From Sinorhizobium terangae (lineage in GTDB: Bacteria > Pseudomonadota > Alphaproteobacteria > Rhizobiales > Rhizobiaceae), in NCBI RefSeq assembly GCF_009601505.1, contig NZ_WITC01000026.1, forward strand, positions 1 to 64,000: a stretch of DNA of 64,000 nt. Reading direction: 5' to 3'. Below, piece by piece: positions 1 through 64,000 of the stretch. Made by a program: the position numbers and the translations under genes. The stretch's first letter is position 1. Every line of letters starts with the position of its first letter. The notes beneath the pieces were generated by a model that was not told the DNA's origin, made no database searches, and was given only the letters and a program-made list of their open reading frames with translations.

Positions 1-48
1 AGTGCTACAGCGTCCTTTGCGCGTCTGATAAGACGCGCGGCGCTGTAG
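1..48. repeat. Palindromic intergenic repeat, probable terminator
   Basis: The first 48 bases form nested inverted repeats: outer CTACAGCG/CGCTGTAG and inner GCGCGTCT/AGACGCGC. The same modules recur at 42620-42700 and, more diverged, at 52868-52965, so this is one copy of a dispersed rhizobial palindromic element. It lies directly after the stop of the leftward ABC ATPase gene and could end its transcript. Confidence 0.75.
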
Positions 49-53
49 TCCGA

Positions 54-794
54 TCATACTTGCTCGATCGCGCCGGTAATGAGTCCGGTAACTTCTTCCG
101 GTGAGCTTGAGGCAATCGGCTTGTCTGCAACCTTTCGGCCTCGCCTCATCACGATGACGCGGTCGGCGACGTCGAAGACGTCGGGCATGCGGTGGCTGAT
201 CAGGATAACGCCGATGCCTCGGTCGCGCAGTTCCCGGATCAGGTTCAAGACTTCCGCCACCTGGCGAACCGAGATCGCCGCTGTGGGCTCGTCCATGAGC
301 ACGATCTTTGCCTCGGAGAGCATCGTGCGGGCGATTGCCACCGCTTGTCGTTGACCGCCCGACATCTGTTTGACGAGATCACGCGGCCGTGTTTCCGATT
401 TCAGCTCCCTGAAAATCTCGCCGGCACGCTTGTACATCCTCTTGTGGTCGAGAATGCGCAGCGGACCGAGACCGCGCCGCAACTCTCGTCCGAGAAACAC
501 ATTCGCCGCAGCCGTCAGGTTGTTGCAGAGCGCCAGGTCCTGGTAGACGATCTCGATCCCGTACTGGCGCGCCTCCACGGGGCGGTGAAGCACGAGTTCC
601 TCGCCATTGAGGCGCATTGTCCCGTGGCTTGGCCGAAAGTTGCCGGCGATCATCTTGACCAACGTGGACTTGCCGGCGCCGTTGTCGCCCATCAGGCCGA
701 CCACCTGCCCCGCTTCCAGCGAAAGCGAAACGTCACTGACCGCCTGGATGGCGCCGAAATGTTTGGAAATGTTGGCGAGTTCGAGAACCGCCAC
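54..794 (-). CDS. Sugar ABC transporter ATP-binding protein (FrcA/RbsA-like, single domain)
   Basis: This 246-residue protein is a single nucleotide-binding domain that would power import of a sugar across the inner membrane. Walker A is GDNGAGKST (about residues 36-44), the signature is MSGGQ (about 144) and Walker B is IVLMDEPTAA (about 162). It is half the size of the double-domain RbsA/XylG proteins, matching the FrcA type used for fructose or related sugars. It is transcribed leftward, divergently from the epimerase and sugar-binding protein genes at 1046-3064, which probably belong to the same system. No permease is visible in the window; it may lie left of base 1, though the hairpin at 1-48 argues for a transcript end there. 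The substrate cannot be read from the sequence. Confidence 0.9.
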   Translation of the reverse strand: MAVLELANISKHFGAIQAVSDVSLSLEAGQVVGLMGDNGAGKSTLVKMIAGNFRPSHGTMRLNGEELVLHRPVEARQYGIEIVYQDLALCNNLTAAANVFLGRELRRGLGPLRILDHKRMYKRAGEIFRELKSETRPRDLVKQMSGGQRQAVAIARTMLSEAKIVLMDEPTAAISVRQVAEVLNLIRELRDRGIGVILISHRMPDVFDVADRVIVMRRGRKVADKPIASSSPEEVTGLITGAIEQV

Positions 795-977
795 GGCCTT
801 CTATCCTCCCGATGGCTCCAGGCTTGCGGCCCCTCCACCTCGGATGCGGAGCCGTCGCGATCTCGCTTCTCCGATTTCCTCCCCGAAAGAGCGATTAAGC
901 GAATTTACGCAAAACCTTCCGACAGCGTCAATCGATTGTCGTGCGATTCAAGTCGCTTCGCGCGGACAAGAATTCAT

Positions 978-990
978 TTTGTATTACAAA
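978..990. promoter_or_regulatory. Perfect palindrome, possible GntR-type operator
   Basis: TTTGTATTACAAA is a perfect 13-bp palindrome in the divergent promoter region between the ABC ATPase (start 794) and the epimerase (start 1046). It contains TTGT-N3-ACAA, the usual core of FadR-subfamily GntR operators. No GntR gene lies next to it in the window, so the regulator is unknown. This is inference from the motif and its place. Confidence 0.4.
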
Positions 991-1045
991 TACTCGTTGA
1001 CGAGCGAAGCGCGCGGATATTAGCTTTGAAAAGGGGAGCAAGAGC

Positions 1046-2026
1046 ATGCTTATCCTTGTCACCGGTGCAACGGGCAAGGTCGGGCGGCACTTCATTGCTG
1101 GGCTGCTTGACGATCCGCGATTTTCCGAGGCGCGCATCCGTGCGCTTTGTCATAATCGCTTGTGCCCGGAAACCGACCGGGTCGAGGTGGCGCGGGGATC
1201 GATCGCCGACCGGCGCATCGTGTCCGAAGCGCTCGCCGACGTCACCCATGTGGTGCACCTCGTCACCTGCAAGGAGACTCCCGACGACGTCATGGATGTT
1301 ACGGTCAAGGGACTTTTCTGGCTGCTGGAGGAGTTCCGCGCAAGCGCGACCGCGTCCCAGTTCATCCTCATCGGCGGCGATGCCGGCATCGGTCATTTCT
1401 ATTATCGCCATGATGGGCCAATTACCGAGAAGGTGCCGCATCAGGCCTATCCCGGGTGCTATGCACTGTCGAAGGTGCTGGAAGAGGTGATGCTGGAGCA
1501 GTTCGGCATTCAGTACGGCCTCAATGGCTGCTGCCTACGCGCGCCGTGGATCATGGAGAAGGACGACTTCAAGTATACGCTGTCGTTCGGCAACGACGTC
1601 TTCGGCGGCCCAGTGTGGAAGAACCTCGTTCCGGAGGCCGATGCGAAGCGCTACGCCAGAGACGGCACGGTGCCGCTGCTGCGCGATGCCGACGGGCGGC
1701 CGCTGAAACGCAATTTCGTGCATGTCGATGATCTGGTCTCCGCCATATTGGCGGCGATCGACAATCCACGCGCGACGCGGCAGCTCTTCAACATCTCAAT
1801 GGACAGGCCGGTCGACTATGGCGAAGTTGCCACCTATCTCGCCCGCACCCGCGGCCTCGGTTCAGTCGATATAGCAAGCCAGTTTCACTCGAACTGGATG
1901 GACAACAGCAAGGCGAAGTACCTGCTGAACTGGCGACCTGACTACGACATGGAAAAGCTTATCGACTCGGCTTGGCAGTACGAGCGTTCCCAGGATGATC
2001 CGCGCATCGTCTGGTACCCGGGTTGA
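1046..2026 (+). CDS. NAD-dependent epimerase/dehydratase (extended SDR)
   Basis: The 326-residue product is an extended short-chain dehydrogenase of the sugar epimerase/dehydratase type. The N-terminal nucleotide-binding motif is TGATGKVG (residues 7-14) and the catalytic pair is in YALSK (about residues 139-143). A purine-rich ribosome site (GGGGAG) precedes the ATG. The gene lies 48 bases before a sugar-binding protein gene and is divergent from a sugar ABC ATPase, so it probably acts on the imported sugar or its derivative, in the cytoplasm. The exact substrate (uronate, sugar lactone, nucleotide sugar) cannot be told. Confidence 0.85.
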   Translation: MLILVTGATGKVGRHFIAGLLDDPRFSEARIRALCHNRLCPETDRVEVARGSIADRRIVSEALADVTHVVHLVTCKETPDDVMDVTVKGLFWLLEEFRASATASQFILIGGDAGIGHFYYRHDGPITEKVPHQAYPGCYALSKVLEEVMLEQFGIQYGLNGCCLRAPWIMEKDDFKYTLSFGNDVFGGPVWKNLVPEADAKRYARDGTVPLLRDADGRPLKRNFVHVDDLVSAILAAIDNPRATRQLFNISMDRPVDYGEVATYLARTRGLGSVDIASQFHSNWMDNSKAKYLLNWRPDYDMEKLIDSAWQYERSQDDPRIVWYPG

Positions 2027-2074
2027 TTTGTGGAGCGGGCACGTGGGTGCCCGTTTGTTTCAAGGGAGGAAGGA

Positions 2075-3064
2075 ATGAGGAAGGCACTATTGCTTGCCGT
2101 TGCCGTCTTGGCACTCAGCGCCGGAACGGCCATGGCCCAGAAGAAACAGCTCGTCATCGTGGTGAAGGGCCTCGACAACCCGTTCTTCGAAGCGATCAAC
2201 CAGGGTTGCCAGAAGTGGAACAAGGAAAACCCGGATTCGGAATATGAGTGCTTCTACACTGGCCCGGCATCAACGTCGGACGAGGCCGGCGAGGCACAGA
2301 TCGTCCAGGATATGCTGGGCAAGGCAGAAACGGCGGCCATTGCCATCTCGCCATCCAACGCAAAACTCATCGCCCAAACACTGAAGACGGCCAATCCGTC
2401 GATTCCGGTGATGACGCTGGATGCGGATCTTGCTGCAGAAGATTCAGCACTGCGCAAAACCTATCTTGGCACCGACAACTACCTGATGGGCGCGCGGATC
2501 GCCGAATACATCAAGAAGGCCAAACCGAATGGCGGCAAGATCTGCACGATCGAAGGCAATCCCGGTGCCGACAATATCCTGCGCCGGGCGCAGGGGATGC
2601 GGGACACACTGACCGGTCAAAAGGGTCTCGCAGAACTGAAGGGCGAAGGCGGCTGGACAGAAGTCGCCGGTTGCCCGGTCTTCACCAATGACGACGGCGC
2701 CAAGGGTGTCCAGGCCATGACCGATATCCTCGCGGCCAACCCGGACCTCGATGCCTTCGGCATCATGGGCGGCTGGCCGTTGTTTGGTGCCCCGCAACCC
2801 TATCGCGATCTCTTCAAGCCGATGGCCGACAAGATCGCCAAGAACGAGTTCGTCATCGGCGCCGCCGACACCATCGGCGACGAAGTCGCGATCGCGCGCG
2901 AGGGCCTCGTAACAGCGCTCGTCGGCCAGCGGCCATTCGAGATGGGTTACAAGGCGCCATCGGTCATGCTGGACCTGATCGCCGGAAAGCCCGTGGAAGA
3001 CCCGGTGTTCACCGGTCTCGACGAGTGCACGAAGGATACCGTCGACACCTGCATTCAAAAGTAA
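2075..3064 (+). CDS. Sugar ABC transporter substrate-binding protein
   Basis: A 329-residue periplasmic binding protein of the ribose/galactose class (Peripla_BP_4). The start at 2075 is preferred over an upstream in-frame codon because AAGGGAGGAAGGA lies immediately upstream and because it gives a clean Sec signal peptide ending in AMA-QKK. The mature chain carries the class features of two alternating alpha/beta lobes (KGLDNPFF, AIAISPSNAK, GNPGADNILRR). It follows the epimerase gene closely and is divergent from the ATPase at 54-794; together they look like parts of one sugar uptake and conversion system. The sugar is unknown. Confidence 0.9.
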   Translation: MRKALLLAVAVLALSAGTAMAQKKQLVIVVKGLDNPFFEAINQGCQKWNKENPDSEYECFYTGPASTSDEAGEAQIVQDMLGKAETAAIAISPSNAKLIAQTLKTANPSIPVMTLDADLAAEDSALRKTYLGTDNYLMGARIAEYIKKAKPNGGKICTIEGNPGADNILRRAQGMRDTLTGQKGLAELKGEGGWTEVAGCPVFTNDDGAKGVQAMTDILAANPDLDAFGIMGGWPLFGAPQPYRDLFKPMADKIAKNEFVIGAADTIGDEVAIAREGLVTALVGQRPFEMGYKAPSVMLDLIAGKPVEDPVFTGLDECTKDTVDTCIQK

Positions 3065-3120
3065 CGCCATATGATGGAGGCCGACCACTTGTCGTGCCGG
3101 CCCCCATCAAAGACTACATC

Positions 3121-4518
3121 TTAGATGTGCCAGCCGGCGTCGAGCGAATAGGCCTTGATGTAGTCGATCTTCATTTCAGCCCCGTCGACAAGACCGTCGG
3201 CCGGCGTGCCCGCGATACCTCCGACAGCGAGATTCACGAGCATATACATCGGATCGTGCATGTCCGAGGGTGTGTCGGCGTGTGCGATAGCGACGTCGTC
3301 GAAGTACCAGACGATCTCGTCTTCCGTCCAAAGCACCCCGTATTTGTGGAAGCCGCTGGTGTCGGCGACTTTAACGGCGCTGGCAATGCTGGTCTGCGAG
3401 CCGGTTTCGTTGGAGTGGACGGTGGCGATGATGGTGTTCGGGTCCTGCCCGCGCATTTCCACGACATCCAGTTCCGGCGGCCAGGAGCCGTCGGCCGGGA
3501 GCAGCCAGAAGGCCGGCCAGACGCCTTGGTCGTTCGGCATGTCGGCGCGAATCTCGAAATAGCCGTAAGTCTGGGCAAAGGACGAATGAGTCGTGAGCAG
3601 GCCCGAGGTATAGTCGTAACCGTTGATCTCAGCCTGAATGGCATCGGATGCCGGCGCCGCGGTGATCGTCAGGACACCGTTGTTGACCGAGAACGGATTA
3701 GCGGAAGCCGTCGGCTGATAGGCCGGGTTGATATACCATTGCAGTTCGCCGTTACCCGTGAGCGTGCTTCCCTTTTCCGGTGCCCACCAGAATTTTGCAT
3801 CCCAGATACCGCTCGCGCCGTCACGGAGCTGCAGGGTATTAAAATCGTCGGAAAAGGTCTGGGTCAGAACGGACCGGTCGAGGCTCAACTGGAACTGGCT
3901 TGCCTGCAGTTCGTCGACCGTCGTATCGGCGAAGACCAGGCTCTCGCCGTTGGCGAAGCTAAGCCGGAGATTGCCACCTTCCTGCACCATATTGTCGAGG
4001 AGTTGGTTGAACGAAGTCACGCCATAGCCGTTAAGTCGCACGATGTCGTTCGAGCTGAAATCGGTGATCAGATCGCTGCCATTGCCCTTCGAGAAGACGA
4101 AGATGTCGGCGCCGCCCGCCCCGATCAGGACGTCATTGCCGCCGTCGCCGTCGATCGTCTGGCTTCCGGAGCCACCGGTGATGATGTTGTCGCCGTCATT
4201 GCCGAAGGCGAAACGTCCGTTGCCGGTGACGGTCAGGTTCTCGAAATTGTCCGGCAGGGTGTAGCTCATCCAGGTGTTGATTGTATCGACACCCTCGCCG
4301 GCCGCCTCATAGGCGCGGTTAATCCCTGAATAGAGATAATAAATGTCGTCGCCCTTGCCGCCGATCATGGTGACATTGACGGAACTGTCGCCCCAGATGG
4401 AATCGTTACCAGACGTCCCGTAGAGTGTGGGTCCCGATCCGGTGGCGGAAAACCAGGCCGTCGAACTTCCGCTGTAATACAGCGGCTTGCCCACGGCGTT
4501 CAGCACAGTTCTGCTCAT
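3121..4518 (-). CDS. exsH: Secreted endo-1,3-1,4-beta-glycanase with RTX repeats (ExsH-like)
   Basis: This 465-residue enzyme should cleave succinoglycan-type exopolysaccharide outside the cell. The N-terminal half carries haemolysin-type calcium-binding repeats (GNDSIWGD, GGKGDD, GNDGDN, GDGGND, GAGGAD; about residues 35-140) and no Sec signal, which fits type I secretion through PrsD-PrsE as known for S. meliloti ExsH. The C-terminal half is a glycoside hydrolase family 16 domain with the catalytic motif ELDVVE at about 349-354 (nucleophile and acid/base glutamates). It is divergent from exsG. Its partner glycanase exoK is in the exo cluster at 29595. Length and gene order match S. meliloti exsH. 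Confidence 0.93.
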   Translation of the reverse strand: MSRTVLNAVGKPLYYSGSSTAWFSATGSGPTLYGTSGNDSIWGDSSVNVTMIGGKGDDIYYLYSGINRAYEAAGEGVDTINTWMSYTLPDNFENLTVTGNGRFAFGNDGDNIITGGSGSQTIDGDGGNDVLIGAGGADIFVFSKGNGSDLITDFSSNDIVRLNGYGVTSFNQLLDNMVQEGGNLRLSFANGESLVFADTTVDELQASQFQLSLDRSVLTQTFSDDFNTLQLRDGASGIWDAKFWWAPEKGSTLTGNGELQWYINPAYQPTASANPFSVNNGVLTITAAPASDAIQAEINGYDYTSGLLTTHSSFAQTYGYFEIRADMPNDQGVWPAFWLLPADGSWPPELDVVEMRGQDPNTIIATVHSNETGSQTSIASAVKVADTSGFHKYGVLWTEDEIVWYFDDVAIAHADTPSDMHDPMYMLVNLAVGGIAGTPADGLVDGAEMKIDYIKAYSLDAGWHI

Positions 4519-4721
4519 AAAAACATCTCCGATTTTATCACTCGGTCCCCTCCACTGGTCATTCCAGTCTCTACTCCACCCGCCGGGAACCTAACATCGG
4601 GTTTGCCGACGATCTACAGTGTGACCTTGGGGGTTCTAAGGCAGGCGGCGTGCATGCCTATCCGGAACAAACCTGCCCATGCCGCGTTTCCCGGGGTCAG
4701 CGAGCGCTTGCGGAGGGACCT

Positions 4722-7592
4722 ATGTGCAGCGCAGAGGCTCTGCCGAAAACTCTAGAGAGCAAAATCGGTGCTTTGAATTCGCCGGATTTTCGGGCGGTGC
4801 TGGATGCATTGCCTATGGCGGTGTACGCCACGGACCGCGAGGGCATCATTACCTACTTCAACCAGGCGGCCGCGGATCTCGCCGGCAGGGAGCCCAAACT
4901 CGGCAAGGATCGTTGGTGCGTCAGTTGGGAGTTGCGTCGCACCGACGGATCAATTCTGCCGCATGACGAGTGCCCGATGGCCCAGACACTCAAAGAAGGG
5001 CGAGCGATCACTGGGCGCGAGATTGTGGCTGTGCGGCCGGATGGAACGATGGTTCCGCTCCGTGCCTACCCGACACCGATCTTTGACAAGTCGGGGATGA
5101 TCACGGGGGCGATCAATCTCCTTGTCGATATCAGCCAACGAAACGGCTCGGAAACTGTTCTGAGGGCGAAGCCAGAGCGAATAGACGTTCTAGACCCGGT
5201 CGTTTCCCGCTCCGGCGAAGTACACACAGCAACAGCGATCGACGACGCGAATTTACTGCTCGCCAGTCAGCTTGAGGCTGAACGCCGCCAGCGGGCCGAA
5301 CAGGATTCCCGGTTTCTCGCAGCGATCGTCGAGTCCTCCGACGACGCCATCGTTAGCAAGGACTTGAATGGCATCATCACCAGTTGGAACAAGGGAGCCG
5401 AGCGTCTGTTTGGGTATGCCGCCGACGAAGTGATCGGGAAGCCGATCACCATTCTCATTCCGCCCGGCCATGAGAATGAGGAGCCGCATATCCTCGATCG
5501 CATCCGCAATGGATTGCGTATCGATCACTACGAAACGAAGCGTCAGCGCAAGGACGGACGCCTTGTGGATATCTCGCTCACGGTGTCCCCCGTTCGTGAC
5601 GCCACAGGTCAAATAATCGGCGCCTCGAAAATCGCCCGCAATATCACGGAATGGAGGCAAGCCGAAGAGACTATGAAAGCGCGGCTGCGCGAGCAGGCTG
5701 CGCTCTACCACCTCACTGAAAAGCTTCATCGCGCCAAAGGCCTTGAAGAGGTCTACGACGCGGCGCTGGATGCCATCAAAGCGGCGCTCAATTGCAGCCG
5801 CGCGTCGATTCTGTTGTTCGACCAGTCCGACACAATGCGCTTCGTGGCGTCGAGCGGATTGTCGGAACATTACCGTCATGCCGTCGACGGCCATTCTCCA
5901 TGGACCCGGGAGGCGCACGATCCGGATCCGATCTTCGTCGAAGACGTGGCCGGAGCCGACCTCTCCGACGATCTCAGAGCGACAATTGCATCGGAAGGCA
6001 TTGCCGCGCTCGGATTTATTCCCTTGATTTCCGGAGGAAGGCTGATCGGCAAGTTCATGGCCTATTACGACGAGGCTCATGTGTTTACCGAGACGGAGAT
6101 CAGCCTTGCGCTGACAATCGCCCGACAGCTCGGATTCAGCATACAGCGCATCCGGGCCGAACAGGCGAGGCAACTCGCGGAAGAGCAACTGCGATGCAAC
6201 GAGGCCAGCGAACGGGCACGCGCGGCCGAAATGCAGGCCATTATGGAGGCCGTCCCGACGCCCATCTGGATAACACGAACGCCTGACTGCCGTGTCATCG
6301 AGGGTAACCGAAGCGCCTACGAGTTGCTTCGGCTACCGCCAGGTTCGAACCTCTCGTTTTCGGCGCCCCCTGAGGAGCGGCCATCCGGCTTTCAAGTTTT
6401 CTCGGCGGGCAGGATATCGTCAGCCGATGAACTGCCCGTGCAGCGCGCCGCACGCGGAGAAGAGGTCGAAAACTTCGAACAGGACATCCGGTTCGATGAT
6501 GGTAAGTCGCGCCATCTCCTCGGCAACGCGACCCCGTTGCGGAACGCTCTTGGAGAAGTAACGGGCGCCGTGGCCGCCTTCATCGACATCACAGAGCGCA
6601 AGCAGACAGAGGAAGCCCTTCGAGAGAGCGAGCGCCGGCTCAAAATGGCTCTGGATGCCGGGCGGATGGGTGCCTGGGAGTGGAACCTGCAGAGCGGCAG
6701 AGTGATCTGGTCACCCGGACTTGAGGTGCTTCATCATCTCGAGCCGGGAACATTCGAAGGGACACTTGCAGATTTCAAGCGTGATATTCATCCCGCTGAT
6801 CTTCCGGCCGTCGAACAGGCGATCGAGAGGGCCCTCGCGACCCGCGACGACTATCATGTCGTATACCGCATGCGCCTGTTCGACGGAACGATACGCTGGA
6901 TGGAAGCCTTTGGCCGGTTCTCGCCCTCAGACAGCGCGGCGGGTGAGCGTCTGGCCGGAATTTGCATGGACATCACCGAGCGAAAGGAGACCGAGGCGCA
7001 GAGGGACCTGCTTGTCGCTGAACTCAGCCACCGCGTGAAGAATACGCTGGCCACGGTCAACTCGATCGCACGACAGTCATTTTCGATGAACCCGGACGCA
7101 CGCGATGCGCAGCGATCGTTCGATGCCCGCATCCGGGCGTTGGCACAAGCACATACCCGTCTTGCAGAGACCAGGTGGTCAGGAGTTTCTCTTGAGACGA
7201 TATTTTCCGATGAGCTGGCGCCCTATCGAAACGAGAACGTAGACAACATCTCTCTCTACGGCCCACCAACGACGCTGCCGCCAAAACATGCCCTGACCCT
7301 TGGTATGGCCGCGCATGAACTTGCCACCAATGCCGCCAAGCACGGCGCGCTCTCCGTAAAAGCTGGTCGCGTAAGCGTCGATTGGACTGTCGACCCGACC
7401 GACCACCGGCTTTGCATCCGCTGGAGGGAGACGGGAGGCCCTTCCGTCTCGCCGCCAAGCCGAAACGGTTTCGGGCGCTTGCTTCTCGAACGGGTCCTCG
7501 CTTCCGACCTGGGCGGTGATGTCCGCCTGGAGTTTGCGTCCAAAGGACTGAACTGCACGATCGACGTGCCCTATCTCAGGGGTGCCGAATGA
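4722..7592 (+). CDS. exsG: Multi-PAS HWE-family sensor histidine kinase (ExsG-like)
   Basis: A 956-residue soluble sensor kinase. The start at 4722 is chosen because GGAGGGA lies six bases upstream; an in-frame ATG at 4650 lacks such a site. Domains in order: PAS (about 23-137), PAS (about 196-315), GAF (about 335-480), PAS (about 503-626), PAS (about 633-756), then an HWE/HisKA_2 kinase with the H-box ELSHRVKN (His near 769) and N-box HELATNAAKHG (about 864-874) and the WRE signature near the C-terminus. No membrane segment is evident, so it senses a cytoplasmic cue through PAS/GAF. Its stop overlaps the start of the response regulator exsF by an ATGA, so the two are translationally coupled. 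Gene order matches S. meliloti exsG-exsF. Confidence 0.92.
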   Translation: MCSAEALPKTLESKIGALNSPDFRAVLDALPMAVYATDREGIITYFNQAAADLAGREPKLGKDRWCVSWELRRTDGSILPHDECPMAQTLKEGRAITGREIVAVRPDGTMVPLRAYPTPIFDKSGMITGAINLLVDISQRNGSETVLRAKPERIDVLDPVVSRSGEVHTATAIDDANLLLASQLEAERRQRAEQDSRFLAAIVESSDDAIVSKDLNGIITSWNKGAERLFGYAADEVIGKPITILIPPGHENEEPHILDRIRNGLRIDHYETKRQRKDGRLVDISLTVSPVRDATGQIIGASKIARNITEWRQAEETMKARLREQAALYHLTEKLHRAKGLEEVYDAALDAIKAALNCSRASILLFDQSDTMRFVASSGLSEHYRHAVDGHSPWTREAHDPDPIFVEDVAGADLSDDLRATIASEGIAALGFIPLISGGRLIGKFMAYYDEAHVFTETEISLALTIARQLGFSIQRIRAEQARQLAEEQLRCNEASERARAAEMQAIMEAVPTPIWITRTPDCRVIEGNRSAYELLRLPPGSNLSFSAPPEERPSGFQVFSAGRISSADELPVQRAARGEEVENFEQDIRFDDGKSRHLLGNATPLRNALGEVTGAVAAFIDITERKQTEEALRESERRLKMALDAGRMGAWEWNLQSGRVIWSPGLEVLHHLEPGTFEGTLADFKRDIHPADLPAVEQAIERALATRDDYHVVYRMRLFDGTIRWMEAFGRFSPSDSAAGERLAGICMDITERKETEAQRDLLVAELSHRVKNTLATVNSIARQSFSMNPDARDAQRSFDARIRALAQAHTRLAETRWSGVSLETIFSDELAPYRNENVDNISLYGPPTTLPPKHALTLGMAAHELATNAAKHGALSVKAGRVSVDWTVDPTDHRLCIRWRETGGPSVSPPSRNGFGRLLLERVLASDLGGDVRLEFASKGLNCTIDVPYLRGAE

Positions 7593-7954
7593 CCGAGTCC
7601 GAAGGATGCCGGGTCTTCGTCGTCGAAGACGAGTTCCTGGTGGCATTGCAGATCGAAGACGACCTCGTCGCAGCCGGCTACGTCGTGGTGGGCCCCTTCA
7701 CGACCTTGCAGGGGTCAATCATAGCGTCGCGCGAACAGCAGTTCGAAGTCGCCACGCTGGACCTGAATCTACGTGGCGAATTTGTCTATCCACTCGTCGA
7801 TGAACTGCTCGAGCGCGGCGTGCCCGTCCTGCTGCTGACGGGTTATACGGCGGCGGACTTGCCGGAGCGGTTCCGTGCGTTGCCTCGCCTGGCCAAACCC
7901 TTCGACGGCCCCGAACTGATCCGGCAGGTCGAAAGCCTTCTGCCCGCGACGTGA
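7589..7954 (+). CDS. exsF: Single-domain response regulator (ExsF-like)
   Basis: A 121-residue receiver domain without an output domain. The acidic pair is in VVEDE, the phospho-acceptor aspartate is in LDLNL, the conserved threonine in LLTGY and the lysine in LAKPF. The gene overlaps exsG by four bases, so ExsG is the expected phosphodonor. Stand-alone receivers paired with HWE kinases often relay phosphate or act by protein contact rather than by binding DNA. The output here is unknown. Confidence 0.9.
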   Translation: MTESEGCRVFVVEDEFLVALQIEDDLVAAGYVVVGPFTTLQGSIIASREQQFEVATLDLNLRGEFVYPLVDELLERGVPVLLLTGYTAADLPERFRALPRLAKPFDGPELIRQVESLLPAT

Positions 7955-8052
7955 TGGCCGCCCCGGTTTCCGTGCGATTCCGGGTCCGGGACGACAGATT
8001 GCTCCTGTTTGAATGACCTGCCCGCAGGGTTGTCGGTGAGTTGGGCTCTTTC

Positions 8053-9276
8053 CTACTCCGCGGGTTGGGGCAATGTCTCCTCCGCAGCCTCCGTTCTGCC
8101 TCCGGCCAGGATCCGCTGACCCGAAGCGATGATTGCCACGGACGCCACTCCGGCGATCACGGATACGAAGAAGCCGTGTTGCGCGCCGAAATTATCGACC
8201 ACCCAACCCGCGACGAAGGCCCCAAGTGCCATGCCAATTCCAATGCCGGTCATCACCCACGTGACGCCCTCGGTCAGCATTGACTCCGGAACCCGACGCT
8301 CGATCAAGCCAAAGGCCGTGATGAAGGTCGGTGATATTGCGATGCCGCTCACGAAGACCGCGAGAGCCAGAAGCGGCACCGTATCGGCAACAGTGAGCGG
8401 CAGGGCCGTCACCGCAAGGACACTGACAGCGATCAACAGCTGCCTCTGCAGCGGCATGCGTGGGTTCAGGGCCCCGATGATCAGCCCGACGACGAACGAC
8501 CCGATCGCGTAGACGCCGATGACAAGGCTTGCGGCATTTGGTTGCCCGAGCTCCTTGGTGATTGCAACGGCGCTGACTTCGGCCGTAGCGAACATCGAGC
8601 CGACGAATACCAGGGCGAGCGTTATGATCTGCACCGGTCGCAGCCGAATTGCCGATCCGTGGGAAACGCCGTGCTCCAGGTGACGCACTTTCGGTTCAGT
8701 CGACCGCTGCAGGACAAAAGCCGCAGTTCCGACCACAAGGAAGACGGTGCTGACCAGCATTCCCGCTTCCGGAAACAGCGCGACCGCCAGCCCGACCGAG
8801 AGCGATGCGCCGGCGATGTAAACCAGTTCGTCCGCTGCCGACTCAAAGGCGAAGGCCGTGTTCAATTCGGGACGGTCGCGGAAGAGCTCTGTCCAGCGCG
8901 CGCGCAACATCGCGGGAATGCTTGGCATTGCCGCCGCGAAAAAGGCGGACACGAACAACGCCCACGCTGGCCAATCCTGGTTCGCTCCTACTATGAGAGC
9001 AATGAAAGCCAGGACCGAGATCGCTGTCGTCGGCACCATGATGGCCGACTGGCCGAGCCGATCGACCAGTCGCGAGATTTGAGGAGAGACGAGCGCATTC
9101 GTAAGGGCGAATATTGCTGAAACCGCGCCCGCGATCCAATACTCCCCGCGTGTCTGCGACAGCATGGCGACAATGCCGATCGGTGCCATGGCAATAGGCA
9201 AGCGAGCAAAAAAGCCCGCGGCGGAGAAGCCTTTCGCGCCCCGCACACTGAATATTTCTCTGTAAGGATTAGACAT
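8053..9276 (-). CDS. MFS transporter, probable drug/metabolite efflux
   Basis: A 407-residue major facilitator protein with about twelve hydrophobic segments in two halves and an MFS A-like loop (SRLVDRLGQ) after the second segment. The start MSNPYRE at 9276 is favoured by AAGGA upstream; an in-frame ATG at 9294 is possible. It is divergent from a TetR regulator at 9393, and the space between holds three palindromes that resemble TetR operators and overlap the expected promoters. That arrangement is typical of substrate-inducible efflux systems. The substrate is unknown. Confidence 0.88.
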   Translation of the reverse strand: MSNPYREIFSVRGAKGFSAAGFFARLPIAMAPIGIVAMLSQTRGEYWIAGAVSAIFALTNALVSPQISRLVDRLGQSAIMVPTTAISVLAFIALIVGANQDWPAWALFVSAFFAAAMPSIPAMLRARWTELFRDRPELNTAFAFESAADELVYIAGASLSVGLAVALFPEAGMLVSTVFLVVGTAAFVLQRSTEPKVRHLEHGVSHGSAIRLRPVQIITLALVFVGSMFATAEVSAVAITKELGQPNAASLVIGVYAIGSFVVGLIIGALNPRMPLQRQLLIAVSVLAVTALPLTVADTVPLLALAVFVSGIAISPTFITAFGLIERRVPESMLTEGVTWVMTGIGIGMALGAFVAGWVVDNFGAQHGFFVSVIAGVASVAIIASGQRILAGGRTEAAEETLPQPAE

Positions 9277-9309
9277 GAGGTGTTCCTTCGTCATCAGGAC
9301 GCCCTACTT

Positions 9310-9375
9310 ACATACGTGGCGTATGTAGACGCTAGTTGCATACGTCACGTATGTCAAATAAAATACGCAGCGTAT
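9310..9375. promoter_or_regulatory. Three tandem TetR-type operator palindromes
   Basis: Three copies share ATACG-N3-CGTAT: ACATACGTGGCGTATGT at 9310-9326, CATACGTCACGTATG at 9339-9353 and ATACGCAGCGTAT at 9363-9375. Their centres are 28 and 23 bases apart. They fill the space between the divergent MFS (start 9276) and TetR (start 9393) genes, so one regulator can control both promoters. Confidence 0.85.
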
Positions 9376-9392
9376 GTGAAGAAGGAGAACGC

Positions 9393-10025
9393 ATGAGCAA
9401 GCCGCGCCCGGTCATGATCGCCGAGACACGCGCGAAGTTGCTTGCCGCTGCCAGGCACGCCTTCGGGACGGTAGGCTATGCGCAATCCTCGATGGATGAT
9501 TTCACGGCAGATGCCGGGTTGACACGTGGGGCGCTCTATCACCACTTCGGAGACAAGAAAGGGCTGCTGCAGGCCGTGATTGAAGAGCTGGATGCGGAGA
9601 TGACGGCGCGGTTGCACAGCGCCGCCTCACGAGCACCAACGCGCTGGGAGGCATTCGTCGACGAGTGCGTGGCCTATATTCAGATGGCGCTCGAGCCCGA
9701 AATTCAACGAATCATGTTTCGCGACGGCCCCGCGGTCCTCGGAGACATATCCCAATGGCCGAGCACCAAAGGCTGCATCGCAGCCCTCAGTCGAAGCCTG
9801 AGCCACCTCAAGGCGGACGGAGCGATTGTCGACGTCGACGAAGAAGCGACCGCGCGCCTGATCAATGGTGCCAGCAGCCATGCCGCCTTGTGGATCGCCA
9901 ACTCGGAGGAGCCGCAGGAAACATCGAAAAGGGCAGTGGAGGCCTTCCGTGCATTGCTCGAGCGACTAAAGAAGCCTGACGGAGATGCGGCCGAAGCTCG
10001 CGCGACGATTTCAACAGGCTCTTGA
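9393..10025 (+). CDS. TetR/AcrR-family transcriptional repressor
   Basis: A 210-residue regulator. The start at 9393 follows AAGGAG; an upstream in-frame ATG at 9336 would lie inside the operator array. The N-terminal helix-turn-helix is of TetR type (residues about 12-58, with the motif GALYHHFGDKKGLL), followed by a TetR_C-like ligand domain. It is expected to bind the three ATACG-N3-CGTAT palindromes directly upstream, repressing itself and the divergent MFS exporter until a ligand binds. Confidence 0.92.
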   Translation: MSKPRPVMIAETRAKLLAAARHAFGTVGYAQSSMDDFTADAGLTRGALYHHFGDKKGLLQAVIEELDAEMTARLHSAASRAPTRWEAFVDECVAYIQMALEPEIQRIMFRDGPAVLGDISQWPSTKGCIAALSRSLSHLKADGAIVDVDEEATARLINGASSHAALWIANSEEPQETSKRAVEAFRALLERLKKPDGDAAEARATISTGS

Positions 10026-10057
10026 ATGCTCAGCCGACAGACGCATTTTATCGCCAG

Positions 10058-10747
10058 TTACTGAGCCAGGCGGCCCTCTAACCAGCGTGTCATGATCGCC
10101 GCGAGTTCCTCGGGCGCCTCCATGGGGATCATATGCCCGGCGTCGACCAACACCATGACTGCGCCAGCAATACGATCGCGTAGTTCTTCGGCCTCCTCGA
10201 GACTGCGGAGGCGGTCGTGTGTTCCCGCTATGATCAGGGTGGCGCAGCGGATCTCGACAAGGCGTTCAAGATCGCCATCGCGTCGAAACATCGTCTGCTG
10301 CTGAAAGACCCTTCCTCCAAGACGAACGCTCATCGCCTGGATACGATCGATCAATCCAACATCGTTCGCTCGATCCGGATGAACAGAGGTGCGCAGCGAG
10401 GCATGGCTAAGCCCCCGGAAGGCGGCGGGGTCGAAAGCGGAGGCTGCCGACCTGCGCCGGGCTTGAACTTCCCCGTCTCCCCGCGCAGAGGTAGCAATCA
10501 GCACAAGCGACGATATCCTCTGTGGTGCAAGCCGTACCATCTCACGCGCGACGTAACCTCCCATGGAGAAACCGACGAGCATGAACTGGTCTGGAGCGTC
10601 GAGCAGTGCCTGGCTGGCCATTTCCTCAATCGACTTCGCCCGCGTCGGATCGACATGGACGATTTGGCTGCCGGTCGGCAACCGGCGAAGCATGTCTGAC
10701 CACAGCTCGCGGTCGGTCATGAAACCCGGGACGAGGACGATGTTCAT
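10058..10747 (-). CDS. Alpha/beta-fold hydrolase
   Basis: A 229-residue alpha/beta hydrolase. The nucleophile elbow is GFSMGG (Ser near residue 80), the acid is in GTHDRL (about 178) and the histidine in DAGHMIPME (about 206), so the catalytic triad appears complete. It has no signal peptide. It lies tail-to-tail with the TetR gene, 32 bases away, so it is not in that operon. The natural ester or lactone substrate cannot be told from sequence. Confidence 0.88.
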   Translation of the reverse strand: MNIVLVPGFMTDRELWSDMLRRLPTGSQIVHVDPTRAKSIEEMASQALLDAPDQFMLVGFSMGGYVAREMVRLAPQRISSLVLIATSARGDGEVQARRRSAASAFDPAAFRGLSHASLRTSVHPDRANDVGLIDRIQAMSVRLGGRVFQQQTMFRRDGDLERLVEIRCATLIIAGTHDRLRSLEEAEELRDRIAGAVMVLVDAGHMIPMEAPEELAAIMTRWLEGRLAQ

Positions 10748-10991
10748 CCGGTCGGTTCTCTCAAATGGTTACTGCTCGACCTGCCAAGCCGCGGTCTTTC
10801 ACCGACATGCAGTAGTGGATACACATTGAAAAGTCAGCGGACGGCTGGGAAAAGAGCGTCGGTGCTTGAACCACCGGCGCGGCGCTCCAGCCTCGACGAA
10901 AGACCGGAATTACCTGAATAAAAAGAGCCGCGTGCAGTGAACCGCGAGACCTTCCGACCGGCCCGCGCGGCGGGACCGGCCGGCTCGTCCG

Positions 10992-11243
10992 TCAAATTTC
11001 CACGGTCAAGAAGTCCGATAGCTGCAGTTGTAATGCGGCAGCGATACGTTTCAACTTTGCCGGATCAGTATCCAGGCCACTTTCAATTTCGCTGATTTCG
11101 ACGTTGGCGAGGCCACAAGTGACAGCAAGGTCTTCGATGCTGTAGCCGACAGCCTCACGAGCGGCCCGAACGCGGGCGGCGACGTCGTTGCTGACGACGG
11201 CAGCGGCTTGATTGTTGCTGAAACTTTCGAGTGAAATGGACAT
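10992..11243 (-). CDS. Small XRE-family helix-turn-helix protein
   Basis: An 83-residue protein with a Cro/CI-type helix-turn-helix covering most of the chain (about residues 20-78: VRAAREAVGYSIEDLAVTCG...ISEIESG...LKRIAAAL). There is no second domain. It is monocistronic and a long AT-rich inverted repeat (11263-11286) lies just upstream of its start, consistent with autoregulation. It separates the ExsH-G-F side from ExsE; a role in exopolysaccharide control is possible but not shown. Confidence 0.8.
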   Translation of the reverse strand: MSISLESFSNNQAAAVVSNDVAARVRAAREAVGYSIEDLAVTCGLANVEISEIESGLDTDPAKLKRIAAALQLQLSDFLTVEI

Positions 11244-11262
11244 AAATGTCTCCTTCTCTTGG

Positions 11263-11286
11263 CATTGAATTTTTTTAAATTCGATG
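11263..11286. promoter_or_regulatory. AT-rich inverted repeat upstream of the XRE gene
   Basis: GAATTT-TTTT-AAATTC (11267-11282) is extended by near-complementary CATT/GATG flanks. It sits 20 bases upstream of the XRE start and is a candidate autoregulatory site. Confidence 0.45.
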
Positions 11287-11868
11287 TTGAGGGGGGTGAC
11301 ACGCGCCTTGGCGACGGCGGTAACGTTTTATGTCATCGATGTAACATAGACAAGCTACCATACCGCGAAACGCGCTGCACCGGGCTCGCCTTGCGTCATC
11401 AAAATCAAGTGCAATCACGATTTGGACTGGGTTGCCGGCGCTCACGGAGTTTCCAGGATCCGGGGGCGAGATCCTGCTCCTATCCTTAAAACTGGTTTCC
11501 AGCGGGCGCCATTGGCCATAGACTGGGACTCATGAGGGTTTTCAGTTTCACTGCATTTCAGCACCTCCAGATCTTCAGTGGCATATTTGCTTTGCACAGG
11601 CTGCTGCTCGACACGGACACGCGACATCGCGACGGCGGCAATGAGGCCGGATATCTCGGTTCTCCACAAAACAGACGGTTGCCGCCGATCCCTGTAACCG
11701 GCTCTGCCGGTTGGACATGGCACCTCGCGGAATTGTTTCCGTCGCCGAGCCAGGTGCGGCCGCAAGGTCCCCCAATCCGATGGCGGTGCCTCGCTCTGGA
11801 CGACAGCCCGACCTGCGGCACCCGAACGACTTTGGTGGATTGCCCCTTCTGAAGGGAAGGAACTGAAG
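11287..11868. other. Long intergenic region before exsE, no gene recognised
   Basis: About 580 bases without a convincing coding region on either strand. Short open frames here have no recognisable domain and no good ribosome site. There is a small palindromic patch around CATCGATG (near 11335). The exsE ribosome site (GGGAAGGA) lies at the right end. The region may hold the exsE promoter or a decayed gene. Confidence 0.5.
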
Positions 11869-13680
11869 ATGACGAATCAAGCCGGAGCGAACCGAGCCCA
11901 AAGACCCGCGGGCGTCGAGAGCACGACCCTCCGAGACCAGTTCGATATGATGCGCCACGCCTTCATGGCGTCCCCGCTGCTGAAAACAATCCTGTGGCTC
12001 AGCACCGGCAGCTTCGCGATCATCATCGCGACAGCGATCGGACAGATCATCCTCAACCGCTGGAACCGGCCCTTTTTTGACGCGATCGAGCGGCGCGATC
12101 TCAACGCCTTTTTCTATCAACTCCTGCTGTTTGTTGCTATCGCCGGTGGCCTGCTGGTGCTCAACGTCACGCAGCAATGGCTTAATCAGATGGTCCGATT
12201 GAAGCTGCGCGAGGGGCTGACGATCGACCTGATCAACGAATGGATGCGGCCGCTGCGCGCCTTCAGGCTCGCCAACTCCGGGGCAATGGGCATCAATCCG
12301 GACCAGAGAATGCAGGAAGACGCCGGCCATCTTGCCGACCTCACCACCGATCTCGGTTTCGGCCTTCTGCAGTCGTCCATCCTGCTCGCATCTTTCGTCA
12401 GCGTCCTCTGGGCGCTGTCGGCAGGCTTTGTTTTCCACATCGGCGGCTACGCGCTCGAGATTCCGGGCTACATGGTCTGGGCAGCGATCCTTTACGCCGG
12501 CTCGGCATCATGGCTGAGCTGGCTTGTCGGGCGGCGGCTGATCGTCTTGAACGGCGACCGCTACGCACGTGAAGCCGAACTGCGGTTCTCACTGATGCAT
12601 GTCAGCGAACATATCGACGCCATATCGCTTGCCGGGGGCGAGACCGGCGAGCGGCGGCGTCTGGAGCTCGATCTCGCGACCGTGCTCGGCGCCATGCGCA
12701 ACATCTACCGTGCCCAGATCAACCTCGCCTGGGTTCAGGACGGCTACGGCTGGGTCACGGTCGTCGCGCCGATCTTGGTCGCGGCACCCGTCTATTTCGC
12801 CGGCGAAATCAGCTTCGGCGGCCTGATGATGGCGGTCGGCGCCTTCAACCAGGTTCACACGTCGCTCAAATGGTTCGTCGCCAATATCAGCGCCATCGCC
12901 GACTGGCGGGCGACGCTTCTGCGCGTCGCCGCATTCCGCCGCGCGCTGATCATGACCGACGTGCTGCACGACGCGGAAAAACGGATCGAATTCGCCGAGA
13001 ACGACACGAACAAGCTGACCTTCGACAATCTCGAGGTCGCATCGTCGAGCGGACGGACCAGGCTTTCCGAACCGCACATCGAGATCGGCGCGGGCCAGCG
13101 CGTGGTCATCAGCGGCGACCCCCGCGCAGGAAAAACACTGCTCTTCCGAGCGCTCGCAAGGCTTTGGCCCTGGGGAAGCGGGCGCGTCGGGTTGCCGGCT
13201 GGCGAGATGGTCGCGTTCATCCCGCGCTCCCCCTATTTCCCGCGCGGCAAACTGCGCGACGCGCTTTCCTATCCGCGCGCCGGTGACTTCTCGGATGCGA
13301 GCCTTGTTGCAGCACTGTCGAAAGTCGGGCTTGATCAGCTGACCACGTTGCTCGACCGTGAAGCGCGCTGGGAGCGCGAACTTAGCGATGACGAGCAACG
13401 TTCACTCGCCTTCGCACGGCTTGTTCTCCATCGGCCGCGCTGGGTGATCATCGACGAGGCGCTCGAGACGATGGATGGGGAAGCGATGAAGCTAGCCTTA
13501 TCCATCTTCGAAGACGACCTCCGCGATACCGCGGTCGTCAAGATTGGCCGCACGCCGCGAAATGGACCATTGTTCTCCCGTGTCATCCATCTCGTGAAGG
13601 ACGCCGAAGGCCCAGTCCTAAAACCCATTCACCTCAAGGGTGCTGTGCACGAGAAGGAACTCGCGGCGAGCGCGACTTGA
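11869..13680 (+). CDS. exsE: Fused permease-ATPase ABC transporter (ExsE, BacA/SbmA-YddA-like)
   Basis: A 603-residue protein with an SbmA/BacA-type membrane domain (about residues 35-340, six hydrophobic segments, motif NRWNRPFFDAIERRD) fused to an ABC ATPase domain. Walker A is GDPRAGKT (about 419-426) and Walker B is WVIIDEALETMD. The usual LSGGQ signature is replaced by LSDDEQ, a departure common in the YddA-type group as far as I recall but worth checking. The family includes peptide and very-long-chain-fatty-acid related transporters; the substrate here is unknown. A ribosome site GGGAAGGA precedes the ATG. Position between exsF and the que genes matches S. meliloti exsE. Confidence 0.9.
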   Translation: MTNQAGANRAQRPAGVESTTLRDQFDMMRHAFMASPLLKTILWLSTGSFAIIIATAIGQIILNRWNRPFFDAIERRDLNAFFYQLLLFVAIAGGLLVLNVTQQWLNQMVRLKLREGLTIDLINEWMRPLRAFRLANSGAMGINPDQRMQEDAGHLADLTTDLGFGLLQSSILLASFVSVLWALSAGFVFHIGGYALEIPGYMVWAAILYAGSASWLSWLVGRRLIVLNGDRYAREAELRFSLMHVSEHIDAISLAGGETGERRRLELDLATVLGAMRNIYRAQINLAWVQDGYGWVTVVAPILVAAPVYFAGEISFGGLMMAVGAFNQVHTSLKWFVANISAIADWRATLLRVAAFRRALIMTDVLHDAEKRIEFAENDTNKLTFDNLEVASSSGRTRLSEPHIEIGAGQRVVISGDPRAGKTLLFRALARLWPWGSGRVGLPAGEMVAFIPRSPYFPRGKLRDALSYPRAGDFSDASLVAALSKVGLDQLTTLLDREARWERELSDDEQRSLAFARLVLHRPRWVIIDEALETMDGEAMKLALSIFEDDLRDTAVVKIGRTPRNGPLFSRVIHLVKDAEGPVLKPIHLKGAVHEKELAASAT

Positions 13681-13750
13681 CGGCGTACCGCTGCGGCATT
13701 GCATTCGCACTCGGGAACACCTGTAGCACCGCACGGATTTTCGTTCGTAT

Positions 13751-13858
13751 CCTAAAGCGTGTCGCGTTCAATCAGACTCATGCGACGCGCTTTAGGTCAT
13801 TGCTTTTATGCATTTCATTGTCCCAAAACCGCTGCACACTTTTTGGCGACATGCATTA
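13751..13858. repeat. Rhizobial intergenic repeat with strong hairpin
   Basis: CCTAAAGCGTGTCGC and GCGACGCGCTTTAGG form a long near-perfect stem (13751-13796). It is followed by a second module running from TTTATGCAT to ATGCATTA with CCCAAAACCGCTGCACAC inside. I know this pair of modules as a frequent Sinorhizobium intergenic element. It lies between the convergent exsE and queE genes and may end both transcripts. Confidence 0.7.
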
Positions 13859-13899
13859 AGGTCCTGTCATAACGCTTTGAAATAAGGCGATTTCCGGAC

Positions 13900-14637
13900 T
13901 TAGACGCCGCGCTTGTTGCCCCAGAGCAGGACATGTAGTTGCGGCAGCACGCGCGCCTCGAACCAGCGGTCCTCGGCAACCTTGTCGATCAGCCAGCGCA
14001 TACGCTCCATTATGCCATCGATGTCGATCGCCGCATCGTCCTGATCGGGGGGCGGCGGTGTGTGGTTGCCGGGTTGCAGATAGACGGGCAGTTGCGGATA
14101 GCGCGCTGCCGCCGCCCGGGCATAGGCGTAGTCCGCTTCGTCGAAGATGACTATCTTCAGCACGGTTTGCGGCCTGCCCTCAGACATCCGCAGACACGCG
14201 TCGAAGGCCTGCCAATCCGTTTCCATCGCGCTCGACGGCGGCTTCGGACTCAGCACCAATACGTCGAGATCGGCAAACCAGTCCCTGGCAACCGAACCCT
14301 GCGTTTCGAGGGCAAAACGATAGCCTTGGTGGTGACCGCGATCGATGAGTTGGCCAAGCGGCTGGATGGCCGGATTGCCGCCGGAGAGCGAAACCATAAG
14401 CGGTTTCCCGTCGGAAAGCCGCGTGACCTCCCGCCAGACATCTTCCGTCGACATCGCCCGCCATTCGTCGCGATAGCGGCTGTCGACCGCGTGCAGGCTG
14501 TCACACCAGGAACAGCGATAATCGCACCCGCCGGTCCTGACAAAGACCGTTGGCAGGCCGATCAGCACGCCCTCGCCCTGTATGGTCGGCCCGAAAATCT
14601 CGCTGACGCGGATCTCGGCGGATCGTTCGGAGGTCAT
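13900..14637 (-). CDS. queE: 7-carboxy-7-deazaguanine synthase
   Basis: A 245-residue radical SAM enzyme that converts 6-carboxytetrahydropterin to 7-carboxy-7-deazaguanine in the queuosine/preQ0 pathway. The start at 14637 ([11 protein letters not shown]) is chosen over a much longer open frame because it gives the family length and overlaps the queD stop by four bases. The iron-sulfur motif is CDYRCSWC (C-x3-C-x2-C), preceded by the substrate motif FGPTIQGEG. It is the last gene of queC-queD-queE. In S. meliloti literature this gene was called exsD because of its place next to the exo genes. Confidence 0.95.
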
Positions 14638-14990
14638 GGCCGGTATTCCGCCCAGGTCTTCGCCGTTTCGCTGACGCGCACCGCGGTCGTCTCCGGCAGC
14701 CGCGCCTTGCACCAGTCGTAGAAGTGTCGCGCCAGACATTCCGCCGTCACCCGGTTGTGGCCGAGAACGTCGTTGAGATGCCGGTGATCGAAGGTCTCGT
14801 CGATGTAGCGCTTCAAGGGCGCGAGCTCATGATAGTCACGAACGAAACCGTGTTCGTTCAATGTTTCGGCCGAAAGCTCGACCTCGACGACATAGTTATG
14901 CCCGTGCAGCCGGGCGCATTGATGCTCAGGCGGCAGGTTCGTCAGTTGATGCGAGGCGGAGAAATGGAATTCCTTGGTAATGCGGAACAT
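14634..14990 (-). CDS. queD: 6-carboxy-5,6,7,8-tetrahydropterin synthase
   Basis: A 118-residue enzyme of the 6-pyruvoyltetrahydropterin synthase family; QueD turns dihydroneopterin triphosphate into 6-carboxytetrahydropterin. Zinc-binding histidines are in FSASHQL and LHGHNY, and the catalytic cysteine is in [10 protein letters not shown]. The ATG at 14990 shares its A with the queC stop codon, so queC and queD are translationally coupled. It was named exsC in S. meliloti. Confidence 0.95.
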
Positions 14991-15700
14991 TATTTCACCT
15001 CCTCGGCGGAGAAGGCGCCTGTAGCTGCGACCCAGAAATCGGGATCCTCGTATTGCGTCGGATCCTCGACGCCGGCCAGATGAAAGGCTTCGCGTCGTTC
15101 GACGCAGGTGCCGCAACGGCCACAATGATGCGCACCGCCCTTGTAGCAGGACCAGGTCTCGGCGAATGGCGTTCCGTTCCTCGCCCCGTCCGCAACGATC
15201 TCAGCCTTGGAGACATTGACGTAGGGCGCATAGAGCGTGACGTCGGCATAGCCTTCCAGCGCATGGTTCTGCATCGTCTGGAACGCGTCGATGAATTCCG
15301 GCCGACAGTCGGGATAGATGAAGTGGTCGCCGCCGTGTACAGCGGTCGCCACCGCATCAGCCTTGCGCGCCGCGGCAACGCCGAAAGCGATCGAAAGCAT
15401 GATGGCGTTGCGGTTCGGCACAACCGTTACCTTCATGGTTTCTTCGGCGTAATGTCCGTCCGGAACGTCGACATCGTCGGTCAATGCCGAGCCGCTCAAG
15501 TGGCGGCCGATCTCGCGGATATCGATGATCTGGTGAGGCACGCCAAGACGTTCGGCGCAGGCGGCGGCGAAATCGAGTTCCTTGCGATGCCGTTGGCCAT
15601 AGTCGAACGACAACAGGCCGACAAGTTCGTGTTCCGCCGCTATCTTGTGGGCAAGCGAAACGGAATCCAATCCGCCGGAGCAGATCACAATGATTTTCAT
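14990..15700 (-). CDS. queC: 7-cyano-7-deazaguanine synthase
   Basis: A 236-residue ATP-dependent enzyme that makes preQ0 from 7-carboxy-7-deazaguanine and ammonia. The PP-loop motif SGGLDS is at residues 8-13 and the C-terminal zinc cluster is SCYKGGAHHCGRCGTC. It is the first gene of the queC-queD-queE operon. The S. meliloti homologue was first described as exsB, a proposed negative regulator of exopolysaccharide; the sequence itself supports only the queuosine role. Confidence 0.96.
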   Translation of the reverse strand: MKIIVICSGGLDSVSLAHKIAAEHELVGLLSFDYGQRHRKELDFAAACAERLGVPHQIIDIREIGRHLSGSALTDDVDVPDGHYAEETMKVTVVPNRNAIMLSIAFGVAAARKADAVATAVHGGDHFIYPDCRPEFIDAFQTMQNHALEGYADVTLYAPYVNVSKAEIVADGARNGTPFAETWSCYKGGAHHCGRCGTCVERREAFHLAGVEDPTQYEDPDFWVAATGAFSAEEVK

Positions 15701-15838
15701 GACAGGTGTCCTTGTTTTGACCGGGTAGGCTGCGACCGGAGTTTTACCTGCGCGTTCTTTAGGCCAAACGGCGAGCCTTGTGAATACCAGACAGGTTGTA
15801 GATCACCGTCGTGAAGTCTTGTTGCCTGCGGCGACCCA

Positions 15839-15937
15839 TGTGGGGCGGAACCCGCGGAGCAGAGGTCCGGCGTTGCGGGAGCGGCGAAGACCGGACCTCA
15901 GCCGGTCGCGCGTCAGTCGCCGCTACGCCGCCCCACA
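15839..15937. repeat. Large nested palindrome, possible terminator or mobile repeat
   Basis: A 99-base structure with outer arms TGTGGGGCGG/CCGCCCCACA, middle arms AGCGGCGA/TCGCCGCT offset to one side, and an inner stem GAGGTCCGG/CCGGACCTC (15862-15870 with 15891-15899). It lies two bases from the stop of the decayed ABC ATPase gene and upstream of queC. It is unlike the other repeats in the window. Confidence 0.65.
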
Positions 15938-15938
15938 C

Positions 15939-16714
15939 TCAGAAGCTGTTGCGCTCATGATAGGTGCGCAGAAAGAACTGAATGCGCGCGTCCTCAGGAT
16001 GATGCAGGATGCGGTCAGGGCTGTCCACGCCGACCAGCTCACCTTTCTCCATGAACACGACCTGATCGGCGAGATGGGCGGCAAAACCCATCTCGTGCGT
16101 CACCACCACCATGGTCATCCCCTCGGAGGCGAGCGCCTTCATGACGTTCAGCACCTCGCCCACCAGCTCCGGGTCCAGCGCAGAGGTCGGCTCGTCGAAC
16201 AGCATCAGCTTAGGCTCCATGGCGATCGCGCGGGCAATCGCAACGCGCTGCTGCTGGCCGCCGGAAAGCCGCGAGGGGTGGTTTGCCATCTTGTCCGCCA
16301 GCCCGACCTTGGTCAGCGCCTCGGCGGCACGGCTCTCCGCCTCGGATTTCGACATGCCGCGCACGCGGATCAGCCCTTCGGCGACATTCTCCTCCTTGGC
16401 GGTCATGTGCGGCCAGAGGTTGAATTGCTGAAACACCATGCCGATCGAGCGGCGCATCTCGCGCAGCTTGCGGCCCGACATCTTCTTGCCCGGCGCTTCA
16501 TAGCCGATCAGCTGACCGTCGATGCGAACTTCACCAGAATCATAACCTCAAGGAAATTTATGCACCGCAGGAGGGTCGATTTTCCCGAGCCTGAAGGTCC
16601 GATCAGGCAGGTGACCTTGCCCGGCAGGATCGACAGGTCGACATTCTTCAAAGCATGAAAGTTGCCGAAGTATTTGTTGACCTTGCGGATTTCGACGGAT
16701 GACGCAGCAAGCAT
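15939..16714 (-). pseudogene. Polar amino-acid ABC transporter ATPase, frameshifted
   Basis: This reads as a 258-residue GlnQ/HisP-type ATPase split by the loss of one base near 16544-16548. The first part (ATG at 16714) carries Walker [10 protein letters not shown] and ends early after CINFLE; the second part (to 15939) resumes with the Q-loop [11 protein letters not shown], the signature LSGGQQQR, Walker [13 protein letters not shown] and the switch VVTHEMGF. Joining the frames restores the usual family sequence without gaps. It follows a truncated permease gene, so the whole transporter is dead. A sequencing error could explain this single base but not the neighbouring deletion. Confidence 0.85.
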
Positions 16715-16715
16715 C

Positions 16716-16906
16716 TTACGTCCTTTCGATCAGATGTTTCGTGATGCGCGTTTCCAGTCTGTGGCCGACACGCGAGATCGCCTGACCAGCCCCCAGAAGA
16801 ACAGCGCCAATACCAGGTTTGCTTCCAAATAGCGGAAGATTTCTGCCGACATGCGCTGCACCTGATACAGCAGCTCGGGAACCGTTATGATCGACAGGAT
16901 CAATCC
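16716..16906 (-). pseudogene. 3' remnant of an amino-acid ABC permease
   Basis: Only the last 63 or so codons of a HisM/GlnP-type inner-membrane permease remain. The readable stretch contains LSIITVPELLYQVQRMSAEI, then needs one extra base in a run of five Cs (16790-16794, plus strand) to continue as WGAGQAISRVGHRLETRI and to reach a stop directly in front of the ATPase ATG. Upstream of about 16906 the sequence is unrelated and belongs to a regulator tail on the other strand. The gene is therefore both truncated and frameshifted. Confidence 0.7.
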
Positions 16907-17114
16907 GCGCGCCGCGCCGGGCCTGCAGCAAGCCGGCTTCCACGCCGACCGGCGCGACGCGCGATTGCTGCAGACAAGGCAAGGTCAGGCGCTGCTGATC
17001 CTGCATCGCATGGCCTGGAACGATCTCGGCCCGATCACCACCGTCCGGGTGGCGTTCCAGCCCGGCCACTGTTTCGGCGCCGGCGAGGGCCGCGATCACG
17101 GCGCCAACACCTAA
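16907..17114 (+). pseudogene. 3' remnant of a GntR/HutC-family regulator (UTRA domain end)
   Basis: The plus-strand frame ending at 17114 reads ...LLQTRQGQALLILHRMAW and then ITTVRVAFQPGHCFGA, which resembles the final strand region of the UTRA ligand domain of HutC-like regulators (G-x-P-L-L-x-x-x-R...TxVRxxxPGxxY). No start codon or DNA-binding domain remains. It joins tail-to-tail with the permease remnant at about 16906. HutC regulators often sit beside amino-acid ABC transporters, so both pieces may stem from one histidine/urocanate-type locus that lost its middle. The family call is by pattern only. Confidence 0.5.
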
Positions 17115-17121
17115 TGCAAAT

Positions 17122-17156
17122 CTTAGGGAAGCGAATGCGCAATTCGCTTCCCTAAG
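17122..17156. terminator. Perfect 15-bp hairpin
   Basis: CTTAGGGAAGCGAAT and its exact complement ATTCGCTTCCCTAAG are separated by five bases. There is no T-run, so a simple intrinsic terminator is uncertain; it may be a small palindromic repeat. Confidence 0.6.
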
Positions 17157-17194
17157 TTCGCGCCGAACAGCCGAAAACCGCTCAAACCGACGCT

Positions 17195-17228
17195 AAAGGC
17201 CGCGCGCCCTGTCAGACGCGCGGCCTTT
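17195..17228 (-). terminator. Hairpin overlapping the exsA stop
   Basis: AAAGGCCGCGCG/CGCGCGGCCTTT form a perfect 12-bp stem. It overlaps the last codons and stop of exsA, so exsA transcription probably ends here. The arm sequence resembles the GACGCGCGGC module of the dispersed repeats. Confidence 0.7.
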
Positions 17229-19068
17229 GAATTCCTGCTTGAACGCGGGCGATCTCAGCCGTCGTTGAGGACAACCCCTTGGTGAGCTCCAACGCCTGCC
17301 GTTCGAAGAGTCCGCGGTAAATGCCGCCTTTCACACGAATGAGCGTGTCGTGATCGCCCTCTTCCGCGATGCGCCCGCGGTTGAAGACCAGCAACCGGTC
17401 GAGCGCGCGCACCGTCGACAGCCGATGCGCGATCACCAGGGTCGTGCGTCCCATCATCAGCCGCTCCATAGCCTGCTGGATCAGCACCTCGGATTCGGAA
17501 TCGAGGCTCGATGTCGCTTCGTCGAGGATCAGGATCGGCGCGTCCGCGAGGAACGCCCGGGCGATGGCGACGCGCTGGCGTTCCCCGCCGGAGAGCTTGA
17601 CCCCGCGCTCGCCGACCAGCGTCCCGTAGCCTTTCGGGAGAGCCGCGATGAAATCATGCGCGCTCGCAAGCCTTGCTGCCTCCTCGACCTCCCGCTGGGT
17701 CGCTCCCGGGCGCCCATAGGCGATGTTTTCCGCAAGCGAACGATGGAACAGGATCGGCTCCTGCTGCACGATGGCGATCTGCTGACGGAGCGACGCCTGC
17801 GTCACGCCGGCGATATCCTGCCCATCGATCCTGATCTCGCCAGCCTTCAGGTCGTGGAGCCGCTGGATCAGCTTGACGAAGGTTGTCTTGCCGGAACCGG
17901 AATGCCCGACGAGGCCGACCCGCTCGCCGGCACGGATGGACACCGAGAAGCGGTCATAAAGCGGTGCCCGGTGCGCGCCGTAGTGGAAGGTCACGTCCTT
18001 GAACTCGATCTTGCCGTCGGTGATGCGGATCGGCTTCGCACCGGCCCGGTCTTCGATGCCAAGCGGCTGGGCATGGATGTCGACAAGCTCCTCCATGTCA
18101 TTGATCGACCGTTGAAGGTTGCGGATGTGCATGCCCACTTCGCGCAAATATCCTTGCAGGATGAAGAAGGATGTCAGCACGAAGGTGATATCGCCGGCGC
18201 TCGCCTGCCCCCTCGCCCACAGCACCAAGGCAAAACCGATCACCGCCGCGCGCAGAAGGAGCAACATAGTGCCTTGAGCGGTGCCGTTGACCGTTCCGCG
18301 AGTCCAGGTGCGCCGCGTCCGGTTCTGCCACTTGGCGAGCACTTTTGCGAGGCGTTGATCCTCGCGACGCTCGGCGCCGAAACCCTTGACGACGATGTTG
18401 CAGCTGATCGCGTCGGCAAGCGCACCGCCGAGCCTTGTATCCCAACTGTTGGCAAGGCTTGCCATCGGCGCCACATAGCCGAGCGAAAGGGCGACGGTGA
18501 CCGCAATGAAGGCGATCGAGCCAAGCCCGATGATCACGCCCATCATCGGCCAGTACCAGGCCATCAGCGCCGTCGACCCGATCAGCATGATCACCGACGG
18601 GAACAGCGCGACCAGCAGCGTGTCGTTCAAGAGATCCAGCGCCCACATTCCGCGAGTCACCTTGCGCACGGTCGAGCCGGCGAAGCTATTGGCATGCCAG
18701 TCGCTGGAAAACCGCTGGATGTGATGGAAGGCGGCCGAGGCGATATCGGACATCATCTTCAGCGTCAGGCTGACAATGCCCATGAACGTCACGTGCCTGA
18801 GCACAATGGCGCCGAGCGACAGCGCCATCAGCATGAGAAAAGCCGAGACAGCCGCGTTCCAGGCAACTTCGTCGGTAGCTGCACCAGAGACGACGGCGTC
18901 GACGAGCCGGCCGGAATAAAGCGGCGTCAACACGTCGGCAAGCGTGGAAAGAAGCACGGCGCCGAGGATAACCGAGAGCCGCGCCGGCTGCCTCTGCCAA
19001 TGGGCCCAGCAAAAGCGGAAGACACTACGGAACGCGCGGTCGCGCGCCACAAAACGGGTAAAAGCCAT
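17212..19068 (-). CDS. exsA: ABC transporter, fused membrane and ATPase domains (ExsA-like)
   Basis: A 618-residue MsbA/NdvA-type half-exporter. The membrane domain spans about residues 20-330 with six hydrophobic segments. The ATPase domain has Walker A GHSGSGKT, signature VKLSGGERQR, Walker B ILILDEATSSLDSES and the H-loop VIAHRLST. It probably works as a homodimer in the inner membrane. In S. meliloti exsA lies in the same place, next to exoB; its substrate is not established and a role in polysaccharide or lipid export is only inferred. It is divergent from exoB across about 490 bases. Confidence 0.92.
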   Translation of the reverse strand: MAFTRFVARDRAFRSVFRFCWAHWQRQPARLSVILGAVLLSTLADVLTPLYSGRLVDAVVSGAATDEVAWNAAVSAFLMLMALSLGAIVLRHVTFMGIVSLTLKMMSDIASAAFHHIQRFSSDWHANSFAGSTVRKVTRGMWALDLLNDTLLVALFPSVIMLIGSTALMAWYWPMMGVIIGLGSIAFIAVTVALSLGYVAPMASLANSWDTRLGGALADAISCNIVVKGFGAERREDQRLAKVLAKWQNRTRRTWTRGTVNGTAQGTMLLLLRAAVIGFALVLWARGQASAGDITFVLTSFFILQGYLREVGMHIRNLQRSINDMEELVDIHAQPLGIEDRAGAKPIRITDGKIEFKDVTFHYGAHRAPLYDRFSVSIRAGERVGLVGHSGSGKTTFVKLIQRLHDLKAGEIRIDGQDIAGVTQASLRQQIAIVQQEPILFHRSLAENIAYGRPGATQREVEEAARLASAHDFIAALPKGYGTLVGERGVKLSGGERQRVAIARAFLADAPILILDEATSSLDSESEVLIQQAMERLMMGRTTLVIAHRLSTVRALDRLLVFNRGRIAEEGDHDTLIRVKGGIYRGLFERQALELTKGLSSTTAEIARVQAGIQRPRV

Positions 19069-19557
19069 ATGATTTGCCCGGTGACGCGTGCACCGGCCTC
19101 AAAATCAGGTCACGAAAGGAATGCCGACAGGGAAAGCAACTGGTGCGGCATCAATGAATCGGCGCAGCCTCCAAGACGGAGAGCACCGGACGAAGCCAAT
19201 CCCCTAAAATGCGATCAGAAGCGCAGGCGCCTTGTCACACGGAGAATATTGGATCGCCCGATAGGGAGAAGGAAAAAACTGTCATCTTAGCCTCCCTGAT
19301 TCTGATTGCCGGAAGACCCTTTATAGTTGAATGCGGCCGAAGCGCCAAGCGCGGATATTGTATTTTCATCTCGCCGCGGGCAAGGTGCAGCCCGTTTGCA
19401 ACAGTTGCCCGTTACCCTTCGGCGCGAAACAGCCGCGTTCGATGAAAATGCCGCCCGCTTCGCAGAACTTTTACAATCTGCTGGGAATTTCGCCGCTATT
19501 CGTTGCGAACGGTGCAACGGTTCCTATTGAAACTAGATGTGAATCTCGAGGTTGCCT
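19069..19557. promoter_or_regulatory. exoB: exsA-exoB divergent intergenic region
   Basis: About 490 bases with no convincing gene. Promoters for both exsA (leftward) and exoB (rightward) must lie here. I see no unambiguous -35/-10 pair or operator, only AT-rich stretches near 19280-19380. Confidence 0.4.
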
Positions 19558-20544
19558 GTGCAGAACAACAACATTCTTGTCGTCGGCGGCGCCGGCTATA
19601 TCGGCTCCCATACGTGCCTCCAACTGGCCGCCAAAGGCTACCAGCCCATCGTCTACGACAACCTCTCGAACGGCCATGAAGAATTCGTCAAATGGGGCGT
19701 TCTCGAAAAAGGTGATATTCGAGACCGCAAGCGTCTCGATGACGTTCTCGCACGACATCGACCGCGCGCGATTCTGCATTTTGCGGCCATGATCGAAGTC
19801 GGTGAGTCGGTAAAGGATCCGGCCGCATTCTACGACAACAATGTCATCGGCACGCTCACCTTGCTGTCGGCAGCGCTTGCTGCCGGGATCGACGCCTTCG
19901 TATTCTCGTCCACCTGCGCCACTTACGGGCTGCCCGACAGCGTGCCGATGGACGAAGCGCACAAGCAAGCGCCGATCAACCCCTATGGGCGCACGAAATG
20001 GGTCTGCGAGCAGGCACTGAAGGACTATGACCTCTACAAGGGCCTGCGCTCCGTGATCCTGCGCTACTTCAACGCTGCCGGCGCCGACTTTGAAGGACGG
20101 ATCGGCGAATGGCATGAGCCGGAAACCCACGCGATACCGCTCGCGATCGATGCGGCACTTGGCCGGCGGGAAAGTTTCAGCGTGTTCGGCACCGACTACG
20201 ATACCCGCGACGGCACCTGCGTGCGCGACTATATCCATGTGCTCGACCTTGCGGATGCGCATGTGCGGGCGGTCGACTACCTGCTGGAAGGCGGCAAGAG
20301 CGTCGAGCTCAACCTTGGCACGGGCACGGGCACGACCGTCAAGGAGCTCCTGAGCGCAATCGAAAAGGTTGCGAAGCGGCCGTTCAATATCCGCTATACC
20401 GACAGGCGCGAAGGCGATTCGACCACGCTGGTCGCCAATAACGACAAGGCGCGCGCGGTGCTTGGCTGGGAGCCGCAATACGACCTTGCGGCGATCACCG
20501 AGTCCGCCTGGAATTGGCATTCACGCAGAAATCAGGGCGTCTGA
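19558..20544 (+). CDS. exoB: UDP-glucose 4-epimerase
   Basis: A 328-residue extended SDR that makes UDP-galactose for exopolysaccharide and lipopolysaccharide. The NAD motif is GGAGYIGS near the N-terminus; the catalytic residues are in SSTCATYG and YGRTK. I chose GTG 19558 (MQNNNILVV) because GAGG lies about seven bases upstream and the first residues match the ExoB start I recall; a TTG six bases earlier would sit too close to that site. UDP-galactose is the donor for ExoY, so this gene feeds the first step of the pathway. Orientation and place match S. meliloti exoB. Confidence 0.95.
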   Translation: MQNNNILVVGGAGYIGSHTCLQLAAKGYQPIVYDNLSNGHEEFVKWGVLEKGDIRDRKRLDDVLARHRPRAILHFAAMIEVGESVKDPAAFYDNNVIGTLTLLSAALAAGIDAFVFSSTCATYGLPDSVPMDEAHKQAPINPYGRTKWVCEQALKDYDLYKGLRSVILRYFNAAGADFEGRIGEWHEPETHAIPLAIDAALGRRESFSVFGTDYDTRDGTCVRDYIHVLDLADAHVRAVDYLLEGGKSVELNLGTGTGTTVKELLSAIEKVAKRPFNIRYTDRREGDSTTLVANNDKARAVLGWEPQYDLAAITESAWNWHSRRNQGV

Positions 20545-20611
20545 TTTCGGCGAGTCTGCGGAAACAATTCGAAGCGCTCCGGCGCCGTGCCTGTGAAGAG
20601 GCGCGGCGCTG

Positions 20612-21607
20612 CTAGCCAGCGAGACTCTGGGCCGCCGGTTGCATGCGCTTTCGATAAAGCAACGGACGCTCCAGCATCGCATAGCCGGCAATGCCGATCA
20701 TCGTGCCGCAAAGCACCGAAGCCACCATCGCTATCCAGGCATCGACCCCGACCATCGAAGCGGCCCTGGCGGCCACGGAAATCGCGAAAGTGTGCCAGAT
20801 GTAGATCGAATAGGAAGCATTGCCGAGAAGGTTCGGCACCTGCAGCGAACGGATATATCCGCGAGCCTCGACGGAGAGGACGCCGACGACGAGCATCACC
20901 GCAAGCGGGCCGGTTGTGAATTCGTCGAGTGGCAGGCGAAGAAGGCCGACAAGCGCGAAACCGCCGAACGAGCAAACGATCAGCGCCACGCCGGGAGCGA
21001 GCGAGGGCACCCTGCCCTTCAGCCACAACTCGCCAATCACCATGCCCGCCACGAATTCAAGGATGGCGGGTCGCGTGTACGTCAGCATCAAAGCATTGTC
21101 GAAGCTGATCACCGATCCGGCCAGGACCAGGAGCAAGAACAGACCGGCGATCGCAGGCAGGCGCCAGTTTCGCGGCAGAAACAGCGAGAGTGCGAACACG
21201 GCGTAAAAGAGCATCTCGAAATTGAGCGTCCAGCCCTGCACCAGGACAGGCCATATCTCGCCATTGCTCGGAGAGCGCATTGGAATGAAGAACAGCGAAG
21301 CAAGCGCATGCTTGACAGACAGGACCATGTTCGGGAAGAGCCCAGCGATCCCTCCGGCGACCATGACCATGATCGCCAGCCAATAGATGGGCACGATACG
21401 GCGAATGCGATCGACCATGAACCGCACCGGTGTGACGGGACGGCGATCGCTGATCACCCACATGATGAAGCCGCTGATGACGAAGAAGACGTCAACGCCG
21501 GCCGCACCGATCGCAAAATAATGGCCGGTCTTTTCAGCGGCATGGAATATCACGACCGCCAGCGCCGCCGCAGCACGCAGGTATTGGATCCCGTAGATCG
21601 TTTTCAT
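20612..21607 (-). CDS. exoZ: Exopolysaccharide acetyltransferase
   Basis: A 331-residue acyltransferase-3 family membrane protein with about ten hydrophobic segments. The conserved first-segment histidine is in VVIFHAAEKTG and the following motif GVDVFFVISGFIMW is typical. By analogy with S. meliloti ExoZ it adds acetyl groups to a glucose of the lipid-linked repeat unit. It is convergent with exoB and follows exoQ in the leftward exoY-F-Q-Z unit. Confidence 0.93.
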   Translation of the reverse strand: MKTIYGIQYLRAAAALAVVIFHAAEKTGHYFAIGAAGVDVFFVISGFIMWVISDRRPVTPVRFMVDRIRRIVPIYWLAIMVMVAGGIAGLFPNMVLSVKHALASLFFIPMRSPSNGEIWPVLVQGWTLNFEMLFYAVFALSLFLPRNWRLPAIAGLFLLLVLAGSVISFDNALMLTYTRPAILEFVAGMVIGELWLKGRVPSLAPGVALIVCSFGGFALVGLLRLPLDEFTTGPLAVMLVVGVLSVEARGYIRSLQVPNLLGNASYSIYIWHTFAISVAARAASMVGVDAWIAMVASVLCGTMIGIAGYAMLERPLLYRKRMQPAAQSLAG

Positions 21608-21632
21608 TCAAGCGCCCCCAAGACGCAAGCTA

Positions 21633-22925
21633 CTATGCGCTGAAATGAACTCTGTAGGCTGTAGAACGCCCGTGTTCCGGCCAGAGCCAGTTCATGGTCG
21701 GTCGCGTGCGCTTGATCGTCAGTTTGCCCGCCGCAAAATACAGCAAGAACGAACCGACGTGATACGGGTTGAGAATGTCGACCTCGACGAAAGATCGGAT
21801 GAGAAGCAGTATTGCTATGCCGAAAAGCACCATCGAATCCGGATCGCGTTCTTCCGAAAGCAACCGCTTCAGGTGGCCGAAGACCGTTGTGACCAATACC
21901 ATGGTCAACAACAGGAGGCCGATCGCCCCCGTTTCCACGATTGCCTCGATATAGGTATTATGAAAATGGAAGCCGGTGCGCGCGGTGATAAAAAACTCTT
22001 CCCAGAGCCGCTCCGCCTCCGAAAATCCCTGGATCCAATAGGCCTGGTAGCCCATCCCGACGATCGGGGATGCCATTGCCGCCTCGATGCCCTGCTGCCA
22101 CAGATAGGTGCGGCCGGTGAGGGTCGAATTCTTGCCGAAGGCGCCCAATACCACATCGATACCGCCGCTATAGGCGATCGCGACGGCTGCGACGACGCTG
22201 AACATTGCCGCGGCGAGGAAGAGACCCTTGCGGTTCGACGGCCGCAAGGCTGATATCACCCGCATTCCGAGCGAGAGGCCGATGATTGCCACGGTCGTCA
22301 GAACCGAGGTCGCCGACTGCGAAGCCAGCAGCGAATAGGCAGAGATCAATCCGGAGACACCCGCCGCGGCCATCCAGATGCCGCGCTCGCCCAGGGTGAA
22401 GACGGCAACGAAGGCAAAATATATGCCCAGCGAAGCGTAGAAGCCCAACTGGTTCTTCGATGAGAAGGCGCCGACAAAGCTGAAGGTACCGTCCAGCATA
22501 TCATAGTGATACGCGCCGAAAAGCAGCGAATAGACAAGGACAAGGGCAACGCCGGCGATCCCTCCGCGCGTGAACGTCGGGATATCGATCGTCCGCATGG
22601 CAATAAGCGCACAGACGACGTGGCTGAGATATTGCACGCCGGTGCGCATCGTCATCCCCGGCGCCGCCGACCAGAAGAAGGAAAGGCAGGCAAAGATGGT
22701 AAAGGCGAAGATCCAGAGATACTTGCCGTAATTACCTAAAACCTTGCGGTAGTCGACGAGGACGAGAGGCAGCCACAAGGCGTAATAGAGCAGGATCGAA
22801 ACCTGGCCGAAGCGCGGCGAATAGGCGAAGACGAACAACGACAGCGCCACGGCGAACGTGCCGTAAAGCTGATTCGTCCCGGGGCTGACGAGGCTCGCCT
22901 TCGAAATCCGCATGCTGGAACTCAC
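21633..22925 (-). CDS. exoQ: Exopolysaccharide polymerase (Wzy-like)
   Basis: A 430-residue protein with roughly eleven hydrophobic segments and the large periplasmic loop region of the O-antigen ligase/polymerase (Wzy_C) class; the motif GTGR-like STLTGRTYLW and FHFHNTYIEAIVETG are characteristic. It should polymerise the undecaprenyl-linked repeat units in the periplasm. The listed GTG start overlaps the exoF stop (GTGA); an ATG 12 bases further in is also possible. It is part of the exoY-F-Q-Z transcript. Confidence 0.93.
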   Translation of the reverse strand: MSSSMRISKASLVSPGTNQLYGTFAVALSLFVFAYSPRFGQVSILLYYALWLPLVLVDYRKVLGNYGKYLWIFAFTIFACLSFFWSAAPGMTMRTGVQYLSHVVCALIAMRTIDIPTFTRGGIAGVALVLVYSLLFGAYHYDMLDGTFSFVGAFSSKNQLGFYASLGIYFAFVAVFTLGERGIWMAAAGVSGLISAYSLLASQSATSVLTTVAIIGLSLGMRVISALRPSNRKGLFLAAAMFSVVAAVAIAYSGGIDVVLGAFGKNSTLTGRTYLWQQGIEAAMASPIVGMGYQAYWIQGFSEAERLWEEFFITARTGFHFHNTYIEAIVETGAIGLLLLTMVLVTTVFGHLKRLLSEERDPDSMVLFGIAILLLIRSFVEVDILNPYHVGSFLLYFAAGKLTIKRTRPTMNWLWPEHGRSTAYRVHFSA

Positions 22926-24193
22926 CGCATCGCCAATGCAGCGCTTACCTTGATGACGTCGCCAGGCAGCACCTCGGTGTTCTCGTTCGCCGCGATCTCG
23001 GTCGGCTTGCCATCCTTGTCACGGATGATCGAATAGGTGATGTTCGCCTCGGATTTTTGATCTTCCAGTCGCGCCGCTTCGGCCGATTGCAGCAGCGCCT
23101 CGGCCATGAGGTCGCGGTTGGTGCCGACCTTCAGCGAAAGCGTGTCGAGCTCGGACTCTGTATTTTGCAGCTCCTGAGCGAGCTGTTCGTCCCAATCATT
23201 GCGGAGATTGGTCTCGTCCTGGGTCGCCTTGTTGTAATCCTGCTTGGCCTTGAGCGCATTGGTGTCGATGTCGAGCAGCGACGTCTGCACGTCCGCAACC
23301 CTTTGTTCGAGCGCGAGCTTGCGCTGGCTCAACGCCAGCCCCTTTTCGGCGAGGCTGTCGACCTTCTCGCGATCTTCCTTGACGAGTTCAAGCTGGCGGG
23401 CCTGCGTCTCTGATTTTTTCCCGAGCGACTCGATCTCGCTTTGAAGAAGAGATTTGAGATCAGCAAGGGCGGCCAGTTGTCGCTCCTGCCGCGTGCCGCG
23501 CGACTCCATCAAAGCCACCTCATCGGCGAGCAGCTTGTCGACACCCTCGACGTTATTGAGTTCGCGGGGCAATTCGATCTTGTTGCGTTTGCCGATTTCA
23601 GCCTGGAGCCGGGCGCGGCGAATGAGCAGCCTGTTGCGCTCGGCGACCTGCACGGCGGATTCGCCGCTCGCCACAATGTAGTCCCGGACAAAACGCCCGC
23701 CGCTTTCGGCCCGGCGCAATCCGCCGCCGAGGCTGACGGCCTTGAGTACGGTCATCTTCGGCACATAGGGATACTCGCCCGGGGTCTCCACTTCGCCGGT
23801 AAGATAGACGGGACGGTATTGCGCCATTTCGACCGACGCCGAGGGCCGGTCGCGCAGACCGAAAAGCTTCTGCATCTGGATACCGATCTCGGCCGCGACT
23901 TCCGTCGTCGTCTTGCCCGAAGCAGGCAGGTCGCCGACAAAAGGCAGCGAGATACTACCCGATGCGCCGATCGTGTACTCGCCGCTGACGGCCGACCAGT
24001 CGCGCACGGCCCCCTGGGCCGTCTGCCACTCGGCAACGCGGACGCGCAGCTTGTCCATCACGCCAAGTCGATATTCGTCGGCCCCCGCCGCAGTCGCTCC
24101 TGACGCGACAACGACCGCGATCAGAGCGACGCGGGCGAAACGGGAAAACTTTTTGGAGACGTCAAGCGTCCCCGAAGTTCTGATAGGTTGCAT
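22922..24193 (-). CDS. exoF: Outer-membrane polysaccharide export protein (OPX, ExoF)
   Basis: A 423-residue protein with an N-terminal hydrophobic segment, cleavage likely after TAAGA-DEYRL. It has a poly_export domain (about residues 40-115, DEYRLGVMDKLRVRVAEW), then an SLBB-type domain (VYLTGEVETPGEYPYVP) and a long coiled-coil region (about 200-370). It lacks the lipobox and C-terminal amphipathic helix of E. coli Wza. In S. meliloti ExoF is needed at an early step and for export with ExoP and ExoQ. It follows exoY by 60 bases and overlaps exoQ. Confidence 0.93.
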   Translation of the reverse strand: MQPIRTSGTLDVSKKFSRFARVALIAVVVASGATAAGADEYRLGVMDKLRVRVAEWQTAQGAVRDWSAVSGEYTIGASGSISLPFVGDLPASGKTTTEVAAEIGIQMQKLFGLRDRPSASVEMAQYRPVYLTGEVETPGEYPYVPKMTVLKAVSLGGGLRRAESGGRFVRDYIVASGESAVQVAERNRLLIRRARLQAEIGKRNKIELPRELNNVEGVDKLLADEVALMESRGTRQERQLAALADLKSLLQSEIESLGKKSETQARQLELVKEDREKVDSLAEKGLALSQRKLALEQRVADVQTSLLDIDTNALKAKQDYNKATQDETNLRNDWDEQLAQELQNTESELDTLSLKVGTNRDLMAEALLQSAEAARLEDQKSEANITYSIIRDKDGKPTEIAANENTEVLPGDVIKVSAALAMR

Positions 24194-24253
24194 TTTCGTG
24201 ATTTCCTGATGCCTGACACTGTATCGACCCCGGGGGTCATCAGCGCCAGGGTT

Positions 24254-24934
24254 TCAATAGCTGCCGCGGGAGAAGCAGACGGCAGGGATCGTCTTGACGA
24301 CGATGGCAAGGTCGACAAGGAGCGACCAGTTCTGGACGTATTGCGTGTCGAAGGCCACTCTGGCGGCGTAAGATACGTCGTTACGGCCGCTGATCTGCCA
24401 AAGACCGGTCAGACCAGGCCGGGAGCGCAGGTAGTAGACGGCAGCCGAATCATAAAGCTCGAGTTCGTCCTCTACGACCGGGCGCGGACCGACAACGCTC
24501 ATTTCGCCACGAATAATGTTGAGGAGCTGTGGCAGCTCGTCGAGGCTGAGCTTGCGCAACACGGCTCCTACCGTGGTTACCCGTGGGTCATCCTGTAGCT
24601 TGCGAGTTGTGCGCCACTCTTCGTAGGCGTGAGGATTCTCCTTGAAATAGTCCTGCAGCACGCGATCGCCATTCTCCATCATCGTCCGGAATTTCAGGCA
24701 CTTGAAGGCCTGACCGTTGTGACCGATGCGGCGGTGTCCATAAAAAACACTCCCTCCATCGGAGAACTTCACGAGCGCCATGATGAGCAGGAAGAGCGGG
24801 CTGAAGAACACGAGAGCCAAGGACGCGGCGGCAATGTCAAAACTTCGTTTCGATATGCCTCCTATCGGCCGGAATACTCCGGTCTCTTTGGCGATGAAAA
24901 ACGGCGAACTGGCCGAGCGAGTCGCGGACTTCAT
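24254..24934 (-). CDS. exoY: Undecaprenyl-phosphate galactose-1-phosphate transferase
   Basis: A 226-residue initiating transferase that moves galactose-1-phosphate from UDP-galactose to the lipid carrier. One hydrophobic segment near residues 35-55 is followed by the bacterial sugar transferase domain: KFRTMMENGD, RKLSLDELPQLLNIIRGEMS, VVGPRP and the C-terminal motif PGLTGLWQISGRND. The start at 24934 (MKSATRS) has GGAG upstream and gives the length known for S. meliloti ExoY; an upstream in-frame start at 24988 would add 18 unlikely residues. ExoX, encoded divergently, is its known inhibitor. Confidence 0.96.
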   Translation of the reverse strand: MKSATRSASSPFFIAKETGVFRPIGGISKRSFDIAAASLALVFFSPLFLLIMALVKFSDGGSVFYGHRRIGHNGQAFKCLKFRTMMENGDRVLQDYFKENPHAYEEWRTTRKLQDDPRVTTVGAVLRKLSLDELPQLLNIIRGEMSVVGPRPVVEDELELYDSAAVYYLRSRPGLTGLWQISGRNDVSYAARVAFDTQYVQNWSLLVDLAIVVKTIPAVCFSRGSY

Positions 24935-25675
24935 AGAGGTGACTCCATTTACGTTTTGCGATTGTCGGTCCCGCAGGACGCGGGTCATCTAGCGCGAGTG
25001 TATGGTGAGAATTTGTTTTTTGAAGGCGAAATCAAGGCCGCGTCGGGGCACCCCGTCGCCGACCCGTTTCGGCCGACCGGACGCAGGCACTATTACTAAA
25101 ATTTAATTATAACGATCCGAAATTTATAACTAAGATAGTTTGTCGCATGCCTGCCACGTTGAAACATCGGGCGGACTTAATGCTTTCGGATCGCGAAGTA
25201 TTACACGAAACGAATCATTGTTTCACTCAGACGGCCAGAGGCAGCGCCGGTGCGAAATTGACAAGGGGTAATTCCGGCTCAGCTTTTTGCATCGCACCAT
25301 TATTTTGCGGCGCACATTTTTCTCGGTCTTTTTGCAATAAACTTGTAACAAAAGTTGATCGGACAAACGCGTTTCGCAATGCGGAAAGATGCAGCAATCA
25401 GAATGAGTTCGCATTTACCCCTCTAATCACAGGGGCCAGCGAAACAAGCCGTTCAGTATCCCATTTTCCTCGGTTGTATTGTATTTTTCCTTACACACCA
25501 TCTTTAATTGCATGCCTGCACACGATCACTCCGAAGTGATTTGTCCACGGTCGCGGGTGAAGATGGCGGAAAGAATTGCGCGGTAGAAACTGCAGAAACA
25601 AAGTTGCGGCTTGCATGTTGAAGAGAAAAGCGACCACTAATATAGTGGGAATGGGAGGAGAGGGCTTAGTGTCGA
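24935..25675. promoter_or_regulatory. exoX-exoY divergent control region
   Basis: About 740 bases without a supported gene, AT-rich around 25085-25140 and 25300-25345. It must hold the leftward exoY and rightward exoX promoters, which in S. meliloti are targets of MucR and other regulators. ATTTTGCGGCGCACA at 25302-25316 closely matches ATTTTGCGGGGCACA at 28960-28974 in the other long exo intergenic region, so a shared regulator is possible. Confidence 0.6.
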
Positions 25676-26005
25676 ATGACGGTACCAGTCGAAAATCCGA
25701 AGGGCGGTAACGCGATGTTCGCGCCGCGCGTTCTTGCCAGCATGATTGGCGCGTTGGTGGCTTTTGCCATCGCAACCTATCTCCTGAACGGCTCACTGCT
25801 TTCGACCGCGATACAGACCCTGATCTGTGCCGTGCTGTTGCAGGTCGGATATTTCATCGCCGTCCTGTTCCTGGTCTGGAAGGAAGCCCGCGACCGACGC
25901 AAATTGTCTCCCGGCAAGGCGTCGATCGAATCTGCGTCCGACGACAAGCAATCGGGCAAGATCTCCATTCGCCGTTTGAACCGCCCGGGCCACTCCAACA
26001 CCTGA
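25676..26005 (+). CDS. exoX: Small membrane inhibitor of exopolysaccharide synthesis
   Basis: A protein of 109 residues (or 96 if the internal ATG at 25715 is used) with two hydrophobic segments (about ASMIGALVAFAIATYLL and LICAVLLQVGYFIAVLFLVW) and a basic, hydrophilic tail. It matches ExoX/Psi of rhizobia, which acts after transcription to lower ExoY activity when in excess. It is divergent from exoY, and the ExoX:ExoY ratio is thought to set polymer output. GGAGAGG lies about 15 bases before the first ATG and GAAGGGCGG before the second, so the start is unsettled. Confidence 0.9.
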   Translation: MTVPVENPKGGNAMFAPRVLASMIGALVAFAIATYLLNGSLLSTAIQTLICAVLLQVGYFIAVLFLVWKEARDRRKLSPGKASIESASDDKQSGKISIRRLNRPGHSNT

Positions 26006-26198
26006 AATCATTTCTCCCCGCGCAGTTTCTCCAGTCAAGGCAGGCACCTGACCACGGCCTTGGCGGCGGCGTCCTTCTGCCGCACCGCAAAAAAATTTGC
26101 GCTTGACGCGTTTGCGACATGATCGCCGGCCATGTTTTGCAAAGCCGTTGGAAACCAAGATTACACCGACGCATCTCGATCAACTGCTGGAGTCCAGT

Positions 26199-27224
26199 AT
26201 GACCGTAGCCGCGCCGACGAATGTCTGCATCATCATTGCCGCAAAGAACGCCGCCGACACGATCACCAGAGCGACCGCCTCCGCCCTTGCGGAACCAGAG
26301 GCTGCCGAAGTCATCGTCATTGACGATGGTTCGACCGATGACACTGCCCGCACCGCACGCGCCGCGGATGACGGAAGCGGCCGTTTGAACGTGGTCCGCT
26401 TCGACGAAAACCGCGGTCCCGCCGCCGCACGCAATCATGCGATCGCGATCTCGCAGTCCCCTCTTCTTGGCGTACTGGATGCCGACGACTTCTTTCTTCC
26501 GGGTCGGCTTCGTCAACTCCTTTCCGAGGATGGCTGGGACTTCATTGCAGACAATATCGCGTTCATCGACGCCAGCGAGGCGGAAACCGCCCATGGTCGG
26601 ATCGGCCGTTTCACGGCCAGTCCCCGCCTGCTCGATCTCGTCGGTTTCGTCGAAGGCAACATCTCCCGGCGCGGCGTTCGCCGCGGCGAGATCGGCTTCC
26701 TCAAGCCGCTGATGCGGCGCTCGTTCCTCGACAGCCATCTGCTGCGCTACAAGGAAGACCTGCGCCTTGGTGAAGACTACGACCTCTACGCCCGCGCGCT
26801 TGCGAAGGGCGCCCGTTACAAGATCATCCACAGCTGCGGCTATGCCGCTGTCGTGCGAGGCAATTCACTGAGCGGCAGTCACCGCACGGCAGACCTGAGG
26901 CGCCTCTACGAGGCGGACCGGGCGATCCTCACCGAAGGCGCATTGAGCGCCGATGCCGCCACCGCCATCCGGCGCCATGAGCGCCACATCCGTGACCGCT
27001 ACGAACTGCGGCACTTTCTCGACCTCAAAAACCATGCGGGCTACATGAGCGCGATAGGTTACGGACTCACAAATCCCGGTGCGCTGCCGGCGATCGTCGG
27101 CGGAATCCTTGCCGACAAGACAGAACGTTTTCGGCCCCGTGAATCCGTCGCGCCGGTCGCGCTCGGCGGCTCGGGCGCCATCCGCTATCTGCTTGACGCA
27201 CCCATGACCGAGCCGGGGAAATAG
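26199..27224 (+). CDS. exoU: Glycosyltransferase family 2 (ExoU, side-chain glucosyltransferase)
   Basis: A 341-residue cytoplasmic-face GT-A enzyme. The start at 26199 (MTVAAPTNVC) follows GGAG and gives the family length; a longer open frame begins at 26097. Motifs: nucleotide-binding VIDDGSTDDT, GPAAARNHAI and the DxD-type LDADDFF, then GEDYDLYARAL as the catalytic-base region. In S. meliloti ExoU adds the sixth sugar, a beta-1,6 glucose. Normally exoV, exoW and exoT follow; here they are missing. Confidence 0.92.
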   Translation: MTVAAPTNVCIIIAAKNAADTITRATASALAEPEAAEVIVIDDGSTDDTARTARAADDGSGRLNVVRFDENRGPAAARNHAIAISQSPLLGVLDADDFFLPGRLRQLLSEDGWDFIADNIAFIDASEAETAHGRIGRFTASPRLLDLVGFVEGNISRRGVRRGEIGFLKPLMRRSFLDSHLLRYKEDLRLGEDYDLYARALAKGARYKIIHSCGYAAVVRGNSLSGSHRTADLRRLYEADRAILTEGALSADAATAIRRHERHIRDRYELRHFLDLKNHAGYMSAIGYGLTNPGALPAIVGGILADKTERFRPRESVAPVALGGSGAIRYLLDAPMTEPGK

Positions 27225-27596
27225 CCGAAGCTCACAGGTCTGCAGTGACTTGCGCGACGGCCTCCCCCGCTCCGCTCCAGGCGGCGGCGCCGGACGGATA
27301 TCAGGATCGCGGCTTCCGTCGAGTAGTGTGCGAAAAGATTGGGCGCGACCGCTCTTGTAATCGTTCTGTGGAATTCCGACATCCGCGTCGACAGATTGCC
27401 TGTTCAGATGTCGGCGAGATCGCCTGACCTGCAGGCAGGCTTCGCGCTCGGAACGCTGACCACGGATGTACTGGCAGATAGAGCAGCGAAGGGGAAAAGG
27501 TCGGGGCGCCCCGGCCTTTTTTGTTGCCTGCAGGCCAAAAAAGGAACGCTTCTTGAGCCTTCGCGTTTATCGCGTAACGATATGGAGGTAAGTGGC
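27225..27596. other. Gap where exoV, exoW and exoT would be expected
   Basis: No gene is recognisable in these 370 bases. I looked in all frames for ExoV, ExoW or ExoT segments and found none I can support. A good intrinsic terminator is present (27499-27523) and a ribosome site (GGAGG) near 27582 serves the tiny gene at 27597. Confidence 0.6.
27499..27523 (+). terminator. Intrinsic terminator downstream of exoU
   Basis: GGTCGGGG-CG-CCCCGGCC forms an eight-pair stem (one G-T pair) followed by TTTTTTG. It faces rightward, so the exoX-exoU message probably ends here. Confidence 0.85.
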
Positions 27597-27671
27597 ATGA
27601 AAGGCATCATTCTCTGGCTAATGGGTGTTCCCCTGATCGTTATCGTTCTTCTTTACATGTTTGTCTTCTGA
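27597..27671 (+). CDS. 24-residue single-pass membrane miniprotein
   Basis: ATG at 27597 is preceded by ATGGAGGTAA nine bases upstream, a strong ribosome site, and directly follows a terminator. The product begins MKGIILWLMGVPLIVIVL and continues hydrophobic to a phenylalanine end, so it is essentially one transmembrane helix with one lysine at the N-terminus. I recall similar very short MKGIILWL-type proteins in rhizobia but cannot name a function. It fills the place left by exoV-W-T. Confidence 0.6.
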   Translation: MKGIILWLMGVPLIVIVLLYMFVF

Positions 27672-27889
27672 GAGCCTCGCCGACCGCTCGTACTGCGCAT
27701 CTCGGCTCGCTGCCGCGGGCTTAATCAGCGGAAATGCGCCTCACACGACCATTCACCCCAAGTTTTGCAGGATGCGAAAGGCAGGCTAGCTGCGTTAGGC
27801 TGATAGCGACTGAGGCTGGATGGGACCTGGGCATGATCGGCATGGCCGCAACGGCGTTGGGCGACAGCCGTCCTTCGTCTCGCCCCCGA

Positions 27890-28429
27890 ATGAAATCGAA
27901 TTGCAACGTCGCCTCGTCTCCAGTAACGAAGGGGAAAATTAAGCTTTTCCTGGTTCTGCTGATGACGGCGAACAGTGCGCAAGCGGACGAGCCGATCATT
28001 GGTCAAGCGTCGGTTGTGGATGGCGACACCATTGAAGTCGCTGGCGAGCGGATCCAGTTGAGTGGCGTCGACGCACCGGAAGGCTGGCAAGTCTGCTTGG
28101 ACGAGAAGGGCCTGGACTACCGATGCGGCGACGAAGCGGCTTCCGCGTTGGACGCGTTTCTGGCGGCTTCCCGCCCGACGCGTTGCGAACTCGTCAAGCG
28201 CGATCGTTATGGCCGCTTTGTCGGCACGTGCTTTCGCGCCGACGGCAAAGACGTGAACCGCTGGCTGGTCGAGACCGGTAATGCAATCGACCGGGAAGAG
28301 CACAGTAAGGGCGTCTATGCCGATGCGCAGGCGACCGCCCGTTCAGCCGGCGCCGGCATTTGGCGCAGTCAGTTCGGCCAGTTGTGTCCGGCACCGCCCG
28401 GGCGCGTGAACGGAGGGCCGACGTGTTGA
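27890..28429 (+). CDS. exoI: Secreted thermonuclease-like protein (ExoI)
   Basis: A staphylococcal-nuclease-fold protein of about 179 residues. I chose ATG 27890, which gives a signal-like N-terminus (KGKIKLFLVLLMTANSAQA then DEP); the open frame extends to 27734 without a convincing start, so the true start is uncertain. The nuclease motifs are VDGDTIEVAGERIQLSGVDAP, then KRDRYGRFVGTC and a basic end. In S. meliloti exoI lies between exoT and exoH and also encodes a nuclease-like protein of unclear role. Eighteen bases separate it from the next small gene. Confidence 0.8.
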   Translation: MKSNCNVASSPVTKGKIKLFLVLLMTANSAQADEPIIGQASVVDGDTIEVAGERIQLSGVDAPEGWQVCLDEKGLDYRCGDEAASALDAFLAASRPTRCELVKRDRYGRFVGTCFRADGKDVNRWLVETGNAIDREEHSKGVYADAQATARSAGAGIWRSQFGQLCPAPPGRVNGGPTC

Positions 28430-28447
28430 AGGCAGCAAGCGAAATCG

Positions 28448-28705
28448 ATGATCGTTGAAATCTGGATCTTATGCAGCATCGTGACCGCGGTCGTGGCCGC
28501 GCTCAGGGGCGGACACAGTCTCCGCTGGCTGCTGATTGGTTGTGTACTTGGCCCGATCGGCATCATCGTCGCGCTCTTGATGCCCTCGCTGAAATCAAGA
28601 GACAGGGGAGTGGCCGAGAGCCGCGAAGACGACGCGGAGGAGGTCGCCGGCTCCCTGCTGGAGAACGAGACGCGAACCGTTTCCGCGAAGCACGACGACG
28701 AGTGA
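28448..28705 (+). CDS. Small membrane protein, unknown
   Basis: An 85-residue protein with two hydrophobic segments (about residues 2-20 and 27-47, with GGHSLRWLLIGCVLGPIGI between and in the second) and a charged acidic tail. It starts 18 bases after exoI, probably in the same transcript. The segment with RWLLIGCVLGPIG resembles short phospholipase-D-nuclease-N-like or membrane-hinge proteins, but I cannot assign a family. It occupies the space between exoI and the exoH relic. Confidence 0.7.
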   Translation: MIVEIWILCSIVTAVVAALRGGHSLRWLLIGCVLGPIGIIVALLMPSLKSRDRGVAESREDDAEEVAGSLLENETRTVSAKHDDE

Positions 28706-29211
28706 CGCCGCAGATACTGTGTGGGCGCCGTTTGTCCTTAAAACGGTTCGTGAAGAACCACGCCGCGGCCCCACGCCGAATATCCGAGCATGTTCAACGG
28801 CTTTGCCACTCGCCGATTCGCTCTTCCTGCGAACGCCAAAAACTGCCCAAACCTTGCCGCAATTCATCATGTCGCCGCTCCAGCGCCCGATTGGTCGTCC
28901 AAAAGCTCAATCGTTTGAAAAAATCATATTTCTGTAACTCAACTTTTGCTTGTCCCAAAATTTTGCGGGGCACAATTTCTGCAACATGCGACGAAACCGA
29001 GCTTTTTCGTAGAACGGCGGCATGAAGCAGCTACCGCCGGTTTTCAACGGGTTCGCCGCTTAGGTGCAGTGCAGCATGGTCCGTTGCATTTTCCTATTGC
29101 ACCGCCATATTTTTTCTTCGCCGATGCCCTAGTTTATTTCCCGTGGGCTCAAGACTGCTCTGTTGAAACGGCTGCCGCCGAGGCGCTGCCAGATAGGGAG
29201 TGACTGACATC
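28706..29211. promoter_or_regulatory. Long AT-rich intergenic region before the exoH relic and exoK
   Basis: About 500 bases without a supported gene. A run from 28910 to 28990 is AT-rich and holds ATTTTGCGGGGCACA (28960-28974), nearly identical to a site in the exoX-exoY region. A second AT-rich patch lies near 29095-29140. A promoter for exoK is likely here. Confidence 0.5.
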
Positions 29212-29595
29212 GTGGGTATGGACGCGAGTGTGTCGATCGATCTGATGCGCATCGTGCCGGTTTCCGGCATCGTGTTCGTGCGCGTCCCGTTTGATCAGCA
29301 GACGAGCCTGTTCCGGGGCGCTTTCGGCTTGAGCGTCTGGACTCTCTGCGCCCATTCTTCGTTGCTCGTCCTGTTCTGGATGCTCTGGAACCGCAGCGGG
29401 CTGACGTACTACCCCCTCTTCTACTTCACGATGCCAGTCCTGGTGATCGTAATCCTGTTCGCTTCCCGCAATCTCATGGGACGACTGGCACCCGACCTGC
29501 TCGGCGCCCTCGCGGGCAGCCGAGGAGGTACAGAGCGAATGGCCCTTCCGGCACAAGTTGGAGGACATGCGAGCTATTCGCCGCAACAAAGGTAA
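29212..29595 (+). pseudogene. exoH: exoH relic: internally deleted succinyltransferase
   Basis: A 127-codon frame sits exactly where exoH belongs, with its stop overlapping the exoK start (TAATG). The N-terminal part SIDLMRIVPVSGIVFVRVPF reads like the first membrane segment of acyltransferase-3 proteins, but the catalytic histidine position is arginine (VFVR instead of VFVH). The C-terminal part (WMLWNRSGLTYYPLFYF, then ASRNLMGRLAPDLLGALAG) reads like the end of ExoH-type acyltransferases. A full protein has about 370 residues, so some 240 internal residues are gone. ExoH succinylates the repeat unit; this remnant cannot. The family match is from pattern recognition and has not been aligned. 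Confidence 0.6.
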
Positions 29596-30392
29596 TGACA
29601 ATGATATCCGACTGTTATACGCGCCTGCGCCACCTCACACTCGTCACGCTCCCGCTTGCGGGCCTCGCCGGAACGGCAGTCGCCCAGCCGAGCGCCAATG
29701 GCGCGTCCTTCATGGACGATTTCGACGGTTTGAACACCGGCTTCTGGTTTGTCTCGGACGGATGGAACAATGGTGCCCACCAGAACTGCACCTGGTCCAA
29801 GAAGCAGGTGAAGATAAACAACGGCATTCTGGAACTTACCTTCGAGCATCGAAAGGAAGGCGAGCGCAATTTCGCCTGCGGTGAAATTCAGAGCCGCAAG
29901 CGCTTCGGCTATGGCACATACGAGGCGCGGATCAAGACGGCCGACGGGTCTGGGCTGAATTCCGCCTTTTTCACCTACATCGGCCCGGCCGACAAGAAAC
30001 CGCACGACGAAATCGACTTCGAAGTGCTCGGCAAGAATCCGGCGAAAGTCCAGGTCAATCAATATGTCTCGGCCAAGGGCGGCAACGAGTATCTTGCCGA
30101 TGTTCCCGGCGGCGCCAACCAAGGTTTCAACGACTACGCTTTTATCTGGGAGAAGGATCGGATCCGCTACTTCGTCAACGGCGAACTGGTCCATGAGGTG
30201 ACCGATCCGGCGAAGATCCCGTCGAACGCGCAGAAGATCTTCTTCAGCCTCTGGGGCACGGACACTCTTAGCGACTGGATGGGCACATTTTCCTACACGG
30301 AGCCCACGACCCTTCAGGTCGATCGCGTCGCCTTCACGGCCCTTGGCGAGGAGTGCCAGTTCGCCGAATCAGTCGCTTGCCGCATGGATTGA
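29595..30392 (+). CDS. exoK: Secreted endo-1,3-1,4-beta-glycanase
   Basis: A 265-residue glycoside hydrolase family 16 enzyme with a Sec signal peptide ending near AVA-QPSA. The catalytic motif is DEIDFEVLG (about residues 138-146), with NGAHQNCTW and WEKDRIRYFVNGE as further family landmarks. It cuts nascent succinoglycan to low-molecular-weight forms outside the cell; in S. meliloti succinylation by ExoH makes the polymer easier to cut, so loss of exoH here may alter processing. Its ATG overlaps the exoH relic stop, a leftover of translational coupling. Confidence 0.95.
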   Translation: MTMISDCYTRLRHLTLVTLPLAGLAGTAVAQPSANGASFMDDFDGLNTGFWFVSDGWNNGAHQNCTWSKKQVKINNGILELTFEHRKEGERNFACGEIQSRKRFGYGTYEARIKTADGSGLNSAFFTYIGPADKKPHDEIDFEVLGKNPAKVQVNQYVSAKGGNEYLADVPGGANQGFNDYAFIWEKDRIRYFVNGELVHEVTDPAKIPSNAQKIFFSLWGTDTLSDWMGTFSYTEPTTLQVDRVAFTALGEECQFAESVACRMD

Positions 30393-30501
30393 GCGGATAC
30401 TGAGCATTTGACCATCAATTGAGCATATCTCGCATTTTGTTGCGTTGCACAAAAAACTGAACTAAGCTCGGCTGGGGCTGAGCAGGGAAACGGATGTTTT
30501 C
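30393..30501. promoter_or_regulatory. exoK-exoL spacer with repeats
   Basis: TGAGCAT occurs twice (near 30399 and 30420) and TTTGT-N8-ACAAA forms an inverted repeat near 30437-30454, about 50 bases before exoL. In S. meliloti exoL begins the exoLAMONP unit, so a promoter and control site here are likely. Confidence 0.4.
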
Positions 30502-31710
30502 ATGCTGCAGATACTTTATTTGGCGCAGGACCTTGCCGATCCTGCTGTACGCCGTCGGATTCTGACGCTTGTCGCGGGCGGGGCGAACGTAACGCTTGCC
30601 GGCTTTCGCCGGGACGCCAATTCGCTCGCCGCCATGCCAGGCATGGAACCTGTCGAACTGGGGATCACAGCCGACGGTCGCTTTGCGCAGCGTATCGGCG
30701 CGGTTGCCGCCGCCTGCCTTTCGCTGAAGAGCAAGCTGGCGAATGTCGGCAAACCCGACCTGATCATCGCACGCAATCTCGAGATGCTGGCCGTTGCCAA
30801 ACGGGCCGTCACGATTTTCGGCGGCCAGGTGCCGATTGTCTACGAGTGCCTCGACATACACCGCCTGCTGCTGCGCAAGGATGTCGTCGGGCGTGCGCTG
30901 CGTGCCACCGAGGCTCGTCTCGGACGCGATGCGCGCTGGCTGATAACCAGTTCTCCAGCCTTCATCGAACATTATTTCCGGCCGCTCTCGGGGGTCGATG
31001 CACCGGCACTGCTTCTCGAAAACAAAGTTCTCGAAATCGATGGCCCCGCGGATCGGATTGCTGATTCCGCGCAATGCCCGGTGCCTGGTCCTCCATGGAA
31101 GATCGGTTGGTTCGGGGCGTTACGCTGCGCCAAGTCCCTCGCGCTGCTTTCCGAGTTCTCCCGCAGGATGGAGGGCCGCTTCGAAATCGTTTTGCGGGGT
31201 AGACCCGCCCATTCCGAATTCGAGGATTTTGATGCGTTCGTCCGCAATGAGCCTTTCGTAAGCTTCGAGGGCGCCTATCGCAATCCGGAAGACCTCGCCG
31301 ACATTTATGGCGACGTCCACTTCACATGGGCGATCGATTTCTTCGAGGAGGGCCAGAATTCCGCATGGCTGCTGCCGAACCGCCTCTATGAGGGATGCCG
31401 TTATGGACGGGTGCCGATCGCCATGAAAGGCACGGAGACGGCACGTTTCCTCTCGGTTCGCGGCATCGGAATGGTGCTGGAAGAGGTCACCGCAGAGAGC
31501 CTTGCGACGCTGATCGGATCGATGACACCAGATCGATACATCGAAGCGGCTAACGGCGTCGCCCAATGCAACCCGGGAACCTGGGTCTTCGACCGCACGG
31601 ACTGCGAGGCATTGGTGCGGAGCCTCGCGGCGCTCGCAGTCGAAACGCCCCAAACAATACCGACCCCGGCCGTACCGGAGCCCCGCCACAATGAGGGGGG
31701 ATTGCTATGA
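30502..31710 (+). CDS. exoL: Glycosyltransferase (ExoL)
   Basis: A 402-residue GT-B-like glycosyltransferase. In S. meliloti ExoL adds the third sugar, a beta-1,4 glucose. Readable landmarks include VYECLDIHRLLLRKDVVGRA in the N-terminal lobe and KIGWFGALRCAKSL followed by LPNRLYEGCRYGRVPIAM in the nucleotide-sugar lobe. It starts the exoL-A-M-O-N-P block, and its stop overlaps the start of exoA by four bases. Confidence 0.92.
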   Translation: MLQILYLAQDLADPAVRRRILTLVAGGANVTLAGFRRDANSLAAMPGMEPVELGITADGRFAQRIGAVAAACLSLKSKLANVGKPDLIIARNLEMLAVAKRAVTIFGGQVPIVYECLDIHRLLLRKDVVGRALRATEARLGRDARWLITSSPAFIEHYFRPLSGVDAPALLLENKVLEIDGPADRIADSAQCPVPGPPWKIGWFGALRCAKSLALLSEFSRRMEGRFEIVLRGRPAHSEFEDFDAFVRNEPFVSFEGAYRNPEDLADIYGDVHFTWAIDFFEEGQNSAWLLPNRLYEGCRYGRVPIAMKGTETARFLSVRGIGMVLEEVTAESLATLIGSMTPDRYIEAANGVAQCNPGTWVFDRTDCEALVRSLAALAVETPQTIPTPAVPEPRHNEGGLL

Positions 31711-32699
31711 ACCCGAAACGTTTGACCTCCAGCCTGATCGTCATCCCTTGCCTCAATGAGGCCGATCATATCGAAGGGCTGGTCGCAAAGTTGCGTCCGT
31801 CGCTGGAGCCGCTGAACGCAAAGATCGCGATCGTCGACGGCGGTAGCACCGACGGGACGCGCAAGATCGCGAGCCGTCTTGCCGCCGACGACGAGCGTGT
31901 CCTTTTCCTCGACAACCCGAAGCGCATACAGAGCGCCGCGATCAACCGCGCCGTTTCGGAACTTGGGTCCTCCTTCGACTACCTGATCCGCGTCGACGCG
32001 CACGGGAGCTACCCGGACGACTATTGCCAGCGTCTCGTCGAAGAGGCCGTGGCGACCGATGCCGATTCCGTGGTCGTGGCGATGCAGACCGTCGGCTTCA
32101 GCACCTTTCAGAAGGCAACCGCCTTTGCCCAGAATTCGAAGCTTGGCAACGGCGGCTCCAAACATCGGGCCGGCGCGGCTGGCCACTGGGTCGAACACGG
32201 GCACCACGCGCTCATGCGTATCGCGGCTTTCCAGGCGGTCGGAGGTTACGACGAGACCTTCAGCCACAATGAAGATGCCGAGCTGGATTACCGCTTGGCG
32301 AAAGCCGGGTACCGCATCTGGATGACCGACAAGACAAACATGGTCTACTACCCGCGCGCAAAGGTCGGTCCGCTCTTCCGGCAATATTTCGGTTACGGCC
32401 GCGGCCGTGCAAAGAACTTCCTCAAGCATCGCGCCATGCCCGGCTTGCGGCAGATACTGCCGCTGGCGGTCGCGCCGGTGGCGGTCGGGGCACTGCTTGC
32501 GGTCGTCAACTGGGTCGCCGCCATTCCGTTCGGCGTCTGGGCTCTCGCGTGCCTTGGTTATGGCGCATGGATGGCGCTCGGCCAGAGAAATCCCTATGGG
32601 CCGCTGGCTGCTGTCTCGGCAATGGTCATGCACCTCGCCTGGTCGGCCGGTTTCTGGCGCGAAGTTCTCGATTTGCGACGGTTTCGGGTGCACCCATGA
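31707..32699 (+). CDS. exoA: Glucosyltransferase (ExoA), membrane-anchored GT2
   Basis: A 330-residue family 2 glycosyltransferase that in S. meliloti adds the first glucose to galactose on the lipid carrier by a beta-1,3 bond. GT-A motifs: VIPCLNEADHIEG, IVDGGSTDGT, VDAHGSYP as the DxD-like site and FSHNEDAELDYRLAKAGYR. The C-terminal quarter holds two or three membrane segments (about residues 250-320). It overlaps exoL upstream and exoM downstream (ATGA). Confidence 0.95.
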   Translation: MNPKRLTSSLIVIPCLNEADHIEGLVAKLRPSLEPLNAKIAIVDGGSTDGTRKIASRLAADDERVLFLDNPKRIQSAAINRAVSELGSSFDYLIRVDAHGSYPDDYCQRLVEEAVATDADSVVVAMQTVGFSTFQKATAFAQNSKLGNGGSKHRAGAAGHWVEHGHHALMRIAAFQAVGGYDETFSHNEDAELDYRLAKAGYRIWMTDKTNMVYYPRAKVGPLFRQYFGYGRGRAKNFLKHRAMPGLRQILPLAVAPVAVGALLAVVNWVAAIPFGVWALACLGYGAWMALGQRNPYGPLAAVSAMVMHLAWSAGFWREVLDLRRFRVHP

Positions 32700-33646
32700 C
32701 CGCCGCAATCAACGAAACATCCGCGAAACCGATGCGGATCGATATCGCTGTTTGCACCTTTCGGCGGCCGGAGGTCGTCCAGACGCTCCGTTCACTCGCG
32801 GCAATTACGGTGCCCGATAGGGCTGTGATCCGTATCATCGTCGCAGACAATGACGTCGAACCGACCGCGAAGCCTCAGGTCGAGGCTCTCCGCCCGGAGA
32901 TGCCCTTCGAGATTACCTATGTCCATTGCCCGGCGTCGAATATCTCGCTCGCGCGCAACGCCTGCCTGGACAGTAGCACGGGCGATTTTCTCGCCTTCAT
33001 CGACGACGATGAGACCGCTTCGAAAGAGTGGTTGGCAGCCCTCGTGGAAGCGGCGCGGACCAGCGGTGCCGAGGCGGTCCTGGGCCCGGTCCGCGCGGCC
33101 TACGGCACGTCGGCGCCCGCCTGGATGCGTCGCGGCGACTTTCATTCGACGAAGCCGGTCTGGGTCGGCGGCGAAATTCGCACCGGCTACACCTGCAATG
33201 TTCTGCTGAACCTCGGGGCCCCGGCGGTGGCTGGCCGTCGCTTCAAGCTCGCACTCGGCAAGAGCGGCGGCGAGGACACCGACTTCTTCGCCGCGATGCA
33301 TGACGCTGGAGGAGCGATCGCTTTCGCCCCGGGGGCCTGGGTTCACGAACCGGTGCCGGAAAAGCGGGCCTCGTTTTCGTGGCTTGCGAAGCGTCGCTTT
33401 CGCTCCGGCCAGACGCATGGCCGCCTGCTGTCGGAGAAATCGAACCGTTCACGGCAGCCCTGGAACCTCGCCCTGGCGTCGGCCAAATCGGCCTATTGCT
33501 CGCTGGCGACCCTGCTTTTCCTGCCCTCGCCGGTACATCGCTATCGTTTTGCGTTGCGCGCAATCATGCACGCCGGCGTCGTGAGCGGACTCCTGGGGCA
33601 CAAGGAACTTGAACAATACGGAGCAACGGGGGTGACATCGCAATGA
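32696..33646 (+). CDS. exoM: Beta-1,4-glucosyltransferase (ExoM)
   Basis: A 316-residue GT2 enzyme; ExoM adds the fourth sugar, a beta-1,4 glucose, in S. meliloti. The start at 32696 overlaps the exoA stop; an internal ATG (MRIDIAVCTF) 36 bases later is another candidate. Motifs: CTFRRPEVVQTL, SLARNACLDSS, FIDDDETASKEWL and GGEDTDFFAAMHDAG. Its stop overlaps the exoO start, so exoA-M-O are tightly coupled. Confidence 0.94.
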   Translation: MTAAINETSAKPMRIDIAVCTFRRPEVVQTLRSLAAITVPDRAVIRIIVADNDVEPTAKPQVEALRPEMPFEITYVHCPASNISLARNACLDSSTGDFLAFIDDDETASKEWLAALVEAARTSGAEAVLGPVRAAYGTSAPAWMRRGDFHSTKPVWVGGEIRTGYTCNVLLNLGAPAVAGRRFKLALGKSGGEDTDFFAAMHDAGGAIAFAPGAWVHEPVPEKRASFSWLAKRRFRSGQTHGRLLSEKSNRSRQPWNLALASAKSAYCSLATLLFLPSPVHRYRFALRAIMHAGVVSGLLGHKELEQYGATGVTSQ

Positions 33647-34656
33647 GCGGGTTCGTTCCGGACGTCACCTTCGTCGTGGCCGCCTACAACGCCGCCGACA
33701 CCATCGTGCGCGCCGTCGAGAGTGCACTTCGTCAGGAAGGCGTTACCGTCGAGGTGGTCGTCGTCGACGACCGTTCATCGGACGGGACGGTGGAGATCGT
33801 TTCGACAATCGCCGACCCGCGGGTGCGCCTGATCGCCCTCGAGCAAAATCGGGGGCCGGGCGGGGCCCGCAACGCCGGCTTGGCGGCAGCACGCGGCAAG
33901 TGGATCGCCGTGCTCGATTCGGACGACACCGTCAGGCCGGACCGGCTGGCGCGCATGATTGAGCGCGCCGAGAAGACGGCAGCACAGGTCGTCGTCGACA
34001 ATCTCGACGTCGTCTCGCTCGACGGGCGGAGCGTCAGAATGTTTGCGGAGGCCGAGCTCGCCCGGCAGCCGCTTTTGACGCTCCCCGCCTTCATCGAGTC
34101 GAACGTGATCTTCCGTTCGCAACACAACTTCGGCTACATGAAGCCCGTCTTCGAACGGCGCTTCCTCGAGGAGCATGACCTTCGTTTCGACGAGGCGCTA
34201 CGGATCGGCGAGGACTATATCCTGCTTGCCTCGGCGCTTGCCTCCGGCGGTCGCTGCGCCATCGAACCCTCGGCCGGCTACATCTATCATATCCGCGAGG
34301 GTTCCATCTCGCGGGTGCTCAAGCTCGACCATATCGATGCCATGATGTCCGCGGATGAAGCGTTCCTGCGTCGCTACCCCCTTGATGTCCTGTCGGAGAG
34401 AATGCAGCGCAAGCGTACCCGCGGCTTCCACCAGGCGCGCTCGTTTCTCCTCCTCGTCGAGCAGTTGAAAAGCAGATCGTTGGCTGGCGCGCTGAAGGCT
34501 GCGCTCGCCGACCCGCTAGCGCTTCGGCATCTGCACATGCCGATCGTCGTACGACTGCGCCGCCTTGCGGCGCGCTCGGCAAACACCGCCCCCATGACGG
34601 CGGCGGCCGAACCACCCCCGCTGGGCGAGAGCCCTTACACAAGCAAAGGACGATAG
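33643..34656 (+). CDS. exoO: Glucosyltransferase (ExoO)
   Basis: A 337-residue GT2 enzyme; in S. meliloti ExoO adds the fifth sugar, a beta-1,6 glucose that starts the side chain. Motifs: [56 protein letters not shown] and [12 protein letters not shown]. It resembles ExoU in this window (GPAAARNH, LDADDFF), as expected for related side-chain transferases. exoN follows after one base. Confidence 0.94.
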
Positions 34657-34657
34657 A

Positions 34658-35563
34658 ATGGACCGCATCAGGACCGTCAGGAAAGCAGTGATTCCCGTTG
34701 CCGGAAACGGAACCCGATTCCTTCCCGCAACGAAGGCCGTGCCGAAGGAAATGTTGACGATCGTCGATCGGCCCGTGGTTCAATACGCCGTGGACGAGGC
34801 CCGTCAGGCCGGCATCGAACACATCGTTTTCGTCACCAGCCGCAACAAGCAGGCGATCGAGGACCACTTCGACGATGCGCCGGAACTCATCTCGTCCCTG
34901 TCGCGCTCGGGCAAGAATGCGCAGATTTCCGAGCTTGAAAGGATGCTGCCGAAAGCCGGCTCCGTGAGTTTCACGCGCCAGCAGGCTCCGCTCGGCCTTG
35001 GCCACGCAGTGTGGTGCGCACGCGACCTTATCGGCGACGAGCCTTTCGCACTGCTACTTCCCGACATGGTCTCCTTCGGGGCGCGCGGCTGCATGGCCGG
35101 CCTGATGGATCTCTACCAGGAGGTCGGAGGCAATGTCGTCGCCGTCGAGCAATGCGCCCCCGAAGACGCCTCCAAATACGGCATCGTCGGCAAGGGCGGC
35201 ACGGTGCGGCACGGCTTTGCGGTAACCGAGATGGTGGAAAAGCCCGCCACAGGCCAGGCTCCCTCGAACTACTATCTCAACGGGCGTTACATCCTCCAGC
35301 CCGAAATCTTTTCCATCCTCGCGCACCAGCAACGCGGCGCAGGCAACGAAATCCAGCTGACCGACGGGATGCTGAAGCTTTCGGCAAACCAGCCCTTCCA
35401 CGCCCATCCCTACGAGGGCAGGACGTTCGATTGCGGTTCGAAGCAAGGCTTCATCGAGGCGAATGTCGCCTTCGCGCTGAACCGAACGGATATCGGCGAC
35501 ATGGTCTTCGAATCCGTTCGCGAGATCGTTTTGTCTCACGAAAGCCGCATCCGAGCGGCATAA
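34658..35563 (+). CDS. exoN: UTP-glucose-1-phosphate uridylyltransferase
   Basis: A 301-residue GalU-type pyrophosphorylase making UDP-glucose, the donor for all Exo glucosyltransferases and the ExoB substrate. The nucleotide motif is [19 protein letters not shown], which has AGNGTR where many relatives have AGLGTR. Later motifs are [15 protein letters not shown] and EMVEKPA. It is coupled to exoO by one base. A strong hairpin separates it from exoP. Confidence 0.95.
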
Positions 35564-35574
35564 GCAAATGTTTC

Positions 35575-35597
35575 CCGGCGGCTCCATGAGCCGCCGG
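35575..35597. promoter_or_regulatory. Strong hairpin between exoN and exoP
   Basis: CCGGCGGCTC and GAGCCGCCGG form a perfect 10-bp stem with a three-base loop in the 54-base spacer. There is no T-run, so it may protect upstream mRNA or weaken read-through rather than end transcription. Confidence 0.6.
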
Positions 35598-35617
35598 CTC
35601 ACGGACCGGAGAAAAAA

Positions 35618-37984
35618 ATGAACAGAGCGGCCCCCATGAAACAGAGAAGTGCCCCCTTGAGCATCGTGCCCCGCGAGGAAGAATCCGACGGCTTCATCGA
35701 TCTTGATCGGCTTCTGGCTATTGCCGTCCGCAGGGCCAAGCTGGTAGCGGCCTTTGTTGTCCTCTTCATCATGCTGGGTGTTGCCTACCTGTTGTTTGCG
35801 ACGCCGACCTACACGTCCATGACGCAGATTCTGCTTGACGAAAATCTGTCGAAATTTGCCGAGGAAGAGCCGACTCCGGTAAACAGCCAGATGCTGGACA
35901 CCCAGATCGCGAGCGCCGTGGAGATCCTGAAGTCCGGCGAGCTTGCCTTGCGGGTCGTCGACAAACTCAATCTCTCCGAGAACGCCACGATCATGAATCC
36001 GCCGCGTTCGCCGATGGCGTACGTCAAGGACTGGGTAAAGACAGCGACCGGCCTCTTTTCGTCCGGCCCCACGGTTTCGGAGGAGGCATTACGCAAGAAT
36101 CGGCGACTGGCGGCGGCGGCGTTGATCCAGCAGGCCCTGACGGTCGAGCGCGTATCGCGAAGCTCCGTGGTGGCTCTCTCCTATAAGTCGAACGACCCCC
36201 AGCTTGCCGCAACGGTCGTGCGCGGTTATGCGCAAGCCTATCTTACCGATCAATTGAACGCCAATTTCGAAGCGACGGAACGTGCTTCCGTCTGGCTGCA
36301 GGAACGCCTCACGGACTTGCGGCAGCGCTCTCTGGCGGCGGCACTCGAGGTTGAGCAGTTCAGAAGCGAAAACGGCCTGACGGCCGCACGCGGCGAGCTG
36401 ATGTCCGAACAGCAATTGTCGGACCTCAACAGCCAGCTCATCGTCGCCCAGGCCGACACGGCCAGCGCCTCGGCGCGCTACAACCAGTTCAAGTCGATTG
36501 TCGACCAGGGGCCGGAGACCGCCGTCAACAACGCGACGATTTCTCCCAAAGAGGGAGACAACATGGTTATCCGCGATCTCAGGGCCCGCTATCTCGCTGT
36601 CGTGAAGCGCGAGCAGGAGGTCTCTCAGAACTTTGGCAAGGACCATCCGCAGGCTGTATCACTGAGGGCCGAGCAGGCCGACATGGGGCGGCAGATCTAC
36701 CAGGAACTGCAGCAACTGACGGCAAGCTACAAGAACGAATACGAAGTCGCCCGCTCGCGCGAGCAGTCGCTGCGTGAAAGCATCGAAGGAGTCGTGGGGA
36801 AAAACACGAACGCCAACAAGTCACTGGTTCAGTTGAGGGATCTGGAGCAGAAAGCGGCGGCGCTGAAGACGCTTTACGAGTCCTATCTCGGCCGCTATGA
36901 GCAGGCAGCACAGCAACGCTCGTTCCCGATCGCCAAGGCTCGGGTCATCTCCGAGGCCGGCGTTCCCACAGCCCCCTCGAGCCCGAAGAAGACCCTGACG
37001 CTTGCTCTTTCCGCCGTGCTCGGCTTGATGGCCGGCGGCGCCTTCGCCGCCTTCCAGGAGTTCCGCGAGAGAACCTTCCGGCTCGAAGACGATGTGCGGG
37101 CAATCCTCGGTCACAAGTCGCTCGGTTATGTGCCATTGATCGGCACACGGACGAAGAAGAGTGCGGAACTCGTACGCACGCGCTTTGCGTCCGACAGGCA
37201 ACCGGACGTGATCGGCGAAGACTCAGTGGCCTTCCAGCGCTTGGCTCGCATGGTCCTCGAAGCGCCACAATCCTCTTTTGCCGAGACTTTCCGGAACGCC
37301 AAGCTTGCCTGCGATCACATGTTGCACGGCAACGATAGCCGCGTGATCGGGATCGTGTCCGCGGTTCCCGACGAGGGCAAGTCAGTCATCGCCGCAAACT
37401 TCGCGGCGCAGTTGGCCGCGAGCGGAAAGCGGACGCTCTTGATTGATGGCGATATCCGCAAGCCCGGCCTCACCCAGATGATCACGCCCGCCCCTCGCAC
37501 CGGGCTCGTCGAGACGCTGATGGGTGAAGCCACCTGGCCCGCCGGCATCAAGGTCGACCAGCGCACCAAGCTTGCGATCTTCCCTGTCGGCGGGGGCGCA
37601 TCCAACCATCAGCCCCATCAAAGTCACGAGCTACTCGCCTCGGCTGCCATGGCAAATCTGATCGAGAATGCGCGCAATGCGTTCGACTACGTGGTCGTCG
37701 ACCTTGCGCCGTTGGCGCCTGTCGTGGACGCAAAGGCCTTTGCTCCACTTGCAGATGGTTTCATCTTCGTCGTCGAATGGGGAAAAACGCCGTCTCGCCT
37801 GGTGCGCGACGTTCTGCATTCCGAGCCGCAGATCAATTCCAAGGTGCTCGGGGTCATCCTCAACAAGACCGACATGGATGAGCTTTCCAAGTACAGCGAC
37901 TTCGGCGGCGTCGAGAAGTATCGACATCGTTACGGCAAATACTACGTCGAGCATTCGGTCAGCGGCGACCGGCCCGCAGCCTGA
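35618..37984 (+). CDS. exoP: Polysaccharide co-polymerase with BY-kinase domain
   Basis: A 788-residue inner-membrane protein controlling chain length and export with ExoQ and ExoF. The Wzz domain begins near residue 25 with the first membrane segment about 42-62; a long periplasmic coiled coil spans about 190-420; the proline-rich motif PTAPSSPKKTL and second membrane segment lie near 450-475. The C-terminal tyrosine-kinase domain has Walker A VPDEGKSVIA, Walker A' LLIDGDIRKPGL, Walker B VVVDLAPLAPV and a tyrosine-rich tail (YSDFGGVEKYRHRYGKYY). Kinase and chain regulator are on one chain, as in S. meliloti. Confidence 0.96.
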   Translation: MNRAAPMKQRSAPLSIVPREEESDGFIDLDRLLAIAVRRAKLVAAFVVLFIMLGVAYLLFATPTYTSMTQILLDENLSKFAEEEPTPVNSQMLDTQIASAVEILKSGELALRVVDKLNLSENATIMNPPRSPMAYVKDWVKTATGLFSSGPTVSEEALRKNRRLAAAALIQQALTVERVSRSSVVALSYKSNDPQLAATVVRGYAQAYLTDQLNANFEATERASVWLQERLTDLRQRSLAAALEVEQFRSENGLTAARGELMSEQQLSDLNSQLIVAQADTASASARYNQFKSIVDQGPETAVNNATISPKEGDNMVIRDLRARYLAVVKREQEVSQNFGKDHPQAVSLRAEQADMGRQIYQELQQLTASYKNEYEVARSREQSLRESIEGVVGKNTNANKSLVQLRDLEQKAAALKTLYESYLGRYEQAAQQRSFPIAKARVISEAGVPTAPSSPKKTLTLALSAVLGLMAGGAFAAFQEFRERTFRLEDDVRAILGHKSLGYVPLIGTRTKKSAELVRTRFASDRQPDVIGEDSVAFQRLARMVLEAPQSSFAETFRNAKLACDHMLHGNDSRVIGIVSAVPDEGKSVIAANFAAQLAASGKRTLLIDGDIRKPGLTQMITPAPRTGLVETLMGEATWPAGIKVDQRTKLAIFPVGGGASNHQPHQSHELLASAAMANLIENARNAFDYVVVDLAPLAPVVDAKAFAPLADGFIFVVEWGKTPSRLVRDVLHSEPQINSKVLGVILNKTDMDELSKYSDFGGVEKYRHRYGKYYVEHSVSGDRPAA

Positions 37985-38013
37985 GCCGAGACTGGCGTCC
38001 GCATCTGCCATCT

Positions 38014-38044
38014 AGCGCCGCGTGTCTCTCAGACACGCGGCGCT
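38014..38044 (+). terminator. Terminator hairpin after exoP
   Basis: AGCGCCGCGTGTCT/AGACACGCGGCGCT form a perfect 14-bp stem with a three-base loop 30 bases after the exoP stop, followed by GCGTTT. It likely ends the exo transcript. The arms resemble the GACGCGCGGCGCTGTAG module of the dispersed repeat. Confidence 0.75.
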
Positions 38045-38113
38045 GCGTTTCATCGGTTGGAAGCAGCAAAATGATCTAACTCTTTGAAATTTTGCAATTC
38101 TGGACGAAAGCCC

Positions 38114-38326
38114 TTACGACGGCTTTCGATCGATCCTGAAGATCCACGCCAGCACCATCAGTGCAACCACGCCCGCCAAAATGGCGAGCGTCAGGAGATA
38201 GAACAGGGAATATTCGAAAAGACTCGGAACGAGCCGCAGCGCGCGACCCAACACCGTCGGTGACCGACGCCAATCCGGCAGTTCGTCCCGGTTGAAAGCT
38301 TCCAAACGACGAGCAAAGAACTGCAT
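38114..38326 (-). CDS. Small single-pass membrane protein, unknown
   Basis: A 70-residue protein starting at MQFFARRLEAF (38326), with GAAGG upstream; the open frame extends to 38416 but lacks a better start. It has a basic, amphipathic N-terminal half and one or two hydrophobic segments (about YSLFYLLTLAILAGVVAL) before RIDRKPS. It is convergent with exoP and 150 bases beyond thiD. No family recognised. Confidence 0.65.
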   Translation of the reverse strand: MQFFARRLEAFNRDELPDWRRSPTVLGRALRLVPSLFEYSLFYLLTLAILAGVVALMVLAWIFRIDRKPS

Positions 38327-38474
38327 AAATCGCTGCCTTCGTGGAACCCGTCCATTAACCATGGACGAATACATGTTGCGTCGCAACAGTGGCGACACCG
38401 AGGCGGCGGCTCGCATTCGACCTTAGCTATGGTGTGCAGGATGCGGCTCGACTACGTCCCCGCGGATCCCCCCA

Positions 38475-39269
38475 TCACCACCAGCGGTGGAAGTGGTGCA
38501 CAGGCCCCCGCCCTTCGCCCACCGACAAGGCATTCGCTGCGGAAAGCGCCGCGTGCAGGTAGGCCTTTGCGTCGCGCACCGCGTCCACCAATGGCCGTCC
38601 GAGCGCGAGACCGGCAGCGATGGCCGCCGAAAGCGTGCAGCCCGTGCCGTGATCGTTGATCGTCTCGATCCTGTCTGCCGGGAGGCGGACAATCCTGTTG
38701 CCGTCAAAGAAGAGGTCGATTGCCTCGCTGCCCTGCCGGTGGCCACCCTTGACCAGGACGGAACGGGCACCGGTCTTGAGAATGACTTCGGCCTGCCGCG
38801 CAATCTCCGTCTCATCCTCGGCGATGGAACGGCCGGTCAGCAATGCGGCTTCCGGCAGGTTTGGCGTGGCGACCAGCGCCAGCGGCAAGAGTTCATCGAC
38901 CAGCGCCGCCACGGCGTCCGGGCGCAGCAACCGGTCGCCGGAAGTCGCCACCATGACCGGATCGACAACGGCCTGCTTGCCGAAGCGGCGCAACCCGCCG
39001 GCAATGGCGGCGATTGTCTCCTGACGAGAGACCATGCCGATCTTGACGGCAGCGACGTCGAGATCGGAAAGGACCGCATCGATCTGTGCCGTGACGATTT
39101 CCGGTGCAAGGTCGGCAACGGCGGTGACGCCCTTCGTATTTTGCGCCGTCACGGCGGTGATGACGCTCGCGCCATAGACACCGAGAGCGGAGAAAGTCTT
39201 TAGGTCAGCCTGTATGCCGGCCCCACCGCCGGAATCGGAGCCGGCTATGGTCAGCGCGATTGCACTCAT
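38475..39269 (-). CDS. thiD: Hydroxymethylpyrimidine/phosphomethylpyrimidine kinase
   Basis: A 264-residue ribokinase-fold enzyme that phosphorylates HMP to HMP-PP for thiamine synthesis. Motifs: TIAGSDSGGGAGIQADLKTF at the N-terminus, DPVMVATSG, VKGGH and the anion hole DHGTGCTLSAA. It is monocistronic and lies downstream of a TPP riboswitch on the same strand, so it is probably shut down when thiamine diphosphate is plentiful. A thiD gene next to exoP is also known from S. meliloti. Confidence 0.96.
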   Translation of the reverse strand: MSAIALTIAGSDSGGGAGIQADLKTFSALGVYGASVITAVTAQNTKGVTAVADLAPEIVTAQIDAVLSDLDVAAVKIGMVSRQETIAAIAGGLRRFGKQAVVDPVMVATSGDRLLRPDAVAALVDELLPLALVATPNLPEAALLTGRSIAEDETEIARQAEVILKTGARSVLVKGGHRQGSEAIDLFFDGNRIVRLPADRIETINDHGTGCTLSAAIAAGLALGRPLVDAVRDAKAYLHAALSAANALSVGEGRGPVHHFHRWW

Positions 39270-39386
39270 CGGATTTGCACCACGACAACAGATGGAAACG
39301 GAGGAAAGCGCATCTTGGTCGGTCTCCAGATTGGAAAATCACGGAGATCCAGGAAATCGCGAAGAAGTGGCTAGAGCGCCGCAAAG

Positions 39387-39480
39387 GCCCTGTTCCCGTT
39401 CCTACGCCGGCATGACCCGGATCAGGTTCAAAGGGTCCGGCTCACCGCCGTCTCAGCACCGCTCGGTGCTCCCCTCGGAA
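39387..39480 (-). ncRNA. TPP riboswitch (THI element) controlling thiD
   Basis: Read on the minus strand the conserved elements are all present in order: GGGGAGC at the 5' end, GCTGAGA, the thi-box core ACCCTTTGAACCTGATC and GGGTCATGCCGGCGTAGGAA, then GGGAACAGGG. It ends about 115 bases before the thiD start, leaving room for an expression platform. Confidence 0.93.
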
Positions 39481-39571
39481 TATTGGCATTGTATCGGACA
39501 GCGGCGCCTATCTGTCAACAAAGCCGCTTCACGCCAAGACCGACTGGTCGAGCACGACTGACGGTATCTCG

Positions 39572-40165
39572 CTATGCCTTCTGGTGCGTGAAGGCTAACG
39601 ATGCGCTGCGCCCGATCCGACGCAGGCGGTCGACGTCGAGACCGTCTCTCGCACTTGCCGATATGCCCGCCAACACCGCCGTCACATAGTCGGCGATCTC
39701 GTCCGCACGGTCTGTCTCCCGGCGGGCGATGGCATCGCGCACCACCTGCCGGCTCTGACGCCAGAGCGCCTTTGCCATGTCGCAGGCGGCGGCATCGGTA
39801 CCGCCACGCGCACCTTCGATGACCAGACAACCGGTTGCGCCTGGATCTGCGGTATAGGCAACCGCCGCCGCCTCGAACAAAGCCGCGAGCGCCTCGTCCA
39901 ACGATTTTTCCGGCGCGAGCAGCCGCTCAAAGTCCAGCCCCTCCGTCTTCGCGTAGCGCTCCAGCGCACGCCCATAGAGATCGGCCTTGCTGCCGAATGC
40001 GGCATAGAAGCTCGGCGGATTGATCCCGAGGGCCCCCGTCAGGTCCGTAAGACTGACCGCGTCATACCCCCGCTGATGGAACATCGCCTGCGCCTTGCCA
40101 ACGGCTTCGTCGACGTCAAAGGCACGGGGCCGACCGCGCGGTTTCGTCTTTTTTGTATCAATCAC
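39572..40165 (-). CDS. TetR-family repressor (BdcR-like)
   Basis: A 197-residue TetR regulator; the GTG start at 40165 follows AAGGA, while the longer frame to 40186 lacks such a site. The DNA-binding domain is near residues 20-65 (LTDLTGALGINPPSFYAAFG), followed by a TetR_C-type domain with CLVIEGARGGTD. It is divergent from an SDR gene at 40239. The same divergent pair in E. coli is BdcR and BdcA, but the assignment here is by similarity of arrangement only. Confidence 0.85.
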   Translation of the reverse strand: MIDTKKTKPRGRPRAFDVDEAVGKAQAMFHQRGYDAVSLTDLTGALGINPPSFYAAFGSKADLYGRALERYAKTEGLDFERLLAPEKSLDEALAALFEAAAVAYTADPGATGCLVIEGARGGTDAAACDMAKALWRQSRQVVRDAIARRETDRADEIADYVTAVLAGISASARDGLDVDRLRRIGRSASLAFTHQKA

Positions 40166-40217
40166 TACAAAATTCCTTGCACTCACCTCCGATTACATTT
40201 ATGTAGCGCTTACTACA
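40153..40217. promoter_or_regulatory. Candidate operators between the divergent TetR and SDR genes
   Basis: TTGTA-N8-TACAA (40153-40170, overlapping the TetR start) and TGTAG-N6-CTACA (40202-40217) are two related inverted repeats. Their place suggests binding by the adjacent TetR protein. Confidence 0.45.
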
Positions 40218-40238
40218 CTTTTTCTCAAGGAGAGAACC

Positions 40239-40950
40239 ATGGCAAATTTCAATGGCAAGAAAGTCTTGGTCATCGGCGGCAGCCGGGGCATCGGTGCGGC
40301 AATCGTCCGGCGCTTCGCCGGTGATGGCGCGACCGTTGCCTTCACCTATGCTGGAGCGACTGAGGCGGCAAAGGCGCTGGCTTCGGAAACCGGCGCGGCT
40401 GCGATCCGGTCCGATGCCGCGGACCGGGACGCTGTCATCAACGTCGTGAAGGATCAAGGCGCGCTCGATGTACTTGTGGTGAACGCGGGAACCCTGGTGC
40501 TTGGCGATCCGCTTGAGGTGGATGCGGATGCGGTCGACCGGATGATCGACGTGAATGTGCGAGCGCCCTACCACGCGGCGGTCGAAGCCGCACGACAGAT
40601 GCCCGAAGGCGGTCGCATCATCATCGTCGGCTCGGTAAACGGCGACCGAATGCCCTTCGCCGGCGGAGCGGCCTATGCACTGACAAAGTCAGCCGTGCAG
40701 GGCATGGCCCGCGGTCTCGCCCGAGATTTCGGCGCCAGGGGCATAACTGTCAATGTCATCCAGCCCGGACCGACGTCGACGGACATGAATCCGGAAGACG
40801 GCCCGATGAGCGACTTCATGCACAGCTTCATGGCGATAGCGCCACGGCCGCCCGGAGGAAGTCGCCGGCCTTGCGGCCTATCTCGCCGGCCCCGAAGCCG
40901 GTTTCACGACGGGAGCGCTCCATACCATCGACGGCGGCTTTGGCGCCTAA
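40239..40950 (+). pseudogene. SDR oxidoreductase (BdcA-like), frameshifted near the C-terminus
   Basis: The first 200 residues are a normal classical SDR: VIGGSRGIG, NAG (in VVNAGTL), the catalytic serine in IIVGSVNG and YALTK. Near 40842 the frame slips (net +1 or -2 bases). The original frame runs on into unrelated arginine-rich sequence to 41111. The shifted frame reads [18 protein letters not shown] and ends correctly with HTIDGGFGA at 40950. The cofactor and active-site region is intact, but the C-terminal dimer/lid part would be wrong, so the enzyme is probably inactive unless the base is a sequence error. AAGGAGAG precedes the ATG. Confidence 0.85.
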
Positions 40951-41199
40951 CTCGCCGTCATGATCCGACCCCGTGCGGCGGTGGTAGCCGGCACGGGGTT
41001 GTGGCCTTTCGGCAATACATCCGGACACGCGCAAAACGGGCCCGCAATGCGGCCACGCCGTTGCGAAAGCTGCACATTTTGACGAATCCGGCCCTCCACG
41101 ACAGATCGTGATTGGACTTCGGCACGCGCAAGAGTCACCTTTATAGCGGGCTGAATTCGGAACTGGGGCGGAGCAACTATCGTCTGAATGGAGGCCAAA

Positions 41200-41637
41200 A
41201 TGAAGCACCATGCACTCGAGCAACTGCAGATCGTCGCAGAGGTCAAACAGGACTTCCCGCGCCGGCTTACAACGCGCGCAGAGCGTCTGGAACGCTGGGC
41301 GGAACTCCTGGAACAAATTCCGCACAGACACCTCTCGACGCTGCACGAGACCGAGTACCAACCGGCCAGAGTGCGTGCGACCATGCGCGGCGACGACTCG
41401 CCGATCTCGGTCGCATTCAAGGATCCCGTCCTGCGGGCGGCCGGAATGGAAAATGACACTTATGGCGAAGCAAAGCGGTTCTTCGAACTGAGCGACGAGC
41501 AATTGCACAGGGTTATCTGCTACTGCCACTTCGGTGCAACGGTGAGCGCTGCGACGGCAGCCCGTCACATCCGCTCGGCGATCGCCGGGAAGCAGACAGG
41601 CCTGTTCGCGCGTCTGCGCGCCATATTTGTCGGTTGA
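41200..41637 (+). CDS. Conserved-looking protein of unknown function
   Basis: A 145-residue soluble, helical, charged protein. ATG 41200 follows GGAGG at a good distance; an ATG 12 bases earlier overlaps that site. I recognise no domain. The N-terminal part is rich in Leu, Glu and Arg (helical), the middle holds LHETEYQPARV, and the C-terminal part has CYCHFGATVSAATAARHI. It is alone between the SDR and thioesterase genes. Confidence 0.65.
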   Translation: MKHHALEQLQIVAEVKQDFPRRLTTRAERLERWAELLEQIPHRHLSTLHETEYQPARVRATMRGDDSPISVAFKDPVLRAAGMENDTYGEAKRFFELSDEQLHRVICYCHFGATVSAATAARHIRSAIAGKQTGLFARLRAIFVG

Positions 41638-41734
41638 GGCCAGCCGGCCACGCTTTGCGGGCACTGGTTGAAGCGGTTGGCCGCTTGGCGTGACCGCAAA
41701 GCAGATGCTCATGGCTGGCACGCTTGTATTACAA

Positions 41735-41753
41735 CCCGGCCGCTTCGGCCGGG
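41735..41753. terminator. Hairpin downstream of the unknown gene
   Basis: CCCGGCC-GCTTC-GGCCGGG is a perfect seven-pair GC stem about 100 bases after the stop of the unknown gene at 41637 and 165 bases beyond the thioesterase stop. No T-run follows. The rest of 41638-41919 shows nothing else I can support. Confidence 0.45.
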
Positions 41754-41919
41754 ATGAGAGCGTTTGGTCTCCTGGGCTACTGTCGGGGCCCGCCTGTGGC
41801 CCCGTCTCTTCATGCGCGCGGAGATTCGCCACTCGCGGCAGCCGCCGTTACATCGGTTTTCCGCGTGGTGTACGAGATAAGCCAATCGTTTCGCGGCAGA
41901 AGAACGCTCGTGCGGCGAT

Positions 41920-42435
41920 CTAGTCTCCTGCCCCCTCCACATCGCGACCAGTTTGCGCAACCGCCTCCAGTCGGGTGGCAAACTCGCGTCTCAACGTCCG
42001 GCGTAACTCGGCCGCGCGGTGTCGGCGCTGGTCAGTTGCCGTCTCGGGATACCACTGCGGCACTTCAACCGGGCGGCCGCTGCTGTCCACGGCCACCATG
42101 GTGAAATAGCAGGAATTCGTATGCCGCCGGGTCCCGGCACGAATATCCTCCGCCTCCACGCGAATGCCGACCTCCATGGACGTCCGGCCGGCATAATTGA
42201 TCGAGGCGCGGAAGGTCACCAGTTCGCCCACGTGGATGGGTTCCTTGAAAATCACCTGGTCGACGGACAACGTCACTGCATATTGCTTGGAAAAGCGCGA
42301 GGCACAGGAGAAGGCCACGCGATCGAGCAGATTGAGGAGCGCACCGCCGTGTACCTTGCCACTGAAGTTGGCCATGTCCGGCGTCATCAGAACCGTCATT
42401 TCAAGGCGTCGCGCATCCAGCTCGTTCGATGTCAT
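41920..42435 (-). CDS. Acyl-CoA thioesterase (YciA-like hotdog)
   Basis: A 171-residue single-hotdog-domain protein. The start MTSNELD at 42435 has AGGACAGGA upstream. The family motif is in NFSGKVHGGALLNLLDRVAF (HGG loop and Asp), with TLSVDQVIFKEPIHVGE and GRTSMEVGIRVEAE as the beta-strand core. It should hydrolyse acyl-CoA thioesters in the cytoplasm. It is monocistronic; chain-length preference is unknown. Confidence 0.9.
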   Translation of the reverse strand: MTSNELDARRLEMTVLMTPDMANFSGKVHGGALLNLLDRVAFSCASRFSKQYAVTLSVDQVIFKEPIHVGELVTFRASINYAGRTSMEVGIRVEAEDIRAGTRRHTNSCYFTMVAVDSSGRPVEVPQWYPETATDQRRHRAAELRRTLRREFATRLEAVAQTGRDVEGAGD

Positions 42436-42619
42436 GGATCCCTGTCCTCTCGTTTTCACCACTATGGCCGAAACATCATGCCGCGCATAGGCAGCAGCAT
42501 CAGCCTTTGCACCCCAAAACCATCGCGGCCCGCCGACTTGTTGCCCGGCGGTGAAAGTGCTTCACCGAATGCGGGCATTCTCACTTTCGCTTGTCATTGT
42601 AGGGTCCTACTGCACGAAT

Positions 42620-42700
42620 CCCTAATCGGAACCGATTTAGGGAATCACGCAGTAATTCAAAGTGTTACAGCGCGTCTGACAAGACGCGCGGCGCTGTAGC
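42620..42700. repeat. Mosaic palindromic repeat, fullest copy in the window
   Basis: Two modules are joined: TCCCTAATCGG-AA-CCGATTTAGGGA (42619-42642) and, after a linker with CAGTAATTCAAAGTGTTACAG, the hairpin GCGCGTCTGACAAGACGCGC with CGCTGTAG. The second module equals the element at 1-48. This sits just upstream of the glcG-like gene. Confidence 0.75.
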
Positions 42701-42761
42701 GAGAAGGGAGAGAGCGATGGCAAATTATTAAGAGACGATCAGTCTTGCCCACGAAGGCGCA

Positions 42762-43136
42762 ATGACTGCACTGGCGGCCGCGGTGCGCCACGCAGAGAGT
42801 ATCGGCGTTCCGCAATGCGTCTTCATCGTCGACGCAAGCGGAGAGACGATCGCCAGCATCCGCATGGATGGTGCGAAATATCTCAGCATGCATACCGCCC
42901 GCGCCAAGGCCCGCACTGCAGCTTCGATCAACGGGCCGACCGGTGCAATGGCGGTCGAGTTCGGGGTTGCTGCGGGGATAGCATCGCAGGGCGGCGTGAC
43001 GCATCTTGCAGGCGGCCTGCCCATTCGCTTCGGGGGCAAACTCGCCGGTGCCATCGGGGTCGGTTCCGGCACCGGTGAGCAGGATTTCGAAGTAGCCCGC
43101 GCGGCCTTGAAGACAATCGGCGCCGATCCAATCTGA
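42762..43136 (+). CDS. GlcG/HbpS-like (DUF336) protein, N-terminus interrupted
   Basis: A 124-residue haem-binding-family-like protein (SRAMHTAR-type YLSMHTARAKARTA, then GGLPIRFGGKLAGAIGVGSG). A better start lies upstream at 42717 (GAAGGGAGAGAGCG-ATG) and its frame reads MANY, then a TAA stop at 42729-42731, then ETISLAHEGA in frame with this gene. With the lost codon the protein would have about 139 residues, the family norm. Either the internal ATG at 42762 (with GAAGG nearby) rescues a slightly short protein, or the gene is newly broken. It is convergent with the sugar ABC genes. Confidence 0.65.
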   Translation: MTALAAAVRHAESIGVPQCVFIVDASGETIASIRMDGAKYLSMHTARAKARTAASINGPTGAMAVEFGVAAGIASQGGVTHLAGGLPIRFGGKLAGAIGVGSGTGEQDFEVARAALKTIGADPI

Positions 43137-43165
43137 GAGCTCAAGTAAGCACCGCACTCGCGGGT

Positions 43166-43987
43166 CTAACCTTTAACTGCACCCGCGGTCAAAGATGCCG
43201 AGATCTGCCGGTACATCAACAGGCCCAGCAAGGCGGGAGGCAGCGCCCCGAGCAGCATGACGGCGGAGGCGGTGCCCCATTGCACGCCTCCGCCGCTCGC
43301 GGCGAAGAAGAACGACGCTCCGACGGTCATCGGAACCGCCCGGCTCGTCGTCAGCATCAGGCCGAAAAGGAACTCGTTCCAGGCGGTGATGAACCCGAAG
43401 ATGAAGGTCGTGACCAGGGCCGGACGCACCACCGGACGGATGATCTTCAACATGACCTGCCAGGAACTGGCGCCGTCCATTTTTGCCGCCTCATCGAGCT
43501 CCGACGGCACGTCGGAGATCGCGTTGACGAGGATGACGAGCGCCAGCGGCGTGTTGACGATCGTCAGGATCAGGCCGAGGCCGAGCTGTGTGTCGAGCAG
43601 CCCCAGCCACTGGTACATCATATAGAGCGGGATCGCGAAGATGATCAGCGGCACGGCGCGCAGATTGATGATCAGAGGCAGCAACGTGCGCTTTCCCGCC
43701 TCGCTCCGGGCGATGGCATAGGCGGCCGGAAAGGCGAGCGCAATCGCCAGCCCCGTACCGATCAGCGAGGCGACGGTGCTGTTGATGAGATAGCCGTAGA
43801 TGTTGAAACGGTCGGTCTCGCCCAGCACCCGCGTGTAGTTTTCGAGCGTCGGTTCGCCGATCCAGAACCCCGGGTTGAACGACAGTTCGCGCGCGCTCTT
43901 GAACGACGTGATTACCGTGACGATGACGGGAAAGTTCATCGCAAGCACGGCAATCGAGAAGACAAGCCAGCGCAGCAGATTAAGCAT
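43166..43987 (-). CDS. Carbohydrate ABC permease, MalG type
   Basis: A 273-residue inner-membrane permease with six hydrophobic segments and the EAA loop ELDEAAKMDGASSWQVMLKI. It is the last gene of the operon GntR-nanEK-binding protein-permease-permease. It pairs with the permease at 43991. The EAA loop shows where an ATPase should dock, yet no ATPase gene is in the operon. Confidence 0.93.
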   Translation of the reverse strand: MLNLLRWLVFSIAVLAMNFPVIVTVITSFKSARELSFNPGFWIGEPTLENYTRVLGETDRFNIYGYLINSTVASLIGTGLAIALAFPAAYAIARSEAGKRTLLPLIINLRAVPLIIFAIPLYMMYQWLGLLDTQLGLGLILTIVNTPLALVILVNAISDVPSELDEAAKMDGASSWQVMLKIIRPVVRPALVTTFIFGFITAWNEFLFGLMLTTSRAVPMTVGASFFFAASGGGVQWGTASAVMLLGALPPALLGLLMYRQISASLTAGAVKG

Positions 43988-43990
43988 CGA

Positions 43991-44863
43991 TCAGCGCCTC
44001 CCGCGGCCGGTTATCCAGTTGAGGCCGTAAAGCACGGCGAGCGACGCGAGGAAAAGCACGACGGATGCCGCAACGGCCTTGCCGATCGCCCCGCCCTTGA
44101 AGAAGGCCTGGTAGATATAGATCGAGAGCGAGGTCGTCGAACCACCCGCCCCGCTGCCTGTGAGCGCGTAGACGTTGTCAAACACGCGGAAGCCGTCGAT
44201 GAAGCGGATGAAGAAGGCAATCACCAGCGTCGGCAGCATCAATGGCAATTCGATCCACCAGAGCGCCTTCAGCGCTGACGCGCCATCAAGTGAGGCGGCT
44301 TCGCGGACCTCGAGTGGTATCGCGGCATAGGCCATGTAAAAGAGCAGGAAGGCGAATGGCGTCCATTGCAGGATTTCGACGACGAGCAGCGTTCGGAAGG
44401 CGTTGTTAACGTCGAGGAAGGCCGGGCTGTCGCCGAACCATTCGAACAGATAATAGGGCACCGGGCCGGCGAACTCGTGCAGGACAAGCCGATACATGAG
44501 GCCGATCATCGCCGGAGCGACCATCAGCGGCAGCATCAGCGGCGCCATCAGGTACGACCGCTTCGCCAGCAGCGGCGTGAGGAAAACTGCCAGAAAAAGT
44601 CCGATCAGGTATTCGGCGAGTGCCGTCAACACGCCGAACCGCATGGAAAAGGAGACGGCGCCCCAGAATTCGCGGTCGGCAAGCACCGCCGCGTAATTGC
44701 CGAAACCGCTGAGGCTCGGACTGCGCAATGTCTCGAAGGAGACCGTCGAGATCGAATAGATGAGATTGACCGCCGCGGGAAAACCCAGAAAAAACAAGAG
44801 GAATCCCACGAGCGGCGTGAGATAGGCTCTGCCTTCGGCGCGGTTTACAATAGCCATTTCCAT
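43991..44863 (-). CDS. Carbohydrate ABC permease, MalF type
   Basis: A 290-residue inner-membrane permease with six hydrophobic segments and the EAA loop EVREAASLDGASALKALWWI. It lies 49 bases after the binding-protein gene and three bases before the second permease. Together they form the pore for the sugar handled by the NanE-NanK enzyme. Confidence 0.93.
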   Translation of the reverse strand: MEMAIVNRAEGRAYLTPLVGFLLFFLGFPAAVNLIYSISTVSFETLRSPSLSGFGNYAAVLADREFWGAVSFSMRFGVLTALAEYLIGLFLAVFLTPLLAKRSYLMAPLMLPLMVAPAMIGLMYRLVLHEFAGPVPYYLFEWFGDSPAFLDVNNAFRTLLVVEILQWTPFAFLLFYMAYAAIPLEVREAASLDGASALKALWWIELPLMLPTLVIAFFIRFIDGFRVFDNVYALTGSGAGGSTTSLSIYIYQAFFKGGAIGKAVAASVVLFLASLAVLYGLNWITGRGRR

Positions 44864-44912
44864 CCGCCAGCTGCACCGGACGCCGGGCTCTTGCCCGGAG
44901 TCCGGCTCAAAA

Positions 44913-46244
44913 TCACTTCTTCAGCAGGTCCTGCATGCCGGTCTTTGTATGCGCCAGGGCATCTTCGAGACTTTGCTGGCCAGCCCAATAACCGGTGAAT
45001 TCCTTTGCCTGCAGCTCGTAGACCGAAAGCGCGTTTGCCGAGGTGGCGCCATTCATCACGTAACCGTACTGGCTGGCGAATTCCCCAAGCTTGATGAGGT
45101 CCGGCCGCTCCTTTGCAACCTTGGCCGCGACGTCGGGAGCAAGCGCCGGCGAACCGCCGCTTTGGGCATAGAGCAAGGCGGCCTCTTCGGTGGCCAGCCA
45201 TTTCAGGAACTTGACAGCGCCTTCCTTGTTCTTGGCATTCTTGTTGAGGCCGAGACCGAGGCCGTGGATATGGTCGGCGCGGCCATTCGGGCCGGCCGGA
45301 GGCGCGACGATCCCGGTGACAGCAGCAACCACAGGGGTCTTTTCCGTATTCGTCAAATCAGCGGCCGCGGCGTTCCATTGCAGCGCCGTCGCCGCCTGCC
45401 CGGAACCAAAGGCAGCGTTCGTCTCCGCATATTCGTAGCTTAGCGAATCCTTCGGCGAGGCACCGGCGTCGTAGAGCTTCTTGTAAAGCTCCAGGCCGGT
45501 CTTGTACGCGTCGGAATCGACCGCCACGTTGCCGTCCTGGTCCGTCCAATCCGCACCGTAGGAACGCGGCAGCGACTGGAAGACCATCATGTTGAAAAGC
45601 AGGTTCTTCATTTGCAGCACCGTGCCGTAGCGGACCGGGCTTTCGGAATTCACCTGCTTGCTGAAATAAAGCGTCGTCGCCGCCCAATCGTCCCAGGTCC
45701 AGCTGTCCGGATCCTTCGGCTGCAGATCCTTGCCGAGATGCTCCTTGGCGATTTCCGCATATTTCTTCTTGGCGGCATCGTCCTGCATCAGCGCGTCAAC
45801 CAGGTCCTTGCGGTAGTACATGAAGTGCAGGGACAGGTCTGTTGGAACGCCATACTGCTTGCCATCGAACTGCATCGTCTTCAGCACGGACTCGCCGAAC
45901 ACCTTGCTGGCATCGGCGCCGAGATCTACCGGCTCCATGTAGGGCGCGTAACGGCCGATCGAATAGGTCGCGACGAGATTGACATCGAAGGCGTCGGAGC
46001 CAGCCGCCATGTCCGCCTGCAATTTGTCGAAGAAACCGTCGCGGTTGAAGAAGAGCAGTTCGACCTTGTCGGCATCGGCAATGCCGGACTGGGCGTTGTA
46101 GGCTTCGACGGTTGCGCGCAGCGCGGTCTCCTCCGAACCGCCGGGCCAACCGAGAACTGTCACCGTTGCGTGGGATATGCCCGGCAGGGCAACGCTTGCG
46201 AGAAGAACGGCCGCGGCCGAAAAAGACGTCCTGTTCAGTTTCAT
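44913..46244 (-). CDS. Carbohydrate ABC transporter substrate-binding protein
   Basis: A 443-residue SBP_bac_1 family periplasmic protein with a signal peptide (start MKLNRTSFSA at 46244, AGGGAACA upstream; cleavage near SHA-TVTVL). The N-terminal lobe VLGWPGGSEETALRATVEAYN and the tryptophan-rich WTWDDWAAT are typical of sugar-binding proteins. It lies 53 bases after nanEK, so the ligand is probably an amino sugar such as N-acetylmannosamine or a precursor. Confidence 0.92.
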   Translation of the reverse strand: MKLNRTSFSAAAVLLASVALPGISHATVTVLGWPGGSEETALRATVEAYNAQSGIADADKVELLFFNRDGFFDKLQADMAAGSDAFDVNLVATYSIGRYAPYMEPVDLGADASKVFGESVLKTMQFDGKQYGVPTDLSLHFMYYRKDLVDALMQDDAAKKKYAEIAKEHLGKDLQPKDPDSWTWDDWAATTLYFSKQVNSESPVRYGTVLQMKNLLFNMMVFQSLPRSYGADWTDQDGNVAVDSDAYKTGLELYKKLYDAGASPKDSLSYEYAETNAAFGSGQAATALQWNAAAADLTNTEKTPVVAAVTGIVAPPAGPNGRADHIHGLGLGLNKNAKNKEGAVKFLKWLATEEAALLYAQSGGSPALAPDVAAKVAKERPDLIKLGEFASQYGYVMNGATSANALSVYELQAKEFTGYWAGQQSLEDALAHTKTGMQDLLKK

Positions 46245-46297
46245 AGTTGTTCCCTTTCTTATCTTTTGACGTTCGAAATGCATGCGAGACAGCGTCG

Positions 46298-47833
46298 CTA
46301 CCCGCCCTCTCCCGCGAGATCGGCGACGCCGACAATGCCCGCGCGGCTGCCGAGCTTGGCCGCGACGAGACGAGGGGCGAGGCGCGGAGCGACGTCCTGC
46401 AGATGATCTCGCATCTCATCGATGTAGCCGGCGGCAAGCCCGATACCGCCGCCGATGACGATCTGGTCCGGATCGAACATCAGCTGGATATCGCGACAGA
46501 GCGTTGCCACGCGAAGAGCCGATTGCGAAACGATCGCCCGCGCCCATGGCGCGCCCTGTCTCGCTCTTTGGAAAACCTCGGCGGCCTCCACTTCATGGCC
46601 GGCCTTCAGCGCTTCGGCGGCAATCCAACGGCCGGACGTCTCATCCTCCAACGGCGCACGCCCCTGCGACGGGCCGCGAATGAGACCGAAATGACCCGCC
46701 AGCCCCGAAAGCGGCCGGCCGTTGATGACGATGCCGCCTCCAATGCCGGTCGAGATGGTCAGAAAAACGAGGTTTCCGCCGGATCCGGCACCGAACTTAT
46801 ATTCGCCCCAGGCGGCTGCCTGCGCGTCGTTCATGGCGAAGACCGGCTTGCCTAAGAGGCGTTTCGCCCTGTCAACCAGATGATAGCCGTCGGGAATGCC
46901 GAGTGTCGCCGGATTGAGCGCCGACCAGTGCCCATCGCGAACAAGACCGGTGACTGCAAAACCAATGCGAGCATAACGGCCGCGCCATTGGGCCGTGCTC
47001 TCGGCGATGGCTTCGAGCCACCCATCGGGCCCCGCCTCGCGCGCGGTCGGGATGACGATCTCGTCGATGATCGCGGCACCCTTGACCAGTGCAGCCATTG
47101 TTTTCGTGCCGCCAATGTCGACAGCGAGCACCGTTTCCGCCGACCTTCCCTCCTGCCTGGTGGAGGCCTTCGCCACGGCCTCATGAAACCACGAAGTGAC
47201 GTGCTCCGTGCGGGTGATGGCCGATCCCACGACGACCGCATAGGCGCCGGCCTTGACGGCGGCGGCCGCCTGCTCCGGCGAGCGGATGCGTCCCTCAGCA
47301 ATGACATAAGGCGTGAGCCTCCGCATGGCCGCAATGAGCTCTATGTCCGGATCGACCGGTTCGGGGCCGCCCACATATCCGGAGAGCGTCGTGCCGACGA
47401 AGTCAACACCGGCAGCGAGCGCACGCTCGGCATCCTCCAGCGAGGAACAATCGGCCATCGTCAGCTTGCCCTTCGCCTTCACGGCCCGAACCAGCGCGTC
47501 GATCTCCGCCGGGCGCACCCGGTCCGTTGCATCGAAGGCAACGATGTCCGCGCCAGCGTCCGCCAGGGCCTCAGCGTCGGAGACGTAGGGCGTGATGCGC
47601 ACGGGGCTGTCGGAAAGGTCGCGCTTGACGATGCCGATGATTGGCACTGTGACCGCGGAGCGCACGGCCTGTACATAGGCGACGGATTCAATACGCAGCG
47701 CGCAGGCGCCTGCATCGAGCGCCGCCTTGGCGAAGCCGGTCACGAACTCGGCATAGTCCATCGGACCTGCCGGAACCGGCTGGCATGAGACGATCAGGCC
47801 GTTCTTTATCTTTTCGCGATGCAATCGTGACAC
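46298..47833 (-). CDS. nanEK: Fused N-acetylmannosamine-6-phosphate 2-epimerase / N-acetylmannosamine kinase
   Basis: A 511-residue bifunctional enzyme. Residues 1-225 are a NanE TIM barrel (GLIVSCQPVP at the start, catalytic lysine in GIVKRD, TMADCSS, AEGRI). Residues about 235-511 are a ROK-family NanK kinase (AVDIGGTKTMAAL phosphate loop, STGIGGGIV). The kinase lacks the cysteine zinc cluster common in ROK proteins; the region reads RGPSQGRAPLEDETSG. Together they convert ManNAc to GlcNAc-6-P. The GTG start at 47833 follows GGGGAG very closely, so a slightly internal TTG start is possible. Next to GntR and sugar ABC genes. Confidence 0.92.
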   Translation of the reverse strand: MSRLHREKIKNGLIVSCQPVPAGPMDYAEFVTGFAKAALDAGACALRIESVAYVQAVRSAVTVPIIGIVKRDLSDSPVRITPYVSDAEALADAGADIVAFDATDRVRPAEIDALVRAVKAKGKLTMADCSSLEDAERALAAGVDFVGTTLSGYVGGPEPVDPDIELIAAMRRLTPYVIAEGRIRSPEQAAAAVKAGAYAVVVGSAITRTEHVTSWFHEAVAKASTRQEGRSAETVLAVDIGGTKTMAALVKGAAIIDEIVIPTAREAGPDGWLEAIAESTAQWRGRYARIGFAVTGLVRDGHWSALNPATLGIPDGYHLVDRAKRLLGKPVFAMNDAQAAAWGEYKFGAGSGGNLVFLTISTGIGGGIVINGRPLSGLAGHFGLIRGPSQGRAPLEDETSGRWIAAEALKAGHEVEAAEVFQRARQGAPWARAIVSQSALRVATLCRDIQLMFDPDQIVIGGGIGLAAGYIDEMRDHLQDVAPRLAPRLVAAKLGSRAGIVGVADLAGEGG

Positions 47834-47860
47834 TCCCCTTCGGCATCACGATAGATAGAA

Positions 47861-47898
47861 AATACCAGATTACAACCAGTTTATGACTGGTATTATCG
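47861..47898. promoter_or_regulatory. GntR operator candidate before nanEK
   Basis: AATACCAG (47861-47868) and CTGGTATT (47887-47894) form an inverted repeat 28 bases upstream of the nanEK start. ACTGGTATTATCG here (47886-47898) is identical to 48704-48716 upstream of the GntR gene. The core resembles the GGTATA repeats bound by E. coli NanR. Confidence 0.65.
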
Positions 47899-48642
47899 CT
47901 GCAGTTCAAACACGAAGTCGTAGACGTCGCCCTTGTAGCGTGTCTCGCAAAACTCGACGATCTGCCCGTCCGCGAGGAAGCAGCGTCGCTCGGTCATCAG
48001 CAGCGGCGCGCCGACATCGCAATTGAGGTGCTGCGCATCCTGCTCGCTGGCTGCTCTCGACCGCATCCTCTGGATCGCGCGCTGAGGTAGAAAACCCCGC
48101 GCCTCCAACGTCTCATAAAGGGAATCGCCGACGAGCGCTGGCGACGGCAAGAAGCGAACCGGGACTGCGGAAATCTCTACTGCGATCGGCACGGAATCCG
48201 CGGTTCGAACCCGTTTCATGCGAACGACATTGGCGTTGCCGGCAATCCCCAATGCCATCATCTCGGCCGGCGAGGGGCGGCTTATCTGCCTGGAAAGCCA
48301 GATGCATCCCGGCGTCAGGCCACGTGCGCGTATGTCCTCGGAAAAGCTCGTCAGCGTCGACAAGGATTTTTCGACGCGCGAACCGACTTCCGTGCGGAAG
48401 CCATGTCGGCGATTGAGCAGCCCCTCCTCTTCAAGCAGAGCGAGCGCTTTTCGCACGGTGACACGTGATAGCGAAAATGCATCGGCGATGACGCGCTCGC
48501 CCGGCAGGGCCGCACCAGCCCTCAAAGCGTTGGAGCGGATCGCGGCCTCGATCGCCGACTTCAATCGCTTGTAGAGCGGTGACCCGGGCGCTGCATCGGC
48601 GAGTTCCTTGCCTATCAGGTCGATGAAAAGATCGGTTTCCAT
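47893..48642 (-). CDS. GntR/HutC-family regulator of the amino-sugar operon
   Basis: A 249-residue regulator starting at METDLFIDL (48642, GGAG upstream). The winged helix is at about residues 25-85 (LPGERVIADAFSLSRVTVRKA), and the C-terminal UTRA domain ends LMTERRCFLADGQIVEFCE...RYKGDVYDF. It is the first gene of the leftward operon and lies between two identical candidate operators, so it probably regulates itself and nanEK-ABC in response to an amino-sugar phosphate. Confidence 0.92.
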   Translation of the reverse strand: METDLFIDLIGKELADAAPGSPLYKRLKSAIEAAIRSNALRAGAALPGERVIADAFSLSRVTVRKALALLEEEGLLNRRHGFRTEVGSRVEKSLSTLTSFSEDIRARGLTPGCIWLSRQISRPSPAEMMALGIAGNANVVRMKRVRTADSVPIAVEISAVPVRFLPSPALVGDSLYETLEARGFLPQRAIQRMRSRAASEQDAQHLNCDVGAPLLMTERRCFLADGQIVEFCETRYKGDVYDFVFELQR

Positions 48643-48703
48643 TGCCACTCCACGCAAATTCTGCCGCCTGTGGATTTCGTCCACAAACGCTAGCTGGAGC
48701 TAT

Positions 48704-48716
48704 ACTGGTATTATCG
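48704..48716. promoter_or_regulatory. GntR operator candidate upstream of the gntR gene
   Basis: ACTGGTATTATCG matches the nanEK-upstream site exactly over 13 bases and lies 62 bases upstream of the GntR start. Confidence 0.6.
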
Positions 48717-48792
48717 TCTAAGCGCAAACCCGCCGAAGTGCCGGCGGGTTCATCTCGCCGGTTTCGCCGTCAGGCGCTTTCCGTAAGCGTGA

Positions 48793-50325
48793 TCATCGAT
48801 CCGCAAAAAGCGCACGACCCGTCATCGCCTCTGGCTGCCGGATCCCCATGAGCGCCAGAATGGTGGGGGCAACATCGGCGAGAATGCCGTCGCGCAGGCG
48901 CACGTCACGTGACGCGGCTGAAAGCAGGACGGGCACCGGATTGGTCGTATGAGCCGTGTGCGGCTCGCCATTTTCGGGATCGATCATCGTCTCGCAGTTG
49001 CCGTGGTCGGCGATGACCAGCATCGAGCCGCCCGCGCGAGCAACGGTCGCATCGATTTCACCGAGCGCGCCGTCGACTGTTTCCACCGCGAGAATGGCCG
49101 CATCCAGCTTACCGGTATGACCGACCATGTCCGGATTGGCGAAGTTCACGACCACCAGGTCGTAATGTCCGCTCTCGATCGCGGCAACGACCTTCGTCGT
49201 CAGTTCCGGGGCCGACATGGCGGGCTGCAGGTCATAGGTGGCGACTTTGGGCGAAGGAACGAGGATACGATCCTCGTGTTCATATGCGGCCTCGCGCCCG
49301 CCGTTCAGAAAATACGTCACATGCGGGTATTTTTCCGTTTCCGCCAGGTGGATTTGGGTCTTCCCTGCCTTTGCGACCGTCTCGCTCAATCCGTCATCGA
49401 GACGCTGAGGTGGAAACAAGGTGCGCATATACGGGTCGAGCTCTGATCCGTAGGAGACCATTCCAACGGCGATCGACAGTTCTGGGCGCCGCCCGCGCTC
49501 GAAGCCATCAAAGTCCGGAAACGTCAGGGCTGCCAGGATCTCGCGCACACGGTCCGACCGGAAGTTCGCACAGACAATCGCGTCCCCATCGCGAATGCCC
49601 GCATAGTCGGCGATGACGCTCGGGGGAATGAATTCATCCGTCTTGCCCTGGGCGGCCGCGGCATTGATTGCTTCCTCCGCAGTAGCAAAACGGTCCCCCT
49701 TGCCCAGGGCGATCGCCTGATAGGCGAGGCTGACCCGATCCCAGCGGTTGTCCCTGTCCATCGCATAGAACCGGCCGCTGACGGTGGCGACAACAGCATT
49801 GCCCGGAAGCTTCTGAGCGAGTTGGCGAAGATATGGCGCCGCCTGCCCCGGCTGCGTATCACGGCCGTCGGTGAACGCGTGAACGATCGGCCGCAGGCCC
49901 AGGCTCGCAAGGTCCCGGGCGACCGCCGCGACATGGTCCATGTGCGAATGCACGCCACCCGGCGAAATGAGACCGAGGATATGGCACGCGCCCCCCGTCC
50001 GCTTGAGCTTGTCCGGCAGCCGGCTTTCCGCAAGCAGATTGCGTAGCGTGCCGTCCGCGATTGCGGCATCGATGCGCGGCAGCTCCTGCATCACGATGCG
50101 CCCTGCCCCGATGTTCAGATGTCCCACTTCGGAATTGCCCATCTGCCCCTGGGGCAAGCCGACCGCCGGGCCATGGGTCGTCAGGAACGCGTGCGGACAC
50201 GTTGCCCATAAACGATCGAAGTTCGGCGTCTTGGCGAGCAGGACGGCATTGCCCTCCGTCTCTTCCCGCCAACCCCATCCGTCCATGATCATCAGGACAG
50301 TCGGTTTCTTCTTGTCCAAGGTCAT
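48793..50325 (-). CDS. gpmI: 2,3-bisphosphoglycerate-independent phosphoglycerate mutase
   Basis: A 510-residue manganese metalloenzyme of the alkaline phosphatase superfamily that interconverts 3- and 2-phosphoglycerate. The start MTLDKKK at 50325 is preceded by CGGAGGGA. Motifs: VLMIMDGWGWRE (metal), GNSEVGHLNIGAGR (catalytic serine), FTDGRDTQP, NFRSDRVRE, NPDMVGHTG and ADHGNCE. It follows the LysR gene by 22 bases in the same direction, an unusual partner for a glycolytic gene; it may be an accessory copy. Confidence 0.95.
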   Translation of the reverse strand: MTLDKKKPTVLMIMDGWGWREETEGNAVLLAKTPNFDRLWATCPHAFLTTHGPAVGLPQGQMGNSEVGHLNIGAGRIVMQELPRIDAAIADGTLRNLLAESRLPDKLKRTGGACHILGLISPGGVHSHMDHVAAVARDLASLGLRPIVHAFTDGRDTQPGQAAPYLRQLAQKLPGNAVVATVSGRFYAMDRDNRWDRVSLAYQAIALGKGDRFATAEEAINAAAAQGKTDEFIPPSVIADYAGIRDGDAIVCANFRSDRVREILAALTFPDFDGFERGRRPELSIAVGMVSYGSELDPYMRTLFPPQRLDDGLSETVAKAGKTQIHLAETEKYPHVTYFLNGGREAAYEHEDRILVPSPKVATYDLQPAMSAPELTTKVVAAIESGHYDLVVVNFANPDMVGHTGKLDAAILAVETVDGALGEIDATVARAGGSMLVIADHGNCETMIDPENGEPHTAHTTNPVPVLLSAASRDVRLRDGILADVAPTILALMGIRQPEAMTGRALFADR

Positions 50326-50347
50326 TCCCTCCGATCCAGTCCCGAGC

Positions 50348-51310
50348 TCATTCGGTGCCCGGGCGTATTGCATCCTTCAGCCGCGCTTCCAGGATAGCCA
50401 GGAAGGCCCGAAGCTTCTTTGGCACGAAACGGCTGCGCGGATAAAACGCCTTGATCACGCGGTGCGAGACGATTTCGCCGTCGAATACCGAAAGGAGCCT
50501 GCCGGCACGGATTTCTTCAACGACGCTATAAAGGGGAAGACGGGCGATGCCGGCGCCCTGAAGGGCCGCAAGAAGGATCGCGCTCTCGAAATTCGAATGA
50601 AACGTGCCGTCCACTTGCACGGTGATCTCTTCGTTGTCGAAGCGTGCACTCCAGATCCGCGGATCTGGCTTCTGCGTCGTGTGGATGAGGCAGTTGTGTT
50701 CCCGAAGGTCGACCGGCCTCATCGCTCTCGGCCGCTCGGCGAAGTAGGAAGGCGCGGCGCAAATAACATACGGCGCCGGCCCGAGCTTGCGTTCGAAGAG
50801 ACCGGTGTGAAAGGACTCGTCGTCATCGAAATCGCGGCTGCCGATAACGACATCCACGCCGCGTTCCATCAGATTGACCGAGTAGGCGCTGACGGTGAGC
50901 TCAACCTTTATCGAAGGATATCGCGCGTTGAAATCGACGATTGCCGGCGCGACAAGCGCCTGACCGACGCCGGGGGTGCTGTGAACCCGCAGCGTGCCTA
51001 TCAGTTCGCTGCTGAGCCCGCTCGCATCCGCCTTCGCGGCGTCGATTTCGGCGAGGATGCGTGTGCAATGATCGAAGAAGACACTCCCCGCATCGGTCAG
51101 AAAGACGGCATGCGTCGAGCGGTTGAGCAGGGTCAGCTTCAACGCCTCCTCAAGCTGGGAGACGTGCTTGCTCATATAGGACGGCGACTTCCCAAAGATC
51201 TTTGCGGCGGTCGTGAAGCTGCCATGCTGCACCACGCGCGTGAAGATCACGATGTCGTTGAGATCGAGTCCGTCGAAGCTCGATCTCGGCATGTCGGAAG
51301 TCTTGACCAT
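50348..51310 (-). CDS. LysR-family transcriptional regulator
   Basis: A regulator of about 320 residues; the exact start is unsettled between ATGs at 51310 and 51292. The helix-turn-helix is FTRVVQHGSFTTAAKIFGKS followed by PSYMSKHVSQLEEAL, and a LysR substrate domain follows with TLRVHSTPGVGQALVAP. The gene lies between eutA and gpmI on the same strand with short gaps, so it may be co-transcribed with the tct-cupin-eutA genes upstream. Confidence 0.9.
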   Translation of the reverse strand: MVKTSDMPRSSFDGLDLNDIVIFTRVVQHGSFTTAAKIFGKSPSYMSKHVSQLEEALKLTLLNRSTHAVFLTDAGSVFFDHCTRILAEIDAAKADASGLSSELIGTLRVHSTPGVGQALVAPAIVDFNARYPSIKVELTVSAYSVNLMERGVDVVIGSRDFDDDESFHTGLFERKLGPAPYVICAAPSYFAERPRAMRPVDLREHNCLIHTTQKPDPRIWSARFDNEEITVQVDGTFHSNFESAILLAALQGAGIARLPLYSVVEEIRAGRLLSVFDGEIVSHRVIKAFYPRSRFVPKKLRAFLAILEARLKDAIRPGTE

Positions 51311-51347
51311 CTCCGGCGTCTTGGCACAACTCTGCGCCGGGGACAAT

Positions 51348-52853
51348 TCAAGAAAAGAGCAGCGACTTGATAACAACGGGAATAACCCCCGGCGGGTTCA
51401 TAAACTCGCCGAGATCGACGAAATCCAGATCCTTGAGCCGCACGCCGTCGATGGAAATCAGGTGAGACTGGATGCCGAGCTCCCGGTCGAGGATGCGGCC
51501 GATCGTCTGGCCGACGTCGCCGTCGATCATCAGCACCAGTAACTCCTTGCGCCCGCCTTCCGGCGCGGCGACCATCTTGATCGCCTTGGCCATGGCGAGC
51601 AAGCGTTGGTAGTCCGGTGACCCGGCCCACGAGAAAGCGAGCGCCGTCACCGCGGAAACATCGTGATCCTGCCTGCCGGCACTTTCACGGAATGCTGCGG
51701 CGATTTCCTCCGGATCGATATCTTCGGAAAGCGCCTTCCCGAGATGAACCACCGGGATGTTGTGCTTCGGTAAGGCTTCGGCGCCATTCATGTAGAGCGT
51801 CTTGCCGCTCACCTGGACGGTAAATTGCGAGGCGCCGATGACGGTCGCGCGAATGCGTTGCCCGGCATCGACGATCGGTATCTCGATCAGCGGCTTGAGC
51901 TGCTCGATGATCTCGCTGGCTAGGTCCCGCGCTATATCGCCATGGTCATTCTGCTCGTAGTCGAAAATGTATTCGGAGACGCCACCGGAAAAGGTGATGT
52001 AGGTGGGCTGGACAGACCGTTCGAGAGGCTCTGTCAGGAGAAGGCGCTCGCCCAGCGCGTCGAGCGGCTCCCCGAGAATCTCATCAACCGCAGCCGCAGC
52101 CAGGCGCTTTGCAACAGCGCGGCGGTTCTCGGCGCTGGCAATCGTCGCGGGATCCGTACCAAGCCCAAGTTCCTCGGCAACGATCCGGGCAGAATCGTCA
52201 ACGCGCGACCAGGTACCCTGGCTATCCTGTGCCAGCAATCGCCCGCCGACGGCGAAGGCCGCGACGCTTATGATTTCTCCCTTGTCGATCAGGGCAAGCT
52301 TTGTCGTGCCGCCGCCGACATCGACGTGCAGGCCACAGGCATCCCTTTTCTTCGAGAGCGCGGTTGCGCCCGAACCATGGGCCGCGAGCATGCATTCGAG
52401 CTTGTGGCCGGCGGTCGCACAGACGAAGCGGCCGGACTCGTTTGCAAAGATCTCGTCGATCGCCCGCGCGTTCTTTCGCTTGATCGCCTCGCCGGTCAGG
52501 ATGACGGCGCCGGTGTCGATGTGGCTGCGCTTGTAACCGGCATCGTGATAGCAGTGCTGGAAAAAGTGCCTCAACTCGTGCGCGTCGATCGTCCCGTCCG
52601 GCAGAAATGGCGTGAGCAGGATCGGCGAGCGCCAGACCACCCGCCGGTCGACGACCACGAACCGGCTGGAAAGATCGTCCGTCTCCCGCCGCAGCACGAC
52701 ATTTGCAAACAAGAGGTGAGAGGTGGAGCTGCCGATATCGATGCCGACCGTCAAGAGGTCGACGCTTTCCTGCTTCCACAGCCAATCCGCGATCTGCTGA
52801 CGTTCGCTGTCAGACAGATTGTCATGCTCGTGGTCGAAATCGAGATCGTGCAC
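51348..52853 (-). CDS. eutA: EutA-like ethanolamine ammonia-lyase reactivase
   Basis: A 501-residue ASKHA-fold protein. EutA frees ethanolamine ammonia-lyase from damaged cobalamin using ATP. Phosphate loops: VGIDIGSSTSHLLFANV near residue 37 and LHVDVGGGTTKLALIDKGEI near 172; SGGVSEYIF lies further on. The GTG start follows AAGGAGGAG. No eutB or eutC is nearby; the neighbours are a bicupin and a tripartite carboxylate transporter, so it may reactivate another enzyme or serve a distant EutBC. Confidence 0.9.
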   Translation of the reverse strand: MHDLDFDHEHDNLSDSERQQIADWLWKQESVDLLTVGIDIGSSTSHLLFANVVLRRETDDLSSRFVVVDRRVVWRSPILLTPFLPDGTIDAHELRHFFQHCYHDAGYKRSHIDTGAVILTGEAIKRKNARAIDEIFANESGRFVCATAGHKLECMLAAHGSGATALSKKRDACGLHVDVGGGTTKLALIDKGEIISVAAFAVGGRLLAQDSQGTWSRVDDSARIVAEELGLGTDPATIASAENRRAVAKRLAAAAVDEILGEPLDALGERLLLTEPLERSVQPTYITFSGGVSEYIFDYEQNDHGDIARDLASEIIEQLKPLIEIPIVDAGQRIRATVIGASQFTVQVSGKTLYMNGAEALPKHNIPVVHLGKALSEDIDPEEIAAAFRESAGRQDHDVSAVTALAFSWAGSPDYQRLLAMAKAIKMVAAPEGGRKELLVLMIDGDVGQTIGRILDRELGIQSHLISIDGVRLKDLDFVDLGEFMNPPGVIPVVIKSLLFS

Positions 52854-52867
52854 GCAACTCCTCCTTC

Positions 52868-52965
52868 TCTACAGCGCCGCGCGTATCAACCCGCAAAGAC
52901 GCTGTAACACCATGAACTGCCGCATGATTTTGTCCTTAGAGCGGCTCCGATTTAAGGAATCATGG
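52868..52965. repeat. Mosaic palindromic repeat, inverted copy
   Basis: Read leftward it has the same module order as 42620-42700: CTACAGCGCCGCGCGT...GACGCTGTAACACC, linker, then CTTAGAGCGGCTCCGATTTAAGG. It separates eutA from the bicupin gene and directly abuts the eutA ribosome site. Confidence 0.7.
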
Positions 52966-53008
52966 AGTGAAGCCGAACCCCGACCCGGCTTCACTCCCTG
53001 CCCCCGTC

Positions 53009-54250
53009 TTACGTCGCCGGACCGGCAAGGATCGGCGTCTGGATAACGCCCGTCAGGCTCTCCTTCGGCAGGGCCATGATCGCCGCTTCGTCGAAGATGT
53101 CGCCCATGGCCGACGGAACACCGGTCTTCTGCAGTTCCTCGAGGAACTTGCGATGCACGCGCGGATCCTGATCCTCGTATTCGATCTGCCGTCCGCCGTC
53201 CTTGACCGAAGTCGCTCCGCCGCCTTCCGCACTCTTGCGCCGCAGCGAGATGAACGGGTAACGCCGGCTGCCGAGACTGCAGGCGACATAACGCGCCGGC
53301 TGGTCGCAGGTGTTGAAATGCTGATGGTACATCCAAAACGGCGGCGTATACATGAAGCCGTGGCGCCACGGGATCTCCTTGAACTCGGAGTCACCCTCGT
53401 ACCACATCAGCGAGTAGCCTTCGCCGTCGACGGCGTGAACGTGCGTTCCGGCGGCGTGGCGGTGCGCCTTCTTGTAGCGACCGACCGGCATTTGCGAAAC
53501 GTGGGAATGCATCGTTCCATCCGCCAGCACGAAATTGACGTTGAGCGAGCCCTTGCCGCGCCCCTCGAATTCATAGAGCTTGAAGCTTGTCAGATCGTGG
53601 ACGAAGTTGGTTTCCCAGATGTTCTGTACCTTTCGCGCCGATTCCAGGCCGTAGGAATAAAGCGCGCCCTCGCCTTCGAAATGCTTGGTTTGGCCGATGC
53701 GGTCCTTGAAAGCGAAATCGTTGTCAAAGACGAAATCGAGGTTGTGGTAGAGGTTGATCGTCAGCGGCGCATTGTTGGTGCAGGAGAGGCGCACCGTATC
53801 GACACCCGAACCGTTGTTGAACTGGTAGAGGCAGTTCAACGGGATAGCAAACAGCGCCTTCGGCCCCCACTCGAAGGTGCGGACCTCGCCGTTCGGAAGC
53901 CATACAGTCGTCGAACCATAGCCTGAGAGGACATAGAAGAAGGCTTCGTAAAGATGCTTGACCGGGCGTGTCTTGCGGCCGGGCAACACTTCGATGACGT
54001 AGTTCGCCATGAAGTCGCCCATGCCATGGGTATGCGCGAAGCAGCCGCGCGCATCGTAGCGATCCCACGGGCCGGTTTCGAGCGCGAGCAGGTCATGTCC
54101 GAGATCAAAATGGATCGGGATACCTTCACCCTTGGACCAATCCTTATAAGGATCTACGAGGAACTTGGTATTGCCGGGATCAGGAACCGCAACCGGTTCA
54201 CCACTGAGCGGCTTTGTATCAACAGTACTGGCCATCTGGTTCACTTTCAT
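53009..54250 (-). CDS. Two-cupin-domain protein, unknown substrate
   Basis: A 413-residue protein with two cupin barrels. The first covers about residues 75-170 (VKHLYEAFFYVLSGYGSTTVW, metal-type HxxxE/Y pattern), the second about 255-340 (YKKAHRHAAGTHVHAVDGEG with three histidines suitable for metal binding, then WMYHQHFN). Size and layout recall gentisate-dioxygenase-like bicupins, but the sequence does not prove an oxygenase. It follows the tctA-B-C-C genes in the same direction and may act on the imported acid. Either of two starts (54250, 54235) is possible. Confidence 0.8.
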   Translation of the reverse strand: MKVNQMASTVDTKPLSGEPVAVPDPGNTKFLVDPYKDWSKGEGIPIHFDLGHDLLALETGPWDRYDARGCFAHTHGMGDFMANYVIEVLPGRKTRPVKHLYEAFFYVLSGYGSTTVWLPNGEVRTFEWGPKALFAIPLNCLYQFNNGSGVDTVRLSCTNNAPLTINLYHNLDFVFDNDFAFKDRIGQTKHFEGEGALYSYGLESARKVQNIWETNFVHDLTSFKLYEFEGRGKGSLNVNFVLADGTMHSHVSQMPVGRYKKAHRHAAGTHVHAVDGEGYSLMWYEGDSEFKEIPWRHGFMYTPPFWMYHQHFNTCDQPARYVACSLGSRRYPFISLRRKSAEGGGATSVKDGGRQIEYEDQDPRVHRKFLEELQKTGVPSAMGDIFDEAAIMALPKESLTGVIQTPILAGPAT

Positions 54251-54390
54251 TTGCCTTTGTCGTTCCGCACTCGGCGCGAACTATGAGTCTTTTGGGGCGG
54301 TATCGGTAGTGCGTTTTCGGAAAAGGCATTTTCCCGACACCACTGCCGACTCCAGCGCCGCACCCCCTCTCGGGCGGGAAAGAAGCCTAC

Positions 54391-54450
54391 GTAACGCTTT
54401 GAATTGGCGGATAGTTTACCCTTAAGTCGGTTCCGATTTAAGGAATGGCG
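54391..54450. repeat. Partial mosaic repeat
   Basis: GTAACGCTTTGAATTGGCGG leads into CCCTTAAGTCGGTTCCGATT and TTAAGGAAT, the AT-flanked module of the repeat seen at 42620 and 52868, in the 290-base gap before the cupin gene. The remainder of the gap holds nothing I can assign. Confidence 0.65.
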
Positions 54451-54543
54451 GCGGCACATCGCGCAAGGCGTCGATCGCGCCCAAGTTCTGGCATCACCAG
54501 ATGAACGGACGGCGGCAAACCGCCGCCCGTCGAGCCGCAAAGC

Positions 54544-55551
54544 TCAGTTCCGCGACAGAAGGGTCTCTTTCAGAAACTCGACGACTTCGGGTTTCTGATC
54601 CAGTGCCGTCTTGACCGTTTCCGCAACCTCTTCGCCGACCTTCGGGTCCACCGGCAGGCTGAGCGACTTTGCCTTCTCCAGGAACTCCGGATCGGTTGTC
54701 GCGGCAGCGTAGGCGTCGCGCAACGCCTTCAGCCGGTCTTCAGGAATACCGGCGGGACCTGCCGTCAGGCGAGAAATGTTGCTTTGCGATGCCACCAGCG
54801 CAATCACCTTCTGCGCATCCTGATCGTCGACCAGCGAGGAGAGCTGCGGCACGTCCGTCTGCGAGCCGCCGATCTGGGCGATGAAGCGGCCATTGCCCTC
54901 GTCCACGAACTGCTGGAAGGAGGAACGCGAGGCGATGATCCCCTGCACTTCGCCCCGGCGCAAGGCGAGTTGGTCGTCGCTGCCGTTGTAGCCGGAAACG
55001 ATCTGGATCGGCAGGTGGAGCGCGTTGACCAGCATCGTGGTCTCGATCGTCGAAGCGCTGCCGACACCGGCGGAAGCAAACCGGATCGGCTCCTTCAGAG
55101 CCTTGAGCTGTTCGTAGCTCTCGATGCCGGAATCCTTGCTCACGACGATTACGCGCGGGTCGGAAGAGACCTTTCCGATCCAGGACATGTCCGCGAGGTC
55201 GAACTTGATACCAGGGTCACCGCCGAGCTGCCCGTAGATGAGGCCGGTGTTGAAGGTACCGAAAGTCAGGCCATCCGGCTCGGAAGCGTAAATATAGTTC
55301 GCTCCGATCAGGTGACCGGCGCCGGGCATGTTCTGGACGACGAAGGTCGAGCCCGGCAGATATTTCTGCATGAACTGCGCCACGAGACGGCCATTGGTGT
55401 CGTAACCGCCGCCCGGTCCGGTCGCGACGATGTAATTGACCGTCTTGCCGTTGAAGAACTCCTTGCCTTCCTGCGCCCAAGCGCCGGTCGTCGAGATCGT
55501 AAGCAAAGCCGCGGTCGCGCAAGCAGCCATGCGAATTGAATGCCATTTCAT
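54544..55551 (-). CDS. tctC: Tripartite tricarboxylate-type receptor, copy 1
   Basis: A 335-residue TctC/Bug-family periplasmic binding protein with a Sec signal (start MKWHSIRMAA at 55551 after GGGAGGAAAA; cleavage near AWA-QEG). The ligand-binding lobe motifs are VATGPGGGYDTNGRLVAQF, QNMPGAGHLIGANYIY and FASAGVGSAS. It is a tandem paralogue of the gene at 55590, sharing most of its length (for example VVQNMPGAGHL and LTFGTFNTGL). Last of tctA-B-C-C. Confidence 0.93.
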   Translation of the reverse strand: MKWHSIRMAACATAALLTISTTGAWAQEGKEFFNGKTVNYIVATGPGGGYDTNGRLVAQFMQKYLPGSTFVVQNMPGAGHLIGANYIYASEPDGLTFGTFNTGLIYGQLGGDPGIKFDLADMSWIGKVSSDPRVIVVSKDSGIESYEQLKALKEPIRFASAGVGSASTIETTMLVNALHLPIQIVSGYNGSDDQLALRRGEVQGIIASRSSFQQFVDEGNGRFIAQIGGSQTDVPQLSSLVDDQDAQKVIALVASQSNISRLTAGPAGIPEDRLKALRDAYAAATTDPEFLEKAKSLSLPVDPKVGEEVAETVKTALDQKPEVVEFLKETLLSRN

Positions 55552-55589
55552 TGTATTTTCCTCCCAGTTGAAGCTTGAGATTGCGCGCA

Positions 55590-56594
55590 TCAGCCTTCGC
55601 TCAGCGCCTCTTTCAGAACGTTGATGACCTCCGGCGCCTGGTCCAAAGCCTTGTTAACCCGCGTTCCGACCTCGTCGCCGACCGCAGGATCGACGGGAAG
55701 ACCGAGCGCGCGGGCTTTCTCGATGAATTCCGGATCAGACGTGGCGGCCTTGTAGGCGTCCCGGAGAGCCTTCAGGCGATCCTCCGGAATTCCGGCCGGG
55801 CCGGCCGAAAGGCGCGAGATTCCGCTTTGCGACTCGATGAGGGCGACGACCTGCTTTGCCGTCACGTCGTCGACCATCGAGGAGAGCTGCGGTACATCCG
55901 TCTCGGTGCCGCCGACCTGCGCGATGAAGCGGCCCTTGCCCTCATCGACGAACTGCTGAAATTCCGACCGGGATCCGATCACGCCCTGAACCTCACCCCG
56001 CATCATCGCGAGCTGGTCCTCGTTGCCGTTATAGCCGGAGACCACCTGGATCGGCAGCTTGAGCGCATTGACGAACATGGTCGCCTCGATCATCGAGGCG
56101 CTTCCCTTTCCGGCCGTCGCGAACTTGATCGGCTCCTTCAGGGCCTTCAGCTGTTCGTAGCTCTCGATCCCCGACTCCTTGGTGACGAGAATGATCCGCG
56201 GGTCGGATGCGACCTTACCGATCCAGGACATCTTCGTCAGGTCGAACTTGATGTTCTGGTCGCCACTGAGCTGACCGTAGAGCAGCCCGGTATTGAAGGT
56301 GCCGAAGGTCAGGCCATCCGGTTCGGAGGCATAGATGTAGTTCGTGCCCAGCAGGTGCCCGGCACCCGGCATGTTCTGCACGACGAAGGTCGAACCCGGC
56401 AGGTATTTCTGCATGTATTGTGCAACGAGACGTCCGTTGGTGTCGTACACACCGCCCGGCGCCGTCGCGACTATGTAGTTAACGGTCTTGCCGTTGAAGA
56501 ACTCAACGCCATCCTCGGCCAGGGCGAGACCGGGCCATAGTGCCGACAAGATCGCAGCACCCGATACCGCGATGCGAAGTGTTTGAATTCCCAT
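55590..56594 (-). CDS. tctC: Tripartite tricarboxylate-type receptor, copy 2
   Basis: A 334-residue TctC/Bug-family periplasmic receptor starting at MGIQTLRIAV (56594) after AAAGGGAGGA, with a signal peptide cut near ALA-EDG. It differs from copy 1 mainly in the signal peptide, in TAPGGVYDTNG versus TGPGGGYDTNG and in ATAGKGSASMIEATM versus ASAGVGSASTIETTM around the ligand site, suggesting a changed ligand preference. It lies 38 bases upstream of copy 1. Confidence 0.93.
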   Translation of the reverse strand: MGIQTLRIAVSGAAILSALWPGLALAEDGVEFFNGKTVNYIVATAPGGVYDTNGRLVAQYMQKYLPGSTFVVQNMPGAGHLLGTNYIYASEPDGLTFGTFNTGLLYGQLSGDQNIKFDLTKMSWIGKVASDPRIILVTKESGIESYEQLKALKEPIKFATAGKGSASMIEATMFVNALKLPIQVVSGYNGNEDQLAMMRGEVQGVIGSRSEFQQFVDEGKGRFIAQVGGTETDVPQLSSMVDDVTAKQVVALIESQSGISRLSAGPAGIPEDRLKALRDAYKAATSDPEFIEKARALGLPVDPAVGDEVGTRVNKALDQAPEVINVLKEALSEG

Positions 56595-56793
56595 TAAATC
56601 CTCCCTTTGCCTTTCGGCGTAAGCTGCCGCTCTTGCGGACACCTGATTTCCGACAACATCTGCAAGCGACAAACCAAACCCGCTCACGGAGGCGCTGCCA
56701 ACGTGAAACCATCCTTGCAGTGCACGTGGTGTTTCTTTTTGCGCGCGCCTGGAGGCGCGCTTTCTTTTCGAACCGCCTCCTCGCGGATCCTGG

Positions 56794-57321
56794 TCAGGCT
56801 GCTCCGATCCCGATCGTTTGCACCAGCCACGGCGTTACGAAGCCCGGATGAAGCTGGATCTGCAGCAGCGCGCCGAACATCAGGTAGAGCACCAGCGTCG
56901 CGACTGCCGCCAACGAGAACGCGAACCGCCACGACGCTTCGGCTTCCCTGCGAAGGAACGTCAGCAGCAACACAGGCACGCTCACATAGAACCCGAAGGT
57001 GAGGATTCCGGCGACAAAGGCCACGAAATAGACCCACATCAGGATTTCCTGCGAGACCGTGTGCGGTCCGAATTCCGGCAGTTCCGGCTCCAGACCGGCC
57101 TGCTGTGCCAGACCGGCCTGCGGCGCACCGTGGAATGCACTCTTCGACGTCGGCATCAAATCGATGCCGAGTTGGACGAGGCAAAGCGCGATGGCCGGCA
57201 GACCGACGATCAGGGGCATGAAGCGCGCCTTGGCCGGAAATTCCATCGACAGCCCCACCATGACGATGAAGAAGGCGAGCATGACGATGGTGAGCCAAGT
57301 GCTGAAGGAAAGGTTTTTCAC
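56794..57321 (-). CDS. tctB: Tripartite tricarboxylate transporter small membrane subunit
   Basis: A 175-residue membrane protein with about four to five hydrophobic segments, the usual TctB size and shape. The GTG start overlaps the tctA stop (GTGA). About 200 bases lie between it and the receptor genes. It works with TctA as the sodium- or proton-coupled carrier. Confidence 0.9.
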   Translation of the reverse strand: MKNLSFSTWLTIVMLAFFIVMVGLSMEFPAKARFMPLIVGLPAIALCLVQLGIDLMPTSKSAFHGAPQAGLAQQAGLEPELPEFGPHTVSQEILMWVYFVAFVAGILTFGFYVSVPVLLLTFLRREAEASWRFAFSLAAVATLVLYLMFGALLQIQLHPGFVTPWLVQTIGIGAA

Positions 57322-58829
57322 GTGTTTATCTCCACGCTAGGCTGGCGATTGCCGGGCCGGAAATTGCGGTAGAAGGCGTAGACCATCAGCGCGACGATCA
57401 TGCTGATGAGGACCAGCGACAGCGGGCGCAGGAAGAAGGAGTAACCCCACAGCTGCAGCGCCTGATGCAGCGACGCTTCCGCCTGGCCGCCGAGAACAAG
57501 GCCGATGACGAAGGGCGAGCGCGGCCAGCCGGCCCGCTGGAAGCCATAGCCGATCGCGCTGAAGAGCACGAGCACCACGAGGTTCTGCCACTGCACATCG
57601 CTGACGAAGCACCCGATCGTCACGAAGACGAGGATGAATGGGGCCAGCATGCGGCCATTGACGAAGGTCAGAACCGCGAGCCACCGACAGACGACAAGCA
57701 GCATGGCAACAGCAATGAGGTTGCCCACGACCAGCGCCCAGATCAGCGTCCAGACCAGATCGAGATGCTTGGTGACCATCATCGCGCCCGGCTGGATGCC
57801 GAGGATGAGGAAGGCGCCGAGCAGCACGGCCATGCCGGAGCTGCCGGGAATGCCGAAGAAGAGGGTCGGAAGCAGAGAGCCGCCTTCCTTGCCGTTGCTG
57901 GCGGTTTCCGGCGCGATGACGCCCTCGATCGCACCCTTGCCGAAGCGCTCCGGTGTCTTCGAACTCTGCACCGCATGGCCATAGCAGAGCCATGCTGCAG
58001 TCGAGCCACCGAGACCGGGGATCATCCCGATGACGGAGCCGATGACCGAGGTGCGGACCACGAGCCACCAGTGACGCGGGACTTCCATGACGCCGGAAAA
58101 CAGCTGACGATAGGAGAAGGCCTTGTCCATCGGCACGGCCGAGATCGAACCGCCCTTGGTGGCCAGCGAAAGCATTTCCGGCACGGCGAACATGGCAAGC
58201 ACAGCGGTGACGAGGCTGACGCCGTCCCACAGGAAAAGCATGTCGCCCGCATAGCGCGGCGTACCGGTGATCGGATCCATGCCGACAGTCGACAGCATGA
58301 GACCGTAAAAGCCGACGATCAGGCCTTTGACGATCTTGCTGCCGCTCGCGAGAAACGCGATGAAACTGATGCCGAGAAGGGCAATCAGGAAGAACTCGGC
58401 GGGGCTGAACATCAGGATGACCGGTTCCAGCACCGGAATCATGATCGCGAAAACGACCGCGCCGATGATGCCGCCGACACCTGAGGCGGTAATACTGGCG
58501 CCGAGTGCGCGGGCCGCCTGCCCCTGCTTGGCGAGGGGATAGCCGTCAAGCGTGGTTGCCGCATCGTCACCGTCACCGGGGATGCCGAACATGATACTCG
58601 ATATCTGGCCGCTGGTGCCGTTGACGGCGTGCATGGTCAGCAGGAAAACGGCGCCCGCCACCATGTCCATGCCATAGACGAAGGGAATCGCCATGGCGAT
58701 GGAGAGCTTGCCTCCGATCCCAGGCGTCACGCCGACGAGCAGTCCGAAGACAACCGCGATCAGCATGAGACCCATGGTGTGGGGGGTGCTCACAAGATTA
58801 AAGAGCGCCCCGAACATAGTCTCGATCAT
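57318..58829 (-). CDS. tctA: Tripartite tricarboxylate transporter large membrane subunit
   Basis: A 503-residue TctA protein with about twelve hydrophobic segments. The family motif is GLLVGVTPGIGGKLSIAMAI near the N-terminus and a related IGMIPGLGGSTAAWLCYG repeat in the second half; FGIPGDGDDAATTLDGYPLA follows the first. The start MIETMFGAL at 58829 lies after GGAGGATTGG. It begins the leftward tctA-B-C-C operon, which may continue into the cupin and eutA genes. Confidence 0.93.
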   Translation of the reverse strand: MIETMFGALFNLVSTPHTMGLMLIAVVFGLLVGVTPGIGGKLSIAMAIPFVYGMDMVAGAVFLLTMHAVNGTSGQISSIMFGIPGDGDDAATTLDGYPLAKQGQAARALGASITASGVGGIIGAVVFAIMIPVLEPVILMFSPAEFFLIALLGISFIAFLASGSKIVKGLIVGFYGLMLSTVGMDPITGTPRYAGDMLFLWDGVSLVTAVLAMFAVPEMLSLATKGGSISAVPMDKAFSYRQLFSGVMEVPRHWWLVVRTSVIGSVIGMIPGLGGSTAAWLCYGHAVQSSKTPERFGKGAIEGVIAPETASNGKEGGSLLPTLFFGIPGSSGMAVLLGAFLILGIQPGAMMVTKHLDLVWTLIWALVVGNLIAVAMLLVVCRWLAVLTFVNGRMLAPFILVFVTIGCFVSDVQWQNLVVLVLFSAIGYGFQRAGWPRSPFVIGLVLGGQAEASLHQALQLWGYSFFLRPLSLVLISMIVALMVYAFYRNFRPGNRQPSVEINT

Positions 58830-59424
58830 TTCTGGTTCCAATCCTCCCGTAGAATGGAGTTCCCGCCGATCAAATCGCGGCTCCATCGGGCAATCACTTG
58901 CGAACTCCTCCTGTAGACAGGGCGATTGCCATCACTCGCGCTGACCCCTGCCTATTGCGTGGTTTCATTAGTGTCATCACGGGGAACTTTGTCCAAAGCA
59001 AAAAATTATGCTTAGTCCAGTAGTTTTCGCGCGGACAGAAATTTGCGCGCTGATCAACGGCGCCGCTGCAGCCATGCGCAACCACACGTTTATCCATTTG
59101 ATATCAGCGTGATTTTGTTTCTTTAGGAGATGATAATCTGCATCGGGACGACCATTCCGACCCATTCTGGTTGTGACCTCGTCAGGCGGGACAGGCTTCA
59201 GCTGGCACGCCCGTTGGACGTGTTCTGCGCAGAGGGGTACGCGTCGATAAATTTTTCTTAGTGCGCAGCTAAGGCGAAATGGCATGGACTTTCCGTGGCT
59301 TACGCCACTAGCATTCCAATGCTCACATGCGCGCAGGGCAAGCGCGCCGCGCCAATCGCATCTCTATCATTGCTCTCCCGCGGCTTCGGGCAGCCGAGGG
59401 GAGATTGCGGCTATCGGAGTACCA
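58830..59424. promoter_or_regulatory. tctA-chrA divergent intergenic region
   Basis: About 595 bases with no supported gene. It must contain the tctA promoter (leftward) and the chromate transporter promoter (rightward). CTTTG-TC-CAAAG at 58987-58998 is a small inverted repeat that could be an operator. An open frame runs from 59284 into chrA but has no ribosome site. Confidence 0.4.
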
Positions 59425-60012
59425 ATGGACAAACCCGTCGGCGACATCGGTATGGAGAGGGAAGAGAATGTGACCTCTCTTGCCCTTCTCGCTTCGTTTC
59501 TGCGGCTCGGCGCCTCCTCTTTCGGTGGGGGAATGGCGGGCTGGACCCATCGCGAGATCGTCGAACGCCGCGGCTGGCTGACCGACGACGAGTTCCTCAA
59601 GACGCTGACCGTCGCCCAGATCATGCCGGGCGCCAATCCGGTCAACCTAGCCGTCTATATCGGCCTTAAACTGCGCGGCGTCGCCGGCGCCTGCATCGCA
59701 CTTTTCGGCATGGTGCTTCCCGCCTTTGGGGTGATCCTGACCATGAGCGTCGTCTACCAGCAGCTCAGGTCCCATCCCGAGGCGCAGGCGGTGTTGCGTG
59801 GACTTGCCTGCGTTGGCATCGCCTCGTCATTGACGATGGGTATCAAGACCGCCCGCCGGCTGAAAGGACATGCGCTGCCTATTGCGATGGCGGTGGCCGT
59901 CTTCCTGATGGTCGGCGTTATGCGCTGGTCGCTGGTCGTCGTCGTCGCGGGCGCCATACCCGTCAGCGTGGCCGCCACATTCTGGATTGAACGGGAGAAA
60001 GCGCGTGGGTGA
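59425..60012 (+). CDS. Chromate transporter, N-terminal-half subunit
   Basis: A 195-residue short-chain CHR protein. ATG 59425 follows GGAG five bases upstream. Motifs of the first half are LRLGASSFGGGMAGWTHREIVERRGWL and VAQIMPGANPVNLAVYIG, with about five hydrophobic segments. It is paired with the second-half gene that starts inside its stop region (GTGGGTGA). Such short pairs act together to move chromate or another anion. Confidence 0.9.
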   Translation: MDKPVGDIGMEREENVTSLALLASFLRLGASSFGGGMAGWTHREIVERRGWLTDDEFLKTLTVAQIMPGANPVNLAVYIGLKLRGVAGACIALFGMVLPAFGVILTMSVVYQQLRSHPEAQAVLRGLACVGIASSLTMGIKTARRLKGHALPIAMAVAVFLMVGVMRWSLVVVVAGAIPVSVAATFWIEREKARG

Positions 60013-60544
60013 CGACAAGCTGCTTAATCTGATTCTCCTCTGTATCCCGCTGTCCCTGGTTTCCTTCGGCGGGGGCCAGACGATCGTGGCGAGCCTCCAG
60101 CATCAGACCGTCGATATCCTGCATCTGCTGAGCGGCCCGCAGTTTACCGATCTCTACGCCATTTCGCGCGCAGCCCCCGGCCCCGGCACCTTGATCGTGG
60201 CGCTGATCGGATGGGAGGTCAGCGGGCTGTGGGGGGCAGTGCTCGCAACGCTGGCGATATTCATTCCCTCGTCCATCCTGCTCTGCATTCTGGGCAGCTA
60301 TTGGCAGCGCCATCGCCACTCGGCCTGGGCGATTGCCGCGGAGAAGGGCCTCGCGCCCGTTGCCGTCGGCCTGATTTTCACCGGCGTTTTCGCCGTCGGC
60401 CAGTCGGCCAGGTTCACGCCGCTCGAACTGGCTACATCGCTTGGCGCGATTGCCGTCTTGCTGACGACGAAGACCGGCCCCTATCCGCTCCTTGGAGTTG
60501 TCGGTGTCAGCTATTTTCTGCTGAGCCTGGCCGGAATGGCCTGA
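60005..60544 (+). CDS. Chromate transporter, C-terminal-half subunit
   Basis: A 179-residue short-chain CHR protein. The GTG at 60005 overlaps the preceding stop and has GGGAGAAAG upstream. It has SLVSFGGGQTIVASLQ, AISRAAPGPGTLIVALIGW and about five hydrophobic segments. With the first-half protein it forms the functional antiparallel pair typical of short CHR transporters. Confidence 0.9.
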   Translation: MGDDKLLNLILLCIPLSLVSFGGGQTIVASLQHQTVDILHLLSGPQFTDLYAISRAAPGPGTLIVALIGWEVSGLWGAVLATLAIFIPSSILLCILGSYWQRHRHSAWAIAAEKGLAPVAVGLIFTGVFAVGQSARFTPLELATSLGAIAVLLTTKTGPYPLLGVVGVSYFLLSLAGMA

Positions 60545-60715
60545 CCCTATCGCAAGCCCATGCGTGTCGAGTCGCGGCCTCACCGGCCGCGGCGGAGGCT
60601 GTCCGTCTCCGGATTGGCTGCAGCCGCATCCCCCGAACCTGACGAAAGATAAAATTCTGCCGGGGCGCGATTGACCCGAGGGTGATTCACAGTATGATAC
60701 TTAAATCAGAACATC

Positions 60716-60732
60716 GTTCCGTATAAAGGAAC
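60716..60732. promoter_or_regulatory. IclR-type palindrome upstream of the catabolic genes
   Basis: GTTCCGTATAAAGGAAC has perfect five-base arms (GTTCC/GGAAC) around seven bases and lies 24 bases upstream of the GTG at 60757. IclR-family regulators of aromatic catabolism bind sites of this kind. No IclR gene is in the window. Confidence 0.55.
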
Positions 60733-60756
60733 ATCGATTGGGAGGTAAGCACGCAA

Positions 60757-61623
60757 GTGGCCGAAACATTGGTTTTGCGGACAGCGGTCGGGAAACACGA
60801 CCACGTCAAGCCCCTGAAGGATGGCAGGGTGCGATCCAGCCGGGTAACGCTCGAGTTCCAGGAATTCGACCCGCTGCCCAAGGCGTTCCGCACGATGGTG
60901 CGCGGCGGCGACCTCGATCTTTCGGAAATGGCGATCGTCACGCATCTCTTGGCACACCACTATGGGAAGCCGATCACCGGCCTTGCGGTGCCACTCTGGA
61001 GCCGGCTGCCGCATACCAATCTCGTCTGTCCCGTCGAATCAAAGGTCGATGGGCCGCGTGATCTCGAAAATACGAAGGTCGGCGTGCGTGCCTATGCGCA
61101 GACGTCCGGCGTCTGGGTCCGTGGCATCCTGCAGCACGAATATGGCGTCGACCTCAACAGCATCACCTGGGTCACCATGGAGGATGCGCATCTCAGCGAA
61201 TACGACGATCCGGCGATTGCGGTGCGCAATCAATCGACGATGGCTCTGCGGCCACTGATGCTCGCAGGCGAGCTTTCCGCGATCATGGGCGAACGCGAAG
61301 TCGATCCGGCGGGGATCCGCAGCGTCGTTCCCGATGCCGAGAAGGCTGCGAAGGACTGGATTGCCGCGAGCGGCATCGTTCCGATCAACCACGTCCTGAC
61401 GGTCAAGACTGCTCTGATGGAAGAGCACCCGTGGCTCGCCGGGGAGCTGATGGAATTGTTCGACGAGGCGCGTCGTGTGGCCGAGGCCGACGGCGCGGCA
61501 CCGCCTCCGCCTTACGGGCTCGAGGAAAACCGCCGGTCGCTGCAGCTCGCCTTTAACTATTCGGCCGAGCAGCAGATCACGCCCCGCGTCTATGACGTGG
61601 ATGAACTTTTCCCTTCGATTTGA
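60757..61623 (+). CDS. 4,5-dihydroxyphthalate-decarboxylase-like protein
   Basis: A 288-residue protein of the group that includes dihydroxyphthalate decarboxylase and shares a fold with NMT1-type binding proteins. It has no signal peptide. Landmarks: EFQEFDPLPKAFRTMVRGGD near the N-terminus, GDLDLSEMAI, DLENTKVGVRAYAQTSGVWV and INHVLTVKTALMEEHPWL. The GTG start has GGGAGGT upstream and an IclR-type site before it. The next gene encodes an amidohydrolase of aromatic ring-fission pathways, so decarboxylation of an aromatic dicarboxylate is a fair guess. Confidence 0.75.
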   Translation: MAETLVLRTAVGKHDHVKPLKDGRVRSSRVTLEFQEFDPLPKAFRTMVRGGDLDLSEMAIVTHLLAHHYGKPITGLAVPLWSRLPHTNLVCPVESKVDGPRDLENTKVGVRAYAQTSGVWVRGILQHEYGVDLNSITWVTMEDAHLSEYDDPAIAVRNQSTMALRPLMLAGELSAIMGEREVDPAGIRSVVPDAEKAAKDWIAASGIVPINHVLTVKTALMEEHPWLAGELMELFDEARRVAEADGAAPPPPYGLEENRRSLQLAFNYSAEQQITPRVYDVDELFPSI

Positions 61624-61681
61624 GGCTTGAGGAAGTGACGGACGAGGTCCGCCCTCGCGATTGCAGCACAAGGATGCCGCC

Positions 61682-62722
61682 ATGATCATCGACATTCACG
61701 GACACTACACGACAGAGCCGCAGGCGCTCCACCAGTTCAGGGACAAGCAGCTCGCCGGTCTCGCAGACCCGATGCGCCGGCCGCTTTCGTCGGATCTCGG
61801 CATCACCGACGAAGTGCTCATGAAATCGGTCGAACCGCAGCTCAAGTTCCAGAAGGAGCGCGGAAGCGACCTGACGATCTTCTCGCCGCGCGCCGCCGGC
61901 ATGGCCCATCACGTCGGAACCGAAGCCATCAGCATGCAATGGTCGGCGATGTCGAACGACCTGATCCATCGAATCTGCAGCCTGCTGCCCGACAATTTCG
62001 CGGCGGTCGGACAATTGCCGCAACATCCGGGCGCGCCGCCGAAGAACTGCATTCCCGAGCTTGAGCGTATCGTCAACGAGCTCGGTTTCGTCGGCGTCAA
62101 TCTCAATCCCGATCCATCGGGCGGCTATTGGACCGATCCGCCGCTCACAGACCGGCAGTGGTACCCGCTCTATGAGAAGCTCTGCGAGCTCGAGGTGCCG
62201 GCGATGATCCACGTGACATCCTCGTGCAATCCGTGTTTCCACCATACCGGCGCGCACTACATCAACGGCGACACGACCGCCTTCATGCAACTGATCCAGG
62301 GGGACCTCTTCAAGGATTTCCCGACGCTGAAGTTCGTCATTCCACACGGCGGTGGCGCGGTGCCGTTCCATTGGGGGCGCTATCGCGGGCTTGCCCAGGA
62401 GATGAAGAAGCCGCTGCTTTCGGAGCACCTTCTGAACAACGTCTTCTTCGACACCTGCGTCTATCACTATCCCGGCATCGAGCTGATGGCCAAGGTCATC
62501 CCGGTCGACAACATCCTCTTCGCCTCAGAAATGCTCGGCGCGGTCAAGGGCATCGATCCCGAGACCGGGCACCACTACGACGACACGAAGCGCTACATCG
62601 ACCAGCTTCAAACGCTCGACGAGGAAAGCCGCTACAAGATCTTCGAAGGCAATGCCCGCCGCGTCTATCCGAGGCTCGATGCCCAGCTCGCAAAGCGCGG
62701 GCGGCCGGCGCGGGCGGCGTGA
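61682..62722 (+). CDS. Amidohydrolase, 4-oxalomesaconate hydratase-like (LigJ/ACMSD group)
   Basis: A 346-residue amidohydrolase-2 protein. Metal ligands: DIHGHYT at the N-terminus (HxH), HVTSSCNPCFHH and IPHGGGAVPFHWGR in the middle, and a late region at FASEMLGAVKG (the usual catalytic Asp position holds Glu-Met). The start MIIDIHG at 61682 follows AAGGATG. LigJ hydrates 4-oxalomesaconate in protocatechuate/gallate 4,5-cleavage; the related ACMSD group are decarboxylases, and the sequence alone does not settle which. It lies 58 bases after the decarboxylase-like gene. Confidence 0.8.
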   Translation: MIIDIHGHYTTEPQALHQFRDKQLAGLADPMRRPLSSDLGITDEVLMKSVEPQLKFQKERGSDLTIFSPRAAGMAHHVGTEAISMQWSAMSNDLIHRICSLLPDNFAAVGQLPQHPGAPPKNCIPELERIVNELGFVGVNLNPDPSGGYWTDPPLTDRQWYPLYEKLCELEVPAMIHVTSSCNPCFHHTGAHYINGDTTAFMQLIQGDLFKDFPTLKFVIPHGGGAVPFHWGRYRGLAQEMKKPLLSEHLLNNVFFDTCVYHYPGIELMAKVIPVDNILFASEMLGAVKGIDPETGHHYDDTKRYIDQLQTLDEESRYKIFEGNARRVYPRLDAQLAKRGRPARAA

Positions 62723-62785
62723 CACGTCATGGGAGGCGTTTCACCGATCATCCGCCGCTGCCCGCCGGCTCCCAGTTGGGCCGCG

Positions 62786-63079
62786 TCAGCAGCAGGACGC
62801 GTCGTCGTCCGAAATGATCGCGTTCTTCATCCAGGACGGCGGCAGATCGTCCTCCCGAACTTCGACGGCGCGTTTGAAGACCTTGAACTGGTGACGCCGG
62901 TCTGGCGCCGTCCAGAAGGCGACCACCGTTTCGAGCGGCGGGCACCCCGGCAGACCGCACGCGATCTCCGACACCATGACCGCGACATCGTCGGCAAGCG
63001 CGAAGCGTTCGCGCGTCCAGGCCTTCACCTGGCGGACGGCGGCGAGATGTTCGGGTTTCGAAGCGGCGGTCTTCAGCAT
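62786..63079 (-). CDS. Conserved-looking small protein of unknown function
   Basis: A 97-residue protein starting at MLKTAASKPEHL (63079). It has a helical N-terminus (VRQVKAWTRERFAL), the motif VSEIACGLPGCPPLETVVAF with two cysteines, and ends DDDASCC. The cysteines and acidic end could bind metal. It opposes its neighbours. I recognise no family. Confidence 0.65.
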   Translation of the reverse strand: MLKTAASKPEHLAAVRQVKAWTRERFALADDVAVMVSEIACGLPGCPPLETVVAFWTAPDRRHQFKVFKRAVEVREDDLPPSWMKNAIISDDDASCC

Positions 63080-63240
63080 GATTTTGAACCAGTCGCGCCG
63101 GCACCTAGGCCTGGGGCGATCGCTCTCTACATAGGGCGCCGCGGTCGCGCCTGTCAAAAACGAATTCGGAAAAACCAGCCGGACCGGAACACCATGCCGT
63201 GCATGAGGCCGGACCGGCAGCAATCGAAAGGAAAAAAGAG

Positions 63241-64000
63241 ATGACGGAACAGGTCCTCGCGGCGGTCCGCACCGGTCCGGGCAAGATGGAAATGCGGGAA
63301 TTTCCCATGCCGGACATCCCGGAGGATGCCGCACTTCTGAAAATGGAAGTTGCCGGTATCTGCGGCACGGACGTGAAGCTCTTCAAGAGCCCACCCAACA
63401 TTGCCCCCACCATCATGGGCCATGAGAACATCGGCTATATCGCCAAGGCCGGCCGCGAGTTCACCCGTCGCAAAGGCTTCAAGGAAGGCGACCTCGTCTT
63501 CGTCGAGCACTACGTCATGTGCGGCAAGTGCCAGTGGTGCCACCAAGGGCAATACCGCCATTGCGAAAACACCGACTGGCGCAACAATCCGGATGGCATC
63601 CGTTACGGCTACACCTCGGCGGAACGCGCGCCGCATCTCTGGGGCGGTTTCGCACAATATGTCTACCTGCCGTGGAACGCGGTCGTGCACCGGGTGCCGA
63701 AGGGCGTGACGCCGGAGCTTGCCGGTCTCGTCACGCCGATGGCGAATGGCGTGGAATGGTCGCTCTTCGATGCCGGCGTCGGCTACAACTCCACAGTACT
63801 TATCCAGGGGCCGGGCCAGCAAGGCCTGTCGCAGACGGTTGTGTGCAAGCAGGCGGGCGCATCGCTGATCATCGTCACCGGAACCTCGAAGGACGCGGCC
63901 CGCCTGGAGGTCGCGAAAACGCTTGGCGCCGACTACGTTATCGATGTGCAGAAGGAAGATCCGCTTCAACGCATCATGGAGATCACCGGCGGCAAGGGCG
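63241..64000 (+). CDS. Zinc-dependent alcohol dehydrogenase, cut by the window end
   Basis: The first 253 residues of a medium-chain dehydrogenase; the gene runs past base 64000. AAGGAAAAAAGAG precedes the ATG. Catalytic zinc ligands are in VAGICGTDVKLF and MGHENIGYI; structural zinc cysteines are in CGKCQWCHQGQYRHCE; the NAD(P) motif begins VLIQGPGQQGLSQ. It lies downstream of the decarboxylase- and hydratase-like genes and may oxidise an alcohol or threonine-like substrate. Confidence 0.92.
   Translation, partial: MTEQVLAAVRTGPGKMEMREFPMPDIPEDAALLKMEVAGICGTDVKLFKSPPNIAPTIMGHENIGYIAKAGREFTRRKGFKEGDLVFVEHYVMCGKCQWCHQGQYRHCENTDWRNNPDGIRYGYTSAERAPHLWGGFAQYVYLPWNAVVHRVPKGVTPELAGLVTPMANGVEWSLFDAGVGYNSTVLIQGPGQQGLSQTVVCKQAGASLIIVTGTSKDAARLEVAKTLGADYVIDVQKEDPLQRIMEITGGKG

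Follow-up and report, generated by a model that had tools for sequence, protein, structure and literature searches.

The window, that is, the whole stretch of 64,000 nucleotides that was analysed, carries an exo cluster of Sinorhizobium terangae, a nitrogen-fixing soil bacterium, in the order exoB-Z-Q-F-Y-X-U-(gap)-exoI-ORF-mini-exoH-exoK-L-A-M-O-N-P. It contains all of exoBZQFYXU and exoKLAMONP of the S. meliloti-type succinoglycan (EPS I) cluster, with which it has the backbone, polymerisation and export genes in common, and each of its exo genes shares 70-94% identity with the protein of S. meliloti ml47, in keeping with the sequence-only reading that the order otherwise follows the S. meliloti locus. 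The cluster opens on the plus strand with exoB, encoding a UDP-glucose 4-epimerase (19558..20544; 94% to S. meliloti ExoB; TIGR01179 galE, 5e-128), followed on the minus strand by the genes for the acetyltransferase ExoZ (20612..21607; 74%; PF01757), the Wzy polymerase ExoQ (21633..22925; 77%; PF04932), the export protein ExoF (22922..24193; 79%; PF02563) and the priming galactosyl-phosphate transferase ExoY (24254..24988; 88%; PF02397). The regulator gene exoX (25715..26005; 72%) and the GT2 gene exoU (26199..27224; 83%; PF00535), whose product is proposed to attach the final glucose of the backbone, lie on the plus strand, as do all the genes and ORFs that follow. These include exoI of the SNase family (27833..28429; 71% to ExoI residues 33-191), whose SNase frame is intact (PF00565, 1.3e-10), an 85-aa ORF conserved beside exoI (28448..28705; 64% to an S. 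meliloti ORF), the endoglycanase gene exoK (29601..30392; 81%; PF00722), exoL (30502..31710; 76%), exoA (31707..32699; 85%; PF00535), exoM (32711..33646, start set by alignment; 70%; PF00535), exoO (33643..34656; 77%; PF00535), the UDP-glucose pyrophosphorylase gene exoN (34658..35563; 92%; PF00483) and the co-polymerase/kinase gene exoP (35618..37984; 80%; PF02706, PF13807).

The EPS I cluster of S. meliloti, which nodulates alfalfa, has exoTWV between exoU and exoI together with a full-length exoH, whereas the S. terangae cluster has neither. The interval that follows exoU (27225..27596) gave no exoTWV match below E 0.2, and with the ml47 proteins as queries there was no match to exoT or exoV in the window exo region, the sole exoW match being a 26% cross-match to exoO. 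The sequence-only reading was therefore right that the three genes are absent from the cluster, and the same is true of 27 of the 31 Sinorhizobium exo regions examined. It had also raised an assembly gap at the missing-gene sites (27225 or 28706); such a gap or artefact is ruled out as the cause because the complete CB3126 megaplasmid (NZ_CP121660) matches window positions 19300-38100 at 99.0% over 100% and has the same structure and gene content. A search for exoV and exoT homologues elsewhere in the S. terangae genome, likewise proposed there, found no ortholog of either, the best matches being a 26% partial match for ExoV and, for ExoT, a 24% match to a Wzx flippase on contig C98. Between the interval and exoI lies a conserved 24-aa hydrophobic ORF (27597..27671), which is kept in 26 of 31 genomes and has no Pfam match; its S. 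meliloti counterpart sits just downstream of exoT.

The place of the 370-aa ExoH is occupied by a 131-aa ORF (mini-exoH, 29200..29595), an open frame ending at exoK that aligns in a single frame to ExoH residues 1-43 and about 281-370. Searched against Pfam up to E 0.1, this ORF gave nothing, whereas full ExoH gives Acyl_transf_3 at 1.5e-31. A full-length exoH succinyltransferase is absent, the ORF being the one ExoH match listed for the S. terangae genome. It had been described as a relic, which holds in that it is not full-length and lacks Acyl_transf_3, but it is not random debris, since it is internally deleted and yet open. A functional mini-ExoH acyltransferase is unsupported: in addition to the missing Pfam match, dN/dS over the retained exoH pieces is 0.56-0.66 in 11 S. 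terangae-group genomes against 0.10-0.33 in three exoTWV genomes. Succinyl transfer is therefore not expected from this locus.

Relics indicate that genes were lost. ExoT C-terminal debris was found directly 3′ of exoU, at the site and on the strand expected, in 5 of the 27 intervals, these five coming from close relatives (tblastn E 2e-8 to 0.02), and four of the five were also found by blastn at E 3e-5 or better; none of the 27 control intervals had an ExoT match, although the weakest debris match (0.02) lies near the top chance match among the controls (exoV, 0.06). Moreover, 14 of the 28 genomes lacking ExoV, the window included, retain N- or C-terminal exoH remnants of 49-75% identity, and within the S. 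terangae group differing deletions have eroded exoH, each leaving the frame open to exoK. Since the lineage would thus once have had exoT, it presumably had exoTWV, which would have been lost together with exoH, the latter then eroding stepwise by in-frame deletions with translation still running to exoK. The reverse, that exoTWV and exoH were never in the S. terangae lineage and were acquired by the S. meliloti group, agrees with the nesting of exoTWV genomes among kit-bearing ones in midpoint-rooted rpoB and exo-backbone trees, with the lack of exoT debris in the window genome, and with the lack of exoW or exoV debris above chance level in any of the 27 intervals; against the ExoT and exoH pieces, however, we consider it improbable.

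At an unlinked locus on contig C98 (about C98:155578-160701), S. terangae carries genes for two GT4 glycosyltransferases (GT4A and GT4B), a Wzx flippase and a pyruvyltransferase (PyrS), and in strain CB3126 this locus shares the megaplasmid with exo. The four genes are contiguous in the order GT4A-GT4B-Wzx-pyruvyltransferase, with the pyruvyltransferase on the opposite strand (L023, 5579-10702), and the same contiguous order was found in 15 of 16 Sinorhizobium loci, the remaining one being cut by a contig end. Among 33 Sinorhizobium genomes, all of which have exoU matches, ExoV (90-98%) is present in five and the C98-type pyruvyltransferase (82-100%) in exactly the other 28, 11 of which have partial ExoV matches of 25-28%. 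ExoT (93-98%) and full ExoH (94-98%) are confined to the same five genomes, and the C98-type Wzx (83-100%) occurs in the same 28 as the pyruvyltransferase. The 60 listed out of 106 plasmid-collection records matching ExoW at E 1e-20 or better include none of the 14 Sinorhizobium records that bear the kit. These 33 genomes are not 33 independent tests, because the five ExoV genomes form one clade on the rpoB tree, and the genus-level exclusion may be one evolutionary event. Family-wide, mutual exclusion of ExoV and PyrS is not significant: in 297 genomes strong ExoV was found in 49 and PyrS in 11, with one genome having both against 1.8 expected.

Outside Sinorhizobium, the kit mostly lies among exo genes. 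Of 57 loci from named genomes, 41 were from other genera, and 33 of these 41 (Mesorhizobium, Aminobacter and Phyllobacterium) have all four kit genes and a UDP-glucose 6-dehydrogenase in the company of three or more exo genes, placed between exoL and exoK in 21, between exoU and exoY in five, and, in the seven where the contig stops on one side, next to exoL on the other. These clusters combine the backbone genes with the same GT4A-GT4B-Wzx-pyruvyltransferase kit as S. terangae, although in S. terangae the kit is unlinked. The fifth kit gene was rejected as a third alpha-transferase, as it encodes UDP-glucose dehydrogenase in four of the five scanned loci and, in L145, a PLP enzyme that is unrelated. 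Five Mesorhizobium loci (L134, L135, L148, L151 and L155) have three GT4 genes owing to an extra GT4B-like one, which none of the Sinorhizobium loci has.

S. fredii HH103 and NGR234 lack the same four genes, exoV, exoW, exoT and exoH (PMC4270759), as does S. terangae, for which the loss has already been published (PMC4053727, Table 3). The remaining exo genes of SMH12 and NGR234 have the order of the window, and NGR234 and other S. fredii records have the same unlinked four-gene locus; SMH12 differs in having no ExoH match at all, whereas the S. terangae lineage keeps an open mini-exoH. The HH103 polysaccharide, equal to that of NGR234, has an unbranched beta-linked Glc5Gal backbone and an alpha-Gal(Pyr)-alpha-GlcA-alpha-GlcA side chain (PMC4270759, section 5), and it is not made by an HH103 mutant in the UDP-glucose dehydrogenase gene rkpK (PMC8227245). 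What replaces the missing functions in S. fredii is left unstated in the relevant parts of the review and the structure paper that report the lack, and the kit is not named in the papers searched; the probable source of the replacement functions is thus new here, whereas the loss was known beforehand.

The window cluster is of the S. fredii type, since it lacks exoV, exoW, exoT and a full-length exoH but has the backbone genes. The gene content, the genomic distributions, the relics and the kit within exo clusters elsewhere are observed, and on these grounds it is likely that exoTWV and exoH were lost earlier and that the outer end is built in trans by the C98 kit. The S. terangae polymer is probably also of that type, with a Gal-Glc5 backbone and a GlcA-GlcA-pyruvylated-Gal side chain, because kit and UDP-glucose dehydrogenase sit inside exo clusters in those 33 outside loci. 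The earlier expectation that the polymer should differ, with the terminal-sugar, pyruvate and flippase functions lost or supplied from elsewhere, is supported accordingly. The window cluster encodes what is required for assembly, polymerisation and export of a repeat that has one galactose and five glucoses as its common part; ExoY would prime it, and ExoA, L, M, O and U would then add glucose. UDP-GlcA would be supplied by an rkpK-type dehydrogenase from outside the C98 locus; GT4A may place alpha-GlcA on a backbone glucose, GT4B together with one further transferase may attach a second GlcA and a terminal Gal, PyrS may add the 4,6-pyruvate, and the C98 Wzx would stand in for ExoT. GT4 enzymes are retaining, hence the alpha linkages, and the C98 locus has two of them against the three alpha linkages known in S. 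fredii.

It could be argued that the exo cluster is decayed and makes no or a truncated polymer, the C98 locus serving capsule, LPS, galactoglucan or another surface polysaccharide. Loss of the flippase, pyruvyl and terminal-sugar genes would stop succinoglycan assembly in S. meliloti, where exoV and exoT are termed indispensable (PMC7902896), and further Wzx and PF04230 genes are at hand, with PF01943 at five, PF13440 at six and PF04230 at six places in the S. terangae genome, the C98 locus counted in each. This is nevertheless very improbable, as exoQ, F, Y, X, U, K, L, A, M, O, N and P are near full-length in all 27 exoTWV-less regions, S. fredii strains sharing this gene set produce a pyruvylated EPS, and the kit accompanies exo genes in most outside loci. 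Very improbable, too, is that the four-gene locus is a bystander and that one of the five further PF04230 places completes the polymer (e.g., C98:214073, or the two pyruvyltransferases on contig C77 adjoining an 892-aa protein in which GT2 and GT4 domains are combined), since the exact complementarity with ExoV in 33 genomes covers, among PF04230 genes, the C98 copy, whose relatives sit with the other kit genes in exo clusters elsewhere.

Beyond completion in trans by the C98 kit, we tentatively propose, at somewhat less than an even chance, a shared exo hexasaccharide core whose end is set either by exoTWV with exoH or by (UDP-glucose dehydrogenase)-GT4A-GT4B-Wzx-pyruvyltransferase, in the cluster or in trans. 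The Sinorhizobium ancestor would have had both and its lineages would have kept one each, and the exoH thus orphaned, which heads the exoK-P operon, would erode in a frame-preserving way since translation has to carry on as far as exoK. In S. meliloti Ak57, the one strain examined, the suox-pobA gap held no kit relic, its sole strong match being suox; the kit proteins (0.03-0.2, with no match for GT4A) did no better than unrelated exo queries, which went down to 7.5e-5.

The outer end of rhizobial EPS bears on legume host responses. Succinylation is needed for the function of S. meliloti succinoglycan (PMC4916376), and on Lotus, M. loti is impaired by mutations in middle or late steps of EPS synthesis. 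The kit offers specific genes for deletion, or for swapping between S. meliloti and S. fredii, bearing on EPS end structure versus host range. In M. loti R7A the terminal sugar is reported to be riburonic acid and the composition given has no pyruvate, so the kit, if R7A has one, need not always make the same end.

Donor-sugar assignment through solved structures failed, as GT4A, the more conserved of the two transferases, had only eight matches in a PDB sequence search, the best over about 90 residues, and the pyruvyltransferase had none. A further system close to the kit is that of E. coli colanic acid synthesis, in which wzxC, wcaK and wcaL are grouped. In NCBIfam, the best match of GT4B is WcaL, that of the flippase is the MOP flippase PRK10459, and PyrS matches CsaB and WcaK about equally, all below the family cut-offs. 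The colanic acid gene order and backbone differ from those of the S. terangae system.

In this analysis, 22 proteins from the exo region of S. meliloti ml47, used as tblastn queries, matched exsA, exoB, Z, Q, F, Y, X, U, I, K, L, A, M, O, N, P and two small ORFs in the window at 56-94% identity. No match to exoT or exoV was found there, the sole exoW match was a cross-match to exoO, and exoH was present in pieces only. The sequence-only reading was therefore right that exoV, exoW and exoT are missing from the cluster at 19558-37984 and that exoH is broken. Pfam models agree with the gene assignments wherever one matches (none matches exoL), and across the whole of positions 19300-38100 the identity to the complete S. 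terangae CB3126 plasmid NZ_CP121660 is 99.0%. The absence of exoTWV and full exoH is common to S. terangae CB3126, S. mexicanum (where 43 residues of exoT remain), S. chiapasense and S. fredii SMH12, and extends to 27 of 31 Sinorhizobium exo regions (the 33 genomes compared less G014 and G031). This absence is already published: exoH and exoTWV occur in 33/33 S. meliloti and 13/13 S. medicae, and in none of S. fredii (n=2), S. saheli (n=1) and S. terangae (n=1) (PMC4053727 Table 3), and S. fredii HH103 is described as lacking exoV, exoW, exoT and exoH (PMC4270759). The finding itself is thus known, and the gap is the known S. fredii-type state. No genes replacing exoTWV are named in the available portions of PMC4270759 and PMC8227245, and none were found in titles and abstract starts of the open-licence papers that the searches listed. 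What is new is a well-supported set of candidate genes filling the gap, and the manner of exoH decay.

Two small features of the cluster deserve mention. The SNase frame of exoI is intact at 27833-28429, whereas Table 3 of PMC4053727 records no exoI for S. terangae (n=1). Between exoU and exoI, a 24-aa hydrophobic ORF, MKGIILWLMGVPLIVIVLLYMFVF (27597-27671), which in S. meliloti lies just 3' of exoT, is retained at 87-100% identity in 26/31 Sinorhizobium genomes and has outlasted the loss of exoTWV; a Pfam search with it gave no match.

The expectation that the polymer differs, with the absent functions lost or supplied from elsewhere, proved right in direction. Candidate genes for these functions lie on contig C98. 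The genome (139 contigs, 7.08 Mb) has no ortholog of ExoV (best, a 26% partial match) or ExoT (best, 24%), and the flippase and pyruvyltransferase family searches meet at one place, on C98, where the genome's best Wzx match (4.1e-82) adjoins a pyruvyltransferase. In the stretch C98:150000-169999 (numbered from its own start), this kit comprises GT4A (5579-6664, + strand), GT4B (6661-7869, +; it may instead start at the ATG at 6676), the Wzx flippase (7961-9424, +) and the pyruvyltransferase (9359-10702, -). In NCBIfam, GT4B matched WcaL best, Wzx the MOP flippase PRK10459, and the pyruvyltransferase CsaB followed by WcaK, all below curated cut-offs; GT4A had weak generic matches only. In eight plasmid records holding both, 233-948 kb separate kit and exo cluster. 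Elsewhere in the genome (C77:1-20000), two adjacent pyruvyltransferase-family genes next to an 892-aa protein that combines GT2 and GT4 domains probably mark another surface polysaccharide locus.

Among the 33 Sinorhizobium genomes, ExoV is found at 90-98% in five (G003, G013, G014, G015, G023), and precisely the remaining 28 have the C98 pyruvyltransferase (82-100%); partial ExoV matches of 25-28% in 11 of these are left out of the count. ExoT and full ExoH follow the five, and the C98 Wzx (83-100%) follows the 28; ExoU and distant Wzx relatives (<45%) are matched in all 33. However, since the ExoV genomes form a single clade in a midpoint-rooted rpoB tree (30 genomes, without G006, G020 and G031), the contrast may reflect a single change. 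Among 297 family genomes, strong ExoV (at least 62%) occurs in 49, the pyruvyltransferase (at least 58%) in 11 and both in one (G288); these counts exclude 15 further, weaker ExoV matches (36-50%) and a 41% match to the pyruvyltransferase. As independence predicts 1.8 joint genomes, this test neither supports nor refutes exclusion. Plasmid NZ_CP144206.1, labelled S. chiapasense, differs from the S. chiapasense plasmid NZ_CP133152 in having ExoW (76.5%), and the C98-type pyruvyltransferase found no match in it; its species label may be wrong. A second ExoU-like gene, located elsewhere in the genome, in G002, G007, G008, G022, G024 (76-77%) and G023 (76%; C26:39304-40311, with one TAG inside) suggests a second exo-like cluster in these six Sinorhizobium genomes.

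Position gives the strongest tie between the kit and exo. Among named genomes, a scan found 57 loci with the pyruvyltransferase, 16 in Sinorhizobium and 41 in others. All four kit genes are present in 15/16 Sinorhizobium loci, the remaining one being cut by a contig end, and in none of the 16 does the fetched stretch contain more than two exo genes. Outside Sinorhizobium, 33/41 loci combine the four genes with a UDP-glucose 6-dehydrogenase and a minimum of three exo genes; in six, kit and dehydrogenase occur with exo genes not nearby, one has the kit but lacks the dehydrogenase, and one is partial. Of the 33 exo-linked loci, 21 hold the kit between exoL and exoK, the order in Mesorhizobium and Aminobacter being exoP-N-O-M-A-L-[pyruvyltransferase, Wzx, GT4B, GT4A]-exoK-exoU; five (Phyllobacterium) hold it between exoU and exoY; and in seven it adjoins exoL, the contig or stretch stopping before exoK. 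Where ORFs were examined, the dehydrogenase gene separates GT4A from the next exo gene in three loci (L115, L125, L126) and adjoins GT4A in a fourth (L121). Five Mesorhizobium exo clusters (L134, L135, L148, L151, L155) have a second GT4B-like gene and thus three GT4 genes; no Sinorhizobium locus has this additional gene. UDP-glucose 6-dehydrogenase, which forms UDP-GlcA, is absent from the kit locus in Sinorhizobium. This absence fits the report that an HH103 mutant in rkpK (UDP-glucose dehydrogenase) makes no EPS (PMC8227245).

The EPS of S. fredii HH103 has an unbranched beta Glc5-Gal backbone, a side chain of alpha-Gal(4,6-pyruvate)-alpha-GlcA-alpha-GlcA and O-acetyl groups (PMC4270759), and succinyl is reported as absent in S. 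fredii (PMC8227245). Judging from S. meliloti functions, ExoY, A, L, M, O and U would add one Gal and five Glc, exactly this backbone. GT4 enzymes are retaining, in keeping with the alpha linkages in the side chain. Comparing this genome with the Mesorhizobium loci, identity is 72-81% for GT4A and only 52-62% for GT4B. Muszynski et al. reportedly described in 2016 an alpha-GlcA-(1-4)-Glc link in M. loti R7A. The same link is known in S. fredii (PMC4270759), and because GT4A is the better conserved and the link is reported for both organisms, GT4A is likely the first GlcA transferase. A third alpha-transferase is missing from the proposed scheme. The M. loti R7A mutants mlr5265 and mlr5266, reported at mid or late EPS steps, may be in kit genes.

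C-terminal exoT pieces lie directly 3' of exoU on the correct strand in five genomes, all of the S. terangae group (G016, 2e-8; G005, 3e-6; G010, 7e-4; G026, 2e-3; G030, 0.02), and blastn too matches the first four, at 3e-5 or better. Across the 27 exoY-exoX intervals used as controls, ExoT had no match up to E 0.5 and the best chance match was exoV at 0.06; no exoW or exoV debris rose above chance. These remnants indicate that exoT was formerly present and then deleted. S. meliloti Ak57 has the ggt/suox/pca neighbourhood in which the Sinorhizobium kit lies; the kit is missing there and ggt-suox is inverted. The exoTWV clade is nested both in the rpoB tree and in an exo-backbone tree of 30 genomes, three of which have exoTWV (both trees midpoint-rooted, without outgroup, some inner supports low), and together with the relics this agrees with an ancestor that carried both kits, followed by reciprocal loss.

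In each of the 11 S. terangae-group genomes, exoH retains its GTG start, the first 25-132 codons and about the last 60 codons or more (the end is two codons shorter in G026 and G027), in a frame that stays open and ends 2-11 bases 5' of the projected exoK start. Internal deletions with different junctions recur in the window (29200-29595) and in exoH of the stretches L226-L255, the frame being kept to exoK. In the numbering of the 376-codon G023 frame, the codons lost are 50-292 (G000, G032, G026), 26 to about 291 (G027, printed by automatic alignment as 26-48 and 50-292), about 30-262 (G016 and G030, placed by eye from sequences and tblastn pieces, the automatic alignment forcing 50-292), 50-299 (G005), 133-314 (G010, G028) and 58-305 (G018, G029), with two-codon losses specific to G000, G032 and G010. 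All distinct deletions, six large and three small, are multiples of three (about 5e-5 if the frame were free), a count made after the pattern was seen but including all group genomes. The kept N- and C-terminal pieces have raised dN/dS, 0.56 and 0.64 versus 0.10 and 0.33 in three exoTWV genomes, so that constraint on the peptide looks relaxed although the frame persists. The simplest reading would be that the frame is kept to avoid polarity, or to keep translational coupling, on exoKLAMONP; however, the frame is lost altogether in 6/8 S. fredii-group genomes (G006, G007, G008, G009, G011, G022), which counts against it.
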